Source of the DNA: Curtobacterium caseinilyticum
GTDB lineage: Bacteria; Actinomycetota; Actinomycetes; Actinomycetales; Microbacteriaceae
Assembly: GCF_030363035.1 (NCBI RefSeq)
Contig: NZ_JAUCMN010000007.1
Coordinates: 62,001-126,000, forward strand
Length of the DNA: 64,000 bases
Direction: 5' to 3'
The position numbers were made by a program, and so were the translations under genes. The stretch's first letter is position 1. The number at the start of each line of letters is the position of its first letter. Below, in pieces: positions 1 through 64,000 of the stretch. The notes beneath the pieces are model-generated. The model was not told the origin of the DNA. It did not search any database and saw nothing but the letters and a program-made list of their open reading frames with translations.

Positions 1-171
1 GAGCGCGCGGCTCCTGCTGTCGAACAGGCCGAGCAGTCGGACGACGCCGTCCTGCTGATGCGCGAGCGCTCGGAACCCGTCGCGCTGCGGCCGGACCCGG
101 CCGATCGAGTGCCCCTCGAGCGCGGCGACGGGCCAGCCCCATCGCCCGCGTGCTTGCAGTCGTGTCCTCAT
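1..171 (-). CDS. possible hypothetical protein, partial (C-terminus outside window)
   Basis: An open frame runs from an ATG at 169-171 leftward out of the window (57 codons). A GGAGGG-type ribosome binding site lies just upstream, and the frame is divergent from the gene at 351. The visible part has no recognisable domain. A + strand frame is also open here until about 199, so the assignment is weak. Confidence 0.35.
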   Translation of the reverse strand, partial: MRTRLQARGRWGWPVAALEGHSIGRVRPQRDGFRALAHQQDGVVRLLGLFDSRSRAL

Positions 172-350
172 GTCACCACCCTCCTCGTCCCCGGATGATG
201 AACGATGAAGGGGTCCCTGGTCGCCGCCGTTCGGAACCTGCACGCCGTCACCAGCGGCGAGGAGCAGACTGCCGTCAGACGGTTCCGACCACGATGCTCG
301 CAGCGACGCACGCACCCTGGCGGTCACCACCGTCGACGGAAGCAGTCACC

Positions 351-851
351 ATGACCGGCTCATCCACCACTGCTGACCAGCACCTCGCACTGACGGGCGT
401 CGTTGCGTCCGGCCTCCCAACGTCTCTCGGCACCGACGCAGCCGAACGGTTCTACGACGTTCCCGCCGTCTTCAATCGGCGACCCAACCCGCAGGAGCTC
501 ACGGCGCTGGAAGGCTCAGCGAGTCATCACTCGCTGGAGCGTGCCGGCTACCGGGATGTGACCCTCGCCGTCCACGACCGGCGCTTGATCATCGGCAACA
601 CCAACCTCGGCCAGCTCGAACGCGGTCTCGCCACCGCCATCGCGAACCTGATCCACGAGATCAGCACCAACGCCCTAACAGCCATGCGCCAGTCACGTGC
701 TGATGCGCAGACCGCGCAAGATGCCCAGATCGCTCGCGCCCAAGACATCACCCGCGCCGCCGAACGAATCCACTTCACCCCCGACACCTCCGACGATGCG
801 GTGGGCGGCGCACCAGACAGCCTCGCAGAACGCAGGTCTGAGGCGCTGTGA
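351..851 (+). CDS. hypothetical protein (166 aa)
   Basis: I do not recognise the family. The ATG at 351 was chosen over the upstream in-frame ATG at 150 because GGAAG sits about 8 bases before it and the upstream extension is a low-quality Arg/Pro/His-rich stretch. The C-terminal third (LATAIANLIHEISTNAL onward) is predicted helical and Ala/Gln rich, possibly a short coiled coil. No signal peptide or membrane segment is seen. A second small gene of unknown function follows at 959 in the same direction. Confidence 0.5.
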   Translation: MTGSSTTADQHLALTGVVASGLPTSLGTDAAERFYDVPAVFNRRPNPQELTALEGSASHHSLERAGYRDVTLAVHDRRLIIGNTNLGQLERGLATAIANLIHEISTNALTAMRQSRADAQTAQDAQIARAQDITRAAERIHFTPDTSDDAVGGAPDSLAERRSEAL

Positions 852-958
852 GCAGTCATGCTCACCGCCGACACAGCACGGCACGCCGATCGGTCGACTT
901 GCCTTCGCCCCCGTGCGCTGGCATGAACCGGCTGACCGCAGAGATCGAGAAGAACACC

Positions 959-1195
959 ATGTCGGACTCAGCAACTCACATCACGCTCGACCCCGCAGGA
1001 GTGCTGCGGACCCTCGTCCTCCAAGAGCCCGCCGGTCCTGACATCACCCTGACCCTCCGGGGAACCGCCCCGGAAAGGTTGCAGTACAACGGGCGGATTT
1101 GGGCAGCCACGCATCATCGCCTGCACCGACCGATGGCACGCAACGGCTACCAATACACGCTCCTACAACCGCCAGAAGCACCCCCGCTCAGTTGA
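959..1195 (+). CDS. small hypothetical protein (78 aa)
   Basis: The ATG at 959 has a purine-rich GAGAAG motif just upstream. The product begins MSDSATHITLDPAGVLRTL and includes a GRIWAATHHRLHRP stretch that resembles a small beta-rich domain. No known family was recognised. It lies 107 bases after the preceding hypothetical gene in the same direction and may be co-transcribed with it. Confidence 0.45.
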   Translation: MSDSATHITLDPAGVLRTLVLQEPAGPDITLTLRGTAPERLQYNGRIWAATHHRLHRPMARNGYQYTLLQPPEAPPLS

Positions 1196-1225
1196 AGAGC
1201 ACGCACTTCTCGTACACTCCGGAGC

Positions 1226-1408
1226 ATGCGTTGGGCGGCGATCTCACTAGCGCTGGTGCTCCTGGGCTTGTTTCTGACCGTTGGCGCCGTCTAGCTCATC
1301 GCCCAAAGCAACTCACTCGGCTGGGTCCTCCTTGCGACTGACATAGCACTCGGTTTCGCAAAGGTGCGCGTGCCGGCGGCGCTCGACGGTGTCCCGTCCG
1401 ACCGGTAG
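1226..1408 (+). pseudogene. small two-TM membrane protein interrupted by an in-frame TAG
   Basis: From ATG 1226 (GGAG just upstream) the frame encodes a hydrophobic segment (MRWAAISLALVLLGLFLTV). It meets TAG at 1292-1294, then continues in the same frame with a second hydrophobic segment (LGWVLLATDIALGFA) to a TAG at 1406-1408. Two membrane helices on either side of the stop suggest a small membrane protein broken by an amber mutation. The final stop lies in the first bases of a dispersed repeat element. The 22-residue leader could still be made as a single-TM peptide. Confidence 0.4.
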
Positions 1409-1429
1409 CGGATCGGCTATCGGACAGCC
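1401..1429 (+). repeat. dispersed ~27-bp element, copy 1
   Basis: The copy contains GGTAGCGGATCGGCTATCGG, of the ATCGGAC tail type. Its first bases include the TAG stop of the upstream reading frame. It shares its core with nine other copies between here and 35.1 kb. Confidence 0.75.
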
Positions 1430-1530
1430 TTAGTCAGACCTGAGGACCGCATTCGCTTCTCCTCGAGCGGTAGGTGGCATCCGGCACACTGGGGCCATGG
1501 CTACCGCCCCCACTTGCCCGATGTCGCGGC

Positions 1531-2346
1531 ATGACTGAATCTGACCAGTCTCACGAAAGCTGGCAACAGCGCGTGACGCGTATGGCTGAGACGACAGATC
1601 AATGGTCGATTCGGACGAACGATGCGCCTCCGATCCTGCCGGGAAGCGCGCTTGGAGGGGACGATCACCCTGGCCTGCACGTCTCCGGAATCGCTTGGTA
1701 CGCCATCGTTGTCGCAGTGGAGCATCTCGAGTTCACGTTCTCTGCGATGAGAGCGACGGGTACCTTGTACCCGACCGCGCAGATGACCGCGCTGCGGACT
1801 GCCCTACTGACAGGTTCGCAAGCCGTTTGGGTCCTAGCGCCAACGCTGCGCGCGGAGCGTCGGGCGCACGCAATGCGGCTCCAAATGCAGGACTCACGGG
1901 ATGAGCTCGCGATGGTCCGCGGACTGTCAGCACTCGACGCTACTCAAGCGGCACTTCGAGCCGAGACCGAAGCGAACCTCGAGCAGCGGCAAGTGGATCG
2001 CAAGAACGTCGCCACAAAACTGGCCCTTCCATCTTCCGCTGTCGCCAAACTCAACAACACCGATGTGATCGCCAAGGCCTCCAGCTTTGTGCATCCCGAA
2101 GGCAATCAAACGCTCAACAGCGGTGTCAGCCTTCTCTGGCGCATGGGGAGCGCAGCGGCGCACGGCCAACGGTCGTACGCCGTGACCCGAGCAGGTCGGA
2201 ACGAGCGCAGGACGGACGTCCGCGACACGATCGTCGAGCTACGAGGCGACTTGGCTCGTGACATCGGGCCGTCTGCTGCCGCGGCAGTGTTGACCGTGAG
2301 CGAGGCCTTCCGGTTGTTCGATCTGCGCAATGGCGGCGCCCGGTAG
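1531..2346 (+). CDS. hypothetical protein (271 aa)
   Basis: The start is ATG 1531 (MTESDQSHESWQQRVTRM). An upstream in-frame ATG at 1474 is less likely because its extra 19 residues look non-coding. The protein is soluble and mostly helical. A WYAIVVAVEHLEFTFSAM segment lies near residue 60, and SLLWRMGSAAAHGQRSY lies near residue 215. A Trp-Arg...AAHG pattern of this kind is seen in uncharacterised actinobacterial, possibly HEPN-like, proteins; that is a loose resemblance only. Its stop (CGG TAG) is formed inside copy 2 of the dispersed element, and copy 1 lies upstream, so the gene is bracketed by the repeat. Confidence 0.6.
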   Translation: MTESDQSHESWQQRVTRMAETTDQWSIRTNDAPPILPGSALGGDDHPGLHVSGIAWYAIVVAVEHLEFTFSAMRATGTLYPTAQMTALRTALLTGSQAVWVLAPTLRAERRAHAMRLQMQDSRDELAMVRGLSALDATQAALRAETEANLEQRQVDRKNVATKLALPSSAVAKLNNTDVIAKASSFVHPEGNQTLNSGVSLLWRMGSAAAHGQRSYAVTRAGRNERRTDVRDTIVELRGDLARDIGPSAAAAVLTVSEAFRLFDLRNGGAR

Positions 2347-2366
2347 CCGATCGGGTAGCGGACGGC
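2339..2366 (+). repeat. dispersed ~27-bp element, copy 2 (diverged)
   Basis: The sequence CCCGGTAGCCGATCGGGTAG followed by CGGAC is a variant of the element with two changes in the core. It supplies the TAG stop of the 1531-2346 gene. Confidence 0.6.
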
Positions 2367-2542
2367 TCCCTTGAGGGAGCCGGCCTGGCGGCATGATTGC
2401 GACGACGCATGTGCGTGGCCAGGCGACGACGATTCCAGGGCTTTTCGTATTGACGTCATCGCCTGAACCCGCCGACGACTAGCAGCGCCACTAGCCACAT
2501 CCCGCTCCGGGCCATTGCTGTCCCGACGGACCGGCAGCACTG

Positions 2543-3562
2543 CTAGCCGCGTCGGAGGGTTTCCGAGGGAAGCTCCCCGAACGCGTTGGCATAGTATGCG
2601 GCGAACCGGCCGAGGTGCCCAAACCCCCAGCGGCGAGCGATCTCAGCCACGGTTGTGACGTCGGGTTCGGCAATGACCAGTTGCGCGCGCACATGGTGCA
2701 GCCGGACGGTGCGCAGGAACGACAGTGGACTCTCGCCAGCGTGTCGCTGGAAGTTCGCTTGCAGCCCCCGACTGTTGATCCCGACGGCACGGGCGACATC
2801 AGTCACGGTGATGGGTCGGTGGGCATTAGCGATCATCCACTCCTGCGCCAGCCGCATGGACGCGGGCCCCTCGTGCCGGAGGATGTCGAGTGTGGGGGTG
2901 GCGTCGTAGGCTTCGACGGCAGCTTCCGCAACCAGCATGTTCAGCGTAGATCGCCGGGCGCGATCGGTTGCCGAGTTCAACAGTTCCGGGGATGCGGACC
3001 GGATGACCTGCCGAAGGCGCGCAGCAGCGTCCGGCTTCGCGGTGGTTGTGAACTTCAGTGGTCCGGGGATCATCCCTGCATGCGCGGCTGCGACCGATTC
3101 GAGGAATGTCTTGTCGAAGCGGATGAGGTGCTGCGTTGTGGGGCGCGCCTCGAACTCGAACTCGCGGTCGCTGGGATACATCACCGGCGTTCCCGGCACC
3201 ATTTGGATCGGACTGCGCGCAGCACTGTCGAGGGTCAGTCCGGGGCCGGTCGCCCATGCGAGCATGTAGACGTCTTGCTGGCCGACGGTGCCCCACCTGT
3301 TTGCGGCAACCGACGATGTCCCAACAGCGACGTTCTCGTCGCCGACTGCGCGGAATCGCCACGAGAAGCCGTCAGCGGCGGAACGGCCGACGTGGATGTT
3401 GTCGCTGGAGTAGACGCCCTCGTAGAAGGCGACCGCGTCATCGATGGAGGTGCCGCGGCGGTCCACGTTCACGGGAGACTCATCGTCGGAGGGCATTCTG
3501 CGCTGATCTTTGCACTGACCTCCGACACTCCGCGCACCATAGGGAGTCAGCAGGGCAGTCAT
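2543..3562 (-). CDS. AraC-family transcriptional regulator
   Basis: The 339-residue protein has an N-terminal AraC-type sensing domain (roughly residues 40-220) and a C-terminal double helix-turn-helix. ITVTDVARAVGINSRGLQ and TVAEIARRWGFGHLGRFAAY are the two recognition units, and the order matches the AraC/XylS family. The start could instead be the ATG at 3496 (MPSDDESP); neither has a strong ribosome binding site. The inducer is unknown. It is divergent from the small gene at 3590, and no obvious structural gene is next to it, so the regulated target may lie elsewhere or have been lost. Confidence 0.85.
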   Translation of the reverse strand: MTALLTPYGARSVGGQCKDQRRMPSDDESPVNVDRRGTSIDDAVAFYEGVYSSDNIHVGRSAADGFSWRFRAVGDENVAVGTSSVAANRWGTVGQQDVYMLAWATGPGLTLDSAARSPIQMVPGTPVMYPSDREFEFEARPTTQHLIRFDKTFLESVAAAHAGMIPGPLKFTTTAKPDAAARLRQVIRSASPELLNSATDRARRSTLNMLVAEAAVEAYDATPTLDILRHEGPASMRLAQEWMIANAHRPITVTDVARAVGINSRGLQANFQRHAGESPLSFLRTVRLHHVRAQLVIAEPDVTTVAEIARRWGFGHLGRFAAYYANAFGELPSETLRRG

Positions 3563-3589
3563 TCGGGACGCTTGGCGTTGAGTGGGCGC

Positions 3590-3964
3590 ATGAAGTACGT
3601 GGTGTACGGCGAAAACCGGGTGATGACGGGCGACGCGATCGCGGATGCGGTCCTGGCCTACGCGGCCGCGCTGGGTGAGAACGGTACGACAGACATCGTC
3701 GAGATCCCAACGGCGGACGATGACGGCGTTGGTGTTCTCACGGAGATGCTCCTGGGCCCCGCGTCGCAGGTAATGGTTGAGGTGGCTCCGGACGATGAGC
3801 TCGAGCCGGAAGACGAGGACCTCGTCAACGAGCTCGTCCGCCGTACCGAGGCCGTGGGCGGCGGCCGGTTCGCGGACGCTGCATCGTCACACTCCGAGGA
3901 ACCCGCCGCAAGAAGGCTTCGGGCAGACCCCCCAACTCCCACGGACACCAATCGAACGAGCTGA
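3590..3964 (+). CDS. small conserved-type hypothetical protein (124 aa)
   Basis: The protein starts MKYVVYGENRVMTGDAI and is strongly acidic in the middle (EVAPDDELEPEDEDLVNELV), with a low-complexity tail. The N-terminal 90 residues look like a small alpha/beta domain. No domain family was recognised. The ATG at 3590 was preferred to much longer in-frame extensions because those run antisense through the AraC gene. It is divergent from the AraC regulator and lies just before copy 3 of the dispersed element. Confidence 0.55.
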   Translation: MKYVVYGENRVMTGDAIADAVLAYAAALGENGTTDIVEIPTADDDGVGVLTEMLLGPASQVMVEVAPDDELEPEDEDLVNELVRRTEAVGGGRFADAASSHSEEPAARRLRADPPTPTDTNRTS

Positions 3965-3994
3965 CCCTCGCGAGATCGACCAACCTTGGAAGGG

Positions 3995-4022
3995 TCCGCA
4001 AGCCTATCGGCTATCGAGACGC
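3995..4022 (+). repeat. dispersed ~27-bp element, copy 3
   Basis: It contains the exact core ATCGGCTATCGAGACGC at 4006-4022. Read on the - strand, this copy provides the last codons (Ala-Ser-Arg) and the TAG stop of the TetR gene that ends at 4011. Confidence 0.8.
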
Positions 4023-4610
4023 GATGTGTGGTCGTTGGAGGGGGTCGGTGACGGAGATGGTCGCAGCGAGGTTGAGATCGCTTGCGTTGCCGCTGACGCC
4101 TGCGGATGCGAGAAGGGTCGCACCGAAGACCGTGCTCCAGAATGTCCGCGCGTCCCTGTCGGCGCCGGCCACGCTCGTCCAGCCGTGCTCCCTGATCACG
4201 CGCTCCAGGTAGCGCTCTGACTGTCGGAAGAGGACAGCAAGCAAGAGCCTGACGCGCTCGCGCTGTGCCGCGTCGCCGCCGTTGTTGGCCAGTGCCTGCA
4301 CGACAGTGACCGTTGACGGCATCGCGAGCGCGGTCCGGGCAAGGACTTCGCGGAACTGCTCAGCACCCACGGCCCGGCGTCCGGCCGCTTGTAGTCGGGT
4401 GGTATCGCGAAGGAACAGCGCGAAAGCGGCGTCGAGCACCAGCCGGTCCTTCGACCCGTAGTGGTGGGTGATCTGGTTCGGGTACACCCCGGCCGCTCGG
4501 GCGATCTCGCTGACCGTGAGGTTGCGCGGTCCGGCCACACTCAAGAGCCCTGCCGTCGCCGCAAGGATGCGCGCGCGCGTCGCTGCGCCTCGTGGTGTGC
4601 CAGAGTCCAT
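4011..4610 (-). CDS. TetR-family transcriptional regulator
   Basis: The 199-residue protein has a clear TetR N-terminal DNA-binding domain: RARILAATAGLLSVAGPRNL, then VSEIARAAGVYPNQITHHYG, then SKDRLVLDAAF. A helical ligand-binding domain follows. ATG 4610 was chosen (GGGGGTGG upstream) over the in-frame ATG at 4649, because the longer start would place the operator inside the gene. It is divergent from the ketoacyl synthase at 4677, with two inverted-repeat operators between them, so it most likely represses itself and that gene. Confidence 0.88.
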   Translation of the reverse strand: MDSGTPRGAATRARILAATAGLLSVAGPRNLTVSEIARAAGVYPNQITHHYGSKDRLVLDAAFALFLRDTTRLQAAGRRAVGAEQFREVLARTALAMPSTVTVVQALANNGGDAAQRERVRLLLAVLFRQSERYLERVIREHGWTSVAGADRDARTFWSTVFGATLLASAGVSGNASDLNLAATISVTDPLQRPHIASR

Positions 4611-4629
4611 CACGTTTGCCACCCCCAAA

Positions 4630-4666
4630 TTGTACGGGATACAACTCAACTTGTTTGGCGTACAAG
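4630..4666. promoter_or_regulatory. twin palindromic operators for the TetR regulator
   Basis: Two matching inverted repeats sit between the divergent genes. The first is TTGTA-N5-TACAA at 4630-4644. The second is CTTGT-N7-ACAAG at 4650-4666, which is TTGTT-N5-TACAA on the same register. Their centres are 21 bp apart, two helical turns, as expected for two dimers on one DNA face. The second site runs into the AAGAAGGAG ribosome binding site of the ketoacyl synthase. Confidence 0.7.
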
Positions 4667-4676
4667 AAGGAGCATC

Positions 4677-5897
4677 ATGGACATTTCAGTCACGGGCTAC
4701 GGCGCGGTTTCACCGTTCGGGCACGGCGTCAGGCCGCTCTGGGACGCGCTCATCGCTGGTCAGTCCGGCGTTCGCCAGCTCGACCGCCAGGGCGCGCTTT
4801 GGGAACAGGTACCGATCCGGGTCGGGGCACCCGCGGCGCTCGACGCCGACGGAGCGCTCAGCCGAGTCCGGGCGAACCGGTTAGATCGCAGTCAGCAGCT
4901 CGCGCTCGTCGCCGCAGCAGAGGCATGGTCAGATGCCGGATCACCGGACGTCGACAGCGATCGACTCGCAGTGGTCGTTGGGACCGGTATCGGCGGTATC
5001 GAGACGCTTCTCGATGCCCACGACGTCCTTGGTGCCAGTGGTGCCCGGCGGGTGTCGCCGCGCACCGTGCCGATGCTGATGGCGAATGCTGCTGCGGCGC
5101 AGATCAGCATTGAGTACGGCGCTCGCGCTGGTGCGTACACGACGGTTTCGGCGTGCGCGTCCGGGGCTGAGGCGATCGCTGTCGCTGCGCGGTTGATCGT
5201 GACTGGTGAGGCGGACGTTGTGATCGCTGGGGGAACCGAGGCCGCGGTGACTCCGGTGACGATGGCGTCCTTCGCGCAGTCGCAGGCACTCGCCAAGGCG
5301 GGTGGCAACGACCCGGAGACCCTTTCTCGCCCATTCGACGTCGATCGTCGCGGGTTCGTCCTCGGCGAGGGAGCCGGCTTGGTCGTCCTCGAACGCGCCG
5401 AACACACCGCCGCACGTCGTCAGCGCTCTCATGGAACGCTCGCCGGCTGGGGCATCACGTCCGACGCGCACCACATCACCGCACCCCTGGAAGGCGGCGG
5501 CGAGCAGGAACGCGCGATGACCGCGGCGATCCGAATGGCAGGTCTCACCGGCACTGACGTCGATCACGTCAATGCCCACGCAACAGGCACCCTGGTTGGA
5601 GACATCGGAGAAGCTGCCGCGGTCAGCCGAGCCGTCGGACGGCACGCGCTCGTGACGGCGCCGAAGGGGGCTATCGGGCACATGTTCGGTGCAGCCGGTG
5701 CAGTCGAGGCGATCCTGACCCTCCGCGCGCTGGAGACGGGGACGGTTCCGCCAACGAGGAACCTTGAACAGCTCGACCCCGCAGTCGACCTCGACGTCGT
5801 CGCCGGCGCCGCCCGGCGTGCTCCGCTGCGGGCAGCGCTCAACAACTCGTTCGGATTCGGTGGACAAAACGCATCCCTGGTGTTCACCACTGCCTGA
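4677..5897 (+). CDS. beta-ketoacyl-[ACP] synthase family protein (FabF-like)
   Basis: This thiolase-fold condensing enzyme joins an acyl thioester to malonyl-ACP. At 406 residues it is full length for the FabF/KAS II group. The catalytic Cys is in TTVSACASGAEAI, the first His in VNAHATGTLVGD, and the Lys/His pair in PKGAIGHMFGAAGAVEA. The C-terminal signature NNSFGFGGQNASLVF is present. ATG 4677 follows AAGAAGGAG. No acyl carrier protein, ketoreductase or other fatty-acid gene is nearby, so it is a stand-alone, TetR-controlled synthase whose product cannot be predicted from context. Confidence 0.88.
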   Translation: MDISVTGYGAVSPFGHGVRPLWDALIAGQSGVRQLDRQGALWEQVPIRVGAPAALDADGALSRVRANRLDRSQQLALVAAAEAWSDAGSPDVDSDRLAVVVGTGIGGIETLLDAHDVLGASGARRVSPRTVPMLMANAAAAQISIEYGARAGAYTTVSACASGAEAIAVAARLIVTGEADVVIAGGTEAAVTPVTMASFAQSQALAKAGGNDPETLSRPFDVDRRGFVLGEGAGLVVLERAEHTAARRQRSHGTLAGWGITSDAHHITAPLEGGGEQERAMTAAIRMAGLTGTDVDHVNAHATGTLVGDIGEAAAVSRAVGRHALVTAPKGAIGHMFGAAGAVEAILTLRALETGTVPPTRNLEQLDPAVDLDVVAGAARRAPLRAALNNSFGFGGQNASLVFTTA

Positions 5898-5909
5898 GCG
5901 GCTGAGACG

Positions 5910-5937
5910 TCCGGTCGACGATCGGCTATCGAGACGC
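5910..5937 (+). repeat. dispersed ~27-bp element, copy 4
   Basis: It contains the exact core ATCGGCTATCGAGACGC at 5921-5937, preceded by TCCGGTCGACG. It lies between the convergent ends of the ketoacyl synthase and the next - strand gene. Confidence 0.8.
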
Positions 5938-5981
5938 TGTTGCCGTCTTCGACTCCATCGATGCCACCGTCCTCTGTACCG

Positions 5982-6473
5982 CTATCGGCGAATTTCGATC
6001 AGGAGGATCCAGCCGTAGTAGACGGCGACGATGATGCCGGTAATGCACTGGACGAGGAGCCAGTACAGGCCGCCGCCGAAGCCGGCGATGAGGGAGGATC
6101 CGGCGACGATGGCGGGGAGGGAGCCGATGATGGCGAGTGCGATGAGGCTGACTCGCCACTGTGCTTGGTCGGCGCCGCCGATGTTGCGGATGGTCGTGGT
6201 GAGCACGATGGCGGCGAGGGCGATCCCGATCCCGAGAACTTCCACACCGAGTAGGACTCGCGTTTGCCCAGGTGCGAGGCAGACCAGGCTGAGAAGGACC
6301 AGACTGATGAGGATGCTCAACGTGCGAGCGGCGAGAGCTGGCAGGGCGGCGATTTCGAGGATCGCTTCGTGGTTGAGGGACACGGCGACGAAGATCAGTC
6401 CGGCGAGTGCTGCTGCTGCGCCGCCGGTCATGACGAACAGGTCGTGCCACGCTTCGACGTCGTAGGCGGTCAT
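5982..6473 (-). CDS. small integral membrane protein (163 aa), unknown function
   Basis: The ATG at 6473 is directly preceded by GGAGGATCAG. The protein has about five hydrophobic helices: around residues 15-35 (TGGAAAALAGLIFVAVSLN), 45-70, 75-100, 112-135 and 140-160. The N-terminal WHDLFVMTGGAAAALAGLIF pattern is common in uncharacterised bacterial membrane proteins. It is the last gene of a - strand set with the small membrane protein at 6571 and the NmrA-like gene at 7000. Confidence 0.65.
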   Translation of the reverse strand: MTAYDVEAWHDLFVMTGGAAAALAGLIFVAVSLNHEAILEIAALPALAARTLSILISLVLLSLVCLAPGQTRVLLGVEVLGIGIALAAIVLTTTIRNIGGADQAQWRVSLIALAIIGSLPAIVAGSSLIAGFGGGLYWLLVQCITGIIVAVYYGWILLIEIRR

Positions 6474-6570
6474 CTGATCCTCCGGTGTTCTTCGGGTCTG
6501 GAAGGTTGGTGCGCCGTCGTCGAGTGGATGGTGGTTCCGCTCGACGACGGGCACACTGTCCAGTCGACTG

Positions 6571-6981
6571 TTATGGGTGAATGCGGCGGTGTTCGAGGAT
6601 GGCTGCGACTCCGTTCACCGCCAGTGCCGCGGCAGCTACGTAGGTCTGTGGTCCTTGCCGGCTCGTCTTCGCCGGTGGGTCTGCCATCGCGACGCCCGGG
6701 TACGCCGACGCGGTGAGTTGTGTGCCCCAGTACAAGGACGCGGCGGTCGCGGCAACGGTGAGTCGGTTCCGATTCCAGCGCCCGTTGCCCCAGATCGCAG
6801 TGAGCGCGGCGGCGGACAGCGCCGCGCCGAGGCTCATGGTCTGCGCGTTGTGAAACTTCGCGTGGGGCGGCCAATCGGGGTTGTGGATGTGTGTCCTGTT
6901 CCAGTCGAACACGAACGGTCCGGCGCCGGCGTAGACGGCGGTGACGGTGAGGAGGACTTTTCCGAGCGATGCTTTCGTCAT
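6571..6981 (-). CDS. small membrane protein (136 aa), possibly DUF6640-like
   Basis: About four hydrophobic segments are visible: KVLLTVTAVYAGAGPFVFDW, MSLGAALSAAALTAIWG, LTVAATAASLYWGTQLTASA and TYVAAAALAVNGVAAIL. The soluble loop HNPDWPPHAKFHNAQT contains three His residues. Actinobacterial membrane proteins of this size with an H-x-P-x-W-x3-A-x-F-H motif are placed in an uncharacterised DUF family, which I recall as DUF6640 without certainty. It starts 18 bases after the stop of the upstream reductase gene, so the two are probably co-transcribed. Confidence 0.65.
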   Translation of the reverse strand: MTKASLGKVLLTVTAVYAGAGPFVFDWNRTHIHNPDWPPHAKFHNAQTMSLGAALSAAALTAIWGNGRWNRNRLTVAATAASLYWGTQLTASAYPGVAMADPPAKTSRQGPQTYVAAAALAVNGVAAILEHRRIHP

Positions 6982-6999
6982 GAGGGTGACCTTCCGGTG

Positions 7000-7854
7000 T
7001 CAGAAGTCCGAGGCGTGATCAGCGGCCCACTCGTCGAACCCGATCGCCGGGCGGCCGAGCACGTTGGCGATGGTGGTCGTGGCGGGGGAGTTGCCGGCTG
7101 CGGCGTCGTCGAGGAACTGCAGCACCGCCTCGGCTTCCTCAGCGGGCATGAACCGAGCGAACTGCGCACTTGCCGCAGCACGGTCGAGCTCGGTGACCTC
7201 GATGCTCTTCCCCGTCGCCGCTGCGATCGCGGCGACCTGCTCGCGTTGCGAGATCCGGGCGGGACCGGTGAGCAGGTTGCTCACTGCCGGCAGGGTGGTG
7301 CCGGTCAGAGCCGCGACCGTGACGGCGGCAATGTCCTTCTCGTGGATCGGTGCCGTGAGAGCGTCCGGCTGGTACAGCGCGACCGAGGAAGTGGCCTTGA
7401 TGGGCCACGACCAGCCGAGCGCATTGGTCGCGAGGACCAGCGGCCGGATTGGTACGACGTCGAGGTCGTCCGCTGCGGCGAACGCGTCCTCGACCTCGCG
7501 GTGCTCTTCGGTGATCGCGTTGCCTCTGGAGGTGGGGTGGATGACGCTGCCGGAGGACATGAGCACGATCCGGCTGACTCCGGCGTTCCGGGCGGCGTCG
7601 ATCACGCCGGCGACGCCGTCGTGGTTGGCGTAGAGGAACACCTGACCGATGCCGGCGAAGGCAGCGTCGAGGCTGGGTCGGTCGGTGAGGTCGGCGGTGA
7701 CGACGTCGACGCCGGCGGGGAACCGACCTGGCTCGGGCTTCCGGGCTGACGCGCGCACGGGTACGCCTTGCGCGAGGAGCGCGTCGAGGACGTGACGGCC
7801 GACGCTGCCGCGGGCACCCATCACGAGAGTGGGCTTGATGTCGGGGGTGTGCAT
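7000..7854 (-). CDS. NmrA-like NAD(P)-binding reductase (SDR superfamily, atypical)
   Basis: The 284-residue Rossmann protein has the dinucleotide motif VMGARGSVGRHVLDALL near its N-terminus. DVVTADLTDRPSLDAAF and AGVSRIVLMSSGSVIH follow, and the layout is that of NmrA/azoreductase-like atypical SDRs. The Tyr-x3-Lys catalytic pair is not evident, as in NmrA sensors and related reductases. ATG 7854 has GGAGTCC upstream and was chosen over a long Arg/Cys-rich N-terminal extension. It is the first gene of the - strand trio with two small membrane proteins. The substrate is unknown. Confidence 0.8.
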   Translation of the reverse strand: MHTPDIKPTLVMGARGSVGRHVLDALLAQGVPVRASARKPEPGRFPAGVDVVTADLTDRPSLDAAFAGIGQVFLYANHDGVAGVIDAARNAGVSRIVLMSSGSVIHPTSRGNAITEEHREVEDAFAAADDLDVVPIRPLVLATNALGWSWPIKATSSVALYQPDALTAPIHEKDIAAVTVAALTGTTLPAVSNLLTGPARISQREQVAAIAAATGKSIEVTELDRAAASAQFARFMPAEEAEAVLQFLDDAAAGNSPATTTIANVLGRPAIGFDEWAADHASDF

Positions 7855-7982
7855 GAGGACTCCAAACACGCAGGATCTGCGCGCCATGAGAGCCGATCGG
7901 CACGGGGCGTTCCGACGCTTCACCCCGACAAGAGTCAGACTACAACCCCGGGGAGCGATAGTCGACCGGACGTGAGGAACGC

Positions 7983-8010
7983 ACCGGCAGGTGATCAACT
8001 ACCGAGACGC
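7983..8010 (+). repeat. dispersed ~27-bp element, copy 5
   Basis: ACCGGCAGGTGATCAACTAC followed by CGAGACGC is a diverged core with an intact CGAGACGC tail. It lies 26 bases before a truncated hydrolase gene. Confidence 0.65.
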
Positions 8011-8036
8011 TTGGTGGTCGATGTCATGGTGACGCC

Positions 8037-8146
8037 ATGGCTCACAGCATCGTCACCGAGCACGTCACGTCTCGGGACGGCACCTCGATCGGCTACCTCC
8101 GCCAGGGGGCCGGACCAGGCGTCGTCCTGGTGCAGGGCACGATGGC
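8037..8146 (+). pseudogene. truncated alpha/beta-hydrolase gene (N-terminal fragment only)
   Basis: From ATG 8037 the translation (MAHSIVTEHVTSRDGTSIGY, then LRQGAGPGVVLVQGTM) is a convincing start of an alpha/beta-hydrolase, up to the oxyanion-region strand. Homology-like sequence then stops near 8146. Copy 6 of the dispersed element begins about 25 bases later, and copy 5 is just upstream. The nucleophile elbow, acid and His regions are all absent, so this is a remnant. Confidence 0.6.
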
Positions 8147-8171
8147 TAGACAGCTAGCCACGTCGCCGCGC

Positions 8172-8197
8172 CCGTCTGCGGATCGGCTATCGAGACA
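8172..8197 (+). repeat. dispersed ~27-bp element, copy 6
   Basis: GGATCGGCTATCGAGACA at 8180-8197 matches the core except for the final bases. It separates the hydrolase remnant from the XRE regulator. Confidence 0.75.
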
Positions 8198-8202
8198 CAG
8201 GG

Positions 8203-8985
8203 TCAGGCCCCGCGGTAGACCGTCATGGTCTGGCCCGGTCGGTCAGCGATGTCGAACGAAGTGTACGCCAGCCGTTGCACCTGCCCTCCGACCAGGCGGA
8301 CACGTTTGATGCCGGCCCCCTCGGTGCCCACGTCGTACCGCGACCACCACTGGTCGGCCTCCGGGCTGGCACTGCGCAGATCGTCCTCGAGGTCCGTGTA
8401 GGCCGCGGCGCCCGGGTGCCGTCCGGCTCGGGCGCGGAGCCGTGCGAGGAGCCCCTGCGCCACGTCGGTCCAGTCCGGCAGGACGTCGCGGGCGTCCAGG
8501 GCGAGGAACACCCATCGGACGAGGTTCGGGTGTTCGCCGTTTGTCAGTGCGCCGCGAAACAGTCGGGCCGCCGCCGTGTTCCACGCGAGCAGGTCGAAGG
8601 TCTCCCCGGTCACGTACGTCGGGGCCGGGTCGAGGAGGTCGACGACCCGCGCGACCTCCGGGTCGAGAACCTCGTCCGAGCGCGTCGCAGCGGGCACGTC
8701 CGCGGCGATGGCGATGAGGTGTGTCCGCTCCGCGTCGGCGAGCCCGAGCGCTCGTGCGAGCGCGTCGAGCACCTGGCGCGAGGGGCGGACGTCCCGGCCC
8801 TGCTCCAGGAACGTGTACCAGGTCGGACTGATCCCTGCGAGCATCGCCAGCTCCTCGCGACGGAGGCCCGGGGTCCGACGGCGGGACGACCCTGGCAGCC
8901 CGACGTCGGCCGGGCTCACCCGTTCCCGTCGCGCCCGCAGGAACGCGCCGAGTTCCCGGCGCTGCTGCTCGGTGACGTCGCTCAC
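8203..8985 (-). CDS. XRE-family transcriptional regulator with MmyB-like ligand domain
   Basis: This 260-residue regulator has an N-terminal helix-turn-helix (RRTPGLRREELAMLAGISPT and WYTFLEQGRDVRPSRQVLDA) and a C-terminal PAS-like MmyB domain (TYVTGETFDLLAWNTAAARL). This arrangement is typical of actinobacterial regulators that control a divergent dehydrogenase. GTG 8985 was chosen because GGGAGGGA precedes it. The divergent partner is the alcohol dehydrogenase at 9064, 78 bp away, which is the likely target. Confidence 0.88.
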   Translation of the reverse strand: MSDVTEQQRRELGAFLRARRERVSPADVGLPGSSRRRTPGLRREELAMLAGISPTWYTFLEQGRDVRPSRQVLDALARALGLADAERTHLIAIAADVPAATRSDEVLDPEVARVVDLLDPAPTYVTGETFDLLAWNTAAARLFRGALTNGEHPNLVRWVFLALDARDVLPDWTDVAQGLLARLRARAGRHPGAAAYTDLEDDLRSASPEADQWWSRYDVGTEGAGIKRVRLVGGQVQRLAYTSFDIADRPGQTMTVYRGA

Positions 8986-9063
8986 GCCGTCCCTCCCTGG
9001 TGGTCCGGGTACCAGTATGCGGCGGCTCTGGATGCGTTCCCGGCGCATACGGAGACTGCAGTC

Positions 9064-10140
9064 ATGCAGGCATGGACACTCGACGGACTCGGCTCGGCAC
9101 TCAGCGTCGAGGAGGTGGCGGACCCGCCCGTCCGCAGCGGCGGCGTGGTGCTGCGGATGCTGGCGGTGCAGGTCCCCGCCTACACGCGGGTGCTCGTCGA
9201 GGGTGGCCGCGGTGGCATCGCGACCCCGACCGTGCTCGGCATCGGCGGCATCGGGATCGTCGAGGAGGTTGCGGACGACGTCACGACCGTCCGGCCCGGC
9301 GAGACGGCGCTGTGCACCGGGTTCCTCCGGAGCGGACGGGTCGCCGAGCCGGAGGAGGTCCTCCTCGGGTGGACGGGGATCGGTGGCCGTGGGACGACGA
9401 CGGCGACCACGGACCGGATGCGTCGGGTCTGGCGGACCGGCACGTTCGCCGAGCGCACCGTCATGCCCGGATCGGCCGTGCTCGCCCTCCCCGGTGCCGA
9501 CGCGTATCCCGACCCGACGAAGCTCGCGTTCCTGCCCTGGTTGAGCGTCGCGGCCGGCGCGGTCGAGCGCAGCGGGATGACGGCCGGTGACCGTGTCGTC
9601 GTCCTCGGTGCAAGTGGTCAGATGGGCGGAGCAGCCGTCCTCCTGGCGCTCGCTCGTGGCGCTGCGCTGGTCGTCGCCGTGGGACGGGACACCGGCAGCC
9701 TCGACCGCCTGGAGGCCCTGGACAGCCGCGTGCGTACCGTCCGGTCCGTCGGTACCCGCGACGCTGACGCGGCGGCGATCGGCGCTGCTCTCGGCGGCGA
9801 GGCGGAGGTCGTCATTGACGCCCTCGGACCGACACCGACCCCGGACCTCACCATGGCCGGGTTCGACAGCGTCCGGACCGACGGCACGATGGTCCTCCTC
9901 GGCGGGGTCCGCCAGTTCCTCCCGATCCCGTACGACCAGCTCATGCGGCGCCGGATCACCCTGCGCGGCTCATGGATGTGCTCCGAGGAGACCGCGTTCC
10001 GCGTCTGGCGTCAGGTCCAGGCGGGCGTCATCGACCTCAGCGCCCTCGACGTGACCACCGTCGGCATCGACGACCCGGCGGCAGCGCTCACACAAGCGGA
10101 GCAGATCCGAGGGCTGTCGATCGCGGTGCTGACGCTCTGA
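9064..10140 (+). CDS. alcohol dehydrogenase-like (MDR superfamily) oxidoreductase
   Basis: The 358-residue medium-chain dehydrogenase/reductase has an N-terminal GroES-like fold. Its Rossmann domain carries the NAD(P) motif VVVLGASGQMGGAAVLLALA. The catalytic-zinc Cys and His ligands of classical alcohol dehydrogenases are not evident, so a zinc-independent quinone-oxidoreductase-like activity is likely. ATG 9064 begins MQAWTLDGLGSALSVEEVAD. It is convergent with the SDR gene that ends at 10207 and divergent from the XRE regulator. Confidence 0.83.
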   Translation: MQAWTLDGLGSALSVEEVADPPVRSGGVVLRMLAVQVPAYTRVLVEGGRGGIATPTVLGIGGIGIVEEVADDVTTVRPGETALCTGFLRSGRVAEPEEVLLGWTGIGGRGTTTATTDRMRRVWRTGTFAERTVMPGSAVLALPGADAYPDPTKLAFLPWLSVAAGAVERSGMTAGDRVVVLGASGQMGGAAVLLALARGAALVVAVGRDTGSLDRLEALDSRVRTVRSVGTRDADAAAIGAALGGEAEVVIDALGPTPTPDLTMAGFDSVRTDGTMVLLGGVRQFLPIPYDQLMRRRITLRGSWMCSEETAFRVWRQVQAGVIDLSALDVTTVGIDDPAAALTQAEQIRGLSIAVLTL

Positions 10141-10206
10141 CAGCAGCTTGAGCGCTCGGCATCCCGCGTGAAGTGACCAGCCCGCGCCCGTCCCGAGTGC
10201 TCTGTT

Positions 10207-10995
10207 CTACTTCGAGCTCGGTCGCCCGGGGATGTGGCTGAGGATCGACTTCGAGAAGCCGCCATCGACGCAAATGTCCTGTCCCGTGACGTACCCGGCA
10301 AGCGGGCTGACGAGGAACTCGATGACATTGGCGATGTCGATGGGCTCACCGATCCTGTGCAGGGGGATGATCTCCTCCCGTGCTGCCTTGACTTCTGGGT
10401 CCAGGTACATCTTCTCGGTCATCGCGGTGCGCGTCATGCCGGGGGACACGACGTTGACATTGATGCCATCGGGGGCCCATTCCAGCGCGAAGGTTTGCGC
10501 CATGATCGTCAACGCCGCCTTGGTAGGGCTGTAGGGTCCCGACCCGGCGTGCGGGAGCTGTCCGGACATCGAGGACGTGAAGCACGCAGCTCCGCCGCTG
10601 GCCTTGAGGTGGTCGTAGCTGGCTTTTCCGAGGAGCCAGGCGCCGCGGAGGTTCACGGCGAACATCTCGTCCCACTCGTCGAGTGTGACGTCCTTCAACG
10701 GCGCCGGGCTCGCCACGCCCGCGTTCGCGACGAGTGCGTCTAGTCCGCCGAAGCTGTCGGCTGCTTCCGCGACGAGCCGTCCGGGGACGGTCGGGTCGCC
10801 GAGGTCGCCGGTGAGTGCGATCGCGGTCCCGCCAAGGGACTGGATCTGCTCGACGACGTCGCGCTGCCGGTCGTTGGCCTCGTACCCGCACACTGCGATC
10901 ATCGCCCGTTCGCCGCGGGCCAGCGCTGCCTCTGCGATTCGGACGCTCGCCGCGGCACCGATGCCGCTGCTTCCGCCACTGACGAGTGCTCTCAT
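10207..10995 (-). CDS. SDR-family NAD(P)-dependent oxidoreductase
   Basis: The 262-residue classical short-chain dehydrogenase has the cofactor motif GGSSGIGAA at its N-terminus, NAG in LDALVANAG, the catalytic Ser in CFTSSMSG and the YSPTK Tyr/Lys pair. The C-terminal YVTGQDICVDGG is standard. ATG 10995 follows AAGGAGGA. It overlaps the upstream isomerase gene by 4 bases (ATGA), so it is translationally coupled and is the last gene of the MFS-isomerase-SDR operon. It probably oxidises or reduces a sugar-derived polyol or keto acid. Confidence 0.9.
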   Translation of the reverse strand: MRALVSGGSSGIGAAASVRIAEAALARGERAMIAVCGYEANDRQRDVVEQIQSLGGTAIALTGDLGDPTVPGRLVAEAADSFGGLDALVANAGVASPAPLKDVTLDEWDEMFAVNLRGAWLLGKASYDHLKASGGAACFTSSMSGQLPHAGSGPYSPTKAALTIMAQTFALEWAPDGINVNVVSPGMTRTAMTEKMYLDPEVKAAREEIIPLHRIGEPIDIANVIEFLVSPLAGYVTGQDICVDGGFSKSILSHIPGRPSSK

Positions 10996-11849
10996 CGAGC
11001 GTCCTCCTTGTTCGTCGGAACGAGCGCCGGGGTACTGGCACTCGAGATCTTCCATCCCCTGTCGCGCAGTTCGGTAATCGCGGTGTCGAACTCAACCAGA
11101 GGGTTCTCCTCGCGGATGACCTCGAGCACGACGTTCTCGGTACCGATCGTCGCGTCCACGGCTGCGCCGAGCGCTTCCCAATCGATCACACCGGTGCCGA
11201 TGGGGTCGTGACCCCAGGTCTTGGTCCCGGTGTCGGAGACGTGCATCAGGCCGATGGCGTCGGCGTGCGCTAGCAGGCCGGTGACCGGGTCCTCCTCGAT
11301 GAACGCGGCGTTCGCAGCGTCGTACACGATGCGGAGCGCGTCGTCGTCGACGGTGCTGACGATCCGGGCGAGGTCGCCGACCGTCGGAGCGAAGCAGTAC
11401 GGCGTGTTCTCGAAGAGGAGCCGCTGTCCGCTCCGGCGAGCGATCGGGAGGAGCTCCTCGAGGCTCTCGTACATCCAGCCGTGGACCTGGTCGAGCGTGG
11501 GCGAGATCATGGGCCGCCGTGTGCCGGGGGAGATGACGACGTCCCGGGCGCCCCACTCTGCGGCCAGGTCGATCACAGAGGAGATGTGCTCGATGCTCTT
11601 GCGCCGCATGCTCGCCGCCGGGCTCGCGAGGTTGAGGTCGTACCCGCCGGCGTTGAGCGACCGGATGGACGCCCCCGCCTGGTCGAGACGGGCGCGCGTC
11701 GACGCCCGTTCGGCGGCGTCGATCTCCTCCGGCCAGCAGTGCGGAGAGCTGATCGGTATCTCGAACGTCGTGTACCCATGGTCGACGAGTTCGAAGATCG
11801 CGTCGGTGGCTTCCTTGGACCAGAGGTACGAGAACGTGTTGATGATCAT
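10992..11849 (-). CDS. sugar phosphate isomerase/epimerase family TIM barrel
   Basis: The 285-residue protein belongs to the AP-endonuclease-2-like xylose isomerase superfamily. Metal-ligand-type motifs include LLFENTP (Glu), RIVYDAANA (Asp), IGLMHVSDT (His) and VVLEVIREENP (Glu). Members include hexose or tagaturonate epimerases, 3-dehydroshikimate dehydratases and C-glycoside-cleaving subunits, so the reaction cannot be fixed. It sits between the MHS transporter and an SDR, and a second family member lies at 18230 in the divergent operon. Confidence 0.85.
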   Translation of the reverse strand: MIINTFSYLWSKEATDAIFELVDHGYTTFEIPISSPHCWPEEIDAAERASTRARLDQAGASIRSLNAGGYDLNLASPAASMRRKSIEHISSVIDLAAEWGARDVVISPGTRRPMISPTLDQVHGWMYESLEELLPIARRSGQRLLFENTPYCFAPTVGDLARIVSTVDDDALRIVYDAANAAFIEEDPVTGLLAHADAIGLMHVSDTGTKTWGHDPIGTGVIDWEALGAAVDATIGTENVVLEVIREENPLVEFDTAITELRDRGWKISSASTPALVPTNKEDAR

Positions 11850-11900
11850 GAGGGACTTCCGTTCGTTTCTGTTCTGGTGTCGTACCGAGGCTTGCGTGAG

Positions 11901-13313
11901 TTAGGCCCCTACGGACTTGCCCTTCCGTGGCGACGGGTCCTTTGCTGTCTTGTCCTCGACCACAGTGATGCTGTCCGTCACCGAGACAGTCGCCTGCGGG
12001 TTCCGGCTGCCGGTCTCCGGGAGGGTGAAGTACACGACCAGGCAGATGGCAACGATGACGATCATGTAGACCGCGACGAGCATCGGGTGTCCGGCACCGA
12101 CGAAAGCGGCAGCGATCAACGGTGCGGTACCACCGAAGAGGGCGATGACCAGCTGATGCGCGAAGCCAATCCCAGAGACGCGGACCGCAGCCGGGAAGAG
12201 CTCCGCCTGAATGGTCGGATAGACGGACTGCCAGATGCCGAGGACCAACCAGCCCGACGCAGCGACAGCCACATAGGTGCCGAACCCGGGAACGTTCAGC
12301 AACAGGAGCAGCGGATAGAACAGCACGATCATGCCAATCGCACCGATGATCGGGAAGATCTTGCGACGTCCGAGGCGGTCGGAGAGGTGGCCCGTAATCG
12401 GGACGACGATCACCAGGAGCACCAGACCAATCACGCTCCCCACGAGCGTCGAGGCGAGGTCCCGTCCGGAGGTGAGATTCGCGTAGGTCGGCAGGAACGT
12501 CGCCCAGGTGTAGTACGCCACCGTCGGTGCCGACAATGCGGCCGTTTGGAAGATCGCCTTCGGGTGATTGCGCAGCAGTTCCAGCAGCTTCTTGGGCGCC
12601 GACTTCTGGTCGATCGAGGCGCTGGCTTCGAACTCCGGGGACTCGTCCGATCGTGCTCGCATGACGAGGCCGACCACACCGATGATCCCGCCGAAGATGA
12701 ACGGGAACCGCCACCCGTATGCGGCGAGAGCGTCCGGAGCGAACGAGGACGTGACGATGGCTGCGGCACCAGTCGCTGCGAGCGTCGCAAGCCCACTGGC
12801 CAAGTTGGTGAAGGACCCGAAGAGGCCTCGACGCTTTGCAGGCGCATGCTCGACGAGGTACGCAATGGCGCTCTGCCCCTCGCTGCCCGCGGAGATGCCC
12901 TGGAGGATTCGGGCGACCACGAACATGATGGGAGCGAGGACGCCGACGCTCGCGTAGGGCGGGGTGAGGCCGATGATGAGCGCGCCGAGCGCCATCCCCG
13001 AGATTCCAAGTGCCATGACCCGGCGACGGCCGTACCGGTCAGCGACCGGGGAGAGGATGATGCCGCTCAGTGGCCGGACGATGAAACCGATCGCATATGT
13101 CAGGAAGGCTGCGATGAGGGACGCGAACTGGGAGTGGGTCGGGAAGATCTGCGCAGAGAACACCGCGGCTAGCAGGCCGTAGAGGTACCAGTCGTACCAC
13201 TCGACGAAGTGGCCGATGGTGCCGGCGAGGAGGTTCTTCGTGCGGCCCTTGTGCTCAAGCGGGTTCGCGCCGTCTGGTGTCATTGCGTTTGACACCGATC
13301 GTGAGGTCGTCAT
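11901..13313 (-). CDS. MFS transporter, metabolite:H+ symporter (MHS) type
   Basis: The 470-residue permease has 12 predicted membrane helices. Family marks include WYDWYLYGLLAAVFS in TM1, GRRRVMALGISGMALGALI and RILQGISAGSEGQSAIAYLV, which place it with MHS-type carriers of organic acids, sugar acids or betaines. The N-terminal 25 and C-terminal 35 residues are cytosolic and hydrophilic. ATG 13313 follows GGAGAG. It lies 130 bp after the IclR gene and 51 bp before the isomerase, probably one IclR-controlled operon, and is the only obvious uptake gene of the catabolic island. Confidence 0.88.
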   Translation of the reverse strand: MTTSRSVSNAMTPDGANPLEHKGRTKNLLAGTIGHFVEWYDWYLYGLLAAVFSAQIFPTHSQFASLIAAFLTYAIGFIVRPLSGIILSPVADRYGRRRVMALGISGMALGALIIGLTPPYASVGVLAPIMFVVARILQGISAGSEGQSAIAYLVEHAPAKRRGLFGSFTNLASGLATLAATGAAAIVTSSFAPDALAAYGWRFPFIFGGIIGVVGLVMRARSDESPEFEASASIDQKSAPKKLLELLRNHPKAIFQTAALSAPTVAYYTWATFLPTYANLTSGRDLASTLVGSVIGLVLLVIVVPITGHLSDRLGRRKIFPIIGAIGMIVLFYPLLLLLNVPGFGTYVAVAASGWLVLGIWQSVYPTIQAELFPAAVRVSGIGFAHQLVIALFGGTAPLIAAAFVGAGHPMLVAVYMIVIVAICLVVYFTLPETGSRNPQATVSVTDSITVVEDKTAKDPSPRKGKSVGA

Positions 13314-13443
13314 TGAGCTCTCCTGTTCGAGTGGTTTGCGTGCGTTCGGGGGCACGCCGAAGTTCGACGCGTGGGCGCGCCGGAGAAGGGGCCCTCCACG
13401 GGCGGGAGGACGAGGGTGTTGGGAGGTGCGGTTCGGGTTCGGG

Positions 13444-14238
13444 TTACGCGCTGACGGATTCCGACGTGAGGTACGCGTAGGAGGGCCAGGTGGCGGCGAT
13501 CTCGTCGGCCGCCGCGATGACGGCCGGTGCGAGGTCGGCCAGACGTGCCCGGGTCATGCGCACGGACGGGCCGGCGATGCTGATCGTGCCCGTGGCGGGG
13601 CGGTCACGGCCAGCGCCGAAGATGGGGGCGGCCACGGCGCTGATGCCCGGGTCCATCTCCTCGTAGGTGGTGGCGTACCCGCGGTGACGTACCGACGCGA
13701 GCTCCTCGGCGAGTGCCTCGGGGTCGACGACGGTCCGCGGGGTCTGCGGGGTGAGGTGATGCTGGTCGATGACCCGCTGCGCCTCGTCCGGGGCGAGCGT
13801 GGCGAGCCAGGCCTTCCCGGAAGCGGTCGCGTGCGGCACAGCGTCCCTGCCCATGACCGGGTCGAGCCGGAGGGAGGAGTTCGACCCCTGCGCCTTCGCG
13901 ATCCACTGCAGCGAGTCGGAGGACGCGACCGCGAGACGGACGAGCTCCTCGCTGGTCGTGGCGAGCGCGTCCAGTTCGCGCTGTGCCCACGTGTCGAGGC
14001 CGGACGCCGAGAGCTGCAGGAGCCCGAGGGCACCGAGGCGGTGCGTCGCCGAGTAGGCCGAGGTCTTCGGGTTCTGGGCGACGTAGCCGGCCGCGACGAG
14101 GGCGGCGAGCAGACGGTGCGCGATCGCCTTGTTGAGACCGAGGCTGGTCGCGACCTGGCTGACGCCGAGGCCGTCGGCTTCGGGTGCGAGCAGGTGCAGC
14201 ACCTTCATGCCGTTGGTGACATCGTCCTGGAGCGCCAT
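13444..14238 (-). CDS. IclR-family transcriptional regulator
   Basis: The 264-residue protein has a winged helix (GLGVSQVATSLGLNKAIAHR LLAAL region, residues 20-50) and the IclR effector domain. Its PHATASGKAWLATL and GYATTYEEMDPGISAVAAP segments are family signatures. It is likely a repressor or activator of the downstream transporter-isomerase-SDR genes. A 41-bp perfect palindrome lies 19-59 bases upstream of its start and is a strong candidate operator. Confidence 0.92.
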   Translation of the reverse strand: MALQDDVTNGMKVLHLLAPEADGLGVSQVATSLGLNKAIAHRLLAALVAAGYVAQNPKTSAYSATHRLGALGLLQLSASGLDTWAQRELDALATTSEELVRLAVASSDSLQWIAKAQGSNSSLRLDPVMGRDAVPHATASGKAWLATLAPDEAQRVIDQHHLTPQTPRTVVDPEALAEELASVRHRGYATTYEEMDPGISAVAAPIFGAGRDRPATGTISIAGPSVRMTRARLADLAPAVIAAADEIAATWPSYAYLTSESVSA

Positions 14239-14256
14239 TGCTTTTCCTCGTCATCG

Positions 14257-14297
14257 GGGTCTGTAACAGCGTTACTGGGTAACGCTGTTACAGACCC
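14257..14297. promoter_or_regulatory. 41-bp perfect palindrome, candidate IclR operator and/or terminator
   Basis: Two 19-bp arms flank TGG. Inside, two copies of GTAACNNNGTTAC stand in tandem (14263-14275 and 14279-14291), so it can be read as a pair of dimer sites. It lies directly upstream of the IclR start and downstream of the kinase gene that ends at 14319. It could also end the upstream - strand transcript, but no T-run follows. Confidence 0.7.
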
Positions 14298-14318
14298 TCG
14301 CACGGCCCTCGGGGCCTG

Positions 14319-14906
14319 TCAAGCGCTCGTCTGGATCACGAAGCGCTCGAGGTCGGCGGCGGCCTGTTCCGCGTCGACGTTGCGGATCGTGGCGTGGTGC
14401 GCCCCGTCCCAGGTGCAGGCGCGTGCACCGAACCGCGCCCAGTACGCGTCCCAGTCCGCGAGCTTCGCGCGGTCCCGATCGAGCCCCCGCTCCTGGAGCC
14501 GGGCCCGGACGATCTCGGCCGAGGCTCGGACGTGGACGACGTGGACGTTCGTGGCGGGCCAGCCGGCAGCGACCGTCGACCGTGACAGGAACGCCGGATC
14601 GTCGAGGTACGCGACGAACGGCGCATCGAGCACCACCGAGTGGCCGAGCGCCAGGTTGTCCGCGGCCACGGCGAACAGCGTCCGGTACTCGAGCGGCATG
14701 ATGCGCTCGACGTAGGTCGGGTTCGACTCGCGATCCGTGGGGTCGTGTCCGAGTGCCTCGAGGGCTGCCTGGACCAGGGCGCCGGACATCGTGTCCTTGT
14801 CGAGGTACACGGCTCCGGTCATCCGGCTGAGCTGCTTCGACACGGTGCTCTTGCCGGACCCCGCGCCTCCGAGCGTGATGAACGCGCTGGGCAGCGCCCC
14901 CGTCAC
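14319..14906 (-). CDS. P-loop (AAA/gluconokinase-like) small-molecule kinase
   Basis: The 195-residue protein begins TGALPSAFITLGGAGSGKS, with a Walker A GGAGSGKST. GAVYLDKDTMSGALVQAAL follows, in the lid/acceptor position seen in small P-loop kinases. NVHVVHVRASAEIVRARLQ and ERGLDRDRAKLADWDAYW resemble the LID of gluconate/shikimate kinases. GTG 14906 was chosen because it overlaps the aldolase stop (GTGA) and no ATG precedes the P-loop. Coupling to a KDPG aldolase suggests a sugar-acid kinase such as 2-keto-3-deoxygluconate or gluconate kinase; this is inference. Confidence 0.7.
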   Translation of the reverse strand: MTGALPSAFITLGGAGSGKSTVSKQLSRMTGAVYLDKDTMSGALVQAALEALGHDPTDRESNPTYVERIMPLEYRTLFAVAADNLALGHSVVLDAPFVAYLDDPAFLSRSTVAAGWPATNVHVVHVRASAEIVRARLQERGLDRDRAKLADWDAYWARFGARACTWDGAHHATIRNVDAEQAAADLERFVIQTSA

Positions 14907-15550
14907 CTCCGTGCCCGCTCGATCGCCTCGACGAACTCCGCAGCGGCCGCGGTGATCTTCGTGGTGTCGCCTTCTGGGCCGCCGGCCTTCGTGATCGCAC
15001 TGCCGACGCCGACGGCCGTGACCCCGGCGGCGAACCACTCGCCGACGTTCGCGGTCGTCACGCCGCCGGCCGGCACCATCGGGATCTGCGCGAGCGGGGC
15101 GAGCATGGCCTTGACGTACGGGATCCCCCCGGCCTCGGTCGGGAAGATCTTCACCATGTCCGAACCGGCTTCGGCCGTGTCGAGCACCTCGGTGGGCGTG
15201 TAGGCGCCGCTGATCGTCGCGACCTGGTAGCGGTTCGCGACCCGGATCATGGCCGGGTTGAGGTTCGGGCTGACGAGGAACCGTGCGCCGGCCTGGATGC
15301 TCGCCCACGCCGCGTGCTCGTCCAGGACGGTGCCGGCACCGAACACGACGCCGCGATCGGCGAAGCGCTCCGAGAGCCGTTCGATGACCCGCAGCGCTCC
15401 TGGGATCGAGAGCGTGATCTCGAGGGCGCGGATGCCGCCCTCGACCGCGGCCGAAGCGGCATCGAAGGCCTTGTCGGCGGTGTCGAGGCGGACGATGAGC
15501 ACGTTGCCGGAGTCGCGGATGGTGTTGAGGACGTCGAGTTTCTGAGGCAT
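14903..15550 (-). CDS. eda: 2-dehydro-3-deoxy-phosphogluconate / 4-hydroxy-2-oxoglutarate aldolase
   Basis: This class I aldolase splits KDPG to pyruvate and glyceraldehyde 3-phosphate. At 215 residues it is normal in length. Family motifs are visible: RALEITLSIPGAL (catalytic Glu), FGAGTVLDEHAAW, FLVSPNLNPAMI and SDMVKIFPTEAGG, which carries the Schiff-base Lys; PMVPAGGVTTANVGEW forms the phosphate-binding end. It is the first gene of a two-gene operon with the P-loop kinase and is divergent from the Gfo/LacI operon. Confidence 0.9.
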   Translation of the reverse strand: MPQKLDVLNTIRDSGNVLIVRLDTADKAFDAASAAVEGGIRALEITLSIPGALRVIERLSERFADRGVVFGAGTVLDEHAAWASIQAGARFLVSPNLNPAMIRVANRYQVATISGAYTPTEVLDTAEAGSDMVKIFPTEAGGIPYVKAMLAPLAQIPMVPAGGVTTANVGEWFAAGVTAVGVGSAITKAGGPEGDTTKITAAAAEFVEAIERARR

Positions 15551-15605
15551 GGGTCAAGTGGATACACCACTTTCCGGACGCCGTCGACTCAGCGGGCTCC
15601 CAGGC

Positions 15606-15666
15606 TTGACACGATTTCGATTCGCGTGGCACGATCACTGCAATCGATCTCAGCAATCGATCTCAG
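15606..15666. promoter_or_regulatory. divergent promoter region with a 13-bp tandem repeat
   Basis: A TTGACA -35-like box lies at 15606-15611. CAATCGATCTCAG is repeated exactly and head to tail at 15641-15653 and 15654-15666, just before the + strand operon. The AATCGAT cores resemble LacI-type half-sites, and a LacI regulator is encoded second in the operon. Autoregulation is inferred. Confidence 0.5.
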
Positions 15667-15694
15667 AAATGCTCCGCAACGACGAGGAAGTCAC

Positions 15695-16687
15695 GTGACC
15701 AGCGAACCCGCATCCCGCGGACCCGGCCGCACCCGTGTCGTCGTCCTGGGCGCTTCGCACTGGCACACACCGCTGTACCGCGACGCGGTCCTGCGTCGGC
15801 ACGACGTGCTCGCCGTCCAGGACGCCCAGCCCGCCGCCATCGCCGACGCTGCCGCCTGGGACGCCCCGATGGTCGCTTCGGTCGACGAAGCGCTCGCGTT
15901 CCCGGACATCGATCTGGCCTACGTCCTCAGTCCGCACGACGAGGTCGCGGCCGTCTGCCGGACGCTCGTCGACCGCGGGATCCCGTTCGCCGTGGAGAAG
16001 CCGCTCGGCGTGGACCTGGCGGAACTCCGCTCCGTCGTGGCCGCCGCACACGCCGCCGACGTCCCGGCCACGGTCGCACTGGTGCAGCGGGGCGGGCCGG
16101 TGGATGCCTGGCTCCGGAGAGCGGGTCGGATCAGCTACGAACGTGCGTCGTTCATCGCCGGTCCGCCGAACCGGTACCGCCACAGCGGGAGCCCCTGGAT
16201 GCTCGACCCGGCGCGCGCCGGCGGAGGAGCACTCGTCAACCTCGGCCCGCACTTCGTCGACCTCGCGCTCCAGCACCTCGGTCCGGCGGCGGTCAGCCTC
16301 CGATCGCGCAGTCACGCACTGCACGGCGAAGCCGTCGAGGACCACGCCACACTGGTGCTCGCGACCGCGGCCGGCGCCGAGGCCGTCATCGAGGTCGGCT
16401 ACGCCTTCCCGGACGCGCCCACCAAGCGCTACTGCAGTTTCACCGCCGCCGGCACGGACGGGTTCGTCTCGATCGACACGGACGGGACGGCGCGGTTCAC
16501 CGGGACCGACGGCATCACCGAGCAGACCGTGATCGACGTCGACAGCGACCCGCTCTACACGCGGTTCGTCGACGCGGTCGCCGATTCGCTCGCCGACGGG
16601 TTCCGTGGCATGCCCACGCTCGACGACCTGGAGGACACGATGGCCCGCATCTGGCACGTCGGTGGAACCGAGGGGGTGCAGCGATGA
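15695..16687 (+). CDS. Gfo/Idh/MocA-family NAD(P)-dependent oxidoreductase
   Basis: The 330-residue protein has an N-terminal Rossmann motif (RTRVVVLGASHWHTPLYRDA) and the family's EKP motif (FAVEKPLGVDLAEL). The C-terminal dimer and substrate domain has GGGALVNLGPHFVDLALQHL, with the usual Asp-His pair position. GTG 15695 was chosen because GAGGAAG precedes it and the longer ORF runs antisense to eda. It overlaps the LacI gene by 4 bases (ATGA). It likely oxidises a sugar, inositol or glycoside hydroxyl. Confidence 0.85.
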   Translation: MTSEPASRGPGRTRVVVLGASHWHTPLYRDAVLRRHDVLAVQDAQPAAIADAAAWDAPMVASVDEALAFPDIDLAYVLSPHDEVAAVCRTLVDRGIPFAVEKPLGVDLAELRSVVAAAHAADVPATVALVQRGGPVDAWLRRAGRISYERASFIAGPPNRYRHSGSPWMLDPARAGGGALVNLGPHFVDLALQHLGPAAVSLRSRSHALHGEAVEDHATLVLATAAGAEAVIEVGYAFPDAPTKRYCSFTAAGTDGFVSIDTDGTARFTGTDGITEQTVIDVDSDPLYTRFVDAVADSLADGFRGMPTLDDLEDTMARIWHVGGTEGVQR

Positions 16688-17679
16688 CCAACGCCAGCAT
16701 CGACGACGTCGCGGCAGCGGCGGGTGTCCACCGTTCGACTGTCTCCCGCGCGTTCTCGAACCCGTCCGCCGTTCGGACGCAGACCCGCGAACACGTGCTC
16801 CGGGTCGCTGCAGAGCTCGGGTACGCCACGAACCCGCTCGCCCAAGCGCTCCGCCGCCGGTCCAGTACACTCGTGCCGCTGGTCATCCCGGACATCACGA
16901 ACCCCTTCTTCGCCGAGCTCGCCCGTGCGACGGCAGCGGCGGCGGAACAGCGCGGCTACCAGCTCGTCCTCTGCGTCACCGAGAACGACGGCAGCTCCAC
17001 GGCCGGGTACGTCACCGCGATGCAGGCGATGTACTCACCGTTCGGCATCGTCGCTCCGTCCACCCGCGTCGACCTCGAGGCGTTGCGGACCTACGGTTCG
17101 GGGAACCGCGTCGTCGTGCTCGACCGGGTGGAGGACGACCCGTCGGTGCCGACCGTGACGGTGGACAGCCGCCGGGGTGTCGAGCTCGCGTTCGAGCACC
17201 TCGCGCTGCTCGGGCACCGTGCCATCGCGTACGCCCCGGGCATCGTCGGCACCTACACGGCGCAGGACCGTCACGAGGCGTACGAGGAGATCGCGGCAGG
17301 ACACGGCGTCGCGCCGCTCGTGCTCGGAGCTCCGGACGGCGTCGAGCTCGGCCGCGGCATCGTCGATCACTGGCTCGCCGAGCCGGTCCGCGCCACCGCG
17401 ATCATCGCGTCGAACGACGTCATCGCGTTCGCCGTGATCGCCGAGCTCGAAGCGCGCGGTCACCGGGTGCCGGACGAGGTGTCCGTCGTCGGGTTCGACG
17501 GGCTCGATCTCGGCGCGCACGTGGCGCCCCGGCTCACCAGTGTCCGACAGCCCATCGGGGACCTCGGGCGCATCGCGGTCGACCTCGGCGAGAGCCTCCT
17601 CGACGGCGGTCCCGTCCGACACGAGGTGCTCCCACCGTCCCTGCTCATCCGATCCTCGACCTCAGGACCCCGATCATGA
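16684..17679 (+). CDS. LacI-family transcriptional regulator
   Basis: The 331-residue protein has an N-terminal LacI helix-turn-helix (SIDDVAAAAGVHRSTVSRAF), a hinge helix (NPLAQALRRRSSTLVPLVIP) and a periplasmic-binding-protein-like core. IIASNDVIAFAVIAELEARG and VSVVGFDGLDLGAHVAPRLT are the typical late-core motifs. It is embedded in the catabolic operon with 4-base overlaps on both sides, so it is probably a local, sugar-responsive autoregulator. Confidence 0.93.
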   Translation: MTNASIDDVAAAAGVHRSTVSRAFSNPSAVRTQTREHVLRVAAELGYATNPLAQALRRRSSTLVPLVIPDITNPFFAELARATAAAAEQRGYQLVLCVTENDGSSTAGYVTAMQAMYSPFGIVAPSTRVDLEALRTYGSGNRVVVLDRVEDDPSVPTVTVDSRRGVELAFEHLALLGHRAIAYAPGIVGTYTAQDRHEAYEEIAAGHGVAPLVLGAPDGVELGRGIVDHWLAEPVRATAIIASNDVIAFAVIAELEARGHRVPDEVSVVGFDGLDLGAHVAPRLTSVRQPIGDLGRIAVDLGESLLDGGPVRHEVLPPSLLIRSSTSGPRS

Positions 17680-18233
17680 CCGACTCCCGGACGCTGCCGG
17701 GTCTGCGCTGGGTGGACCACACCGCGTTCACCGTCCCCGATCTCGAGGCAGCGATTGCCTTCTTCACCGGCGTGCTCGGCGCCGAGGAGCTCTACCGTTC
17801 CACCCGGGGACCGGACGCGTCGTTCATGCCGCTGCACTTCGGTGTGCCCGCGGACGCGCGTCTCGAGCTGGCCATGCTGCGTCTGCCGCCGAACCTCAAC
17901 ATCGAGTTGTTCCAGTGGTGGAGCGACGACCGGTCCGCGGTGTTCCCCCGTGCGAGCGACGCCGGCGGTCACCACCTCTGCTTCGTGGTCGAGGACGTCG
18001 ACGCCGTCGTCGAGGCCATCGCGGAGCACCCGAGCGTCGAGGTGCTCGGGCACCGCAAGGAGGTCGGGGGTGACAGCCCCGCGGTCGCCGGGAACCGCTG
18101 GGTGTACGCGCGGACCGACTGGGGACTCATCCTCGAGTTTGTCGACCGCTCACGGGTGCAGGACCCTCCACGCCTGGTCGGACCCGCCGACTGGACGACG
18201 CCGACCACCACGACCAGGAAGGACCTCCCATGA
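17676..18233 (+). CDS. VOC-superfamily (glyoxalase-fold) protein
   Basis: The 185-residue protein has two beta-alpha-beta3 modules. RWVDHTAFTVPDLEAAIAFF opens the first module, with a metal-ligand-type His, and GGHHLCFVVEDVDAVVEAI opens the second. WGLILEFVDRS near the end supplies the C-terminal Glu position. Such proteins act as metal-dependent lyases, isomerases or dioxygenases. It is coupled by ATGA overlaps to the LacI regulator and to the TIM-barrel gene. The exact reaction is unknown. Confidence 0.82.
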   Translation: MTDSRTLPGLRWVDHTAFTVPDLEAAIAFFTGVLGAEELYRSTRGPDASFMPLHFGVPADARLELAMLRLPPNLNIELFQWWSDDRSAVFPRASDAGGHHLCFVVEDVDAVVEAIAEHPSVEVLGHRKEVGGDSPAVAGNRWVYARTDWGLILEFVDRSRVQDPPRLVGPADWTTPTTTTRKDLP

Positions 18234-19150
18234 AGATCGCCGGCCACACGCTCGGCACGCCCGACCAGACCGTTCCCGAAGCACTCCGACTGTTCCGCCG
18301 CGCCGGCCTGGACGCCGCCGAGGTCATCTACCAGGACGACTACCGGAGCGGCCTGCCGGTCCGTGACGCGGCTGCCGCGGCCGAGGCGGCCCGGGTCGCG
18401 GACGGGGAGGGGGTCCCGATCGTCGGGCTCACCCCGTACACGACCGCGATCAACGCTACCGACGAGCGCGTCCGCAGCGACGCGGTGGACGAACTGCGAT
18501 CGGCGATCGACACGGCGCAGGCGATCGGTGCGAACCGTGTGCGCGTGTACTCCGGAGCGTGGCAGCCGGACCAGCAGGACCACGCGGCGCACTGGTCGCA
18601 GCTCGTCCACTCCTTCGAGGACCTCGCTGGCCCGGCGGCCGATGCCGGTGTCGTGCTCTGCGCCGAGAACCACTTCGGCACGATGACCCAGACCGCCCGG
18701 GACACGGCCGCCCTCGTCCGCGCGGTCGGCTCGCCCGCCGTCCGGGTCCTCTACGACCAGGCGAACCTCACCTTCACCCACGACGAGGACGTCGACGCGG
18801 CGTTCGCCGTGCAGGGGGACCTCATCGGCCACGTGCACGTCAAGGACCTCGTCTTCAAGGACCCGGACGCTCCGTTCGTCGCCTCGGAGACGGCCCGGGT
18901 GCACGCCGAGGAGCGCGCCGTCACGTCGCGCGTCGTCGGCGACGGTTCGCTCGCCTGGTCGCGGATCCTCCGACGCCTGCTCGAGGTCGGCTACGACGAC
19001 GTGCTCTCCCTCGAGTACGAGTACCGGTGGCACCCGCAGGACCTCGACGACCCGGAGACCGGGTTCCGGCGTGGCGCCGACCACCTGCGGAACCTCCTGC
19101 TCCAGCTCGAGCTGCACGGGGCCGACCAGGGCGCCGGGGTCCGCTCGTGA
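18230..19150 (+). CDS. sugar phosphate isomerase/epimerase family TIM barrel
   Basis: The 306-residue AP-endonuclease-2-like TIM barrel has metal-site segments VVLCAENHFGTMTQTA (Glu, His), RVLYDQANLTFTHDE (Asp), GHVHVKDLVFKDP (His, Lys) and VLSLEYEYRWHPQDL (Glu). It is a distinct paralogue of the gene at 10992. ATGA overlap with the VOC gene and GTGA overlap with the following oxidoreductase show tight coupling. The partnership of a Gfo oxidoreductase and a TIM barrel recalls 3-keto-sugar and C-glycoside cleavage systems; this is inference. Confidence 0.85.
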   Translation: MKIAGHTLGTPDQTVPEALRLFRRAGLDAAEVIYQDDYRSGLPVRDAAAAAEAARVADGEGVPIVGLTPYTTAINATDERVRSDAVDELRSAIDTAQAIGANRVRVYSGAWQPDQQDHAAHWSQLVHSFEDLAGPAADAGVVLCAENHFGTMTQTARDTAALVRAVGSPAVRVLYDQANLTFTHDEDVDAAFAVQGDLIGHVHVKDLVFKDPDAPFVASETARVHAEERAVTSRVVGDGSLAWSRILRRLLEVGYDDVLSLEYEYRWHPQDLDDPETGFRRGADHLRNLLLQLELHGADQGAGVRS

Positions 19151-20127
19151 GCGCGCTCCGCATCGGCGTGGTCGGTGCCGGCAACATCGCCAGCATCGCG
19201 CAGCTGCCGACCCTCGTGCAGCGTGACGACGTCGAGCTGCGCGCGCTGGTGTCGCGGCGCGACGACCCGAGCGCCCTGCAGCGGCGGTGGGGGTTCGGCG
19301 CGGTGTACCGCAGTGTCGACGAGATGCTCGCGGCCGAGACGCTCGACGCGGTCTTCGTCCTCACCCCGCGCTCCGAGCACGTCGCCGCGGTCGAGAGCGC
19401 GCTCCGTGCCGGTGTCGACGTGTTCTGCGAGAAGCCCCTCGCCACCTCCGCCGCCGACTCGGTCCGCCTCGCCGAACTCGCCGACGAGCACGGTCGGGTC
19501 CTCATGGTCGGGCTCAACCGACGCTTCGCCCCGGTCTACGTCGCCGCGCGCGAGGCGTTCGGGGAGTCGGGCGCGTCGTTCTGCGTCGCGCAGAAGAACC
19601 GCGCCGGCTCGGAGTACCGGGCGACCTTCGAGAACGCCATCCACATGGTGGACCTGCTCCGGTGGTTCTGCGGCGGGGACGTCGTCGACGTGACGGCGGC
19701 GGCCGCCGGGACGGACCAGTGGGAGGAGGACGGCACCGCCGCTCTCGTCCGGTTCTCGACCGGGAACACCGGCGTCCTCGTGGCGGCCCGTGCTGCCGGG
19801 GCCTGGGGCGAGAAGCTCGACGCGTATGGACAGATGCGCTCCGCCGAGGTCATCGCGCCGGACTCCGTCGCGGTGACCGTCGACGGCGTCCGCACGGTGC
19901 GGTCGATGAGCCCTGAGGCCTTCGGCTGGGCGACGGCGACCGAGAGCTTCGGCTTCGCCGACGCCGTCCGCCACTTCCTCGATCGCGTCCGCGACCGGCA
20001 GCAACCGCTCACCTCCGGGTGGGAAGCAGTGAAGACACAACAACTCCTCGATCGGATCCTCGCCGCGGCAGGGCTGCCGACCGAGGAACAGGAAGGACGC
20101 ACATGGTCCAGCAGAGCGACGCAGTAG
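19147..20127 (+). CDS. Gfo/Idh/MocA-family NAD(P)-dependent oxidoreductase
   Basis: This is the second family member in the operon (326 residues). IGVVGAGNIASIAQLPTL is the nucleotide-binding loop, DVFCEKPLATSAADSVRLAE carries the EKP motif, and ATFENAIHMVDLLRWFCGG carries the conserved His-x3-Asp region. GTG 19147 overlaps the TIM-barrel stop (GTGA). The C-terminal 25 bases overlap the next SDR gene, a stronger overlap than elsewhere in the operon. The substrate is unknown. Confidence 0.87.
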   Translation: MSALRIGVVGAGNIASIAQLPTLVQRDDVELRALVSRRDDPSALQRRWGFGAVYRSVDEMLAAETLDAVFVLTPRSEHVAAVESALRAGVDVFCEKPLATSAADSVRLAELADEHGRVLMVGLNRRFAPVYVAAREAFGESGASFCVAQKNRAGSEYRATFENAIHMVDLLRWFCGGDVVDVTAAAAGTDQWEEDGTAALVRFSTGNTGVLVAARAAGAWGEKLDAYGQMRSAEVIAPDSVAVTVDGVRTVRSMSPEAFGWATATESFGFADAVRHFLDRVRDRQQPLTSGWEAVKTQQLLDRILAAAGLPTEEQEGRTWSSRATQ

Positions 20128-20876
20128 CAGCGACGGCGGTCCGCCAGATCGCGCTCGTTACCGGCTCGAGCGGCGGGATCGGTGCCGCCGTGGTCACCGC
20201 GCTCCGTGCTCGCGGCGACCTCGTCGTCGGAGCAGACCGTGCGCCGCTCGACGGCCAGCCCATCGACGGGTTCTACGAGCTCGACGTCACCGACGAGCAG
20301 CGCACCACGGACGTTGTCCGACAGGTCGTCGCCGAGCACGGCCGCATCGACGTCCTCGTGCACGCCGCGGGCGTACTCGGCGGGACCCCGGACCCACTCA
20401 TGACGACGACCGAGGAGTTCGAGCGCATCATGCGCATCAACGCCACCGGCACCTTCACCATCACCCGCGAGGCCGCGAACACGATGCGCGACGCCGGGAC
20501 CGCCGGCACCATCCTGCTGCTGTCGTCCGTGGCCGCGAAGGAAGCGCGGGTGGACTACCTTCCCTACAACGCCAGCAAGATCGCGGTGCTCCACATCATG
20601 TGGTCGATGGCGAAGATCCTCGGCCCGGCGGGCATCTCGGTCAACGCCGTCAACCCCGGACCGGTGAACACCCCGCTCTGGTCGCAACTCGCCGACCAGT
20701 CGGGGTCCGCACAGGCCGCCCGCGACGCCCGCGCCGCCCAGCTGCCGATGCAGCGGTTCGCCGAGCCCGACGAGGTCGCGAGCGCCATCACCTTCCTCAC
20801 CGACCCGGCCAACCGCTACGTCACGGGGGTCTCCCTGGACGTCGCCGGCGGCGCCCACCTGGGCATAGGTTCCTAG
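20103..20876 (+). CDS. SDR-family NAD(P)-dependent oxidoreductase
   Basis: The 257-residue classical SDR has TGSSGGIGAAVVTALRARGD as its cofactor motif, VLVHAAGVLGG as the NAG-equivalent, a catalytic Ser in LLLSSVAAKE and Tyr/Lys in LPYNASKIAVLH. The C-terminus YVTGVSLDVAGGAHLGIGS is standard. ATG 20103 follows GGAAGGAC. It is the last gene of the six-gene + strand operon, followed by a strong hairpin. Confidence 0.9.
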   Translation: MVQQSDAVAATAVRQIALVTGSSGGIGAAVVTALRARGDLVVGADRAPLDGQPIDGFYELDVTDEQRTTDVVRQVVAEHGRIDVLVHAAGVLGGTPDPLMTTTEEFERIMRINATGTFTITREAANTMRDAGTAGTILLLSSVAAKEARVDYLPYNASKIAVLHIMWSMAKILGPAGISVNAVNPGPVNTPLWSQLADQSGSAQAARDARAAQLPMQRFAEPDEVASAITFLTDPANRYVTGVSLDVAGGAHLGIGS

Positions 20877-20957
20877 GACGACGACCACGGTGGAAGCTCG
20901 CTGGGTGTGGGACTCCCACCGTCGGGTCGACGCCCCCGCGTCGACCATTGGGCTGGT

Positions 20958-21003
20958 GCTGCTAGAGCATGTGGGCTGGATACGGGCCACACGCTCTAGC
21001 AGC
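20958..21003. terminator. hairpin after the catabolic operon
   Basis: Two 17-base arms (GCTGCTAGAGCATGTGG at 20958-20974 and its complement at 20987-21003) match except for one base, with a 12-base loop. There is no T-run, which is common in high-GC actinobacteria. The rest of the 360-bp gap before the FetB gene shows only copy 7 of the dispersed element. Confidence 0.65.
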
Positions 21004-21121
21004 GACTAGTCACACGACGGCGCTGCAGCGGGGGTGCAGTTCAACCCTCGGCGTCCCACGCGTGCTGGTACTCGTCGGCACCGTTGCGCACCAGCCGCGT
21101 TGGGTGAGATCCCGCCGTGCG

Positions 21122-21150
21122 TCCGGTTGACCGATCGGCTATCGGACACC
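21122..21150 (+). repeat. dispersed ~27-bp element, copy 7
   Basis: TCCGGTTGACCGATCGGCTA followed by TCGGACACC is an intact core of the ATCGGAC tail type. It lies between the catabolic operon and the FetB-like gene. Confidence 0.8.
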
Positions 21151-21235
21151 GGCGGGATGGTCGGTCGGACTCTTCGTGCCGCAGGGGCCGCGGAGCCAGA
21201 GGCCTACAGTTCAGACGTGAGTGTTTGGAGCACGC

Positions 21236-21982
21236 GTGGCTGATCAGCTGACCCACGCGCTGCTCGGCGTGGTGGTGCTCCTCGGGGCCGCGTCTGCGGT
21301 GCTGGTCCTGGCGCGGGCGGAAGCGCCGTGGGCGCCAGCCGTCGCGATCGTGCGTGGGGCGGCACAGCTGGCGGTGATCAGCCTGGTGCTGAGCGGGATC
21401 ATCCGGTCGCCGCTGCTGATCGGGGTGGCACTTCTGGTGATGTTCTCCGTCGCCGTCCTGACTGCGGCGCGTCGACTCGGCAGCGTGTCCTCGATGGTGA
21501 TCCCGGTGGCGGTATCCATGGGGGTCGGTGTTCTGGTGACCGGCAGTGTCGTGTTCGGGATGGGCGCGGTGGAGTTCAGCCCCCGGTACGCGCTCGCCAT
21601 CGGCGGGATCGTGATCGGGAACGCGATGACGATCGCGACCATCAGCGGCCAGCGTTTCCGGGAGCTCGTGGCCGATCAGTGGGACGAGGTCGAGGGGTGG
21701 CTCGCGCTTGGAGCGTCACCTCGGCGTGCGACGGAACGGCTGGTGCGTCGGGCGGTCAGTGCGGCGCTCGTGCCGACGGTGGATCAGACCAAGACGACCG
21801 GGCTGGTGACGTTGCCCGGCGCGTTCGTTGGAGCGGTGTTCGGCGGGTTGTCGCCGCTGGACGCCGGGCGCTTCCAGATCGTGGTGCTCGCCGCGATCAT
21901 GGCGGCTGGTGCGTGCACCGCGGTGTGTCTGACGCAGTGGTTGGCACCAATCGCGACCCGGCCCGTCACGTCAGCAAACTGA
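21236..21982 (+). CDS. FetB-like (UPF0014/YbbM) ABC transporter permease
   Basis: The 248-residue protein has about seven hydrophobic helices and the family signature TTGLVTLPGAFVGAVFGG with LDAGRFQIVVLAAIMAA, as in E. coli FetB/YbbM, the permease of an iron exporter. The soluble loop DQWDEVEGWLALGASPRRAT with its amphipathic coupling helix is also typical. GTG 21236 was chosen, preceded by GGAG. The partner ATPase (FetA) is not encoded next to it here, so the complex may be completed from elsewhere or the protein may act differently. Confidence 0.8.
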   Translation: MADQLTHALLGVVVLLGAASAVLVLARAEAPWAPAVAIVRGAAQLAVISLVLSGIIRSPLLIGVALLVMFSVAVLTAARRLGSVSSMVIPVAVSMGVGVLVTGSVVFGMGAVEFSPRYALAIGGIVIGNAMTIATISGQRFRELVADQWDEVEGWLALGASPRRATERLVRRAVSAALVPTVDQTKTTGLVTLPGAFVGAVFGGLSPLDAGRFQIVVLAAIMAAGACTAVCLTQWLAPIATRPVTSAN

Positions 21983-22070
21983 CGCGGACCGGGGCGAGCC
22001 GGGGGATGGGGCTGAGGCTTGGTCGTTCCTTGGTGTTCTACATCGAGGGTTGCCTCGGAGGTGGTTCCCC

Positions 22071-22190
22071 GTGGGCGTGTGGATCGTGTGCGCAGTGGCC
22101 GTCGCGCTGCTGGTGGTGGTTGGTTCGGTCGGAGCTGCGCTGCTCGCAGTGGCTACGGAAGCTGAGCGGGAGGGCCTGTTCGACGACTGA
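22071..22190 (+). CDS. 39-residue single-TM membrane peptide
   Basis: GTG 22071 is preceded by GGAGG with about 9 bases of spacing. The product starts MGVWIVCAVAVALLVVVGSV and is one hydrophobic helix followed by a charged tail (ATEAEREGLFDD). It sits between FetB and the response regulator gene, which ends 10 bases away on the other strand. No family is known to me. The good ribosome binding site and helix-plus-tail pattern make translation plausible. Confidence 0.5.
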   Translation: MGVWIVCAVAVALLVVVGSVGAALLAVATEAEREGLFDD

Positions 22191-22199
22191 TCGGGGATC

Positions 22200-22859
22200 T
22201 CAGGCGGGTGTTCCCAGCCGGTAGCCGACACCGCGGATGGTGCTGATCAGGTCGCGGTCCGTCTTCCGGCGGATGTAGTGGACGTACGTGTCGACCGTGC
22301 CGAGCTGCTCACCGTTGTCGAACACCGCGGACAGCAGGTGCTGCCGGGTGAACGCCCGCGATGGCTCGCTGGTCAGCAGTCGCAGCAGGGCGGTCTCCTT
22401 CTCGGTCAACATCACCCGTCCGGTGTAGGGGGAGGTGATGCTGTTGTCCTCCGGGTAGAACACCCACCCGCCGATCTCGACGCTGCTGCCGACCCCGGTG
22501 TAGTCGCGGGTGAGTGCCCGGAGCCGGGCGGTGAGCTCGTCGAAGTTGAACGGTTTGACGAGGTAGTCGTTCGCGCCGGCGTCCAACCCGGAGACACGGT
22601 CGTGGACCATGCCGAGGGCGGTGAGCATCAGCACGGGGGTGCTGATCCGTCGCTGCCGGAGTGCCGCAACGACTTCGGTGCCGTCGATTCCCGGGAGTCG
22701 ACGGTCGATGACCATCACGTCGAAGTACTCCTCGGCGGCAGCCTCGAGCGCGGACTCTCCATCCGTGCGGAGTGTCACGATCCACTGTTCACCGAGCTCG
22801 TCCGCGACGAGCGGACCGAGCCGGGGGTCGTCTTCGACGAGGAGCAGTCGGGGCATCAT
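22200..22859 (-). CDS. OmpR-type response regulator
   Basis: The 219-residue protein has a receiver domain (RLLLVEDDPRLGPLVADEL) with the phospho-acceptor Asp in YFDVMVIDRRLPGIDG and Lys in ANDYLVKPFNFDELTARLRA. A winged-helix effector follows (LTEKETALLRLLTSEPSRAF to VHYIRRKTD). The start ATG overlaps the stop of the histidine kinase gene by one base (TGATG), so the two are translationally coupled. 11-bp direct repeats upstream of the kinase gene are plausible binding sites. Confidence 0.93.
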   Translation of the reverse strand: MMPRLLLVEDDPRLGPLVADELGEQWIVTLRTDGESALEAAAEEYFDVMVIDRRLPGIDGTEVVAALRQRRISTPVLMLTALGMVHDRVSGLDAGANDYLVKPFNFDELTARLRALTRDYTGVGSSVEIGGWVFYPEDNSITSPYTGRVMLTEKETALLRLLTSEPSRAFTRQHLLSAVFDNGEQLGTVDTYVHYIRRKTDRDLISTIRGVGYRLGTPA

Positions 22860-23932
22860 CAGTGGGCCTTCCGGTCGTGTTCCGATGTGCTGGTCGCTGC
22901 GATCGGGAGGTGGAGCGCGAAGACCGTGCCGCTGCTGTCCGTGTGTTCGACGACTGCATCGCCGCCTGCTCTGAGGGCGATGTCGCGGACCAGCGCCAAC
23001 CCGATGCCGTACCCGGTGCGGGTAGTCGTCGTCGCGGTGGCGTCGACGGGGGTGCCGTGGGCAAAGCGGTCGAACACCCGTGCCGGCTCGATGCCGACGA
23101 CGCCGGGACCGTTGTCCGCGACGCGGATCGTCACACGAGCCCTGTCGATTACCGCGGTGACACGCACCTGTCCGCCGGTTCGTGTGTGGCCGATGGCGTT
23201 GTCGGTCAGCGCGACCAGGCAGCGGCGCAGCTGCGTCTCGGACACCCCCACGCGCGCGTCGATCGGATCGATGTCGAGGTGCACGTTCCGGTCGGCCGCG
23301 AGCACGCTCATGTCGCGGTGCACCACGTCCATCGCCGCCCGGAGGTCGGCGGCACCGTTCGGTTCGCTGGATCCGGTAGCTGCGTCGAGGAGGTCGTTGA
23401 CGATGTCGATCAGGACCTGCGTGTCACCGCGCAGCTCGTCGACGACCGGCCGCCGCCGGTCGTCCGCCGGGGTCATGCGCTGCAGACGTTGTACGCGGGC
23501 GTGGAGCACGGTGAGCGGGGTCCGGAGTTCGTGGCTCGCGTCGGCGACGAAGGTGCGCTGCATCCGGGCAGCTTCGGCGATCGGCCGCACCGCGCGGCGG
23601 GCGATCAGCCATGCGGCGACACCGGCGAGGACGATCGCGAGACCGCCGACACCGATCACCGCGATGCTGAGGTCGATGGTGTCGAGGTAGATGTGGATGT
23701 CGGTCGGCCCGGGGCGCTCGTGGAGTTGGTTCGGTGTCAGCTGCCACAGCACGTACACCACGACGAGGCCAATGATCGCGATGACCAGCGCGGCGGACAC
23801 GACCGCGACCCGGAGCGCGATGCCGATCACCGACCCGCGGAACGCCAACCGGTCCGGATCGTTCTCCGAAGCAGACCGGCTGGACCACCGGGTCACCGTG
23901 TCCGCGATCGATGACCGCCACCCAGCCGACAT
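22859..23932 (-). CDS. sensor histidine kinase
   Basis: The 357-residue kinase has two membrane helices (around residues 34-58 and 88-112) that bound a short 30-residue extracellular loop. A linker is followed by the H-box FVADASHELRTPLTVL, an N-box LVALTDNAIGHT, the G1 box VADNGPGV and a late G box TGYGIGLALVRDIAL. The short loop implies membrane or intramembrane sensing rather than binding of a large ligand. ATG 23932 follows GGAAGGGG. It is divergent from the COG4705-DedA-COG4705 operon, its likely target. Confidence 0.92.
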   Translation of the reverse strand: MSAGWRSSIADTVTRWSSRSASENDPDRLAFRGSVIGIALRVAVVSAALVIAIIGLVVVYVLWQLTPNQLHERPGPTDIHIYLDTIDLSIAVIGVGGLAIVLAGVAAWLIARRAVRPIAEAARMQRTFVADASHELRTPLTVLHARVQRLQRMTPADDRRRPVVDELRGDTQVLIDIVNDLLDAATGSSEPNGAADLRAAMDVVHRDMSVLAADRNVHLDIDPIDARVGVSETQLRRCLVALTDNAIGHTRTGGQVRVTAVIDRARVTIRVADNGPGVVGIEPARVFDRFAHGTPVDATATTTTRTGYGIGLALVRDIALRAGGDAVVEHTDSSGTVFALHLPIAATSTSEHDRKAH

Positions 23933-24051
23933 GTGACCCCTTCCGGACCAGCGGCACCGGAACGCGAGGGGGAAGCGTTCCGGTGTCGCCGTGTTGGCTC
24001 GATCCTGCCTCACTCAGAGCAGCACCGGCAGGCCCGATCCTCACCTCCGCC

Positions 24052-24104
24052 AGCCAAGGAACAGCCAAGAAAGCCCGACCACGGGGCCGGGCACGATTCT
24101 TGGC
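24052..24104. promoter_or_regulatory. 11-bp direct repeats, candidate response-regulator site
   Basis: AGCCAAGGAAC (24052-24062) and AGCCAAGAAAG (24063-24073) are back-to-back direct repeats with the 11-bp step usual for OmpR/PhoB-type regulators. TTCTTGGC at 24097-24104 is an inverted copy of GCCAAGAA. The site lies between the kinase gene and the membrane operon at 24189. Confidence 0.55.
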
Positions 24105-24188
24105 GGAGTCTTGCACACCGCTTCCTACCGTCGGAGCATCGCCGGTCCCGCACCCCGCGGCACCGCCCGTCACGACGAGGAGAACGCC

Positions 24189-24989
24189 ATGTCCCACTCG
24201 CCCGCCGCGCCGCTGCCGACCCGGGCACGCTCGAACAAGGTGCCCGACCCGACCGCGTCGTTCTGGATCATCAAGGTCCTCGCGACGACCGTCGGTGAGA
24301 CGGCGGCGGATCTCCTCAGCGACACCGTCGGCCTCGGGCTGCCGTTGACGACGCTGATCATGACGGTCGCGCTGGCCGTGTTCCTGGTCCTGCAGTTCCG
24401 GTCCCGCGCCTACCGGCCGCCGCTGTACTGGATGACCGTGGTCCTGATCAGCATCGTGGGCACCTGCGTCACCGACAACCTCACAGACGGGCTCGGCGTC
24501 CCTCTCGCTGTCAGCACGACCGTGTTCGGTGTCGCGCTGATCGCCGTGTTCGCGATCTGGTTCCGCGTCGAGGGAACCCTCTCGATCCACAGCATCGACA
24601 CGGTCCGGCGGGAAGCGTTCTACTGGCTCGCGATCCTGTTCACCTTCGCCCTCGGGACTGCCGCGGGCGACCTGATCGCCGAGCAGACCGGACTCGGGTA
24701 CTTCCCGTCGCTGCTGCTCTTCGCCGGAGCGATCGCCCTCACCGCAGCCATCTGGTTCATCGGCCGCCGCGGCCCGGTCCTCTGCTTCTGGATCGCGTAC
24801 ATCCTCACCCGACCGCTCGGCGCATCCACCGGAGACCTGCTGTCCGCGTCGACGAAGGACGGCGGACTCGGGATCGGGACGATCACCACGAGCGTCGTGT
24901 TCCTCGTCATCATCGCCGCGATCAGCACCTTCCTCGTGATCCGTCTCCGCCGCGACGAACCCGCCCAGCGCAGCCACCTGACCGCCTGA
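24189..24989 (+). CDS. COG4705-type integral membrane protein
   Basis: The 266-residue protein has about eight hydrophobic helices arranged as four repeats. Each repeat begins with an aromatic-Trp and continues to G-x4-D: FWIIKVLATTVGETAAD, YWMTVVLISIVGTCVTD, FYWLAILFTFALGTAAGD and FWIAYILTRPLGASTGD. Four intramembrane Asp residues in a four-fold repeat suggest an ion or proton pathway; that is inference. ATG 24189 follows GAGGAG. A paralogue is encoded two genes downstream with a DedA protein between, and all three are close-spaced. Confidence 0.75.
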   Translation: MSHSPAAPLPTRARSNKVPDPTASFWIIKVLATTVGETAADLLSDTVGLGLPLTTLIMTVALAVFLVLQFRSRAYRPPLYWMTVVLISIVGTCVTDNLTDGLGVPLAVSTTVFGVALIAVFAIWFRVEGTLSIHSIDTVRREAFYWLAILFTFALGTAAGDLIAEQTGLGYFPSLLLFAGAIALTAAIWFIGRRGPVLCFWIAYILTRPLGASTGDLLSASTKDGGLGIGTITTSVVFLVIIAAISTFLVIRLRRDEPAQRSHLTA

Positions 24990-25055
24990 CGCTTGAACTC
25001 TGTCGGCCGCCCCACTCGTTGGACGGTCGCCAAGATTTGTCCTGGAAGGACCGCC

Positions 25056-25730
25056 TTGCTCTCCACCGTTCCGCTCGCAGTGAGCCTGTTCGACGCCGCA
25101 TCCGTGCTGCACGCGTTCGGTCCGTACGTCCTCGCCGGCATCGCACTGCTGATCTTCATCGAGTCCGGCGTGCTGTTCCCCTTCCTGCCCGGCGACTCGC
25201 TCCTGGTCACTGCTGCAATCATCAGCAGCACGCTCGGCGTGACGCCGTGGCAGGTCGCTCTCGTGGCATCGATCGCCGCCATCGCCGGTGACCAGGTCGG
25301 CTACTGGATCGGGAAACGCTACGGCCGCCGACTGTTCAAGGACGACGCCCGCATCCTCACCACCGCCCGCCTCAACGAAGCGGAAGCGTTCTTCACCAAG
25401 TGGGGCGGCCTCAGCCTCGTCCTTGGCCGGTTCGTCCCGATCGTCCGGACCTACGTGCCGCTCGCCGCCGGCACCGCGCAGATGCACTACCGACGGTTCC
25501 TGCTGTTCAACCTCATCGGCGCGATCTCCTGGGCCTGCGGCCTGACCGCCGTCGGCGTGCTCCTGGGCGGAATCCCGCTGATCGCCCACAACATCGACGC
25601 GCTGATGATCGTCATCATCCTCGTCTCGATCCTCCCGATCGTGATCGGCGCGCTCCGCCGCCGCCACGTCGCGCGGAAGAACCGCAACACCTCGTCCGCA
25701 CCGTCGCAGCCGACCGGAGACGGCAGGTGA
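25056..25730 (+). CDS. DedA-family (SNARE-associated) membrane protein
   Basis: The 224-residue DedA protein has ESGVLFPFLPGDSLLVTAAI near the N-terminus, GDQVGYWIGKRYGRRLF in the middle and RFVPIVRTYVPLAAGTAQM, which carries the conserved Arg residues and the re-entrant region. DedA proteins include undecaprenyl-phosphate flippases and affect pH and antimicrobial tolerance. TTG 25056 was chosen because GGAAGGA ends 5 bases before it and the upstream extension looks non-coding. The stop overlaps the next GTG start (GTGA). Confidence 0.87.
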   Translation: MLSTVPLAVSLFDAASVLHAFGPYVLAGIALLIFIESGVLFPFLPGDSLLVTAAIISSTLGVTPWQVALVASIAAIAGDQVGYWIGKRYGRRLFKDDARILTTARLNEAEAFFTKWGGLSLVLGRFVPIVRTYVPLAAGTAQMHYRRFLLFNLIGAISWACGLTAVGVLLGGIPLIAHNIDALMIVIILVSILPIVIGALRRRHVARKNRNTSSAPSQPTGDGR

Positions 25731-26491
25731 GCTCGCGGAACCGGGTGCCGGAGCCCACGGCGTCGTTCTGGCTGATCAAGGTCCTCACGACCGGGATGGG
25801 CGAAGCGCTGTCAGACTTCCTGGTCACCCGGTTCGACCCCGCCCCGACCGTCCTCGTCACCGCGGCCCTCTTCCTCGTGGTCCTCGTCGTGCAACTCCGG
25901 GCAGACCGGTACCGACCCTGGCTCTACTGGGGGACGGTGTCGATGGTGGGAGTGTTCGGCACGATGGTCGCCGACGTCACACACGTCGCCCTCGGTGTGC
26001 CGTACTTAGTGTCGACCCCGGTGTTCCTCGCAGCGCTCGTCGCCGTGTTCGTTCTCTGGCGCCGCACCGAAGGCACCGTCGACGTGCACACCATCACGAC
26101 CACCCGTCGGCAACTGTTCTACTGGGCCGCCGTGATCACGACCTTCGCGATGGGGACCGCCGCCGGCGACCTCGCCGCCAGCACCTTGCACCTCGGCTAC
26201 CTCAGCGGCGGCCTCGTGTTCGTAGCAGCGATGATCCTCGTCGTTCTCGCGCGCGCGACGTCGATCATCGGCGCGGTGACGGCGTTCTGGACCGCGTACG
26301 TCCTCACCCGTCCCATCGGAGCATCGTTCGCCGACTTCGTCGCCCTTCCCAACGCGCGCGGCGGTCTCGCCGTGGGAACCGGGCTGGTCAGCGCGATCCT
26401 CCTCATCGTGATCGCGTTCGCGGTGGCGTGGACGAGGCACCTTCGTCCCCTCAGCTCGTCTGCTGCCGGAGCAGCACGAGGCGTCCGGTAA
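25727..26491 (+). CDS. COG4705-type integral membrane protein, second paralogue
   Basis: The 254-residue protein shows the same four-fold architecture as the 24189 gene: FWLIKVLTTGMGEALSD, YWGTVSMVGVFGTMVAD, FYWAAVITTFAMGTAAGD and FWTAYVLTRPIGASFAD. All four Asp positions are kept. GTG 25727 overlaps the DedA stop, so it is coupled. Having two diverged paralogues in one operon suggests a heteromeric complex. The stop codon (CGG TAA) falls inside copy 8 of the dispersed element. Confidence 0.75.
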   Translation: MSSRNRVPEPTASFWLIKVLTTGMGEALSDFLVTRFDPAPTVLVTAALFLVVLVVQLRADRYRPWLYWGTVSMVGVFGTMVADVTHVALGVPYLVSTPVFLAALVAVFVLWRRTEGTVDVHTITTTRRQLFYWAAVITTFAMGTAAGDLAASTLHLGYLSGGLVFVAAMILVVLARATSIIGAVTAFWTAYVLTRPIGASFADFVALPNARGGLAVGTGLVSAILLIVIAFAVAWTRHLRPLSSSAAGAARGVR

Positions 26492-26510
26492 GCCATCGGC
26501 TATCGAGACG
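26484..26510 (+). repeat. dispersed ~27-bp element, copy 8
   Basis: TCCGGTAAGCCATCGGCTAT followed by CGAGACG matches the core. It supplies the TAA stop of the second COG4705 gene. Confidence 0.8.
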
Positions 26511-26544
26511 ACTGCATCCCTTCCTGACTCGATACCGTGCAGGG

Positions 26545-27123
26545 ATGAGTTCCCTGCGCCTGCCGGTCATCTCGTGCAGCCTCGATCCCGCCAGTTCCAG
26601 TCGCCAGCTCGCCGATCAGTCGGTAGCGCTCCTGGCAGCGAGGGGCCACCGGTCGGAGATCGTTGACCTCGGAACGCTCGCGCTACCGGCGTTCGATAAC
26701 GACCGGGTGTTCAACAGTGACGCTTTCAGTGCGCTGCACGATGCCATTCGCGAATCCGATGGAGTGGTGTTGGCGTTCCCGATATACAACTGGGCCCCAT
26801 CGTCGGTCGTCAAGTCACTCATCGAGGCCACCGGCGCGACTGGGAACGGCAGGCGCGCTGCCTGGTTCGACAAGGTCGTCACCTTCGTGTGTGCTGCCGG
26901 GCTACCGCACAGCTACATGGCCACCGGCGTCCTCGCGCAGTCCCTGATGCTCGACTTCAAGTGCGTGGTGAACCCGTACACGGCATACATCTCGGAGCGT
27001 GACTGGGACGAAGGGGTTCTCACCGTCGACAGGGCGGCGAGGCTAGACAAAACCATGGCGGTCCATGTCGAGCTCGCGAGTCTGCTTCGAGACAGGACGT
27101 ACCGATCCGACTGGGAGGTGTGA
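26545..27123 (+). CDS. NADPH-dependent FMN reductase / flavodoxin-fold protein
   Basis: The 192-residue protein has a flavodoxin-like fold. LPVISCSLDPASSSRQLADQ is the FMN phosphate loop, GVVLAFPIYNWAPSSVVKSL is the flavin-binding PxYN-type motif, and KVVTFVCAAGLPHSYMATG follows the third strand. It would transfer electrons from NAD(P)H to FMN or quinones. ATG 26545 has only a weak GCAGGG upstream. It is convergent with the AraC-type gene that ends at 27174 and stands alone. Confidence 0.83.
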   Translation: MSSLRLPVISCSLDPASSSRQLADQSVALLAARGHRSEIVDLGTLALPAFDNDRVFNSDAFSALHDAIRESDGVVLAFPIYNWAPSSVVKSLIEATGATGNGRRAAWFDKVVTFVCAAGLPHSYMATGVLAQSLMLDFKCVVNPYTAYISERDWDEGVLTVDRAARLDKTMAVHVELASLLRDRTYRSDWEV

Positions 27124-27173
27124 ACGACAGTCAGCTGCTTCCGATGATCGGATCGGTCGATGAGCCAACTGCC

Positions 27174-28124
27174 TCACTCCTGGAACGCGGCTCGGTAGGC
27201 AGTGGGGGATGTGCCGATGATGCTGCCGAAGTGGCGTCGGAGGTTCGCGTCTGATCGGAGCCCGGTCGCTTCTGCGACCTGGCTCATCGTGAGGTCAGTG
27301 CGTTCGAGGAGTTCCCGAGCGCGGTCGATCCTGGCGCGAAGGACCCACTGCATCGGGGTGATGCCGGTGCCGGCTGTGAATCGCCGGGAGAACGTGCGTG
27401 CGGAGACGTTCGCTTGACGAGCGAGGGTGGCGAGGGACAGGTCGTCGTCGAGGTGGTCGAGCGCCCAGGCTCGGGTGGCGGCGAAGACGTCGCCGAGCGG
27501 TTCGGGGATGGTCCGGGGCACGTACTGAGCTTGACCGCCGCTTCGGTAGGGAGCGCTGACGAGGCGCCTGGCGACGTGGTTGGCGAGGGCGACGCCGTGG
27601 TCGCGGCGGATGAGGTGGAGGCAGAGGTCGATGCCGCTCGCGGCACCGGCGCTGGTGAGGACGTTGCCGGCGTCGACGAACAGCACGTGCTCGTCGACGT
27701 CGACGTCCGGGTATTGGTCGCGGAGGACGTCGGTGTAGTGCCAGTGCGTCGTCGCGGCTTGCCCGTCGAGGAGGCCGGCGGCGGCGAGGGTGAACGCGCC
27801 TGTCGAGATCGCGGCGAGCCGGGCGCCGCGTTCGTGTGCGGCGCGGAGTGCTGCGATGACCGCTGGAGGTGTGGTGACGTCGGCGGGGTTCCGGTAGCCG
27901 GGGACGAGGATGGTGTCGGCCCAGGCGAGGGTGTCCAGGTCGTGGCTGACGGCGTAGGCGAGGCCGTTCCACCCGTCGACGGTGCCGACGTGTTCGGCGC
28001 AGACGCGGACCTCGTAGGGCATGCTCGGGCGCTTTGCGAACACGTGCGCGGCGATCCCGACGTCGAGCGCTTTTGCTCCGTCGAGGACGAGGACCGCCAC
28101 TCGGTGGTCGCGGTCTGTGCTCAC
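27174..28124 (-). CDS. GlxA-family (DJ-1/PfpI + AraC) transcriptional regulator
   Basis: The protein has an N-terminal class I amidotransferase-like DJ-1/PfpI domain. RVAVLVLDGAKALDVGIAAH opens it, the ARLAAISTGAFTLAAAGLL nucleophile elbow carries Thr-Gly in place of Cys-Gly, and ATTHWHYTDVL follows. The C-terminus is an AraC double helix-turn-helix (LSLATLARQANVSARTFSRR and TMSQVAEATGLRSDANLRRH). GTG 28124 is the preferred start; an ATG at 28157 would overlap the MFS gene by 23 bases. It is the last gene of the methyltransferase-MFS-regulator operon and probably controls it. Confidence 0.88.
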   Translation of the reverse strand: MSTDRDHRVAVLVLDGAKALDVGIAAHVFAKRPSMPYEVRVCAEHVGTVDGWNGLAYAVSHDLDTLAWADTILVPGYRNPADVTTPPAVIAALRAAHERGARLAAISTGAFTLAAAGLLDGQAATTHWHYTDVLRDQYPDVDVDEHVLFVDAGNVLTSAGAASGIDLCLHLIRRDHGVALANHVARRLVSAPYRSGGQAQYVPRTIPEPLGDVFAATRAWALDHLDDDLSLATLARQANVSARTFSRRFTAGTGITPMQWVLRARIDRARELLERTDLTMSQVAEATGLRSDANLRRHFGSIIGTSPTAYRAAFQE

Positions 28125-28134
28125 GACCTTGAAC

Positions 28135-29307
28135 CTAGCGCGCTTCGTCGCGTGCACGGGTGGTGGCGGCAGCGGCGGCGGCCAGCACGGTGAGGACGAT
28201 GACTGCCGCGGCGATGTGCACGGCCCGGTACGGGTCGGGGGAGGTGCCGAGGGCGGCGATGAGGAGGCCGGCGAGGACGGCTCCGGCGCGGCGGGTGTTG
28301 GTGAAGAGCCCTGAGGCGAGCCCGGGGCTCGGGAAGACGTCTTGGAACACGGTCAGTCCGAGGCCGGCGACGGTCGCGAAGAACCAGGCGTTCAGTGGCT
28401 GCAGGACCAGGAGCTGCCACGGCTCATGGACCAGTGCGACGAGGCCGTAGTAGGCGACTCCGCACGCCCAGCCGCCGGCGAGGAGGAGCCGGACGGAGCG
28501 GTGTTCCTGGAGTCGGCCAATCAGCAGTAGTGCGGGGATCTCGAGAAGAGCGGCAGCACCGAGCGTGGCACCGGCCCAGATGATCGGCGCTCGAAGCTCG
28601 TGGACGACGAACAGGGTCGCGATGGTGACGGTGGCGATGTTCGTGGCCTGCAGGAGTGTGAATGCTCCGACGACACCCCAGCGGTTCCACCCGCGAAGCT
28701 GCGCCAACAGCCGCGGTCGAGGCGCAGCGTCATCGGTGTGAGTGGTCCCGCGACGGCGGATGAGCAGGAGCGCGGTGACGACGTTGATCAGGCCGATGCC
28801 GGCGAGCAGCGCCAGCGCTGCTGGGGAGCCGGCCGTCCCGGTGACGAGGGTTGCCAGGGGTGGGCCGATGACCCAGGCGAAGGACAAGATCGCGCGGGTC
28901 CGGATGACCTGCGCCGGTGGTGCGCCTTCGTGGCGGAGCTGCGCGAACAGCAGCGTCGACCCGACCCCGGGCGGGCCGCCGAGGATGACCAGGGCGAGCA
29001 CGACCACGGGGAGCGACGTCGTGAGGGCGAGGACCGCGACGAGGGCGACGCCGCCGAGGGCGCAGAACACCAGCGGCCGCAGGTAGTTCCGAGTCTGGTC
29101 CGCGAGGGTCGGGATCACCAGGGACGCGACGAACCCGCCGACGTTGTAGAGCCCGAGCACCCAGCCGACCTCGGCTGGCGTCGCGCCGCAGAGCGTCACG
29201 AGGAGCACGGCCAGCAGTGGGTTCAGCACCGCGAACTGCAACGCCCAGAACCACGCCGCGACCGGCCACAGCACCTTCCCCTGCCGCTGCACCGTCTCTG
29301 TCGTCAC
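28135..29307 (-). CDS. MFS transporter, SET-type (sugar efflux-like)
   Basis: The 390-residue permease has 12 predicted helices. GWVLGLYNVGGFVASLVIP and LADQTRNYLRPLVFCALGGV resemble the first-half motif of SET-type carriers. The C-terminus ends in a short Arg-rich tail. GTG 29307 overlaps the methyltransferase stop (GTGA), showing coupling. The location, after a methyltransferase and before a GlxA-like regulator, would fit export of a modified metabolite or antibiotic; that is inference only. Confidence 0.85.
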   Translation of the reverse strand: MTTETVQRQGKVLWPVAAWFWALQFAVLNPLLAVLLVTLCGATPAEVGWVLGLYNVGGFVASLVIPTLADQTRNYLRPLVFCALGGVALVAVLALTTSLPVVVLALVILGGPPGVGSTLLFAQLRHEGAPPAQVIRTRAILSFAWVIGPPLATLVTGTAGSPAALALLAGIGLINVVTALLLIRRRGTTHTDDAAPRPRLLAQLRGWNRWGVVGAFTLLQATNIATVTIATLFVVHELRAPIIWAGATLGAAALLEIPALLLIGRLQEHRSVRLLLAGGWACGVAYYGLVALVHEPWQLLVLQPLNAWFFATVAGLGLTVFQDVFPSPGLASGLFTNTRRAGAVLAGLLIAALGTSPDPYRAVHIAAAVIVLTVLAAAAAATTRARDEAR

Positions 29308-30095
29308 GGGCGCCCCACCACGAGGCGCAGCGACCCGTCGAACGTCGGCTGGACGCGGAGCTGCCCGTGCCGGGCGTCCCACGCGCCCGAGTCGAGGTCA
29401 GCCTGCAGCGTGCGCTCGAAGCGTTCTTCGACGTCCGGGCCGACGAAGCTCCACGCGGAGTTCGCGCGCCTGGCGCCGGGGTCGAGGAGTGCTTCGGGCC
29501 GGCCGTAGTACGCCTCGCTGAACCCGTCGACGCATCCGAGTGGGATCGGCACCGACGCAGCGCTGACGGTTCCGCCGAGTCCTACGCGCAGAGCGTCGAT
29601 CGATGGGTACCGGCTGGCTTCGGTGGCGATGACTTCGGGTGCGTAGTCGTTGATCCACGACCGGGTGAGCGCCGCTGGGTCGCAGGTGAGGATCACGACC
29701 GGATCGCGCGTCACGCGGCGGACCTCTCGGAGCCCAGCCTGCAGATCCCGCCACTGGTGCACGGTGAACGACGCCAGGGCCGCGTCGAAGCTGTCATCGT
29801 CGAACGGAAGGTCCTCAGCGGTCGCGTTGACTGCCGGCGAGAGTCCTGCGGGACGTTGTGCACGCATCGTGGCGCTTGGCTCGACGGCGGTGACGTCCAG
29901 GTCGGTTGGTTCGTAGGAGCCCGCTCCCGCTCCGACGTTCACCAGCGTTCGCGCGTCGCCGAGCGCAGTCCGGATCGCCGCGGTGAACTCGGGTTCCGGG
30001 CGCCGGTACTGCGCGTACCCGGTCCCGATCACGCCGTAGTTCGCATCGCCGGCACTGCCATCGGACCCGCTCGCGACTGAACGCTCATCTCTCAT
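29304..30095 (-). CDS. class I SAM-dependent methyltransferase
   Basis: The 263-residue protein has motif I TLVNVGAGAGSYEP, the post-I acidic residue in DVTAVEPS, motif II/III around NATAEDLPFDDDSFDAALAS and LREVRRVTRDPVVIL. The arrangement is that of UbiE/Methyltransf_11 small-molecule methyltransferases. ATG 30095 follows CTGAGGG. It is the first gene of the operon with the MFS carrier and the AraC regulator. The substrate is unknown. Confidence 0.87.
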   Translation of the reverse strand: MRDERSVASGSDGSAGDANYGVIGTGYAQYRRPEPEFTAAIRTALGDARTLVNVGAGAGSYEPTDLDVTAVEPSATMRAQRPAGLSPAVNATAEDLPFDDDSFDAALASFTVHQWRDLQAGLREVRRVTRDPVVILTCDPAALTRSWINDYAPEVIATEASRYPSIDALRVGLGGTVSAASVPIPLGCVDGFSEAYYGRPEALLDPGARRANSAWSFVGPDVEERFERTLQADLDSGAWDARHGQLRVQPTFDGSLRLVVGRP

Positions 30096-30216
30096 GCCCT
30101 CAGCCAACCGCCGGCCCGACCCCTGCCGCCAGCGGTGATCAGGACGACGGCCGTACAGATCGAGCCAACCCGTGACGACGGTTTCCTGCGCAGATTCGTG
30201 TTGAATAGCGGATGAT

Positions 30217-30232
30217 CGCCGCATTTGCGGCG
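30217..30232. promoter_or_regulatory. 16-bp perfect palindrome upstream of modA
   Basis: CGCCGCATTTGCGGCG lies 24 bases before the modA start and could be an operator. There is no direct evidence for the binding protein. Confidence 0.4.
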
Positions 30233-30255
30233 CAACCCGTCGAATGGATCCCGTC

Positions 30256-31059
30256 ATGCCGCACCGCGCCACCCGCCTGCCCGTCCTCCTGACCGCGGTC
30301 GCTGCGGCGTCGCTGCTGCTCACCTCGTGCACCGCTGGCAGCACGACGGCCAGCTCGTGATCGCCGTCGGCGTCGTCGACGTCCGCGACGGGCTCGATCA
30401 CGGTGTTCGCGGCCGCGTCGTTGCAGAAGACGTTCACCGAGCTGGGCAAGCAGTACGAGGCCGCGCACCCGGGCACGACGATCGAGTTCTCCTTCGCCGG
30501 CTCCAGCGACCTCGTGACGCAGATCCAGAACGGCGCGCCGGCAGACGTGTTCGCGTCGGCGGACACGAAGAACATGGACAAGCTCGCCGGCAGTGACCTC
30601 CAGGGCTCACCGGAGGACTTCGCGAAGAACACGCTCGAGATCGCGGTCGCACCGGGCAACCCGAAGAAGATCACCGACCTCAAGGACCTCACCAACGCGG
30701 GCGTGCAGGTCGTCACCTGCGCCAGCCCCGTCCCCTGCGGCGCGGCTACGGAGAAGGTCGAGCAGGCCACCGGCATCACGTTGAAGCCCGTCAGCGAGGA
30801 ACAGTCCGTCACCGACGTGCTCGGGAAGGTCAGCTCCGGTCAGGCAGACGCCGGCCTGGTCTACGTCACCGACGTCAAGGGCGCCGCCGGCAAGGTCGAC
30901 GGAGTGACTTTCAAGGACGCCTCCTCCGCCGTCAACACGTACCCGATCGCGGTGCTCAAGGAGAGCAAGAACCCCGACCTCGCCGCAGCGTTGAGCGACT
31001 ACATCCGCTCCGACGCCGGGCAGAAGGTGCTCCAGGCGGCCGGCTTCCAAGCTCCATGA
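30256..31059 (+). pseudogene. modA: molybdate ABC transporter substrate-binding protein, broken by in-frame TGA
   Basis: From ATG 30256 the frame encodes a lipoprotein signal (MPHRATRLPVLLTAVAAASL, then LLTSC as lipobox). TGA follows at 30358-30360 inside the Ser/Ala-rich linker. The same frame then continues as a complete ModA domain: ITVFAAASLQKTFTELG, EFSFAGSSDLVTQIQNG, PADVFASADTKNMD and AGLVYVTDV. The signal peptide is therefore separated from the mature protein by one stop. A restart at GTG 30403 would give a cytosolic protein that cannot work in uptake. modB and modC are not found downstream. Confidence 0.85.
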
Positions 31060-31151
31060 GCACCAGGTCTGCTCGTCCGGTAACCCAACGGTCTGCGGGG
31101 CAGTCAGCCCTCGGGATGCTTCCTAGGTTGCATCACACCTCCAGGTCATGA
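31056..31151 (+). pseudogene. 31-codon ORF overlapping the modA stop, possible modB remnant
   Basis: An ATG overlaps the modA stop (ATGA at 31056-31059), the usual position of modB. The frame (MSTRSARPVTQRSAGQSALG...) ends at TGA 31149-31151 without any membrane helix. TCCGGTAACCCAACGG in it also faintly resembles the dispersed element. Identity with modB is not demonstrable. Confidence 0.25.
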
Positions 31152-31316
31152 GTCGACACAGAAGCGGCACCGGCGGAAGACGCGCTGCCGATTGACCTGT
31201 GGATCGCCGCGTGCTCGTGTCGCCTGAAAGTTTTAGCACCGCTGTGCAACGATGCTCGGGAAGTGAAGGACGGTCAGCACCGACTCGGTCCGTCCACCGG
31301 ACCGAGGAGCTCAGCG

Positions 31317-32969
31317 ATGCGACTATCGCGAATCACCATCAAAAACTATTCGCGCATCGCCGACCTCGACCTGCACGTCGGCAGCCATCTTGTCATCGTG
31401 GGAGCAAACGACGTCGGGAAGACATCCGTGCTTCGAGCGATCGATCTCGCTCTGGGATCCGCCGCGCAGCTCTACCAGTCACTGTCGGTGCAAGACCTGG
31501 CCGCGGCGGATGAACCACTTACCGTCGCCGTGCAGTTCGTCGATTTCTCGGAGACGGAACGAGCGGCCTTCTACCGTGAGATCGACAGCGACCCACTCAC
31601 AAAGACGGAGTCGCTCGATGTCCGACTTGAAGTCGTCGTTGACCCGGACGATACGGACTCCGTGCTGATCTCGCGGTGGAGCCCAGGGCGGGGTGAGGTC
31701 CGTCCACTGACCAGAGAGCAGATCTCGACTCTCGGCTGGAGGTATCTCCCGGCCGTCCGACAAGCGTCCGCAGCGCAGCTCGAAAGCCCGACCGGTGCAG
31801 TCAAGACGCTGCTGCGGGCACTCGAACCGGACCTGGGCGATGAGCGAGTGGCGCTCGGCGAGATCCTCAACTCTTTCAACTCCACGCTGGCGGGGAGCGC
31901 CCCTCTCTCCGAACTCCTGTCCGGCGTCGCCAACCGACTTTCAGACGCGATGCCGCGAACAATCACACCCGAGGAGCTCGCCGTCCGAAGCAGCGCCGAC
32001 CCCACCGCCTCGGTTCTCGAAGGGGTTTCGTTGTACACCCGGTCCGACGATGGATACGTTCCGATTTCTGAGCAGTCCGACGGTATCCGTCAACTCATCG
32101 CCATGACGCTGTTCGATCTCGCCGAGGGCGCCGCGAACGTCATTGCGATCGATGAGCCGGAGATTCACCTGCACCCGTCGAGCCAGCGGACCGTCGCCGA
32201 CCTACTCGCGTCGGATCGAAACCAAAAGATCCTCGTGACGCACTCGCCGTACATCGTTCAGAAGTTTGATCCAAGTGCAGTCGTCGCCGTTGATCCGAAC
32301 GGTGTCTGCCACCAGCTCGATCCCGACCGTGTCACGCTCGAAGAGCGGGTGCAGGCGCACTGGTGGTCACCGCGCATGATCGAAGCGCTCACCGCCCGGA
32401 TTGTCATCGCGGTCGAAGGTGTCGCCGACCGGCTCATCGTCGAGGCTGCGGCACGAACACTCGGAATCTCTCTCGACCGCATCGGGGCGTCCGTGTTCGA
32501 ACTTGGCGGCGCCGAAAACTTCCCCGCCGTATACAAGCTGCTCGGACCTGCCGGATTCGGGATCGATATGCTCGGTCTTGTCGACTATGCCGAGAAGGGC
32601 AAATGGATCGGCGCTGTGGGCGGACGAGAACGCGACGTCGTTGGGCGCACCGTCTTCGTCTCGAAGGCCGACCTCGAGGACGAATACTGCCGAGCTCTCG
32701 GTGTCCAAGTGATGGCAACTCGTCTGACGAATGCTGGCGTCGCAAAGGACTTCGATGCACTCCGCGCCGCGTGCGCCACCGAAGACATCAGCTCGATGAC
32801 GCCAGAGGCCATCGCGAAGTACTGCCGATCCAGCGGCGGCCAGCCACGAGTCAACCGGAAAGTCCCATCGGCGTTGGCCGTGAGCAAGGGACTCACGATT
32901 GCGGAGGTCCAGGCCATGGAAAGCGTCCATGCGCTGCTCGTCGAAATCGAACGACGGACGGATTCGTGA
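31317..32969 (+). CDS. gajA: Gabija-like GajA: OLD-family ATPase/TOPRIM nuclease
   Basis: The 550-residue protein has an N-terminal AAA/ABC-type ATPase with Walker A VIVGANDVGKTSVLRAI, Walker B VIAIDEPEIHLHPSS and the H-loop LVTHSPYIVQKF. A C-terminal TOPRIM domain follows with the Glu motif IVIAVEGVADRLIVEAA, the Asp motif LGLVDYAEKGKW, and KADLEDEYCRALG. In GajA this domain nicks DNA and is restrained by nucleotides. The second Asp of the DxD pair is Ala here (DYAE). ATG 31317 follows GAGGAG. It overlaps the helicase gene by 4 bases (GTGA). Confidence 0.75.
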   Translation: MRLSRITIKNYSRIADLDLHVGSHLVIVGANDVGKTSVLRAIDLALGSAAQLYQSLSVQDLAAADEPLTVAVQFVDFSETERAAFYREIDSDPLTKTESLDVRLEVVVDPDDTDSVLISRWSPGRGEVRPLTREQISTLGWRYLPAVRQASAAQLESPTGAVKTLLRALEPDLGDERVALGEILNSFNSTLAGSAPLSELLSGVANRLSDAMPRTITPEELAVRSSADPTASVLEGVSLYTRSDDGYVPISEQSDGIRQLIAMTLFDLAEGAANVIAIDEPEIHLHPSSQRTVADLLASDRNQKILVTHSPYIVQKFDPSAVVAVDPNGVCHQLDPDRVTLEERVQAHWWSPRMIEALTARIVIAVEGVADRLIVEAAARTLGISLDRIGASVFELGGAENFPAVYKLLGPAGFGIDMLGLVDYAEKGKWIGAVGGRERDVVGRTVFVSKADLEDEYCRALGVQVMATRLTNAGVAKDFDALRAACATEDISSMTPEAIAKYCRSSGGQPRVNRKVPSALAVSKGLTIAEVQAMESVHALLVEIERRTDS

Positions 32970-34648
32970 CCACTCGTCGACAGGCGTTCGACGAAGCCGT
33001 CGAGACAGACCAGCGGAACCTATTGGTGATCGCCGCACCAGGCTGCGGCAAGACCGAGCTGCTCGCTCATCGGGCATTGCAGCAAATCAGTCTGCTCGCA
33101 GAAGGTCGCCAGATTCTGGCTCTCACCTTCTCAAACAAGGCGAAGACGAACCTCAACGGCCGGCTGAACGACGTCCTCGGCGTCGAACGAAAACGGCGTT
33201 TCGTGGTCGTCCACAACTTCCATGGTCACAGCGCCGAGATCATCCGATGCCACGGTCGCACCCTCGGGATCCCCGTGGACTTCGAGATACCCACCGACCG
33301 CACTCAACCGGACATCGTTGATGCCTACCTTGAGGGACTCACCGAGCGGGAAGCGGACGGCGTGCGCGCGCTCATCAATAGCCAGCTCGGCGAAGCGAAA
33401 CGCGGGCCCTACAGCGACGATGAGGTGCTCGCCCGACTACGTGACACGGGCGATCAACGTAGCGTCCTCGTCGAAGAACACCGACAGCGCACCGGGGTGT
33501 TGTTCTACGACGATCTCCTCCGTCACGGCCAGCGGCTGCTGCGAGTACCAGAGATCGCTCGCCTGTACCGAACCCATTTTCAATCGGTGATGGTGGACGA
33601 GTTCCAGGACCTCTCCCCACAGCAGCTGGACATCGTACTGCGTTCATCAGATCGCAGCCGCACGGTCGTTGGCGACCCGCTCCAGGGCATATACAGCTGG
33701 ACGGGCGCTCGCCCTGCTGAGAACGAGCGTCTTCTCCGACGGATCAGCGGTGACCCGCTCTCGCTCGGCACGTCCTACCGATCGTCGCCAAACGTTCTTC
33801 GGATCCTCGGCGCGGTTTCGGTCGAGCTTGGCGGCGCTCCGCTCGCAGCGGCAGACCCTGAGAACTGGTTCGAAGGGGGAACTGCTGCTGGCTTCTTCTT
33901 CAAGACAGGAGCGGATGAAGCCAATTTCGTGCGAACGACGGCAGCGGAGATCCACGAACGAGCGCCGGAAGCGACAATCGGCGTGATCTGTCGTTCAGGC
34001 TGGCGGCGGAAACCCGTGGACAGCGCGTTCACGAGGTCGGGTACGCCCGCCAGGCGCTGGGACCTTGCCACCGATGACCCAGAGGTCATCTCTCGGATCC
34101 ACGACGCTGTGGACCGTCTCGGCGCCACCCCGACCCTCGACCAACTGCGCACACACGTTCTGACCAATGCCGAGTCGGCGGACTCAGAGACGTTCGCCGC
34201 ACTCGTCGAAGCCCTTGACGCGCTCGACGAGATGGTCGCCGAATCCGGGTCTGTGATGGCCGCTGTCTCCCGCCTACGAGCTGCAGAGGACGTCGCAGAA
34301 GGGATCACACCGGGGATCCACTTGTTGAATGCACACGTTGGCAAAGGGCAGCAGTTCGATTGGGTCTTCATTCCCGGTTTTGATGAGGGCAATATGCCGA
34401 GTTTCCTTGCGAAGAGCGCGAGCGAGCGCGCCGAAGAACTGCGCGTGCTGCTGGTCGTCATCTCACGAGCCCGCCATGGCGTCGTCATCACGGGAGCAGC
34501 GTCGCTTATCTCGAAGAAAGGCAACCCCTACAGCGTCGCCCCCAGCCGGTGGAGACCTCTTGTTCGCGGCTCCATGACGCATTCGACCAGAGCCGAACTC
34601 GTTTCCCATATCAGGCGTATGTACTCAGACCACCAATCCTCGTCGTAG
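32966..34648 (+). CDS. gajB: Gabija-like GajB: UvrD-family SF1 helicase
   Basis: The 560-residue SF1A helicase has VIAAPGCGKTELLAHRAL (motif I), ILALTFSNKAKTNL (Ia), VMVDEFQDLSPQQLDIVL (II), RTVVGDPLQGIYSWTGA (III), LGTSYRSSPNVLRILG (IV), LLNAHVGKGQQFDWVFIPG (V) and VVISRARHGVVITGA (VI). All core helicase motifs are present, so the enzyme looks intact. GTG 32966 overlaps the OLD gene stop. An OLD nuclease followed by a UvrD helicase is the Gabija anti-phage arrangement and is also called class 2 OLD. Confidence 0.78.
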   Translation: MTTRRQAFDEAVETDQRNLLVIAAPGCGKTELLAHRALQQISLLAEGRQILALTFSNKAKTNLNGRLNDVLGVERKRRFVVVHNFHGHSAEIIRCHGRTLGIPVDFEIPTDRTQPDIVDAYLEGLTEREADGVRALINSQLGEAKRGPYSDDEVLARLRDTGDQRSVLVEEHRQRTGVLFYDDLLRHGQRLLRVPEIARLYRTHFQSVMVDEFQDLSPQQLDIVLRSSDRSRTVVGDPLQGIYSWTGARPAENERLLRRISGDPLSLGTSYRSSPNVLRILGAVSVELGGAPLAAADPENWFEGGTAAGFFFKTGADEANFVRTTAAEIHERAPEATIGVICRSGWRRKPVDSAFTRSGTPARRWDLATDDPEVISRIHDAVDRLGATPTLDQLRTHVLTNAESADSETFAALVEALDALDEMVAESGSVMAAVSRLRAAEDVAEGITPGIHLLNAHVGKGQQFDWVFIPGFDEGNMPSFLAKSASERAEELRVLLVVISRARHGVVITGAASLISKKGNPYSVAPSRWRPLVRGSMTHSTRAELVSHIRRMYSDHQSSS

Positions 34649-34722
34649 AGTCTTAGCTCAAGGGCGCAAAAACGCTCGGCACGAGCAATGAGTCCAACAC
34701 TCCTCGGACTCGGAACCTGCGC

Positions 34723-34748
34723 TCGATAGCCGGTCGGGCTATCGGGAC
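34723..34748 (+). repeat. dispersed ~27-bp element, copy 9 (palindromic variant)
   Basis: GATAGCCGGTCGGGCTATC at 34725-34743 is an inverted repeat (GATAGCC/GGCTATC) followed by GGGAC. It suggests that the ancestral element is palindromic around GATC. It lies between gajB and a hydrolase fragment. Confidence 0.65.
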
Positions 34749-34770
34749 GGGCTGCTCATGAGCCTGCTCG

Positions 34771-35064
34771 GTGGTCGCGCAAGTCCTTGGTTCTGGTCGT
34801 CCGCTGATTAACCTGCGTGGGTTTGGTGTCGACCTCCGGATCATGCTGCCGCTGGCGGACGTGGTGCAGGATCTGCCGCGGCGGCTGGTGCTCCTCGACC
34901 TTCCGTGGGTCGAAGCTGCCGGGGCGACCGCGACCACGAAGAGCGCGGTCGACGTGGCCGACGAGGTACTCGCCGACGTCTACGACCACCTCGGCGATGA
35001 GCCCTTCGTCGTCATCGGGAACTCCTTCGGCGGCGTGATCGCCCGACACGGCTCTGCCCGGTAG
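34771..35064 (+). pseudogene. truncated alpha/beta-hydrolase gene (central fragment)
   Basis: From GTG 34771 the frame encodes LINLRGFGVDLRIMLPLADV and ends soon after the nucleophile elbow FVVIGNSFGGVIARHG. The acid and His parts of the triad and the C-terminal half are missing. The stop (CGG TAG) is formed inside copy 10 of the dispersed element. Copy 9 lies 22 bases upstream, so the fragment is bracketed by the repeat. It is presumably non-functional. Confidence 0.65.
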
Positions 35065-35081
35065 AGGATCAGCTACCAGAC
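35057..35081 (+). repeat. dispersed ~27-bp element, copy 10 (diverged)
   Basis: CCCGGTAGAGGATCAGCTAC followed by CAGAC is a diverged core. It supplies the stop codon of the truncated hydrolase. No later copy was seen towards 64 kb. Confidence 0.6.
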
Positions 35082-35587
35082 TTAGCTGCGCTGTGGCCGT
35101 TGCCGCGACCAGGACCACTCCACCGCTGAGAAATCCCTACTCGCGCCGACTCCCGGCAACCTTGGTCTCACATAGGTGGTCATCGATCCTTCGCAGTGGA
35201 GGTGCGTAATGTATTCGGTCGCGTCGCGCGGGCCAACCTGGCGGCAAGTTGTACGCGAAGGGGACAGGTCATAAGCGCAGCGACACGGCTTTGAGGCGCC
35301 ACTGTCAGGCAATCTGTCGCTGAGCTTCCGAACGACAGGATCCGCGGCATGGAGACACGAACTGTCGGCGACCGACAGCTGTTGGTCAGACGCCACTTCG
35401 CCGGCACTGACGAGCGCGGAACTCCGCATGACGAGGAGATGCGATCCGCCGCCCGGCAGCTGCGCTCAGGCCGATCTAGTCCGCTCCCTTGCCAACCTGG
35501 AACTCAGGGTCAGACAAACTTGGAGCGAAACGGACAGTTTGGGGCACTCCCAGACACTTTCGTTCCTGTCTTCACAACGACAGAACG
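35082..35587. other. 506-bp gap with no convincing gene
   Basis: Short open frames exist, including one after GGAGG near 35197-35203, but they contain stops or lack a recognisable composition. I see no terminator hairpin for dnaB and no repeat. It forms the border between the accessory region and the conserved origin region. Confidence 0.5.
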
Positions 35588-36952
35588 CTACTGCGGCATG
35601 TCCACGAACCTCGAGAACATCCCGTGGAACGCCACCGTGATCGTGTCCGTCGGCCCGTTGCGGTGCTTCGCCACGATCAGGTCCGCCTCACCCTGGCGCG
35701 GGTTGTCCTTCTCGTACGCCGACTCACGGTGCAGCAGGATGACCATGTCGGCGTCCTGCTCGATCGACCCCGACTCACGCAGGTCCGAGATCATCGGCTT
35801 CTTGTCCGCACGCTGCTCCGGACCACGGTTCAGCTGCGACAGCGCGATGACCGGCACGCCGAGCTCCTTCGCCATGAGCTTCAGCGCACGCGAGAACTCC
35901 GAGACCTCCTGCTGACGGCTCTCGACCTTCTTGCCCGAGGTCATCAGCTGCAGGTAGTCGATGACCACGAGCTTCAGGTTGTGCTGCTGCTTGAGTCGAC
36001 GGCACTTCGCCCGGATCTCGACCAGCGTCATGTTGGGGGAGTCGTCGATGAAGAACGGGGCGTCGTTGATGCGCCCGCGGGTCTGCGCGATGGTGGTCCA
36101 GTCCCGCGAGTCGACGGTGCCCTTGCGCATGTTCTGCAGCGGCACGCTCGACTCGGCGGACAGCAGACGCATCGCGATCTCGGCGCGACCCATCTCGAGC
36201 GAGAAGAACGCGGCGGTCTGGTCGTGCTTGAGCGCGGCGGCGCGGCACAGGTCGAGGGCGAGCGTCGACTTGCCGAGGGCGGGTCGCGCGGCGACGATGA
36301 TGAGCTGTCCGGGGTGGAAGCCGTTGGTCAGGGCGTCGAGACCGCTGAACCCGGTCGGCACGCCGGTCATCTGCCCGTCGCGGCCCTTCGCGGCCTCGAT
36401 CTCGTCGATCGCGGCGCCGATGGCGTCGGTCAGGGGCACGTAGTCCTCGGTCTGCACGCCGCCCGCGACGTTGTACACCTCGGCCTGTGCGCTGTTCACG
36501 AGGTCGGTGACCTCGCCCTCGGACGCGTAGCCCATCTGCACGATGCGGGTACCGGCGTCGACGAGACGGCGGAGCACGGCCTTCTCGGCGACGATGGCGG
36601 CGTAGTACCCGGCGTTCGCGGCCGTCGGCACCATGCTCGTCACGCTGTGCAGGTACTCGGCGCCGCCGGCCCGCGACAGCAGGCCGGTCTTCGTCAGCTC
36701 GTCGGTCACGGCGATGACGTCGGTGGGCTCGCCGTGCGAGTAGAGCGACAGGATCGCGTCGAAGATGACCTCGTGCTTGGGGATGTAGAAGTCCACCCCG
36801 CGCGCGGTCTCGATCACGTCGGCGACAGCGTCCTTCGACAGCAGCATGCCGCCGATCGTGGACTGCTCGGCGAGCAGGTCGTGCGGCGGCGTCCGTTCCG
36901 GACCCCGGTCGGCCAGGTCCTGCGGGGACGGATCGAGATGCGCGATCGACAC
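35588..36952 (-). CDS. dnaB: replicative DNA helicase DnaB
   Basis: The 454-residue hexameric helicase has an N-terminal domain starting HDLLAEQSTIGGMLLSKDA. The RecA-like domain has Walker A IIVAARPALGKSTLALDLC, AAFFSLEMGRAEIAMRLLSA, Walker B LKLVVIDYLQLMTSG, ALSQLNRGPEQRADKKPMIS and the C-terminal LIVAKHRNGPTDTITVAFHG. No intein interrupts it. GTG 36952 was chosen because GAGGGAG lies just upstream. A cluster of DnaA boxes lies 115-200 bases upstream of this start. It is the last gene of the - strand region after rplI. Confidence 0.97.
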   Translation of the reverse strand: MSIAHLDPSPQDLADRGPERTPPHDLLAEQSTIGGMLLSKDAVADVIETARGVDFYIPKHEVIFDAILSLYSHGEPTDVIAVTDELTKTGLLSRAGGAEYLHSVTSMVPTAANAGYYAAIVAEKAVLRRLVDAGTRIVQMGYASEGEVTDLVNSAQAEVYNVAGGVQTEDYVPLTDAIGAAIDEIEAAKGRDGQMTGVPTGFSGLDALTNGFHPGQLIIVAARPALGKSTLALDLCRAAALKHDQTAAFFSLEMGRAEIAMRLLSAESSVPLQNMRKGTVDSRDWTTIAQTRGRINDAPFFIDDSPNMTLVEIRAKCRRLKQQHNLKLVVIDYLQLMTSGKKVESRQQEVSEFSRALKLMAKELGVPVIALSQLNRGPEQRADKKPMISDLRESGSIEQDADMVILLHRESAYEKDNPRQGEADLIVAKHRNGPTDTITVAFHGMFSRFVDMPQ

Positions 36953-37066
36953 ACGGACTCCCTCTTGTGGCAACGGTGCGGACCACGGTCCGCACGGAAT
37001 TCCTACCCCTGACGACCGACATCCACTGACGTCTGCGAGTCGCTGGGCCACGCTACGGGTACAGAG

Positions 37067-37150
37067 TTATCCCCAGCAAACGGCCCTGTGGATAACTCTG
37101 TGGAGAGGGTGCGGAACACGCCGGGGAGCCGTGTGGACAACTGTGGATGA
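37067..37150. promoter_or_regulatory. cluster of DnaA-box-like sites upstream of dnaB
   Basis: TGTGGATAA at 37087-37095 is a perfect box. TTATCCCCA (37067-37075), TGTGGACAA (37132-37140) and TGTGGATGA (37142-37150) each differ by one base. The rest of the 566-bp dnaB-rplI gap holds only the rplI terminator. Confidence 0.65.
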
Positions 37151-37467
37151 CCATGTGGAGAAGTCGCACGACGAACACACGTTCGAGCTGCTGACCTGGG
37201 GTTTCCCCGTTCACACCATGTGTGGAGAACCGTGGTTCAAGTGCACCTTGAAGGTTGTGGAATCGGCCCCTGGGACTGTGTAGAACGACTTGACAACGGA
37301 CCCTGCTGTGGGGAGTGTTCCCGGGCCGTTCACAGCATCGCCGGACCTGCGCGAGCAGTAACCAGCCAGCGCGAGGTCCTCGATGCGCCGGGTGCAACGG
37401 GACCTCCGTCGACCAGCCGAGCCGAGTCGTGCGGCGACCACCGGCGGACGCGACGTGCACGCACGAC

Positions 37468-37501
37468 GAAGGGCGGGCCTCCCGGAGGAGACCCGCCCTT
37501 C
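37468..37501 (-). terminator. hairpin terminator after rplI
   Basis: A 10-bp GC-rich stem (GAAGGGCGGG at 37468-37477 pairing with CCCGCCCTTC at 37492-37501) with a 14-base loop lies 18 bases downstream of the rplI stop. Confidence 0.85.
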
Positions 37502-37519
37502 GACGGTGGTGGTGCGGCC

Positions 37520-37972
37520 TTACTTGGCGGCGACGACCTTGAGCGAGATCACGGCGGTGATGTCCTCGCGCAGGCGGACGGTGGCCTCGTGGTCACCGAC
37601 GGTCTTGATGGTCGCGGGGACCTCGACCTTGCGCTTGTCCAGCGAACCGACGCCCTGCGCCTGGACCGCGTCGGCCACGTCGGCCGGACGGACCGAACCG
37701 AAGAGACGACCGTCCTTGCCGGCCTTGACCGACAGCTGGATGGTGGCGTTCTCGAGCTTCATCTTGAGGTCCTGGGCCTCTTCGATGGTGGCGAGCTCGC
37801 GAGCGGCACGGGCCGCGCGGATCGACTCGACCTGCTTCTCGCCGCCCTTGGACCACGCGACAGCGAAGCCCTGGGGGATGAGGTAGTTGCGGGCGTAGCC
37901 GTTCTTGACGTCGACGACGTCACCGGCGGAACCGAGGCCGGAGACCTCGTGGGTGAGGATGAGCTTCGACAT
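37520..37972 (-). CDS. rplI: 50S ribosomal protein bL9
   Basis: The 150-residue protein has the bL9 N-terminal signature [26 protein letters not shown] (residues 12-37) and the C-terminal RNA-binding domain with [19 protein letters not shown]. The two domains are joined by the long helix ([20 protein letters not shown]). It is the last gene of the rpsF-ssb-rpsR-rplI operon, 14 bases after rpsR. Confidence 0.98.
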
Positions 37973-37986
37973 GGTGATCCTCCTGA

Positions 37987-38244
37987 TCAGCGGCCGGAGC
38001 CGGCGTAGGGGAGGAGCGCCATCTCACGGGCGTTCTTCACGGCACGGGCGATGAGGCGCTGCTCCTGGACGGAGACGCCGGTGATGCGACGGGCGCGGAT
38101 CTTGCCACGCTCCGAGATGAACTTGCGAAGGGTCGCGACGTCCTTGTAGTCGATGACGCCGACCTTGATCGACTTCGCGGGAGCGGCGTTCTTGCCGCCC
38201 TTGCCGCGAGGCTTCCGGCGGTCGCCGGTGCTCTTTCCAGCCAT
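37987..38244 (-). CDS. rpsR: 30S ribosomal protein bS18
   Basis: The 85-residue protein has the core [20 protein letters not shown] and [20 protein letters not shown], diagnostic for bS18. The basic N-terminal tail is Lys/Arg/Gly rich, as usual in actinobacteria, and there are no zinc-ligand Cys residues. It is located between ssb and rplI. Confidence 0.98.
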
Positions 38245-38294
38245 TGTGATTCCTTAGAGAAGAAGAAGTTGTGTGTCCGTCAGACCGCTGGGGA

Positions 38295-38870
38295 TCAGAA
38301 CGGGGTCTCGTCGTCGTACGAGCCACCGGGGGTGCTCCACACGTCGTTCGACTGTGCGTTGCCACCCTGCTGGCCGCCCTGGGGCGACCACGGTGCGTCC
38401 GACTGACCGCCGCCGTTGTTGTTGCCGTTCCAGCCGCCGCCCGCGCCCTGGCCACCACCGGAAGCGTTGCCGCCTCCGACCTGGCCACGACCGCCGCCGG
38501 AGCCACCCGCAGCACGGGTGACCTGCGCGGTCGCGTAGCGGAGCGACGGGCCGATCTCGTCGACCTCGAGCTCGATGCTCGTGCGCTGCTGGCCCTCACG
38601 GTCCTGGTAGGAGCGCTGACGCAGACGACCCTGCGCGATGACGCGCGAGCCCTTCGTCAGCGAGCCCGCCACGTGCTCGGCGAACTCGCGCCACACGCTC
38701 GCGCGGAGGAACAGCGCGTCGCCGTCCTTCCACTCGTTCGCCTGACGGTCGAACGTGCGAGGGGTGGATGCGATGGTGAAGTTCGCCACCGCGAGCCCGT
38801 TCTGCGTGTAGCGCAGCTCGGGGTCCGCGGTGAGGTTGCCCACCACCGTGATGACGGTTTCGCCGGCCAT
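38295..38870 (-). CDS. ssb: single-stranded DNA-binding protein
   Basis: The 191-residue protein has an N-terminal OB fold ([60 protein letters not shown]). A Gly/Gln/Asn-rich flexible linker (residues 115-180) follows, ending in the acidic DDETPF that binds partner proteins. The stop lies 50 bases before rpsR. The linker is long and repetitive, as in other actinobacterial SSBs. Confidence 0.97.
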
Positions 38871-38873
38871 GAC

Positions 38874-39245
38874 CTACTCGGCGCTCGCGGTCGCGTTCGC
38901 GGCCTTGCGGGCCGCGCGGGCCTCGTCGCGCTGCTTCTGCGCGGCGACCTGGGCGATCGCCTCTTCAGCGCGGAGGACCTTCGTGCGGAGCACGGCCTCG
39001 GAGAGACCGAGCTGACGGTCGAGCTCCTTGGCGGCCTCGGGGGTCGAGGTGAAGTCGACGACGGCGTAGATGCCCTCGGACTTCTTCGCGATCTCGTAGG
39101 CCAGGCGACGACGGCCCCAGACGTCCACGTTGTCGACGGTGCCACCGTCGTTGCGGATGACCGCGAGGAACTTGTCCAGGCTGGGAGCGACGGTGCGCTC
39201 GTCGATCTCGGGGTCGAGGATCGCCATCAGTTCGTACTGGTGCAT
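38874..39245 (-). CDS. rpsF: 30S ribosomal protein bS6
   Basis: The 123-residue protein has [20 protein letters not shown] at its N-terminus and the core [20 protein letters not shown]. The Ala/Lys/Arg-rich tail is typical of actinobacteria. ATG 39245 follows GGAGGTGG; the longer ORF from 39338 is rejected. It is the first gene of the rpsF-ssb-rpsR-rplI operon. Confidence 0.98.
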
Positions 39246-39399
39246 GCGGAACCCACCTCCTTTGGTCTCGGCGGCTCCGGGCGGTTCCCGGAGCAGGAGG
39301 GTTGATGCATGTGTCGTGCGCGAGTGCGCAGAGGACAACCCGAGTAGCTTACCGGACGGCCTGGAGGCGCGCCACCGGCTGTGGAGGTCGGCTCCGGTC

Positions 39400-39434
39400 C
39401 GTCAGGCGGTCGCGTCCCGTCAGGCGGTCGCGTC
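39400..39434. repeat. 18-bp tandem duplication of the end of cca
   Basis: CGTCAGGCGGTCGCGTC occurs at 39400-39416 and again at 39418-39434. The second copy contains the cca stop codon and its last codons, so the gene end, including the stop, is duplicated downstream. Confidence 0.7.
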
Positions 39435-40856
39435 GCGCTCGGCCCACCAGGCGCGCAGGCGCGCCGCGGCCTCGTCCTCGCCGAGGGGGCCCTCGTCCAT
39501 GCGGACCTCGAGCAGGAAGCGGTACGCCTCACCCACGGCGCGCCCCGGCGCGATGTCGAGGATCCGCATGATGTCGTCGCCGGTCAGGTCCGGGCGGATC
39601 GAGTCCAGCTCCTCCTGCGCAGCCAGGGCCGCGATGCGGTCCTCGAGGTCGTCGTACGCGAAGCCCAGGCGGTCGGCCTTGCGGCGGTTGCGCGTGGTCA
39701 CGTCGGAGCGGGTGAGCTCGTGCAGGCGTTCGAGCAGCGGACCGGCGTCGCGGACGTAGCGTCGGACGGCGGAGTCGGTCCAGGCACCCTCGGTGTAGCC
39801 GAAGAACCGCAGGTGCAGCTCGATCAGGCGCGCGACCGCGGCGATGGTGTCGTTGTCGAACCGCAGCGCCCGCAGTCGCTTCTTCGCGAGCTTCGCGCCG
39901 ACCAGGTCGTGGTGGTGGAAGCTGACGGCGCCACCCGGCTCGAGCTTGCGCGTGGCCGGCTTGCCGATGTCGTGCAGGAGCGCCGCCAGGCGGAGCACGG
40001 TGTCCGGGACCTCGCCCGCGTGCCGCTCGGCCTCGTACCCGATCGCCTGGGTCAGCACCGTCAGCGAGTGCTCGTAGACGTCCTTGTGGTGGTGGTGCTC
40101 GTCGATCTCCAGGCGCATCGCCGGCAGCTCGGGCAGGAACCGCTCGGCGAGGCCGGTGTCGACCAGCAGACGGATGCCCGCGACGGGCTCCGAGGTCGCC
40201 AGGAGCTTGACGAACTCGTCGCGCACCCGCTCGGCGGAGACGATGTCGATCGAGTCGGCGAGCTCCGTCATCGCGGCGCGGACCTCGTCCGACACGGTGA
40301 AGCCGAGCTGCGAGGTGAACCGCGCCGCCCGCATCATGCGCAGGGGGTCGTCGCGGAAGGACACGGTCGCGGCCTGCGGGGTGCGCAGCCGCTCGGCGAG
40401 CAGGTCCTCGACGCCGCCGTGGACGTCGACGAGCTCGCGCTGGGGGAGTCGGAGCGCCATCGCGTTCACCGTGAAGTCACGGCGGAGCAGGTCGTCCTCG
40501 ATGGTGTCGCCGAAGGCCACCTCTGGTTTGCGGGTCTCGCCGTCGTAGACGTCGCTGCGGTACGTGGTGATCTCCACCTGCTCGCCGCGGATCCGCGCCG
40601 CGATGGTGCCGAACTGGCGGCCGACGTCCCACGTGGCGCTCGCGATCGGTTCGACGATGCGCAGGGTCTGGTCCGGGTCCGCGTCGGTGGTGAAGTCGAG
40701 GTCGGTCACCGGGCGCCCGAGGAAGGCGTCCCGCACCGGGCCACCCACCAGGGCCAGCTCGTGTCCGGCGTCGGCGAACGCCCGAGCGAGGAGGGCGACG
40801 GGCTCGGTGGACGCGAGTGCGTCGAGTCGTTCGACGGCCTGGGCAACGGAGTGCAT
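39420..40856 (-). CDS. cca: CCA tRNA nucleotidyltransferase
   Basis: The 478-residue enzyme adds or repairs the tRNA 3' CCA. The nucleotidyltransferase head carries ELALVGGPVRDAFLGRPVTD and LDFTTDAD (catalytic Asp pair); the FRDDPLRMMRAARFTSQLGF and RDFTVNAMA motifs follow. A C-terminal HD domain has LAALLHDIGKPATR and FHHHDLVGAKLAKKRLRAL. ATG 40856 follows GGAG. It is divergent from the DUF6049-MurJ gene. Confidence 0.95.
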   Translation of the reverse strand: MHSVAQAVERLDALASTEPVALLARAFADAGHELALVGGPVRDAFLGRPVTDLDFTTDADPDQTLRIVEPIASATWDVGRQFGTIAARIRGEQVEITTYRSDVYDGETRKPEVAFGDTIEDDLLRRDFTVNAMALRLPQRELVDVHGGVEDLLAERLRTPQAATVSFRDDPLRMMRAARFTSQLGFTVSDEVRAAMTELADSIDIVSAERVRDEFVKLLATSEPVAGIRLLVDTGLAERFLPELPAMRLEIDEHHHHKDVYEHSLTVLTQAIGYEAERHAGEVPDTVLRLAALLHDIGKPATRKLEPGGAVSFHHHDLVGAKLAKKRLRALRFDNDTIAAVARLIELHLRFFGYTEGAWTDSAVRRYVRDAGPLLERLHELTRSDVTTRNRRKADRLGFAYDDLEDRIAALAAQEELDSIRPDLTGDDIMRILDIAPGRAVGEAYRFLLEVRMDEGPLGEDEAAARLRAWWAERDATA

Positions 40857-40979
40857 GACGGCTCCATCTTCCCAGATGACCGCCCACGAGTTCTGCACAG
40901 TCCGAGCGCGCACGGGATCGTCATGGCTCGCCCCTCGTATGCTCGTGCACGGCCGGAACCGACCCTCGGGCCCTCCTGT

Positions 40980-43900
40980 ATGCAGATCTTCCGCTCCACG
41001 CTCGCCGCCGCTGCGACGGCCCTCGTCGCCATCGGTCTCGTCGCCACGCCCTCGGCCACGGACGCCGTGCACGCCGCAACGGTCGACCGGTCCACCACCC
41101 GGACCGCCGAGCCGACCGCCGCCGACGAGGGCAGGACCACCGTCTCGGTCGCGCCGGCCGACCGCGGGGTCGTCCGGCGTGGTGAGGACCTCGAGCTCAC
41201 CGTCACGGTGACGAACGACACGGACCGCGACGTCCCCGCCGGCACCGCCGAGCTCGACATCTTCCGGTCGGAGAGCACGCGGGACGTCCTGTCCGACTGG
41301 CTCAGCGACACCAGCACGTCCGGTTACCTCGGCGCCCCGATGGACACGGTGGACGTTCCCGAGGTCCCCGCGCACCGATCGGTCACCCAGACCGTGACGA
41401 TCGTCTCCGGCAACGTCGCGCTCGGCGGGTACTCGTCCTTCGGCGCCCGACGCATCGCCGCCGAGTACACCGCGGGGGACACCTTCGCGGTCGCCCGCTC
41501 GGCCATCACCTGGTACCCGGACTTCCAGCAGACCCCGGTCGGCGTCTCGGTCGCGATGCCGATCACCCTGCCGCACACCGTCGACGGGCTCGTCGGGGCG
41601 AACGACCTCGCCTCCGCCACCTCGGTGGACGGCACGCTGACGCAGCAGCTCGACGCGGCGGAGGACCACAACGTCGCCGTCGCCGTCGACCCGCGGATCA
41701 TCGCGTCGATCCGCATCCTCGGCGAGAACGCCCCGTCGTCCGCCACCGCCTGGCTGCAGCGGCTCGAGTCGCTCCGCAACGAGACCTTCGCGCTGCCGTG
41801 GGCCGACGCCGACGTCACCGGGCTGCGGCAGGCCGGTGCCGACGGCATCCCCGGGGTCGTCTCCCTCGACCAGCTCGTGGACGACGACGACTTCCCCGGC
41901 GCGAGCACCCCGACCCCCACCCCGACCGCGCCGAGCGACACCGCGAGTCCCGACGGCGTGGGGACCGACGGCGTGGGGACCGACGCGTCCTCCGCGCCGA
42001 CCGACCCCACGACCCCGACCGCCGGCGCGACCGACGCCTCCGGCACGCAGGACGGCGACCAGGGCAGCACCGGCGACGGCCAGGGGGACCAGACCCCGAT
42101 GCTCCCCACCACCGAGACCCTGCTCGACTTCCCGTACTCGATGGACGGCATCGCCTGGCCCCAGGACGACACCGTCTCCGCCGACGACCTGCCCGCGCTC
42201 GCGAAGGCCGGCACGCAGACCACGATCCTCGCCAGCGGCAACACCTCCGCCGGCCCGGACACCACCATCGCCGCGTCCGAGCGGATCGGCAGCCAGCGCG
42301 TGCTCGTCTCCGACCAGGGCATGTCCACCCTGCTCCGCGACGCAGCCGAGGCCTCCGACCAGCAGGACTGGGACGCCTCGATGGCCGAGCTCACCGCGAC
42401 CCTCGCCACCGCCGCCCGCGCCGGCACCGCCGAGAGTCCCGTGCTCCTCACGCTCGGCCGCGACTGGCCGACGAACTCCGACCGGCTGAGCCGCGCGCTC
42501 GACGCCCTCGAGGACACCCCGTGGGTCTCGCCGTCCGACCTCTCGACCGCGGCGAAGGCGACGGCCGGGTCGCTCACGCTCGCGCCCGCCAGCGACGGCG
42601 AGGACCGGCTCGACCAGCTCCGCCGCCTGGTCGACGGCGAACGCACCCTGACCGGGTTCGCCTCGGCCGTCGACGACCCCACCGCGGTCACCGCCCCCGC
42701 CCGGCTGGCGCTGCTCGCGCTGGCCTCGAACTCCTGGCGGGCGGAACCGCGTGCTCTGACGACGGCCGTCGACGCACAGGTGGCGTCCTGGGCGAACCTC
42801 GTCAGCAAGGTCAGCATCCCGGACTCCAGCTCGTTGACCCTGCTCGGCGACCGGTCGTCGCTCCCCGTCTCGATCCGCAACCGGTCGATCTACCCCGTCA
42901 CGGTGCGTCTGAGCGTGCAGCCCTCGAGCTCCGCGCTGCGGGTCGTCCGCAACGACATCGAGGTGAAGCTCCAGCCGCAGTCGTCGACGCGCGCCACCAT
43001 CCCGGTCCGGTCGGTCGCGAACGGCAAGGTCACGCTGACGATGTCGCTGACGACCCCGACCGGCGTCACGATCTCGCAGCCCTCGACCGTCGAGCTGAAC
43101 GTGCAGGCGCAGTGGGAGACCGTGATCACGGCCATCGCTGCGATCGGCCTCGTCGCCCTGTTCGGCTTCGGCATCTTCCGCAGCGTCCGCAAGCGCATCC
43201 GTCGGCGCAACGGCGAGCTCGACGACGAGGACGACGAGGACCCGAACCGGCCCCTCGCGGTGCAGCCGGACGCCCCCGGCGCGCCTGCCCGGTCGGGAGG
43301 CCCGTCCCACGTCGCGCAGGCGGCTCCCGCCGCCGCGGTGGCCGGCGCCACGACCGTGACGGCTCCTGCACAGCCCGCACCGCAGCCGGTGGGTCCGCGT
43401 CCTGCGGACGCGCCGGTGCGTGACGGAGGCGAGCCGCGCCTCCCCGACGGACCCCGCGACCGCGAGGAACCCGTCACCGAACCCGAGGAGCCGACCATCA
43501 GCACGCAGCAGCAGCCCGCCGTCGACGCGGAGCCCGCGGCCGAGCGGAACCTCGGACGGGCGAGCGCGATGCTCGCGGCGGGCACGATGCTCTCGCGCGT
43601 CCTCGGCTTCGGCAAGACCTTCGTGCTCGCGTACGCGATCGGCCAGGCGAAGTCGCCCGGTGCCGACGCCTTCGCGCTCGCGAACCAGCTGCCGAACAAC
43701 ATCTACGCGCTCATCGCGGGCGGCCTGCTCTCGGCGGTCCTCATCCCGCAGATCGTCCGGTCGATGCAGCAGAGCCGCGACGGCGGTGCCGCGTACGTCA
43801 ACAAGATCGTGACCCTCGGCGCGAGCGTGTTCGTCGTCATCACCATCATCGCGACGGTCCTCGCACCGTTCCTGGTCTTCGTGTACAGCCAGCAGGCCGC

Positions 43901-45170
43901 CGACGACGGCAAGGGCTTCACGCCGGCACAGACCGACCTCGCCGTGGCGTTCGCCTTCTGGTGCCTGCCGCAGATCCTCTTCTACGCGCTGTACTCGCTC
44001 CTGGGTGAGGTCCTCAACGCGAAGCAGTACTTCGGACCGTTCACCTGGGCGCCGCTGATCAACAACGTCATCGCGATCGCCGGACTCGTCGTCTTCATCG
44101 CCCTGTTCGGCGGCCAGGACGTCAACTCGTCGGTCGACGCGTGGACCCTGCCGAAGATCGCGGTCCTCGCCGGCAGCGCGTCGCTCGGGGTGTTCGCGCA
44201 GGCGGCGTTCCTGCCGTTCTTCTGGAAGCGCGCCGGACTCTCGTTCCGTCCGGACTTCCGCTGGCGCGGGGTCGGGCTCAAGGCGACCGGCACCGCGGCC
44301 GGGTGGCTGTTCGCGATGATCCTGGTGACGCAGCTCGCCGGCATCGTGCAGTCGCGCGTCGCGTCCCTCGGTACCGGCGCGGCGGGCAACGCGGTGCTGC
44401 AGAACGCCTGGCTGCTCTTCATGCTGCCGCACTCGATCTTCGCGGTGTCGATCGCGACGGCGTACTTCACCCGGATGACGCACGACGCCGAGCGCGGGGA
44501 CCTGGACGCCGTCCGGCGGAACCTCTCGCTCTCGCTCCGGATCGTCGGGCTGTTCACGGTGTTCGCCTCGGTGGCGCTGATCGTCGTCTCGGTGCCGTTC
44601 GGACGCATGTTCGCGAACACCTTCGACGGAGCGCTGACCATCGGCGCGGTCCTGCTCGCCTACATGCCGGGCCTGGTGCTGTTCAGCATGCTCTTCATCA
44701 TCCAGCGCGTCTTCTGGGCGATGCACGACCACCGCACCCCGTTCCTCATGCAGTGCGTGCAGTCCGTGCTCTTCGTGATCGGCGCCCTGGCCGTCGCCAC
44801 GTTCCCGCAGTCCGTCGTCGGTGTCTCGATCGCCGCGTGCACGACGCTCGCCGGCACCGCGCAGACGATCATCGCGCTCGTCCTGGTGCGCCGTCGCCTG
44901 AACGGCATCGAGGGCCCGGTCGTCACCCGCTCGCACCTGCAGTTCGTCATCGCCGCCCTGGTCGCCGGGGCCGCCGGAGCGGGGGTCGTCCTCGCGCTCG
45001 GTGCCTTCTCGGAGAACGGGTTCGCGATGTCCGACCGCACCGGCGCGTTCATCACCATCGTGCTCGCGGGAGCCGTCATGGCCGTCGTGTACTTCGGCGT
45101 CCTGGTCGTGACCCGGAACGGCGAGATCGCGAACGCCGTCGCCCTGCTGAAGAAGCGCCTCGGCCGCTGA
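40980..45170 (+). CDS. murJ: DUF6049-like ectodomain fused to MurJ lipid II flippase
   Basis: A single uninterrupted frame of 1396 codons has two parts. Residues 1-740 begin with a signal-like segment (MQIFRSTLAAAATALVAIGL), continue as a large secreted Ser/Thr/Asp-rich domain, and end in a TM helix (TVITAIAAIGLVALFGFGIF) followed by a basic-acidic cytosolic linker. That layout matches the DUF6049 proteins encoded before murJ in related actinobacteria. From about residue 865 comes MurJ: RASAMLAAGTMLSRVLGFGK, FALANQLPNNIYALIAGGLL and many more helices. An alternative start is ATG 40923. No stop separates the halves. Confidence 0.8.
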   Translation: MQIFRSTLAAAATALVAIGLVATPSATDAVHAATVDRSTTRTAEPTAADEGRTTVSVAPADRGVVRRGEDLELTVTVTNDTDRDVPAGTAELDIFRSESTRDVLSDWLSDTSTSGYLGAPMDTVDVPEVPAHRSVTQTVTIVSGNVALGGYSSFGARRIAAEYTAGDTFAVARSAITWYPDFQQTPVGVSVAMPITLPHTVDGLVGANDLASATSVDGTLTQQLDAAEDHNVAVAVDPRIIASIRILGENAPSSATAWLQRLESLRNETFALPWADADVTGLRQAGADGIPGVVSLDQLVDDDDFPGASTPTPTPTAPSDTASPDGVGTDGVGTDASSAPTDPTTPTAGATDASGTQDGDQGSTGDGQGDQTPMLPTTETLLDFPYSMDGIAWPQDDTVSADDLPALAKAGTQTTILASGNTSAGPDTTIAASERIGSQRVLVSDQGMSTLLRDAAEASDQQDWDASMAELTATLATAARAGTAESPVLLTLGRDWPTNSDRLSRALDALEDTPWVSPSDLSTAAKATAGSLTLAPASDGEDRLDQLRRLVDGERTLTGFASAVDDPTAVTAPARLALLALASNSWRAEPRALTTAVDAQVASWANLVSKVSIPDSSSLTLLGDRSSLPVSIRNRSIYPVTVRLSVQPSSSALRVVRNDIEVKLQPQSSTRATIPVRSVANGKVTLTMSLTTPTGVTISQPSTVELNVQAQWETVITAIAAIGLVALFGFGIFRSVRKRIRRRNGELDDEDDEDPNRPLAVQPDAPGAPARSGGPSHVAQAAPAAAVAGATTVTAPAQPAPQPVGPRPADAPVRDGGEPRLPDGPRDREEPVTEPEEPTISTQQQPAVDAEPAAERNLGRASAMLAAGTMLSRVLGFGKTFVLAYAIGQAKSPGADAFALANQLPNNIYALIAGGLLSAVLIPQIVRSMQQSRDGGAAYVNKIVTLGASVFVVITIIATVLAPFLVFVYSQQAADDGKGFTPAQTDLAVAFAFWCLPQILFYALYSLLGEVLNAKQYFGPFTWAPLINNVIAIAGLVVFIALFGGQDVNSSVDAWTLPKIAVLAGSASLGVFAQAAFLPFFWKRAGLSFRPDFRWRGVGLKATGTAAGWLFAMILVTQLAGIVQSRVASLGTGAAGNAVLQNAWLLFMLPHSIFAVSIATAYFTRMTHDAERGDLDAVRRNLSLSLRIVGLFTVFASVALIVVSVPFGRMFANTFDGALTIGAVLLAYMPGLVLFSMLFIIQRVFWAMHDHRTPFLMQCVQSVLFVIGALAVATFPQSVVGVSIAACTTLAGTAQTIIALVLVRRRLNGIEGPVVTRSHLQFVIAALVAGAAGAGVVLALGAFSENGFAMSDRTGAFITIVLAGAVMAVVYFGVLVVTRNGEIANAVALLKKRLGR

Positions 45171-45286
45171 CCGACGGCTGCGCCCGGCCCCGTCAGGCAC
45201 GGCCGACTGCGCCGACCGGCTGGGCGGAATGTCCCGCCGGTAGCATGGGTTGACCCGGTCAGCACTCAACGGAAGGGCAGCGAGGC

Positions 45287-46285
45287 ATGCGCCAGCTCAT
45301 CATCATCGGTTCCGGTCCTGCCGGGTTCACCGCCGGCATCTACGCCGCGCGCGCAGAGCTCAAGCCCCTGATCGTCGCGTCCAGCGTCGAGACCGGCGGC
45401 GAGCTCACGAAGACCACCGAGGTCGAGAACTTCCCGGGCTTCCCCGAGGGGATCCAGGGCCCCGACCTCATGATCAAGATGCAGGAGCAGGCGGAGAAGT
45501 TCGGCGCCGAGGTCCTGTACGACGACGCCGTCTCCGTCGACCTGACCGGTGACGTCAAGAAGGTCACCGTCGGCTCGGGCGAGACGTACGAGGCCCTCGC
45601 GGTCATCTACGCGACCGGCTCGGCCTACCGCCACCTCGGGCTCGCCGACGAGGAGCGCCTGTCCGGCCACGGCGTGAGCTGGTGCGCCACGTGCGACGGG
45701 TTCTTCTTCCGCCAGAAGAACATCGCCGTCGTCGGTGGTGGCGACTCCGCGATGGAAGAGGCCACGTTCCTCACCCGGTTCGCGGACAAGGTCACGGTCA
45801 TCCACCGCAAGGACTCGCTGCGTGCGTCGAAGATCATGCAGGACCGCGCGATGAACGACCCGAAGATCGAGTTCGCGTGGAACAAGGAGGTCACGGGCAT
45901 CCAGGGCGACTCGGCAGTGACCGGCGTCACCCTCAAGGACACCGTGACGGGTGAGGAGTCGGAGCTCGCGCTCGACGGCCTGTTCATCGCGATCGGCAAC
46001 GACCCGCGCACGCACCTGATCCACGGCCAGATCGACATCGCGCCCGAGGGCACGATCGCGGTCCAGGGTCGCTCGTCGAAGACCAACCTGCCGGGTGTCT
46101 TCGCCGCGGGTGACGTCATCGACCCGACCTACCGTCAGGCCATCACGGCTGCCGGCTCGGGCACGGTCGCGGCGCTCGACGCGGAGAAGTACCTCGCCGA
46201 GCTGGACGACGCCCTGACCGACCAGGCCGAGGGTGTCACGCCCGAGTCGCCGGCCACGATCGACGTCGAGGCCGCACGGGCCTGA
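45287..46285 (+). CDS. trxB: thioredoxin-disulfide reductase
   Basis: The 332-residue flavoprotein has FAD motif IIIGSGPAGFTAGIYAARAE, the redox pair in SWCATCDGFFF, the NADPH motif VVGGGDSAMEEATFLTRFA and the C-terminal GVFAAGDVIDPTYRQAITAA. It reduces thioredoxin, encoded 63 bases downstream. The C-terminal extension (QAEGVTPESPATIDVEAARA) is short. Confidence 0.98.
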   Translation: MRQLIIIGSGPAGFTAGIYAARAELKPLIVASSVETGGELTKTTEVENFPGFPEGIQGPDLMIKMQEQAEKFGAEVLYDDAVSVDLTGDVKKVTVGSGETYEALAVIYATGSAYRHLGLADEERLSGHGVSWCATCDGFFFRQKNIAVVGGGDSAMEEATFLTRFADKVTVIHRKDSLRASKIMQDRAMNDPKIEFAWNKEVTGIQGDSAVTGVTLKDTVTGEESELALDGLFIAIGNDPRTHLIHGQIDIAPEGTIAVQGRSSKTNLPGVFAAGDVIDPTYRQAITAAGSGTVAALDAEKYLAELDDALTDQAEGVTPESPATIDVEAARA

Positions 46286-46348
46286 CCCTCGACGGAATAC
46301 TGCAGCGACGACGTCGTTACAGCCACTGAACTTCTCGAAGGAGCACAC

Positions 46349-46675
46349 ATGTCCAACGCAAAGGCCGTCACCGACGCCACCTTCTCGGACGAGGTCCTCA
46401 AGTCCGACAAGACCATCCTCGTCGACTTCTGGGCCGAGTGGTGCGGCCCGTGTCGCGCCGTCTCGCCGATCCTCGACCAGATCGCTGCCGAGCACGCCGA
46501 CAAGATCGAGATCGTCAAGCTCAACGTCGACGACAACCCGCAGTCGGCCATGAACTACCAGATCACGTCGATCCCGGCGATGAAGGTGTTCAAGGGCGGC
46601 GAGGTCGTCAAGACCGTCATCGGCGCGAAGCCGAAGCCGGCGCTCGAGGCCGACCTCGCCGAGTTCCTGGCGTAG
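46349..46675 (+). CDS. trxA: thioredoxin
   Basis: The 108-residue protein has the catalytic site DFWAEWCGPCRAVSPILDQI and the cis-Pro loop SIPAMKVFKGGEVVKTVIGA. It is the partner of the reductase upstream and is followed at once by a strong terminator. Confidence 0.98.
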   Translation: MSNAKAVTDATFSDEVLKSDKTILVDFWAEWCGPCRAVSPILDQIAAEHADKIEIVKLNVDDNPQSAMNYQITSIPAMKVFKGGEVVKTVIGAKPKPALEADLAEFLA

Positions 46676-46690
46676 TCAGACCCGTACACC

Positions 46691-46730
46691 GCGAACGGCC
46701 CCGCTCTCCTCGGAGGGCGGGGCCGTTCGC
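46691..46730 (+). terminator. terminator after trxA
   Basis: A perfect 14-bp stem (GCGAACGGCCCCGC and its complement, 46691-46704 and 46717-46730) has a 12-base loop and starts 16 bases after the trxA stop. Confidence 0.9.
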
Positions 46731-46853
46731 CGTTCCGGGGAGCACGCTGCCGACGGGCGGGCCACAGCTTCAGGATCGGCCCCCGCCGCGCACCGCTGTC
46801 CCGGGGACCGATGTCGTAGTGTGGCGGGAATGTCCCACTGAACGGAGCACTCG

Positions 46854-48158
46854 ATGACGAACGGCAACAGCCTCGACCCCTGGTACGACTCCTACGCCCA
46901 GCGCACCGCCGGGCTGAGCGCCTCCGAGGTCCGAGCCCTGTTCGCCGTCGCCTCGCGCCCCGAGGTGGTCTCCCTCGCCGGCGGCATGCCGTACGTCTCG
47001 GCGCTGCCGCGGGAGCTCGTCACGGGTTCGCTCGACCGGGTGATGGCCGAGGACGCCGCGATGGCGCTGCAGTACGGCGGGGGACAGGGTCTGCGGTCCC
47101 TGCGCGAGCACATCGTCGACGTGATGAGCCTCGAGGGCATCCGTGCGAGCGCCGAGGACGTCGTCGTCACCACTGGGTCGCAGCACGCGCTCGACCTCGT
47201 CACACGGCTGTTCATCGATCCGGGTGACGTCGTGCTGGCCGAGTCCCCGTCGTACGTCGGTGCCATCGGCGTCTTCCGCTCGTACCAGGCCGAGACCGTC
47301 CACGTCACGACCGACGAGCACGGGCTGGTGCCCGAGGCCCTGCGCGAAGCCATCACGAACCTCCGCACGCAGGGCAAGCGGATCAAGTTCCTGTACACGA
47401 TCCCGAACTTCCACAACCCCGCTGGCGTCACCATGAGCCGCGAGCGCCGCATCGAGATCCTCGACATCTGCCGTTCGAACGGCATCCTCGTGCTCGAGGA
47501 CAACCCGTACGGGCTGCTCTGGTTCGACGAGCCGGCGCCGCAGGCGATCCGCTCGATCGACGACGAGGGCGTCGTGTACCTCGGCTCGTTCTCGAAGACC
47601 CTCGCACCGGGCTTCCGCGTGGGTTGGGCCCTCGCGCCGCACGCCATCCGCGAGAAGCTCGTCCTCGCCAACGAGTCGGCGGTCCTCGCGCCCAACTCCT
47701 TCGGTCAGTACGTCGTGAACGCCTACCTGGACGCCGCAGACTGGAAGGGGCAGGTCGACACCTTCCGAGGGCTCTACGCGGAGCGCAGGGACGCCATGAT
47801 GGCCGCCCTGGGCGAGTTCCTGCCGGACCTCACGTGGACGAAGCCGAACGGTGGGTTCTTCGTCTGGCTGACGCTGCCCGAGTCGCTCGACTCGAAGGGC
47901 ATGCTCCCGCGCGCCGTGAAGGAGCTCGTCGCCTACACCCCGGGGACGGCCTTCTACGCGGACGGTCGGGGCGGTGGCAACATCCGGCTGTCGTTCTGCT
48001 ACCCGACCTCCGAGCAGATCCGCGTCGGCGTCAAGCGCCTGGCAACCGTCATCAACGACGAGCTGGAGCTCATCGAGACGTTCGGGCACGCCACGCGTCC
48101 GAGCGCCGTCACCGAGACGAACGCCTCGGTCGTTGCGCCGCCGCCGAACGTCTCCTGA
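46854..48158 (+). CDS. PLP-dependent aminotransferase (class I/II, 2-aminoadipate/aromatic type)
   Basis: The 434-residue fold-type I protein has VTTGSQHALDLVTRLFIDPG, IKFLYTIPNFHNPAGVTMS, LVLEDNPYGLLWFD and the Schiff-base Lys in LGSFSKTLAPGFRVGWALAP. It lacks an N-terminal GntR domain, so it is an enzyme and not a MocR regulator. It lies between trxA and ddl, a position conserved in relatives. The substrate is not certain. Confidence 0.9.
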   Translation: MTNGNSLDPWYDSYAQRTAGLSASEVRALFAVASRPEVVSLAGGMPYVSALPRELVTGSLDRVMAEDAAMALQYGGGQGLRSLREHIVDVMSLEGIRASAEDVVVTTGSQHALDLVTRLFIDPGDVVLAESPSYVGAIGVFRSYQAETVHVTTDEHGLVPEALREAITNLRTQGKRIKFLYTIPNFHNPAGVTMSRERRIEILDICRSNGILVLEDNPYGLLWFDEPAPQAIRSIDDEGVVYLGSFSKTLAPGFRVGWALAPHAIREKLVLANESAVLAPNSFGQYVVNAYLDAADWKGQVDTFRGLYAERRDAMMAALGEFLPDLTWTKPNGGFFVWLTLPESLDSKGMLPRAVKELVAYTPGTAFYADGRGGGNIRLSFCYPTSEQIRVGVKRLATVINDELELIETFGHATRPSAVTETNASVVAPPPNVS

Positions 48159-48197
48159 TCAGCACTTTCCGCACCAGCATCCTCGGAGGACCCTCGC

Positions 48198-49160
48198 ATG
48201 GCCGAGCTCACCCGTCGTCACGTCGTCGTCGTCGCGGGAGGGATCTCGCATGAGCGAGACGTCTCCCTCCGCTCCGGCCGTCGGGTCGCCGACTCCCTGA
48301 CCGGTTACGGTTGGCAGGTCGACCTCCGCGACGCGGACGCGTCGCTGCTGCCGGCCCTGCGTGAATCGCGTCCCGACGTGGTGTGGCCGGCACTCCACGG
48401 TGCTTCCGGTGAAGACGGCGCGCTGCGGGGCGTCCTGGAGGCCCTGGACATCCCGTTCGTCGGCTCGCGTTCGACCTCAGCGCGGTTGGCATGGGACAAG
48501 CCCACCGCGTCCGCGCTGGTCGCGCGCGCGGGCGTGCGGACCCCGCGATCGGTCACCCTGTCGCACGACGTCTTCCGCGAGCTCGGTGCAGTCGGGGTCC
48601 TCGATGCCATCGCGGCCGAGCACCCAGTCCCGCTCGCGGTGAAGCCAGCACGTGGCGGGAGTGCGCAGGGCGTCACCCTCGTCGAGGACGCGAACGACCT
48701 GCCGCGCGCGATGGTCACCGCCTACACCTACTGCGACGACGTCGTCGTGGAACAGCTCATCCGCGGCACCGAGGTCGCCGTCGGGATCATCGACACCGGG
48801 GACGGCCCGGTCGCCCTGTCGGCCGTCGAGATCGTGCCGAAGAGCGGCACCTACGGGTTCGAGGCGCGCTACAACGCGGGACAGACGACCTTCTTCACGC
48901 CGGCGCGCCTGTCGGGGGAGCACTCTCGTTCCGCGGCGGAGGCTGCAGTCGCCGCCCACACCGCGCTCGGGCTCCGGCACCTGTCGCGGGTCGACCTCAT
49001 CATCGATTCCGCTGGGACGCCGTGGTTCCTCGAGGCCAACGTCCTCCCCGGGCTGACGGAGACCTCGCTCGTGCCGCAGGCGCTCAGTGCGTCGGGGTTC
49101 GACCTCGGCTGGACGTACGCCGAGCTCGCCGAACAGGCAATACGCGACCACCGTCGCTGA
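48198..49160 (+). CDS. ddl: D-alanine--D-alanine ligase family protein
   Basis: The 320-residue ATP-grasp enzyme has an N-terminal VVVVAGGISHERDVSLRSGR, WPALHGASGEDGALRGVLEA, an ATP-binding VKPARGGSAQGVTLVED and a C-terminal metal and D-Ala site LEANVLPGLTETSLVPQA. It is slightly shorter than canonical Ddl. A short Ddl next to parAB is usual in actinobacteria, and the strain may have a second, full-length ligase elsewhere. Confidence 0.88.
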   Translation: MAELTRRHVVVVAGGISHERDVSLRSGRRVADSLTGYGWQVDLRDADASLLPALRESRPDVVWPALHGASGEDGALRGVLEALDIPFVGSRSTSARLAWDKPTASALVARAGVRTPRSVTLSHDVFRELGAVGVLDAIAAEHPVPLAVKPARGGSAQGVTLVEDANDLPRAMVTAYTYCDDVVVEQLIRGTEVAVGIIDTGDGPVALSAVEIVPKSGTYGFEARYNAGQTTFFTPARLSGEHSRSAAEAAVAAHTALGLRHLSRVDLIIDSAGTPWFLEANVLPGLTETSLVPQALSASGFDLGWTYAELAEQAIRDHRR

Positions 49161-49162
49161 TC

Positions 49163-49849
49163 GTGCAGAAGCGCAGGAGTGTTCCACGTGGAACAGTCCT
49201 CGTCTGTACCGCATTGCTGGCCCCGTTCATCTGGGGTGAGCTCGTCCATGCTGCCGCTGTGGTCGTGGCGGATCGAACCCTGCGAACTCGGCCTTCAACT
49301 CTTTCCGGGCTGCGCACACCGTCCCTTGCGAACGCGGTCGTGGTCGCCCTGGGCTTCGTCAATCCGCAGACGCATCCCAATCCGGTGAACCGATGGCGCG
49401 CACGCATCGCAGTCCGCTCCGCCGCAGCCCTGCGCAGCCAGGGGTACGACGTGACCATCCTGTGCTGCGGGGGAGCAGTGCGGGGTGACACGTCGGAGGC
49501 CCAGCACCTCGCGGTGAGCATCCGTAGGCTCGGTTGGAGCGGACCCCTCCTCCTCGACGTGGCGAGCCGGTCAACGTGGGAGAACATCGCGCTGGCGCTG
49601 CCTGTACTCGAGCGGACCGATCGGCTCGCGATCGCCTCGAACGGACTCCATGCCGCGAAGGCCCGGGAGTACCTGCGACGTCAGGCCCCGATCATCGCGG
49701 ATCGACTCATCCCTGCATCCGAGTACCGGCTCGGGGAGATGGTCCTCGCCAAGCCGCTGTTCGCGGCGGTGGGCGTCCTGAAGCTCCGATCGCTCAGGAC
49801 GACGGCGGGTACTACGGCCAGCGACAGGCGGCCGAAGCGTTCCACGTGA
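49163..49849 (+). CDS. YdcF-like (DUF218) protein overlapping two parS sites
   Basis: The frame from GTG 49163 encodes an N-terminal hydrophobic anchor (GTVLVCTALLAPFIWGELVH). The DUF218 domain follows: ANAVVVALGFVNPQ, CCGGAVRGDTSEAQHLAVS, LLDVASRSTWENIALALPVL and AIASNGLHAAKAREYLRRQ. Family members such as YdcF and SanA are linked to envelope metabolism. The start codon is not certain (GTG with no clear ribosome binding site). One parS site covers codons 6-11 and a second contains the TGA stop. Confidence 0.75.
   Translation: MQKRRSVPRGTVLVCTALLAPFIWGELVHAAAVVVADRTLRTRPSTLSGLRTPSLANAVVVALGFVNPQTHPNPVNRWRARIAVRSAAALRSQGYDVTILCCGGAVRGDTSEAQHLAVSIRRLGWSGPLLLDVASRSTWENIALALPVLERTDRLAIASNGLHAAKAREYLRRQAPIIADRLIPASEYRLGEMVLAKPLFAAVGVLKLRSLRTTAGTTASDRRPKRST
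49180..49195. other. parS centromere site 1
   Basis: TGTTCCACGTGGAACA is a perfect palindrome differing from the consensus TGTTTCACGTGAAACA by a symmetric T-to-C change. It lies inside the YdcF-like gene start and is the expected ParB target. Confidence 0.9.
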
Positions 49850-49853
49850 AACG
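49838..49853. other. parS centromere site 2
   Basis: CGTTCCACGTGAAACG keeps the central TCCACGTGAAAC of parS. It includes the stop codon of the YdcF-like gene. Confidence 0.9.
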
Positions 49854-50188
49854 CTATCGGCCCGCCTGGAGATGACCGAAGACTGTGCGGCCAGTAGGGG
49901 GGCTTTCCTAGGGGCGCTCGCTCCAGGCTGGTACTTGCAAGGGAACAGGTCGTTCGTCTCGGAGAGCGGAGTGGAACGATCGGCTTGCGAGATACGGTCT
50001 GCAGTGCGTGCTCCCCTCGCACGTGGCTCGCTTTGCCGCGCATCGTGCGGAGCACAGTACGGCTACCGTTGCGGCTGATTCGCGCTCTCGTAGGCAGTGA
50101 TCCTGCGCCTCCGTAACCCGGCTGCCCGCTGCTCGGGCGCCCAGCTTCGCGCAGGGCACCGAGCACATTCCGTTGCGGCGTCTTCTCG
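49854..50188. other. gene-poor stretch between parS sites 2 and 3
   Basis: Only shadow-like frames are seen. No homology, promoter or hairpin stands out. Confidence 0.4.
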
Positions 50189-50204
50189 CGTTCCACGTGA
50201 AACG
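50189..50204. other. parS centromere site 3
   Basis: CGTTCCACGTGAAACG is identical to site 2. It lies about 350 bases after that site in an otherwise gene-free stretch. Confidence 0.9.
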
Positions 50205-50644
50205 TCGTGGATCGACCGGCACGGCTCGGATGGAAACGACGGGGGATCCGGGCGTAGAGGGCGGCTGGCCTTCGGCGGGGGAGGAGCTGGTCCGCGGCGC
50301 GGCCACGGGTCCGTCCGCGCCGCGTCACAGGTCGAGCACGTTCGGATCGCGCGCAGAGCACGGGCGGTCCACGCCGCACTGGCGGGAGGTCCACCACCAG
50401 CGATGCCGGCTGCGCCGCTGCAGGAGCACTACCGGCATCCCGGAGTGCAGCGGTTGTAGCCCCGCTGGCCGCACCAGCAGTGCGGCGCTCCGAACGACTC
50501 CAGCGGCTCCAGCAGTGCGAGCGACGCCGGAACTCCAACGGCACCAGTCGCCCCGCCCCCGTTCGACGAGATGCCGTCATCGGAAGCTCCGGCCGTCCCA
50601 GCGTTCCCAACGGGCCCGGCCGCACCAGCGACCAGGGAGACCGG
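50205..50644. other. gene-poor stretch with degenerate relatives of the 54-bp repeat
   Basis: GC-rich sequence with long open frames on both strands. Its right end (about 50570-50644) contains sequences such as GGCCCGGCCGCACCAGCGAC that resemble the 54-bp unit. No convincing gene. Confidence 0.4.
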
Positions 50645-51077
50645 GTGACTGCTGCGCTCCCAGCGACGCCGGCCGTACCCGCGGAACAGCGATGCCGCGT
50701 GACTCCTGCGGTCCCACCGGGCCCGGCCGCACGGGCGGAACAGGGAGACCGAGTGGCTGGTGTGGTCCCAGCGGCCCCGGCCGTAGCCGCGAGGCAGCGA
50801 TACCGCATGACTCCTGCGACCCCATTGGGCCCGGCCGCACGCGCGGAACAGGGAAACCGCGTGGCTGTTGCGGTCCCAGCGGCCCCGGCTGCATCCGCGA
50901 AACAGCGACACCGCGTGAATGCTGCGGTCCCCATCGGGCCTGGCCGTATCCGCGGAACAGGGAGACCGCGTGACAGCTGCGGTCTCAGCGGCCCCCGTAG
51001 TACCAGCGAAACGGCGGTACCGCGTAACTCCTGCGGTCTCAGCGGTCCCGGCCGTACACGCAGTACACCGATACCGC
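50645..51077. repeat. 54-bp tandem repeat array (8 degenerate units)
   Basis: Units start with GTGACTCCTGCGGTCCCA-like sequence and end with GGAACAGGGAGACCGC-like sequence, at 50645, 50699, 50753, 50807, 50861, 50915 (55 bp), 50970 and 51024. Because 54 is a multiple of three and no stops occur, all frames stay open and encode 18-residue repeats. The +1-base unit at 50915 breaks each frame, which argues against a real protein. Alternate units are most alike (GGGAGACC against GCGATACC ends), hinting at a 108-bp higher-order unit. Confidence 0.75.
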
Positions 51078-51708
51078 CCCGACTCCCGCGGTCTCGAATT
51101 CTCCACCAATCCCAACGGCACTCGCGACCTTGCGCTACCGCAGGATTCCGGCGATCCCACCGGTAACGGTCGCGTCGGCAACGCGACACGACCGCACGAC
51201 TTCAGCGGCGCGAACGGTCCCGACCACTCCGCGGCTCGAGCCGCTTCGGCGTTGATCGCGATCCTCGCGGCTCCGGCGGACCACGGCACCCTCGCGGCTC
51301 CGGCGGACCATGGTGTGCCTGGAGCGCGCTTCGAAGGGCCCCGCCCTAGACTCAGGCGCCACCGCGCTCAGCGACATGAGGTTCTAGTGCTCTTGGACAC
51401 CGGTGCTGTGAGAGGCTCCGGGTACGCCGAAACCGCGCGACCGCCTGGGGTCAGGAGCACCAGGCCCTCCGGAGCGCCGGGCCTTCGAGGGGGCCTGAGC
51501 GGCCCGATGCCGCCTTGCAGACGGCCTCCCGGCTACCAGGGGTCTTCGGCGCCCGGGTTGTCCGGTGTTCACAAGCCTCAGGGCCTCGTAGCCGCGTCAG
51601 GATTCGCGATGGCAGCGAGCAGGACGGCAGCGCCCTGATCTGCCGGGAGACGGGCACACAGCACCGCTCAGACGCCTTCTCTCCGCGAAGGACGGGGCGC
51701 GAGGGGCC
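51078..51708. other. gene-poor stretch downstream of parB
   Basis: Further degraded repeat-like sequence. A short direct duplication (CTCGCGGCTCCGGCGGACCA) occurs at 51264-51283 and 51291-51310. No clear gene is seen. It forms the tail of the parB transcript, and no canonical hairpin was identified. Confidence 0.4.
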
Positions 51709-52686
51709 TCAGTCTGCGATGTCGCGGATCCCGAGCTCGCCGAGGATGCGATTCAGGTCATCCCCGTTCGCGAAGTCGATCGTCACGGAGCTCTTCCGAG
51801 CGCCGACCGCGATCTTGACCCGGGTGTTGAGACGGTCCCCGATCCGCTCCGCCAGATCGTTGAAGTGCGCCTGTCGCTTGGTCGGCTCTGCCTTGGGCTT
51901 CACGGGCGTCTTCGCCGACAACTGCTGCGCGATCGCCTCGGCCGCACGAACGGACAGGTCCTCGTTGACGATCTTCTCGGCGAGGTACTCCATCGCCTCG
52001 GCATCCGGTGCAGCGAGGATCGCGCGGGCGTGACCCGCCGAGAGCACGCCGGCAGCCACGCGCCGCTGGACGGGGGAGGGCAGGCGGAGCAGACGGATCG
52101 TGTTGGTGATCTGCGGCCGCGACCGCCCGATGCGCTGGGCGAGCTGCTCCTGGGTGATCCCGAAGTCGGCCAGGAGCTGCTGGTAGGCGGACGCCTCTTC
52201 GAGCGGGTTGAGCTGAGCACGGTGCAGGTTCTCGAGCAGGGCATCGCGGAGCATCGCGTCGTCGGGGGTGTCCTTGACGATCGCCGGGATCGTCGAGAGA
52301 CCGAGTTCCTTCGTCGCCCGGAGACGACGCTCGCCCATGATCAGCTCGTACTGCGGCTCCGTGCCCTTCGCGCCGGCGATCGGGCGCACCACGATCGGCT
52401 GCAGCACGCCGATCTCGCGGATCGAGTGCACGAGCTCCTGGAGCTCCTCCTCGCGGAACTCCTTCCGCGGCTGCTGCGCATTCGGCACGACGTCGAGCGG
52501 GTTGAGGTTGGCGAGGCGTGCGCCCGGCACAGCGACCAGGTCCTCCGCGGTCCCTGCGCCCGTGGGGGCGGACGCGGGGGACCCGCCCGTCGGGAAGAAG
52601 ACGTCGACCGGCCGGTCCTGCTGGTCGCTCGCCGTCGGGATGAGGGCCCCGATGCCCCTGCCGAGCCCGGTCCGCTTCGGTGCCAT
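51709..52686 (-). CDS. parB: chromosome partitioning protein ParB
   Basis: The 325-residue CTPase/DNA clamp starts MAPKRTGLGRGIGALIPTAS. The CTP-binding region has NAQQPRKEFREEELQELVHS and LIMGERRLRATKELGLSTIP. The helix-turn-helix domain has LADFGITQEQLAQRIGRSRP, and the C-terminal dimer domain ends ILGELGIRDIAD. It overlaps parA by one base (TGATG). ATG 52686 was chosen. Four parS sites lie within 5 kb. Confidence 0.96.
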   Translation of the reverse strand: MAPKRTGLGRGIGALIPTASDQQDRPVDVFFPTGGSPASAPTGAGTAEDLVAVPGARLANLNPLDVVPNAQQPRKEFREEELQELVHSIREIGVLQPIVVRPIAGAKGTEPQYELIMGERRLRATKELGLSTIPAIVKDTPDDAMLRDALLENLHRAQLNPLEEASAYQQLLADFGITQEQLAQRIGRSRPQITNTIRLLRLPSPVQRRVAAGVLSAGHARAILAAPDAEAMEYLAEKIVNEDLSVRAAEAIAQQLSAKTPVKPKAEPTKRQAHFNDLAERIGDRLNTRVKIAVGARKSSVTIDFANGDDLNRILGELGIRDIAD

Positions 52687-53579
52687 CAGTTCTGCGCTCC
52701 TCGTGCTGCGATCTCGGCAGCCGCCTCCAGGTAGGAGAGCGACCCGGACGAGTTGACGTCGTACGACACGACACTCTGCCCGTAACTCGGTGCCTCGCTG
52801 ACCCGCACCGATCGGGGGATCATCGCTTTCAGCACCTGGTCCCCGAAGTGCTCCCGCACGTCCGCCGCGACCTGGTTGGACAGGTTCGTCCGGCCGTCGA
52901 ACATGGTCAGGAGGATCGTCGAGACGCGGAGGTTCGGGTTGAGGTGCCGCTCGATCAACTCGATGTTCCGCAGGAGCTGGCTCAGCCCCTCGAGCGCGTA
53001 GTACTCGGTCTGGATCGGGATGAGGACCTCTTGCGCCGCCACGAATGCGTTGATCGTCAGCAGCCCGAGCGAGGGCGGGCAGTCGATGAAGACGTAGTGG
53101 TAGGGCTCGTCGAGCGACGACAGGTACTGGTCGAGGGCCGTGCGGAGCCGCTGCTCGCGGGCGACGAGGGAGACGAGCTCGATCTCGGCACCGGCCAGGT
53201 GGATCGTCGCCGGAACACACCAGAGCGTGTCCGACTCGGGGGAGCGCTGCACCGTGTCCGCGATCGGCGCCTCGTCGACGATCACGTCGTAGATGCTGGC
53301 CACCTCGGCTTGGTGGTCCACCCCGAGTGCGGTGGAGGCATTCCCCTGCGGGTCCAGGTCGATCACGAGGACGCGCGCACCGCCGTGCGCGAGCGCGGCA
53401 GCGAGGTTGACGGTGGTCGTCGTCTTGCCGACCCCACCCTTCTGGTTCGAGATCGTGAAGACTCGCGTCTTCGCCGGCAGCGGGAACTGCTGCGTGGCGA
53501 TGGCTCGACGCCGACGGTTCAGGTCAGCGATCTCGCGTGCCAGGGGCGTTGACGCGTCGTAGTCGGTCGAAGAACTCAA
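52686..53579 (-). CDS. parA: chromosome partitioning ATPase ParA (Soj)
   Basis: The 297-residue deviant Walker ATPase has the signature ISNQKGGVGKTTTTVNLAAA, the Walker A' VLVIDLDPQGNASTALG and Walker B YHYVFIDCPPSLGLLTINAF. It drives segregation of ParB-parS complexes. parS site 4 lies about 24-39 bases upstream of its start. It is coupled to parB. Confidence 0.97.
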   Translation of the reverse strand: MSSSTDYDASTPLAREIADLNRRRRAIATQQFPLPAKTRVFTISNQKGGVGKTTTTVNLAAALAHGGARVLVIDLDPQGNASTALGVDHQAEVASIYDVIVDEAPIADTVQRSPESDTLWCVPATIHLAGAEIELVSLVAREQRLRTALDQYLSSLDEPYHYVFIDCPPSLGLLTINAFVAAQEVLIPIQTEYYALEGLSQLLRNIELIERHLNPNLRVSTILLTMFDGRTNLSNQVAADVREHFGDQVLKAMIPRSVRVSEAPSYGQSVVSYDVNSSGSLSYLEAAAEIAARGAQN

Positions 53580-53602
53580 CGAAGGCCTCTTCCCCGGTTC
53601 GG

Positions 53603-53618
53603 TGTTTCACGTGGAACG
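53603..53618. other. parS centromere site 4
   Basis: TGTTTCACGTGGAACG has one half identical to consensus. It is located just before the parA start, a position suited to ParB feedback on parAB. Confidence 0.88.
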
Positions 53619-53660
53619 TCCGGCCCATCACACCCGGCAGAGCCGATCTGAGCCGCAGCG

Positions 53661-54305
53661 TCAGTCAACTGTAGCCCGGAAGACGCGAGTGGTCTCCTCG
53701 ACCACACCGTCTCCGAGCTCCAAGACCTCGACGTCCTCAAGTCGCTTGCGCAGGATCACCTTGCGTGCCTTCTCGACCTCTTCGTCGACCCGCGCACCCT
53801 TCATCAGGATGAGCTGGCCTCCCGAGCGAACGAGGGGCACGGTGATGGGGATGAGCTTCGACAGCGCGCTCACGGCGCGTGCTGTGACTTGATCGACGAC
53901 GATCTCGTCAGCCACGTCCTCAGCCCGAGCGCGGACGACGGTGACGTTGTCGAGTCCGAGGCGATCCGCCTCGGTCCGCAACCACTCGCACCGTCGCTCC
54001 ATGGGCTCGATCAGGATGAAGGCGACGTCCGGACGCGCGATGGCGAGCACCAGGCCGGGGAGACCGGCTCCGGACCCGACGTCGGCGACGCGACCACGAG
54101 CCTCCAGGAGGGGAGCGAGGAGTGCAGAATTGAGGATGTGTCGCGTCCAGAGACGAGGCAACTCGAGGGGTCCGATCAGACCGAGCTCCTCACCGCGCCG
54201 TCCCAGCTCGTTCGTGAACGACCGGGCCAACTCGATGCGGTCACCGAAGAGCTGGGCCGCGGCAGCCGGCTCCTGTTCGAGGACCGGCGCGGACGCGTCC
54301 GTCAT
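53661..54305 (-). CDS. rsmG: 16S rRNA (guanine-527-N7) methyltransferase RsmG
   Basis: The 214-residue GidB/RsmG protein has the SAM site GRVADVGSGAGLPGLVLAIA and ERRCEWLRTEADRLGLDNVT. RARAEDVADEIVVDQVTARA carries the conserved residues near the catalytic site. It overlaps jag by four bases (ATGA). Confidence 0.95.
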   Translation of the reverse strand: MTDASAPVLEQEPAAAAQLFGDRIELARSFTNELGRRGEELGLIGPLELPRLWTRHILNSALLAPLLEARGRVADVGSGAGLPGLVLAIARPDVAFILIEPMERRCEWLRTEADRLGLDNVTVVRARAEDVADEIVVDQVTARAVSALSKLIPITVPLVRSGGQLILMKGARVDEEVEKARKVILRKRLEDVEVLELGDGVVEETTRVFRATVD

Positions 54306-54811
54306 CGGGTGACGACCGTGTGGCGGTCTCGTCCCTCGCCTTCGGACTCCGAGTGGAAGCCCTTCTCCGCGACCAGGTCGTGGACGAGCTTGCGCTCGTA
54401 CGACGACATCGGCGGCAGAGCAGCCGTGGCCGACCCGGCCTCGATGCGCTCGACCGCGGTGTCGACCAGACGCTGCAGCTCGGTCGCACGGGCGTCCCGA
54501 GAGCCACCGACGTCGAGGATGAGGCGGCTGAACTCACCGGTCTCCGCCTGCACCGCGATGCGCGTGAGCTCCTGCAGCGCCGACACCGTGTCGGGCTTCG
54601 AGAGCACACGCAGCGCGCCGCCCTCGTCCGTCACCGACAGGTAGACGCGACCCGCGCGCTCCTCGATCTCGATGTCGCCGTCGAGGTCGCAGATGTCGAG
54701 CAGCTCCTCGATGTAGTCCGCCGCGATGTCCGCCTCGTCACGCGCGTCGTCGTCGACGGTCGTGGCTCCCTCGGTGGTGTCGACGGCTGCTGCGGTGTCC
54801 TGCTCGGTCAC
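54302..54811 (-). CDS. jag: Jag/KhpB-like R3H and KH domain RNA-binding protein
   Basis: The 169-residue protein has an acidic N-terminal stretch, a KH domain (GALRVLSKPDTVSALQELTR and LILDVGGSRDARATELQRLV) and a C-terminal R3H domain (LPPMSSYERKLVHDLVAEKG). GTG 54811 is the start, one base after the yidC stop. It binds RNA in partnership with KhpA in other bacteria. Confidence 0.9.
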   Translation of the reverse strand: MTEQDTAAAVDTTEGATTVDDDARDEADIAADYIEELLDICDLDGDIEIEERAGRVYLSVTDEGGALRVLSKPDTVSALQELTRIAVQAETGEFSRLILDVGGSRDARATELQRLVDTAVERIEAGSATAALPPMSSYERKLVHDLVAEKGFHSESEGEGRDRHTVVTR

Positions 54812-55774
54812 TTACTTCTTCCCGTTCTTCTTGGAGCGGTTCTTGCCCACCGGCTGCTGACGCTGGGTGGTCACACGGACGGGCTCGACCTCGACGGCGG
54901 TCGCACCGGCGCCGGCCTCGGCGAGCACCGGCGTGCCGCGGCGCTGGGCCTTCTTGGCCAGGCGAGCCTCGCGGGCGAGGGCGGCCTCGGAGCCCGGCGT
55001 CGGCATGCTGCGGATGACGAAGTACTGCTGCGCCATGGTCCAGATGTTCGAGGCCAGCCAGTAGAACATGACGCCGAGGGGGAAGCTGAGACCCGAGATC
55101 ACGAAGACCAACGGGAGGATGTACAGCATCATCTTCTGCTGCCGGTACATCGGCGACGCCTTGGTCTCCGGCGACATGTTCTTCGCGACCAGCTGCAGCT
55201 GCGTGATGAACTGCGACGCCGTCATCACGACGATCATGAAGCCCGCGATGACCCGCACCTCCCACCCGGAGGCGTTCGTGAAGGTCTCGTGCAGGGGGGC
55301 GCCGAACAGGGCCGCGTTGCCGAAGTCCTGCGCCAGGGTGTTCGTCAGCAGGCCGATGCCCGTCTTGTTGATCTGCGCCTCGTGCAGCACGGAGTACAGC
55401 GAGAAGAAGATCGGCATCTGGATGAGCAGCGGCAGGCAGGAGCTCAGCGGGTTCGTCCCGGTCTCCTTGTAGAGCGCCATGGTCTCGCGGCTCATGGCCT
55501 CGCGCGAGAACTGGTCCTTCTTGCCCTTGTACTTGTCCTGGATCTTCTTGAGCTGCGGCGCCACCTCGAGCATGCGTCGCTGCGACTTGATCTGCCGGAC
55601 GAAGATCGGGATGAGCGCTGCACGGACCACGAAGGTCAGGAAGATGATCGACAGCACCCAGGTGATGCCGGCCGACGGGTCCATGCCGATCGACTCGAAG
55701 ATCCAGTGGAAGGCCACGAGGATCGCCGAGACCACCCACTTCAGTGGCCAGAGGATCGTTCCGATGAAGTCCAT
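54812..55774 (-). CDS. yidC: membrane protein insertase YidC
   Basis: The 320-residue Oxa1-type insertase has a C-terminal-conserved five-TM core: WVLSIIFLTFVVRAALIPIF with the hydrophilic-groove Arg, GTNPLSSCLPLLIQMPIFFS and FVISGLSFPLGVMFYWLASN. The tail is basic (GKNRSKKNGKK). ATG 55774 is proposed; GTG 55786 would overlap the yidD stop and add four residues. It lies after yidD and before jag. Confidence 0.95.
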   Translation of the reverse strand: MDFIGTILWPLKWVVSAILVAFHWIFESIGMDPSAGITWVLSIIFLTFVVRAALIPIFVRQIKSQRRMLEVAPQLKKIQDKYKGKKDQFSREAMSRETMALYKETGTNPLSSCLPLLIQMPIFFSLYSVLHEAQINKTGIGLLTNTLAQDFGNAALFGAPLHETFTNASGWEVRVIAGFMIVVMTASQFITQLQLVAKNMSPETKASPMYRQQKMMLYILPLVFVISGLSFPLGVMFYWLASNIWTMAQQYFVIRSMPTPGSEAALAREARLAKKAQRRGTPVLAEAGAGATAVEVEPVRVTTQRQQPVGKNRSKKNGKK

Positions 55775-55782
55775 GAGGACGG

Positions 55783-56163
55783 TCACGCCTTTCGAGTGCG
55801 CTGGGGGAGCAGGACCGGGCGACGGGCATCGCCGGACGACTGGGGGTACGGCTGGGTCGGGGGGAGCACGAACCCGAACCGGCTGAGGCGGTACGGACGA
55901 CCGCGCTCGCGCACGTCGTCGATCCCGCCTGCAGCCCAGGGGTTGCACCGCGCGATCCGCCACGCACCCATGGCCGAGCCGCGCACGACGCCGTACTGCT
56001 GGATGGCCTCGAGCGCGTACCGCGAGCACGACGGGTGGTACCGGCAGACGTTCCCGTACAGGGGGGAGATCACCGCACGGTAGGCACGCAGCACGACGAC
56101 GCACACGTTGCGCGGGAGCAACGCGACGACCCAGGCCAGCCGGGTCCACAGGGTGCGGTTCAT
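55783..56163 (-). CDS. yidD: membrane protein insertion efficiency factor YidD
   Basis: The 126-residue protein has the signature YRAVISPLYGNVCRYHPSCS RYALEAIQ (residues 28-55) and RIARCNPWAAGGIDDV, with the conserved Cys residues. ATG 56163 overlaps the rnpA stop (ATGA). It precedes yidC, as in most bacteria. Confidence 0.96.
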   Translation of the reverse strand: MNRTLWTRLAWVVALLPRNVCVVVLRAYRAVISPLYGNVCRYHPSCSRYALEAIQQYGVVRGSAMGAWRIARCNPWAAGGIDDVRERGRPYRLSRFGFVLPPTQPYPQSSGDARRPVLLPQRTRKA

Positions 56164-56522
56164 GCTGCCTTCTCCACCCCGCGCGCGAAGGAGCGCGAGA
56201 CGTCTTCGAGCAGGGTAGGCCATCCGGCCTGCGCCGCGGCTGGCAAGGCCCTGATGACCACGTCGTGGCCGGTGGGCACCTGGGTCAGCAGCTCGTGCGC
56301 GATCGCCTTCAGCCGCCGCCGCACCGTGTTGCGGGTGACGGCGTTGCCCACCGTCTTCGCGACGATGAACCCGAAGCGGGTCGGGCCGTCCGAGCCGAGC
56401 TCGGCCCCGTCCGGTCGACGGACCACGGATACGACGACGTGCGCCGTGGCGCTCCTGCGACCACGACGCACGACGGACCGGTAGTCGTCGCCACGGACGA
56501 TCCGGTTGGCACGGGCCAACAC
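56160..56522 (-). CDS. rnpA: ribonuclease P protein component
   Basis: The 120-residue protein has MLARANRIVRGDDYRSVVRR as the N-terminal motif and the RNR-type motif TRNTVRRRLKAIAHE. GTG 56522 was chosen because MLARANR is the standard actinobacterial start. It partners the RNase P RNA and is co-transcribed with yidD. Confidence 0.95.
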   Translation of the reverse strand: MLARANRIVRGDDYRSVVRRGRRSATAHVVVSVVRRPDGAELGSDGPTRFGFIVAKTVGNAVTRNTVRRRLKAIAHELLTQVPTGHDVVIRALPAAAQAGWPTLLEDVSRSFARGVEKAA

Positions 56523-56598
56523 GATCGCTACCGGGTTCCGGTTCGGGACCGGACCAGGCGCTGCCCGGACGGGCGGGACCCGATCAGGCGCAGCCCGA

Positions 56599-56736
56599 TC
56601 AGGCGCTGAGCTCGGTGCGGCCCTTGCTGCGGCGCGCGGCGAGGATGGCGCGACCGGCACGGGTGCGCATGCGGGCGCGGAAGCCGTGCTTCTTGGCGCG
56701 ACGACGGTTGTTCGGCTGGAAGGTGCGCTTGCTCAT
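56599..56736 (-). CDS. rpmH: 50S ribosomal protein bL34
   Basis: The 45-residue protein [20 protein letters not shown] continues to [20 protein letters not shown], the bL34 signature. ATG 56736 follows GGAGATCATC. It is the first gene of the rpmH-rnpA-yidD-yidC operon. Confidence 0.98.
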
Positions 56737-57239
56737 GATGATCTCCACACGGCTGCGCTGGAAGATGGGCTCAGCGCGAACCGCCACGTATGTATGTACA
56801 GCCGCTCGACGGGGCCGAACGACGCGATGGGCGCGACCAGGTGGCCGCAGTCAACTGGTTAACGGTACGTGACAGCGGCGAGCAGGTCAAACGGCTCCGG
56901 GCGACCGGCGCTCCGGGTGTCCGCGCACGATCATCATCCACATTGGGGAAAACGTGCGTTCGGTACGACTCGCTCGGACCCTTTACAGTGGTGTGATCGA
57001 TCGGCCCGTTCCGCGGAGCGACGGGGGAGTCACCTCCCCGCCCGTACCCGGACCGTCGTGGACAGGACTGTGGACAACCCTGTGGATCACCGCCGCGGGG
57101 TGACAGCGGTCCGGGCCGACGGAACCGGCCTCGCCGGAGGCCTCCCGCGCGCCGGGGACGACCGTGTCCGGCCACGTCCGACAGCCACCGAACGCCGACA
57201 GCAGCCGACAGCGACAGCAGACCAGGAGACGAGCGCGAC
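56737..57239. promoter_or_regulatory. rpmH-dnaA divergent promoter region
   Basis: The 503-bp gap contains TGTGGACAA at 57069-57077 and TGTGGATCA at 57081-57089, one-base variants of the DnaA box. TTTACAGTGGTGTGATC lies near 56983-56999. Divergent promoters for rpmH and dnaA are expected here. Confidence 0.6.
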
Positions 57240-58706
57240 ATGACGATGCCGGCCGACCCCGTCGAGGACCTCTGGTCCTCCGTCCTGGGCCTCCTCTCCG
57301 AGGACGACCGCATCACCCCGCAGCTGCACGGCTTCCTCAACCTGGTCGAACCGAAGGGCGTGCTCGCGGGCACCCTGTACCTCGAGGTCCCGAACGACCT
57401 GACCCGGGGCATGCTCGAGCAGCGCATCCGGATCCCCATCACCGAGGCCGTCTCGCGCGTCGGTGACGACTCGGTCGCGAACTTCGCCATCACGGTCAAC
57501 CCGGACATGGCCTCCGAGCCGCGGGTCGACCCGGTCGTGCCGAGCCACGTGCCCGAGTACGCCGAGCCGGTGCAGCAGCCCGTCGAGCAGAGCGCGGCGC
57601 CCCGGCAGTACATCGAGGCGCCGTTCGTGCCGAGCCAGATCGACTCCCCGGGCACCGGTGGACGTCCCGAGTCACGGCTCAACCCGAAGTACAACTTCGA
57701 CAACTTCGTCATCGGGTCGTCGAACCGCTTCGCCCACGCGGCTGCGGTCGCGGTGGCTGAAGCGCCGGCGAAGGCCTACAACCCGCTCTTCATCTACGGC
57801 GACTCCGGTCTCGGCAAGACGCACCTGCTCCACGCCATCGGGCACTACGCCGAGAGCCTGTACCCGGGCATCCGCGTCCGCTACGTGTCGAGCGAGGAGT
57901 TCACCAACGACTTCATCAACTCGATCGCCAACAACCGGTCGAACCAGTTCCAGCAGCGCTACCGCGACATCGACATCCTGCTGATCGACGACATCCAGTT
58001 CCTGCAGGGCAAGGACTCCACGCAGGAGGCCTTCTTCCACACCTTCAACACGCTGCACGACCACAACAAGCAGGTCGTCATCACGTCCGACGTCGCGCCG
58101 AAGCACCTGACCGGCTTCGAGGACCGCATGCGCTCCCGCTTCGAGTGGGGCCTGATCACCGACGTGCAGGCACCCGACCTCGAGACGCGCATCGCGATCC
58201 TCCGCAAGAAGGCGCAGTCCGACCACCTGCAGGTACCCGACGACATCCTCGAGTTCATGGCCTCGAAGGTGTCCAGCAACATCCGGGAGCTCGAGGGCAC
58301 GCTCATCCGCGTCACGGCCTTCGCGAGCCTCAACCGGACGGCCGTCGACATGGCGCTCGTGCAGACGGTGCTCAAGGACCTGATCACCCTCGACGACGAC
58401 AACGTGATCGCGCCGACGGACATCATCAACCACACCGCGGAGTACTTCAAGCTCTCCGTCGACGACCTGTACGGGTCGTCCCGGTCCCAGGCGATCGCGA
58501 CCGCGCGGCAGATCGCCATGTACCTGTGCCGTGAGATGACGAGCCTGTCGCTGCCCAAGATCGGGCAGCTCTTCGGCAACCGGGACCACACCACGGTCAT
58601 GTACGCCAACAAGAAGATCACCGAGCTGATGAAGGAGCGTCGGTCGATCTACAACCAGGTCACCGAGCTGACCAGCCGCATCAAGCAGGACCGCCGCTAC
58701 CGCTGA
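57240..58706 (+). CDS. dnaA: chromosomal replication initiator DnaA
   Basis: The 488-residue protein has domain I near the start and a Pro/Glu-rich domain II (VPSHVPEYAEPVQQPVEQSA). The AAA+ domain carries Walker A FIYGDSGLGKTHLLHAIGHY, Walker B IDILLIDDIQFLQGKDSTQE and sensor DPHDH region LHDHNKQVVITSDVAPKHL. The C-terminal HTH has LPKIGQLFGNRDHTTVMYAN. Its last codons (RIKQDRRYR) are repeated downstream at the DNA level. Confidence 0.98.
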   Translation: MTMPADPVEDLWSSVLGLLSEDDRITPQLHGFLNLVEPKGVLAGTLYLEVPNDLTRGMLEQRIRIPITEAVSRVGDDSVANFAITVNPDMASEPRVDPVVPSHVPEYAEPVQQPVEQSAAPRQYIEAPFVPSQIDSPGTGGRPESRLNPKYNFDNFVIGSSNRFAHAAAVAVAEAPAKAYNPLFIYGDSGLGKTHLLHAIGHYAESLYPGIRVRYVSSEEFTNDFINSIANNRSNQFQQRYRDIDILLIDDIQFLQGKDSTQEAFFHTFNTLHDHNKQVVITSDVAPKHLTGFEDRMRSRFEWGLITDVQAPDLETRIAILRKKAQSDHLQVPDDILEFMASKVSSNIRELEGTLIRVTAFASLNRTAVDMALVQTVLKDLITLDDDNVIAPTDIINHTAEYFKLSVDDLYGSSRSQAIATARQIAMYLCREMTSLSLPKIGQLFGNRDHTTVMYANKKITELMKERRSIYNQVTELTSRIKQDRRYR

Positions 58707-58805
58707 GGACGACCGGCACCGAGGCTGCACCCACGCGCATCGAGCAGGACCGCCGCCACCGCTGACGACGACCCGCGCCGAGGCTGCACGAGCAGGACCG
58801 CCGGC
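58677..58805. repeat. tandem duplication of the dnaA 3' end
   Basis: The unit CGCATC(A/G)AGCAGGACCGCC... starts at 58677 (inside dnaA) and 58736, a 59-bp period. A shorter third copy starts with GAGCAGGACCGCC at 58790. The duplicated block includes the last codons and stop of dnaA. Confidence 0.75.
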
Positions 58806-58829
58806 ACCGCCGGTGCGGACGCGCGTCCC

Positions 58830-58877
58830 GACGGACGGGAGGCGCGAGCCGGGCTGGCACCGCGCCTCCCGTCCGTC
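58830..58877. terminator. hairpin terminator after dnaA
   Basis: A perfect 17-bp stem (58830-58846 with 58861-58877, GACGGACGGGAGGCGCG) has a 14-base loop. It separates dnaA from the DnaA-box region. Confidence 0.85.
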
Positions 58878-58959
58878 ATGCCGTCGCATCCGCTGCAGCC
58901 GACCACCTCAGATCGGCCCGCCCGAACGCGCATCCACCATCTGAGACGGTTCCATGCGC

Positions 58960-59200
58960 CGAGTTTCCCCCAGTGTGGATAGCCTGTGGATAACTGTGGA
59001 GGACACGCGGTCCGGTTGTACACAGATCTGTACCCACCTGTGGAGACTGGGGATGGAAGCGGATAGATGACTTTTCTTCATCCAGATGCCGCCAACACCC
59101 GACTCACAACTCACACGTGTGTAGTTCCCTGTGGAGAAGCGGGATGCACAGAGTTATCCACACTGTGCACAGGCGTTAACACCATTGATCCTGGTTAACG
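58960..59200. other. replication origin oriC (DnaA-box cluster)
   Basis: In the dnaA-dnaN gap, TGTGGATAA at 58985-58993 and TTATCCACA at 59154-59162 are perfect DnaA boxes. TGTGGATAG (58974-58982), TGTGGAGGA, TGTGGAGAC and TGTGGAGAA are weaker. Relatively AT-rich sequence near 59060-59080 and 59172-59205 could be the unwinding region. Position between dnaA and dnaN is usual for actinobacteria. Confidence 0.85.
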
Positions 59201-59317
59201 ATGAAGTTCCGCGGGCCAACCCTGTGGACGGCGGGATGACAAGAAATCCGGGCCCTGCTCCGCTGTGCCACAATGGGGCGGCCGGACAGTCCGCACCGAT
59301 CGACAGGGGTCCCAGCT

Positions 59318-60463
59318 GTGAAGTTCGAGGTCAACCGGGACGTCTTCTCCGAAGCCGTCTCCTTCGCGGTGAAGCTCCTCCCACAGCGCACGACCCTCCC
59401 GATCCTGTCCGGCGTCCTCATCCACGCCGAGGGCGATCGCCTCACGTTGTCGTCCTTCGACTACGAGGTCTCGGCGCAGACCTCGATCACGGCCCAGATC
59501 GACGACCCGGGCACCGTGCTCGTCTCCGGCCGACTGCTCAACGACATCGCGAGCCGGCTGCCGAACGCCCCGGTCGCGTTCACCACCGAGGACACCAAGA
59601 TCTCGGTCACCTGCGGATCGGCCCACTTCACGCTGCTGTCCATGCCGGTCGAGGAGTACCCGACGCTCCCCGAGGTCGGCGAGCAGACCGGCGTGATCCC
59701 CGGCGACGCGTTCTCCGAGGCCGTGTCCCAGGTCGCCGTCGCCGCCAGCCGCGACGACGTCACGCCCGTCATCACCGGTGTGCAGCTCGAGGTGGGCGAC
59801 AACGACCTGTCGCTCATCGCCACCGACCGCTACCGCGTCGCCGTCCGCACCATCGCGTGGGACTCCGGCCGCGTCGGCTCGGACCCGCTGCACGCACTCG
59901 TCCCGGCCCGAACCCTGCAGGAGGTCGGCCGTACCTTCGGCTCGGCGTCCACGGTGTCGGTGTCGATCAGCGGTACCTCGGACCGCGAGCTCATCGCGTT
60001 CCACGCCGACGACAAGACCGTGACCTCGCTGCTCATCAAGGGCAACTACCCGCCGGTCCGCCGGCTCTTCCCGGAGACGGTCAACGACCACGCGGTGATC
60101 AACACCGCGGAGCTGGTCGAAGCCGTGCGACGGGTCTCCCTCGTCCTGGAGCGCGAAGCGGCGCTCCGGTTCTCCTTCTCGGTCGACGGGCTCACGCTCG
60201 AGGCGATCGGTTCCGAACAAGCGCAGGCGTCAGAGTCGATCAGTGCGTTGCTGACCGGGGAGGACACGGTGGTCTCGCTGAAGCCCGCCTTCCTCCTGGA
60301 CGGGTTGAACGCGGTGCACTCCGAGTTCGTCCGCATCTCCTTCACCAAGACGGAGAACCCCAACAAGCCGGGGCCGGTGCTCATCACCGGCCAGACCTCG
60401 CAGGAGGCCCCGGCGACGGACGGATACCGGTACCTGCTGCAGCCCAATCTCCTGCTGCGGTAA
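59318..60463 (+). CDS. dnaN: DNA polymerase III sliding clamp (beta)
   Basis: The 381-residue protein is three repeats of the clamp fold. VKFEVNRDVFSEAVSFAVKL is the N-terminus, LIATDRYRVAVRTIAWDSG is the middle-domain signature and the C-terminus ends YRYLLQPNLLLR. GTG 59318 was chosen because KFEVNRD is the common start. It is followed by gnd. Confidence 0.97.
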   Translation: MKFEVNRDVFSEAVSFAVKLLPQRTTLPILSGVLIHAEGDRLTLSSFDYEVSAQTSITAQIDDPGTVLVSGRLLNDIASRLPNAPVAFTTEDTKISVTCGSAHFTLLSMPVEEYPTLPEVGEQTGVIPGDAFSEAVSQVAVAASRDDVTPVITGVQLEVGDNDLSLIATDRYRVAVRTIAWDSGRVGSDPLHALVPARTLQEVGRTFGSASTVSVSISGTSDRELIAFHADDKTVTSLLIKGNYPPVRRLFPETVNDHAVINTAELVEAVRRVSLVLEREAALRFSFSVDGLTLEAIGSEQAQASESISALLTGEDTVVSLKPAFLLDGLNAVHSEFVRISFTKTENPNKPGPVLITGQTSQEAPATDGYRYLLQPNLLLR

Positions 60464-60532
60464 GCGCAACAGCCGTACCACTGTGCTGACGCGCACGAAG
60501 CATCAGCGCGACGACGAACAGAAGAGGAAATC

Positions 60533-61420
60533 ATGCACATCGGTCTTGTCGGCCTCGGTCGCATGGGCAACAACATGCGTGCCCGTCTCCGCAACGCAGG
60601 CATCGAGGTCACCGGGTACGACGCGAACCCCGCCGTCTCCGACGTCGCCGACCTCGGCGCACTCGCCGCCGCACTCCCCGAGGGCAAGAAGCTCGTGTGG
60701 GTCATGGTCCCGCACGGCAAGATCACCGACGACGTGATCACCGACCTCGCCGGCGTCCTGTCCGAGGGCGACCTGGTCATCGACGGTGGCAACTCGAAGT
60801 GGCTCGACGACACGATCCACGCCGAGCAGCTCGGTGCCAAGGGCATCCGTTACATGGACGCCGGTGTGTCCGGTGGTGTCTGGGGCAAGGACAACGGCTA
60901 CGGCCTCATGGTCGGCGGCGCACCCGAGGACGTCGAGTTCGCCATGCCGGTCTTCGACGCGCTCCGCCCCGAGGGCCCGCGCGAAGAGGGCTTCTCGCAC
61001 GCCGGCCCCGTCGGCGCCGGCCACTACGCCAAGATGGTCCACAACGGCATCGAGTACGCGATCATGCAGGCGTACGGCGAGGGCTACGAGCTCCTCGAGG
61101 CCAAGGACATCATCAAGGACGTCCCCGCGGTCTTCGCCGGCTGGCAGCGCGGCACCGTCGTGCGCTCGTGGCTGCTCGACCTGATGGTCCTCGCGCTGAA
61201 CGAGGACCCGAAGCTCGACGCCATCGAGGGCTACGTCGAGGACTCGGGCGAGGGTCGCTGGACCGTGGAGGAGGCCATCGAGCACGCCGTGCCGATGCCG
61301 ACCATCTCCGCGTCGATCTTCGCGCGCTTCGTCTCGCGTCAGGGCAGCGCGTCCCCGACGATGAAGGCCGTCGCCGCCCTCCGCAACCAGTTCGGCGGCC
61401 ACGCCGTCAAGAAGGCGTAG
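60533..61420 (+). CDS. gnd: 6-phosphogluconate dehydrogenase, decarboxylating (short form)
   Basis: The 295-residue protein is the short NAD-type form. IGLVGLGRMGNNMRARLRNA is the cofactor motif, VIDGGNSKWLDDTIHAEQL the substrate site, and GAGHYAKMVHNGIEYAIMQA carries the catalytic Lys and Asn. Position between dnaN and recF is common in actinobacteria. It feeds the oxidative pentose phosphate pathway. Confidence 0.93.
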   Translation: MHIGLVGLGRMGNNMRARLRNAGIEVTGYDANPAVSDVADLGALAAALPEGKKLVWVMVPHGKITDDVITDLAGVLSEGDLVIDGGNSKWLDDTIHAEQLGAKGIRYMDAGVSGGVWGKDNGYGLMVGGAPEDVEFAMPVFDALRPEGPREEGFSHAGPVGAGHYAKMVHNGIEYAIMQAYGEGYELLEAKDIIKDVPAVFAGWQRGTVVRSWLLDLMVLALNEDPKLDAIEGYVEDSGEGRWTVEEAIEHAVPMPTISASIFARFVSRQGSASPTMKAVAALRNQFGGHAVKKA

Positions 61421-61440
61421 CTCAGGTAACCACCTGAGCT
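61419..61440 (+). terminator. hairpin at the end of gnd
   Basis: AGCTCAGGT-AACC-ACCTGAGCT is a perfect 9-bp stem with a 4-base loop that begins in the gnd stop codon (TAG). recF starts 14 bases later, so it may only attenuate transcription. Confidence 0.7.
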
Positions 61441-61453
61441 CGTCTCGGCCCGC

Positions 61454-62806
61454 GTGCACGTCGACCACCTGCAACTCACCGACTTCCGGAACTACCGGGA
61501 GGCGGACGTCGACCTGGCACGCGGGCCGAACCTGTTCGTGGGCCGCAACGGGCAGGGCAAGACCAACCTGGTCGAGGCCATCGGCTACCTGTCGACCCTC
61601 GGCTCCCACCGGGTACCGACCGACGCAGCCCTCGTCCGTCAGGGGTGCGACGCGGCCATCGTCCGCGCACGGCTCGCACACGAGGACCGCAGCATCCTGG
61701 CCGAGGTGCAGATCAACCGCACGGGCTCGAACCGTGCGCAGGTGAACCGCTCCGCGATCAAGCCACGCGAGCTGCCGCGGTACTGCACGAGCGTGCTCTT
61801 CGCGCCCGAGGACCTGGCCCTCGTCCGCGGCGAACCGTCCGGCCGTCGCCGCATGCTCGACGAGCTGCTCGGCCAGATCGCGCCCCGGATGCAGGGCGTG
61901 CTCGCCGACTACGACCGCACGCTCCGGCAGCGGAACACCCTGCTGAAGACCGCACGGTCGACCGGCGCCCGTGCCGGCTCGCTCGCCACGCTCGACGTCT
62001 GGGACGACCGACTCGTCGCGTTCGGCGCCGAGATCATCGCTGCTCGGGACCACCTGACACGGCGGCTCGCACCGTTCGTCACCGACGCGTACGCGACCGT
62101 CGCCGGCGAGCGGCACGAGGCGACGATCTCCGGTGTCCTGAGCGTCCGCGGCGGCGACCCCGAGGACGCGGAGGCGACCGACCCCGTGCTCGGGACCCCG
62201 GACGAACCGGTCTCGGTGGCGGCAGCGGCCGATGCCTTCCGGGGCGCGCTCGAGCGTCGTCGGCGGGACGAGCTCGACCGCGGTCTGACCCTCGTCGGGC
62301 CGCACCGGGACGACGTCCTGTTCCAGCTCAACGGGTTACCTGCCCGCGGCTACGCCAGTCACGGCGAATCCTGGTCGTTCGCGCTCGCGGTCAAGCTCGC
62401 GAGCGCCGCGGTGCTCCGCGCCGGGTCGACCCTGGGCGACCCGATCATCATCCTCGACGACGTGTTCGCCGAGCTCGACGAGTCACGACGGGAACGGCTC
62501 GCCGGCGCGGTCGCGGACTACGAGCAGGTGCTCATCACGGCCGCGGTGCACGGTGACGTCCCCGCGCAGCTGGCGGCGCACACCGTCCGGATCGAAGCGG
62601 GCACGATCGTGACCGACGACCCGGGCGTAGGGAACCAGGTTCCGGACACAGCACCGCGGAACAGCACGGTTCCGAGTCCGGAACCTGGTTCCGCAGGAGC
62701 CGACACCACCGCCGACGCGAGCGACCCCGCCGACGCGAGCGACGCCGCCGACGCGAGCGCCGGCGCCGACGCGGCCGCCGACCCCGCGACCGAGGCGCGC
62801 GCCTGA
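61454..62806 (+). CDS. recF: DNA replication/repair protein RecF, with a C-terminal extension
   Basis: The 450-residue SMC-like ATPase has HVDHLQLTDFRNYREADVDL, Walker A LFVGRNGQGKTNLVEAIGYL, the signature region HGESWSFALAVKLASAAVLR and Walker B DPIIILDDVFAELDESRRER. It helps load RecA at gaps. After residue 395 it carries an unusual low-complexity tail rich in Asp/Ala/Ser (ADASDPADASDAADASAGAD) that also encodes the inverted repeats at 62631-62692. GTG 61454 is the start. Confidence 0.95.
   Translation: MHVDHLQLTDFRNYREADVDLARGPNLFVGRNGQGKTNLVEAIGYLSTLGSHRVPTDAALVRQGCDAAIVRARLAHEDRSILAEVQINRTGSNRAQVNRSAIKPRELPRYCTSVLFAPEDLALVRGEPSGRRRMLDELLGQIAPRMQGVLADYDRTLRQRNTLLKTARSTGARAGSLATLDVWDDRLVAFGAEIIAARDHLTRRLAPFVTDAYATVAGERHEATISGVLSVRGGDPEDAEATDPVLGTPDEPVSVAAAADAFRGALERRRRDELDRGLTLVGPHRDDVLFQLNGLPARGYASHGESWSFALAVKLASAAVLRAGSTLGDPIIILDDVFAELDESRRERLAGAVADYEQVLITAAVHGDVPAQLAAHTVRIEAGTIVTDDPGVGNQVPDTAPRNSTVPSPEPGSAGADTTADASDPADASDAADASAGADAAADPATEARA
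62631..62692. repeat. 17-bp inverted repeat inside the recF 3' end
   Basis: GGAACCAGGTTCCGGAC (62631-62647) and its exact complement GTCCGGAACCTGGTTCC (62676-62692) are each built on a GGAACC-N-GGTTCC palindrome. They lie in the low-complexity tail of RecF. Confidence 0.75.
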
Positions 62807-63306
62807 TGCCGAAGCCGTGGAAGCCGACCGAGCCCTCCCGGGTGTACCGACACCTGCGGGCGGTGTTCGGCGACCCGTCCCTCCGCACCGTCGACGCCCG
62901 ACGCCGGCGGTCCCGCGAGCTCGACGCCGACACCGTCCCCTACGGCAAGGGTCGCGAACCGCGCGGTCTCGGTGACGTGGTCGGGTCCCTCGCCCAGGAA
63001 CTCGGTTGGACGGAACCGCTCGCCCGCTCCGAGCTGTTCGTGGACTGGCCTGCTGTCGTCGGCGAGGAGCTCGCGAAGCACTCGACGCCGATGACGATCG
63101 ACGACGGTGCGCTGGTGATCCGGTGCGACTCGACGGCGTGGGCGACCCAGCTCCGACTCATGCGCGCGACCGTCACGACGACCATCGCCGAGCGCCACCC
63201 CGAAGCAGGTGTCCAGTCGATCCGGGTTTCCGGGCCCGACGTCCCCACCTGGAAACGCGGTCCCAGGACCGTCCAGGGGCGCGGCCCCCGCGACACCTAC
63301 GGTTGA
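62806..63306 (+). CDS. DUF721 / DciA-like protein
   Basis: The 166-residue protein has the DUF721 core LGDVVGSLAQELGWTEPLAR, WPAVVGEELAKHSTPMTIDD and LVIRCDSTAWATQLRLMRAT. DUF721 includes DciA, which loads the replicative helicase in bacteria lacking DnaC. It overlaps the recF stop by one base (TGATG), so it is coupled to recF. Confidence 0.88.
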   Translation: MPKPWKPTEPSRVYRHLRAVFGDPSLRTVDARRRRSRELDADTVPYGKGREPRGLGDVVGSLAQELGWTEPLARSELFVDWPAVVGEELAKHSTPMTIDDGALVIRCDSTAWATQLRLMRATVTTTIAERHPEAGVQSIRVSGPDVPTWKRGPRTVQGRGPRDTYG

Positions 63307-63439
63307 CGAGACGAATTCGTCCTCGGGGATGAAGAAAGCCCGTCCAGCGGGCAGATGAGCCCTCGGAAGAGGGGTCCCTGCGGTAGACTGGCGAGTGCAG
63401 TGTGCGGGCGTTCCGCGCGCAGGCAGGAGCCATCCCGAC

Positions 63440-64000
63440 ATGACATCAGAATCTGACGACGACCGGACGATCCCGCAGGACGAGACCGAGCAGGCTCCAC
63501 GGACGGAACCATCGTACGGCGCAGACCAGATTCAGGTGCTGGAGGGACTCGAAGCGGTCCGCAAACGCCCGGGCATGTACATCGGCTCGACGGGTCCGCG
63601 CGGTCTCCACCACCTGGTGCAGGAGATCGTCGACAACTCCGTCGACGAAGCGCTCGCGGGCTACTGCGACCACATCGACGTCACGATCCGCGAGGACGGT
63701 GGCGTCCGGGTCGTCGACAACGGCCGCGGCATCCCGGTCGACGTGCACGCGGCCGAGGGCGTCTCGACGCTCCAGGTCGTCCTGACCGTCCTGCACGCGG
63801 GCGGCAAGTTCGGCGGCGGCGGGTACGCCGTCTCCGGTGGTCTGCACGGCGTCGGCTCCTCCGTCGTGAACGCGCTGAGCTCCGAGCTCGACGTCGAGGT
63901 CCGGCGCCAGGGCCACGTCTGGCGCCAGAGCTACACCGACGGCGTCCCGGTCGCCCCCGTGTCGAAGGACGAGACGACCGACGTCACGGGCACGACGATC
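63440..64000 (+). CDS. gyrB: DNA gyrase subunit B, partial (cut by window end)
   Basis: ATG 63440 follows AGGCAGGAGC. The visible 187 codons include [20 protein letters not shown], the ATP site [54 protein letters not shown] and the start of the transducer region. The N-terminal extension of about 30 acidic residues is typical of actinobacteria. The rest lies beyond the window. Confidence 0.97.

Follow-up and report, generated by a model that had tools for sequence, protein, structure and literature searches.

What are the short repeats that punctuate the accessory part of this chromosome segment, and which enzyme could act on them? The window, that is, the whole stretch of DNA analysed here, comprises 64,000 nt of Curtobacterium caseinilyticum (GCF_030363035.1, NZ_JAUCMN010000007.1, positions 62,001-126,000, forward strand). 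An earlier note on this stretch had described ten dispersed copies of a ~27-bp element as boundaries between gene blocks, and had likened their layout to cassette junctions or recombination scars. As detailed below, the ten repeats look like places at which small gene blocks are cut and pasted between plant-associated actinobacteria, in an integron-like cassette system whose joining sites, and probably also its enzyme, differ from those of integrons.

The element and its copies in the window

The repeat is real, but its length is about 30 bp rather than ~27 bp; it is an imperfect palindrome centred on GATC (consensus GTCCGGTAGCCGA/TCGGCTATCGRGAC), with a higher conservation in the right half than in the left. 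A 17-base core, allowing up to three mismatches, matched six places in the window (five of the ten copies and one other place, at 18499), against a mean of 0.58 in 100 shuffles, none of which reached six. All ten copies were recovered where the earlier note had placed them, each at E ≤ 0.003, by R1, a sequence-only model built partly from these same ten copies. In a scan with a PWM iterated on its own matches, nine of the copies scored 17-39 bits, and the best place outside the ten reached 8.2; element 9 (34723) scored low because of a one-base insertion, which R1 tolerates (Table 1). A weak possible copy at 31076 was rejected, as its PWM score of 5.7 is not above background and R1 did not list it. 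From 35.1 to 64 kb, 29 kb of conserved DNA for which the absence of the element had been claimed, R1 indeed listed no match at E ≤ 1.

Two further statements, that all copies lie on the + strand and between genes, hold for most of them: nine of the ten are on the + strand, but element 2 (2339) is nearly symmetric, the PWM preferring the reverse strand and R1 slightly the + strand; and seven are intergenic according to a simple codon-usage caller, used for all gene and cassette ORF calls, whereas elements 3, 8 and 10 overlap the 3′-end of an ORF by 11-14 bp. Elements are often found directly 3′ of stop codons, a short distance that is partly built in because the element itself contains TAG/TGA. 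A consensus hairpin was sought in 24 element copies and none was found, and the complementarity of the arms in 322 elements was close to that of shuffled sequences (excess of at most 0.04, largest z 2.2, z > 0 at 10 of 13 offsets). Covariation of the arms within one element that is at most very weak is what would be expected if the halves reassort.

Table 1. Elements, genes and cassettes of the window
Feature	Position	Strand	Scores and remarks
Element 1	1398..1430, centre 1412/1413	+	PWM 35.4
Element 2, nearly symmetric	2333..2368	.	R1 25.1 bits on +, 23.1 on -; PWM 29.3 on -
Element 3	3992..4024	+	PWM 31.1; exact core
Element 4	5907..5939	+	PWM 39.1; exact core
Element 5	7980..8012	+	PWM 17.1
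Element 6	8168..8200	+	PWM 27.2
Element 7	21120..21152	+	PWM 25.7
Element 8	26481..26513	+	PWM 36.8
Element 9, one-base insertion near centre	34717..34753	+	R1 22.5 bits; PWM 8.1
Element 10, final copy ahead of conserved dnaB region	35054..35086	+	PWM 21.5
Possible cassette ORF, 290 aa, ends in element 2	1474..2346	+	No Pfam match; unselected by codon-usage caller
Cassette gene, beta-ketoacyl synthase, stops just 5′ of element 4	4461..5897	+	
5.4-kb block, elements 7 to 8: UPF0014, two-component system, two DUF347, VTT domain	21134..26495	.	
GajA, Gabija-type defence system, block ahead of element 9	31263..32969	+	PADLOC GajA 2e-155; Pfam
GajB ORF, Gabija-type system; helicase homology from residue 206, ~32978	32363..34648	+	PADLOC GajB 9.4e-137
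Truncated cassette, 334 bp	34735..35068	.	
dnaB, edge of conserved chromosome adjoining array	35588..36952	-	

A profile search of the genome and its relatives, as the earlier note had proposed, revealed element clusters on other contigs and the element in all 24 of the Curtobacterium-group genomes first scanned. Outside the window, the window genome has elements at C7 57.3 and 59.1 kb, C12 56.6-59.4 kb, C13 50.0-56.0 kb and C9 143-145 kb, and at a few single places. Arrays are also present in Frondihabitans and Frigoribacterium, and in Leifsonia virtsii a single element was seen, close to where its stretch ends. Part of the element-match counts cover both strands, so that symmetric sites are counted twice in them; a recount of two arrays gave 26 and 15 elements. 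Single matches in Micromonospora, Paenibacillus and two Mycolicibacterium were taken as chance, as were two single matches to the exact palindrome in viral contigs, which had no further elements beside them.

Homology breaks and cassette boundaries

As judged from comparison with relatives, the elements are recombination junctions, which supports the reading of the layout as cassette junctions or scars: the homology of gene blocks starts and stops at the element. With each pair taken from both sides and some loci overlapping (L012 and L091), as holds for all our HSP-end counts, a homology end touched 80 of 234 elements. The same held for 13 of 162 other gene 3′-ends, for 2 of 229 gene 5′-ends and for 2-3 of the 188-200 points of a random-point control. 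Likewise, 149 of 724 homology ends lay within 25 bp of an element centre, whereas the five shifted controls gave 8-19. The shift of identity from the background to the cassette level falls on the element centre at 55 junctions, which represent 38 distinct query positions (50 junctions if the overlapping locus L012 is left out). Thus, each cassette carries half a site at either end. Seven distinct pairs of loci have a common unit with elements at all four ends, including a 2.36-kb unit of which genome G007 has two copies, at 3.67 and 0.72 Mb, with 99% identity, and in a filled/empty pair of loci (L011/L165) the left half of one element is joined to the right half of the other. Among 17 insertion/deletion differences between loci, one, an exact gain or loss, is at elements and 16 are elsewhere. 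As in integrons, these comparisons suggest that cassettes were gained and lost by recombination at the elements.

Within the window, the proposal that the elements bound gene blocks could be matched to a break in a relative for four of the ten (1412, 21134, 26495 and 34735). A block at 1-1425, 93.5% identical to locus L172 (G074), stops at element 1, with an element there in both genomes. Homology with G065, G021, G063 and G043, which have the right half only, starts at the centre of element 7, and homology with G062 and G061, which have an element there, stops inside element 8; the left end of the 5.4-kb block is exact against four genomes and its right end against two others. At element 9, homology with a C12 cassette of the window genome begins inside the element; about 313 bp of the truncated cassette match part of this 859-bp C12 cassette, and also relatives in another five genomes. 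Elements 2-6 and 10, in contrast, were left unmatched: in comparisons with relatives, no exact break was found at the centres of elements 2-6, where matches begin 18-30 bp off (for elements 5 and 6, at the outer edge), and none in a relative at element 10. Nor is the sugar operon (10174-20883) bounded by elements; it is common to G063 (90%) with no elements at its ends, and the 13-kb interval that contains it was rejected as a single cassette. DNA similar to the beta-ketoacyl synthase cassette, at ~72-78% identity, occurs in many of 66 genomes among the matches listed.

The cassettes are short (median 667 bp for 265 cassettes below 3 kb), and 158 of 224 non-redundant cassettes have an ORF. A Pfam scan took 135 of the first 140 of the 176 cassette ORFs of at least 80 aa; acetyltransferases were the commonest matches, and no integrase family was present among the 25 listed of the 138 families matched. 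In other arrays, the orientations of elements and genes appear, without a count, to be mixed.

A candidate integrase in relatives

The earlier note had seen no integrase in the window, and the integrase clade described here is absent from the whole window genome; in relatives, however, a candidate adjoins the arrays. It is a 363-aa phage-type tyrosine integrase (PF22022, PF14659 and PF00589) that probably acts on the elements. Elements lie within 1.5 kb of five of eight genes of this clade (≥ 82%), in each case 3′ of the integrase, a distance at which none of 23 loci of other tyrosine recombinases has an element. Three of these five integrases came to notice through their adjacency, and of the clade's other five genes two are adjacent. 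At the remaining three of the eight genes, no element of at least 14 bits was found within 1.5 kb. An attI-like site is located ~175-245 bp 3′ of int; its left (outer) half is conserved in four of six cases, and its right half is variable. Two arm-like repeats lie between int and the first element.

The clade is rare, being present in only 7 of 66 Curtobacterium-group genomes, and the integrase sits in a common region of about 8 kb or more. None of eight element-bearing genomes tested has it: six gave no match at E ≤ 1e-15, and the other two have a 49% (G129) and a 31% (G010) homologue. In G007 the best homologue is 36% identical, and yet this genome has the 99%-identical unit at two loci.

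Mechanism, alternatives and known systems

It seems to us likely that the elements serve an integron-like, site-specific system of gene cassettes as double-stranded attachment sites, with the 363-aa integrase as the likely recombinase. The sites, the cassette boundaries, the exchange of half-sites and the adjacency to an integrase in relatives emerge from comparison of genomes, and from these we infer a circular intermediate, the integrase as the enzyme at work and current activity. Strand exchange by the recombinase would take place between two ~30-bp palindromes, in the middle or close to it; a circular cassette with one site would insert in such a way that it is flanked by two sites, both of them hybrids of two halves, and the reverse reaction would release a single cassette or several. 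Since the core is a palindrome, cassettes could sit either way round. The larger common region that carries the integrase lies at a tRNA-Ser(CGA) hot spot. The 3′-end of the integrase faces the attI-like site, of which the outer half is conserved and the inner half varies with the first cassette. Since the integrase is absent from the window genome, the arrays of this genome, including the one at dnaB, would be integrase-less remnants or rely on an enzyme from outside. Several results tell against this model: the rarity of the clade, the movement in G007 despite its distant homologue, the discovery of three of the five adjacent integrases through adjacency, the 16 of 17 insertion/deletion differences away from elements, the half element of four genomes at the left end of the 5.4-kb block, the unbounded sugar operon and the missing exact breaks at elements 2-6.

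Host XerC/XerD could instead recombine the elements as Xer-type modules, like the dif modules of Acinetobacter plasmids, so that a dedicated integrase would be unnecessary and the phage-type integrase would merely integrate into the arrays; we consider this unlikely, while allowing it some weight. The window genome has arrays and yet only two PF00589 proteins, both XerC/XerD-like (they score slightly below the cut-offs for XerC and XerD, and one passes a broader Xer model), and a search for a serine recombinase (PF00239) gave no match in it; the movement in G007 is recent and occurred without the clade, and the element arm (CCGATAG/CTATCGG) has CCGATA in common with the XerC-side arm of the dif site of the genus (GCGCCGATAATGCATATTATGTCAACT). 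However, the XerD arm (TTATGTCAA) is absent from the element, and the element PWM gives the genus dif a score of -19 bits; a dif/XerCD site was rejected, as the dif of the genus was located separately and the element lacks the order of XerC arm, 6-bp spacer and XerD arm. XerCD is to be expected in nearly all Microbacteriaceae, and yet in 240 of 249 genomes a search whose filters miss weak matches listed no element at E ≤ 1e-4; moreover, the attI-like platform adjoins another integrase.

The integrase, belonging to a larger common region, might also just use the arrays as its own integration target. The elements would then be only an attB-like hot spot of phage-type integrative elements, and the cassettes decayed tandem insertions that lost their own integrases; for integrative elements of actinomycetes, an attP immediately 3′ of int is a known arrangement. 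Modular excision at palindromic repeats is described for PAISt in Streptomyces (PMC4057263). Against the hot-spot reading, the cassettes are short, acetyltransferases and not integrases stand out among the families listed, and what genomes have in common is often one interval flanked on either side by an element half; we regard this explanation as improbable. Very remote, in our view, is a role as regulatory or structural repeats (operators, terminators or REP-like hairpins) at gene 3′-ends in accessory DNA. Palindromes, often directly after stop codons, would suit it, but a hairpin/RNA, REP or terminator reading was rejected because no covarying stem was found, orientations are mixed in other arrays, homology switches at the element centre, and the conserved DNA of the window has no listed element.

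The attC sites of integrons fold into hairpins that vary in sequence and keep their structure, and they have R boxes (GTTRRRY). The element described here is in contrast a ~30-bp palindrome whose sequence is conserved; its arms covary little or not at all, it has no consensus structure, and GTTRRRY, searched for in its consensus, is absent; by these features, the elements do not appear to be attC sites. Integrons, including sedentary superintegrons and CALIN, likewise have arrays of short cassettes with the recombination site near the ORF 3′-end, and many arrays without an integrase; an integrase beside a platform-like site with one half conserved would be a further resemblance. Unlike in integrons, the exchange appears to take place at the palindrome centre, genes lie in both orientations and the integrase 3′-end faces the array; the candidate, with 56.6 bits for TIGR02249 (cut-off 265) and 34.8 for PRK15417 (cut-off 435), is not IntI (PMC9024848 for the integron comparison). 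In the dif (pdif) modules of Acinetobacter plasmids, genes likewise lie between short two-armed tyrosine-recombinase sites and are thought mobile as modules; pdif sites, however, are XerC/XerD sites, whereas the element has no XerD arm and is no dif site. PAISt of Streptomyces turgidiscabies shares an actinobacterial tyrosine recombinase at the island end, palindromic sites and modular excision, but is a large island excising at an 8-bp palindrome (TTCATGAA), as opposed to the sub-kilobase cassette arrays found here (PMC4057263).

Titles and abstract openings of the open-licence papers listed in our literature searches gave no sign of a description of such arrays in Curtobacterium, Frondihabitans or Microbacteriaceae; in integron papers on plant bacteria, Curtobacterium appears only in a reference title (PMC12444791) or is absent (PMC11089894). 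There is about as much to be said for as against the broader proposal that plant-associated Microbacteriaceae harbour an independently evolved integron analogue, in which a phage-type tyrosine integrase, from one platform or in trans after brief visits of the mobile region, would build and shuffle gene-cassette arrays at several chromosomal places through double-stranded palindromic half-sites. If true, this analogue would do in Actinobacteria what IntI integrons do in Proteobacteria. A cassette system with another class of enzyme and other sites would point to more than one origin of cassette arrays in evolution, and to such systems being overlooked by IntI- and attC-based searches. A simple palindromic dsDNA site would be on offer for testing how gene capture starts, and some of the turnover of accessory genes in Curtobacterium and its relatives could be due to the system.

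The element and its copies

The ten copies of the element that the earlier note had placed in the window were all confirmed in the window sequence; an eleventh that it had proposed scores 5.7 bits only, below the best place in the window that is not a copy (8.2 bits). Aligned with 14 others from the window genome, the ten copies form an imperfect palindrome of ~30 bp with GATC at its centre. The consensus, GTCCGGTAGCCGA|TCGGCTATCGGGACGC, was drawn from 1.217 Mb of loci, where 234 hits reach 16 bits or more (at this cut-off the false rate in simulated sequence is 0.1 per 64 kb). Among these hits conservation is higher in the right half of the element, and the right arm often differs by one base in length (CGGAC or CGRGAC). 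Within 322 elements the complementarity of the arms was close to that of shuffled arms, with an excess of at most 0.04, which rules out that the site is kept as a hairpin; rather, its halves seem to reassort.

When the whole window genome was scanned, the cluster on the window's contig (C7) was found to comprise the window and the 3–5 kb preceding it, and further clusters were located on other contigs (C12, 56.6–59.4 kb; C13, 50–56 kb; C9, 143–145 kb); element matches also lie close to the ends of C7 and C11. A 153-bp sequence that begins at an element forms the end of both C13 and C9 (98.7%), and repeated cassettes (the intervals between elements) therefore probably caused the assembly to break there.

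Homology breaks at the elements

Ends of homology were taken from an all-against-all blastn comparison of the loci. Of 724 usable ends, 149 were no more than 25 bp away from an element centre, as against 8–19 for five controls with shifted elements. In a count of positions, a homology end touched 80 of the 234 elements; the corresponding figures were 13 of 162 for ORF 3′-ends and 2 of 229 for ORF 5′-ends, both chosen within arrays and distant from elements, and 2–3 of 188–200 for random points. An identity profile was taken over 55 junctions (38 distinct query positions). From +1 outward the cassette side showed mostly 0.76–0.96 identity, which beyond the element is well above background, whereas the outer side was about at background from −6 outward, with a small rise at −4 and −5. 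Seven distinct pairs of loci share a unit of 0.34–2.3 kb with elements at all four ends, among them a 2.36-kb unit present at both 3.67 and 0.72 Mb of one contig of genome G007, the copies being 99% identical. In a filled/empty pair (loci L011 and L165), 3.0 kb present in one are missing from the other, and the leftover element joins the first element's left half to the right half of the last. The comparison of loci shows each cassette end carrying one half-site, and exchange taking place at or near the element centre. The earlier reading of the elements as cassette junctions or recombination scars is supported by the homology ends and by the filled/empty pair, but 16 of 17 indels between loci, which were not picked for synteny, lie away from elements. 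We conclude from these alignments that the elements are recombination junctions.

That elements bound the gene blocks of the window, as also claimed earlier, holds in part: homology ends at elements 1, 7, 8 and 9, but no exact break was found at the centre of elements 2–6 in the comparison with relatives. For elements 5 and 6, several genomes gave matches that start at the outer edge, 18–30 bp away from the centre; in this place the relatives have no element or one 41–48 bp off. Four genomes (G065, G021, G063 and G043; 86%) share the 5.4 kb from element 7 to element 8, a block that starts at the exact centre of element 7; there, the four carry the right half of an element only, as though the block had entered a non-canonical site. 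Its right end falls at element 8 in G062 and G061 (93–94%). The interval from element 9 to element 10 (334 bp) matches ~313 bp of an 859-bp cassette on C12 of the same genome, and relatives in G047, G042, G046, G012 and G020, with homology starting in element 9; at the other end it is truncated a little outside element 10. G016 gave a weaker match (75%), with no element at this place. Genes matched in the conserved half of the window are dnaB, ssb and trxB (the last 91% identical in DNA to Curtobacterium pusillum), from which the genus is taken to be Curtobacterium. The window array adjoins dnaB, and the same dnaB-side place in G007 (L006) holds a different array.

Blocks and features of the window (G-numbers are compared genomes)
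Feature	Position	Remarks
Block ending at element 1	1–1425	93.5% to G074; an element at the end in both genomes
Sugar-metabolism-like operon	10174–20883	90% identical to G063; ends without elements
Part of this operon	15908–20869	~72% to Herbiconiux and Rhodococcus plasmid records
Gabija-type defence pair (GajA, GajB), complete-looking	31263–34648	Block just before element 9

Cassettes and their distribution

The median cassette length is 667 bp (265 intervals of 150–3000 bp, 224 of them non-redundant). For cassettes with a single ORF (73), the stop codon lies at a median of 18 bp from the element centre and the start codon at a median of 142 bp from the element; in 29 of them the stop codon lies inside the element, 4–6 bp from its centre, and the short distance is partly built in, because TAG or TGA is part of the element. 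Among the Pfam matches of 135 cassette ORFs, GNAT acetyltransferases were the most frequent (17), followed by alpha/beta hydrolases (7). There are 26 elements (at least 13 bits) within 30 kb in G064 and 15 within 36 kb in G084. Pairs of elements merely 45–52 bp apart (L185:686–768 and 2095–2180; L196:440–520; L197:2949–3033 and 3694–3779) are possibly empty cassettes or platform-type sites. At L016:9655–11078, between an array and an insertion-split integrase gene, three 88-aa ORFs with an exact spacing of 580 bp are probably a tandem duplication.

All 24 genus genomes scanned first, the window genome included, gave 7–39 matches each (E ≤ 0.1; both strands are counted, so that symmetric sites score twice), and in the same scan 9 of 15 genomes of other families gave 1–4 weak matches. 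A family-wide scan, with filters that lose weak matches, found the element in 9 of 249 genomes and 4 of 85 genera (E ≤ 1e-4). The species collection was also searched with an exact palindrome pattern, which returned 46 stretches: 37 from Curtobacterium, two from Frondihabitans, one each from Frigoribacterium, Leifsonia virtsii and an actinomycete MAG, and four from elsewhere. Of the Curtobacterium stretches, 34 of 37 hold several elements, as do both from Frondihabitans (four and six), the one from Frigoribacterium (five) and the MAG (two); the Leifsonia, Micromonospora, Paenibacillus and two Mycolicibacterium stretches have one each.

Candidate enzyme and relation to known systems

The only PF00589 proteins of the window genome are two XerC/XerD-like proteins, and PF00239 gave no match there. 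PF00589 was searched in 30 genus genomes, and nearness to matches of R1, a sequence model of the element, singled out three related integrases; a 363-aa phage-type tyrosine integrase, in which the catalytic motifs R, K, HxxR, H and Y are legible by eye, was then used as query on all 66 genus genomes. Its clade (at least 82% identical) has eight genes, one of them partial, in seven genomes. Elements lie within 1.5 kb 3′ of five of the eight (in G041, G008, G018, G062 and G054); since adjacency itself had led to three of these five, the independent figure is two of five genes. No element of at least 14 bits was found near either G061 copy or the G057 gene; a weaker match, of 12.6 bits, lies 1.1 kb 5′ of one of the G061 copies. 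At 23 loci of more distant tyrosine recombinases, none had an element within 1.5 kb. The conserved stretch from the integrase gene to the first element contains two arm-like inverted motifs, and in G008, G041, G054 and G018 the left half of this first element is conserved while its right half varies, a pattern absent in G062 and G061. The G018 gene is interrupted by an insertion bearing an ORF that appears, by eye, transposase-like. An integrase-bearing region of ~8 kb is common to G061 and G062, and partly to G008, G041 and G054; in G008, G041, G054 and G062 tRNA-Ser(CGA) marks its border with the conserved chromosome. At L002:9689–9967, in the window genome, the start of the C13 array and a tRNA-Ser(CGA) gene lie ~190 bp apart, with no integrase. 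A second integrase branch, 82–83% identical (L073:9762–10874 and L070:9862–10959), lies within another shared block of 6.8 kb and has no element 3′ of the gene. An identity of the 363-aa integrase as IntI was tested and rejected.

In the mechanism we propose, a circular cassette with one whole site would recombine with an array site or a platform site, and the palindromic core would permit insertion in both orientations, which fits the mixed gene orientations of the arrays. The most likely reading, which we favour with some reserve, is that the 363-aa integrase is the acting enzyme. The main rival is that XerCD recombine the elements, because G007, a genome without the integrase clade, shows recent movement. 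All 15 genomes sampled for the chromosomal dif of the genus have ATAATGCATATTATGTCAA or a close variant of it (L119–L132); its flanks, visible in seven loci, read GCGCCGATAATGCATATTATGTCAACT in the majority.

Among the papers listed, titles and the starts of abstracts gave no published description of the cassette system; PMC9024848, PMC4057263, PMC12444791 and PMC11089894 were also consulted. We do not class the system as an integron, because the tests for two defining features, IntI and attC, failed. The system nevertheless acts like an integron, and its site sequence sets it apart from dif modules.
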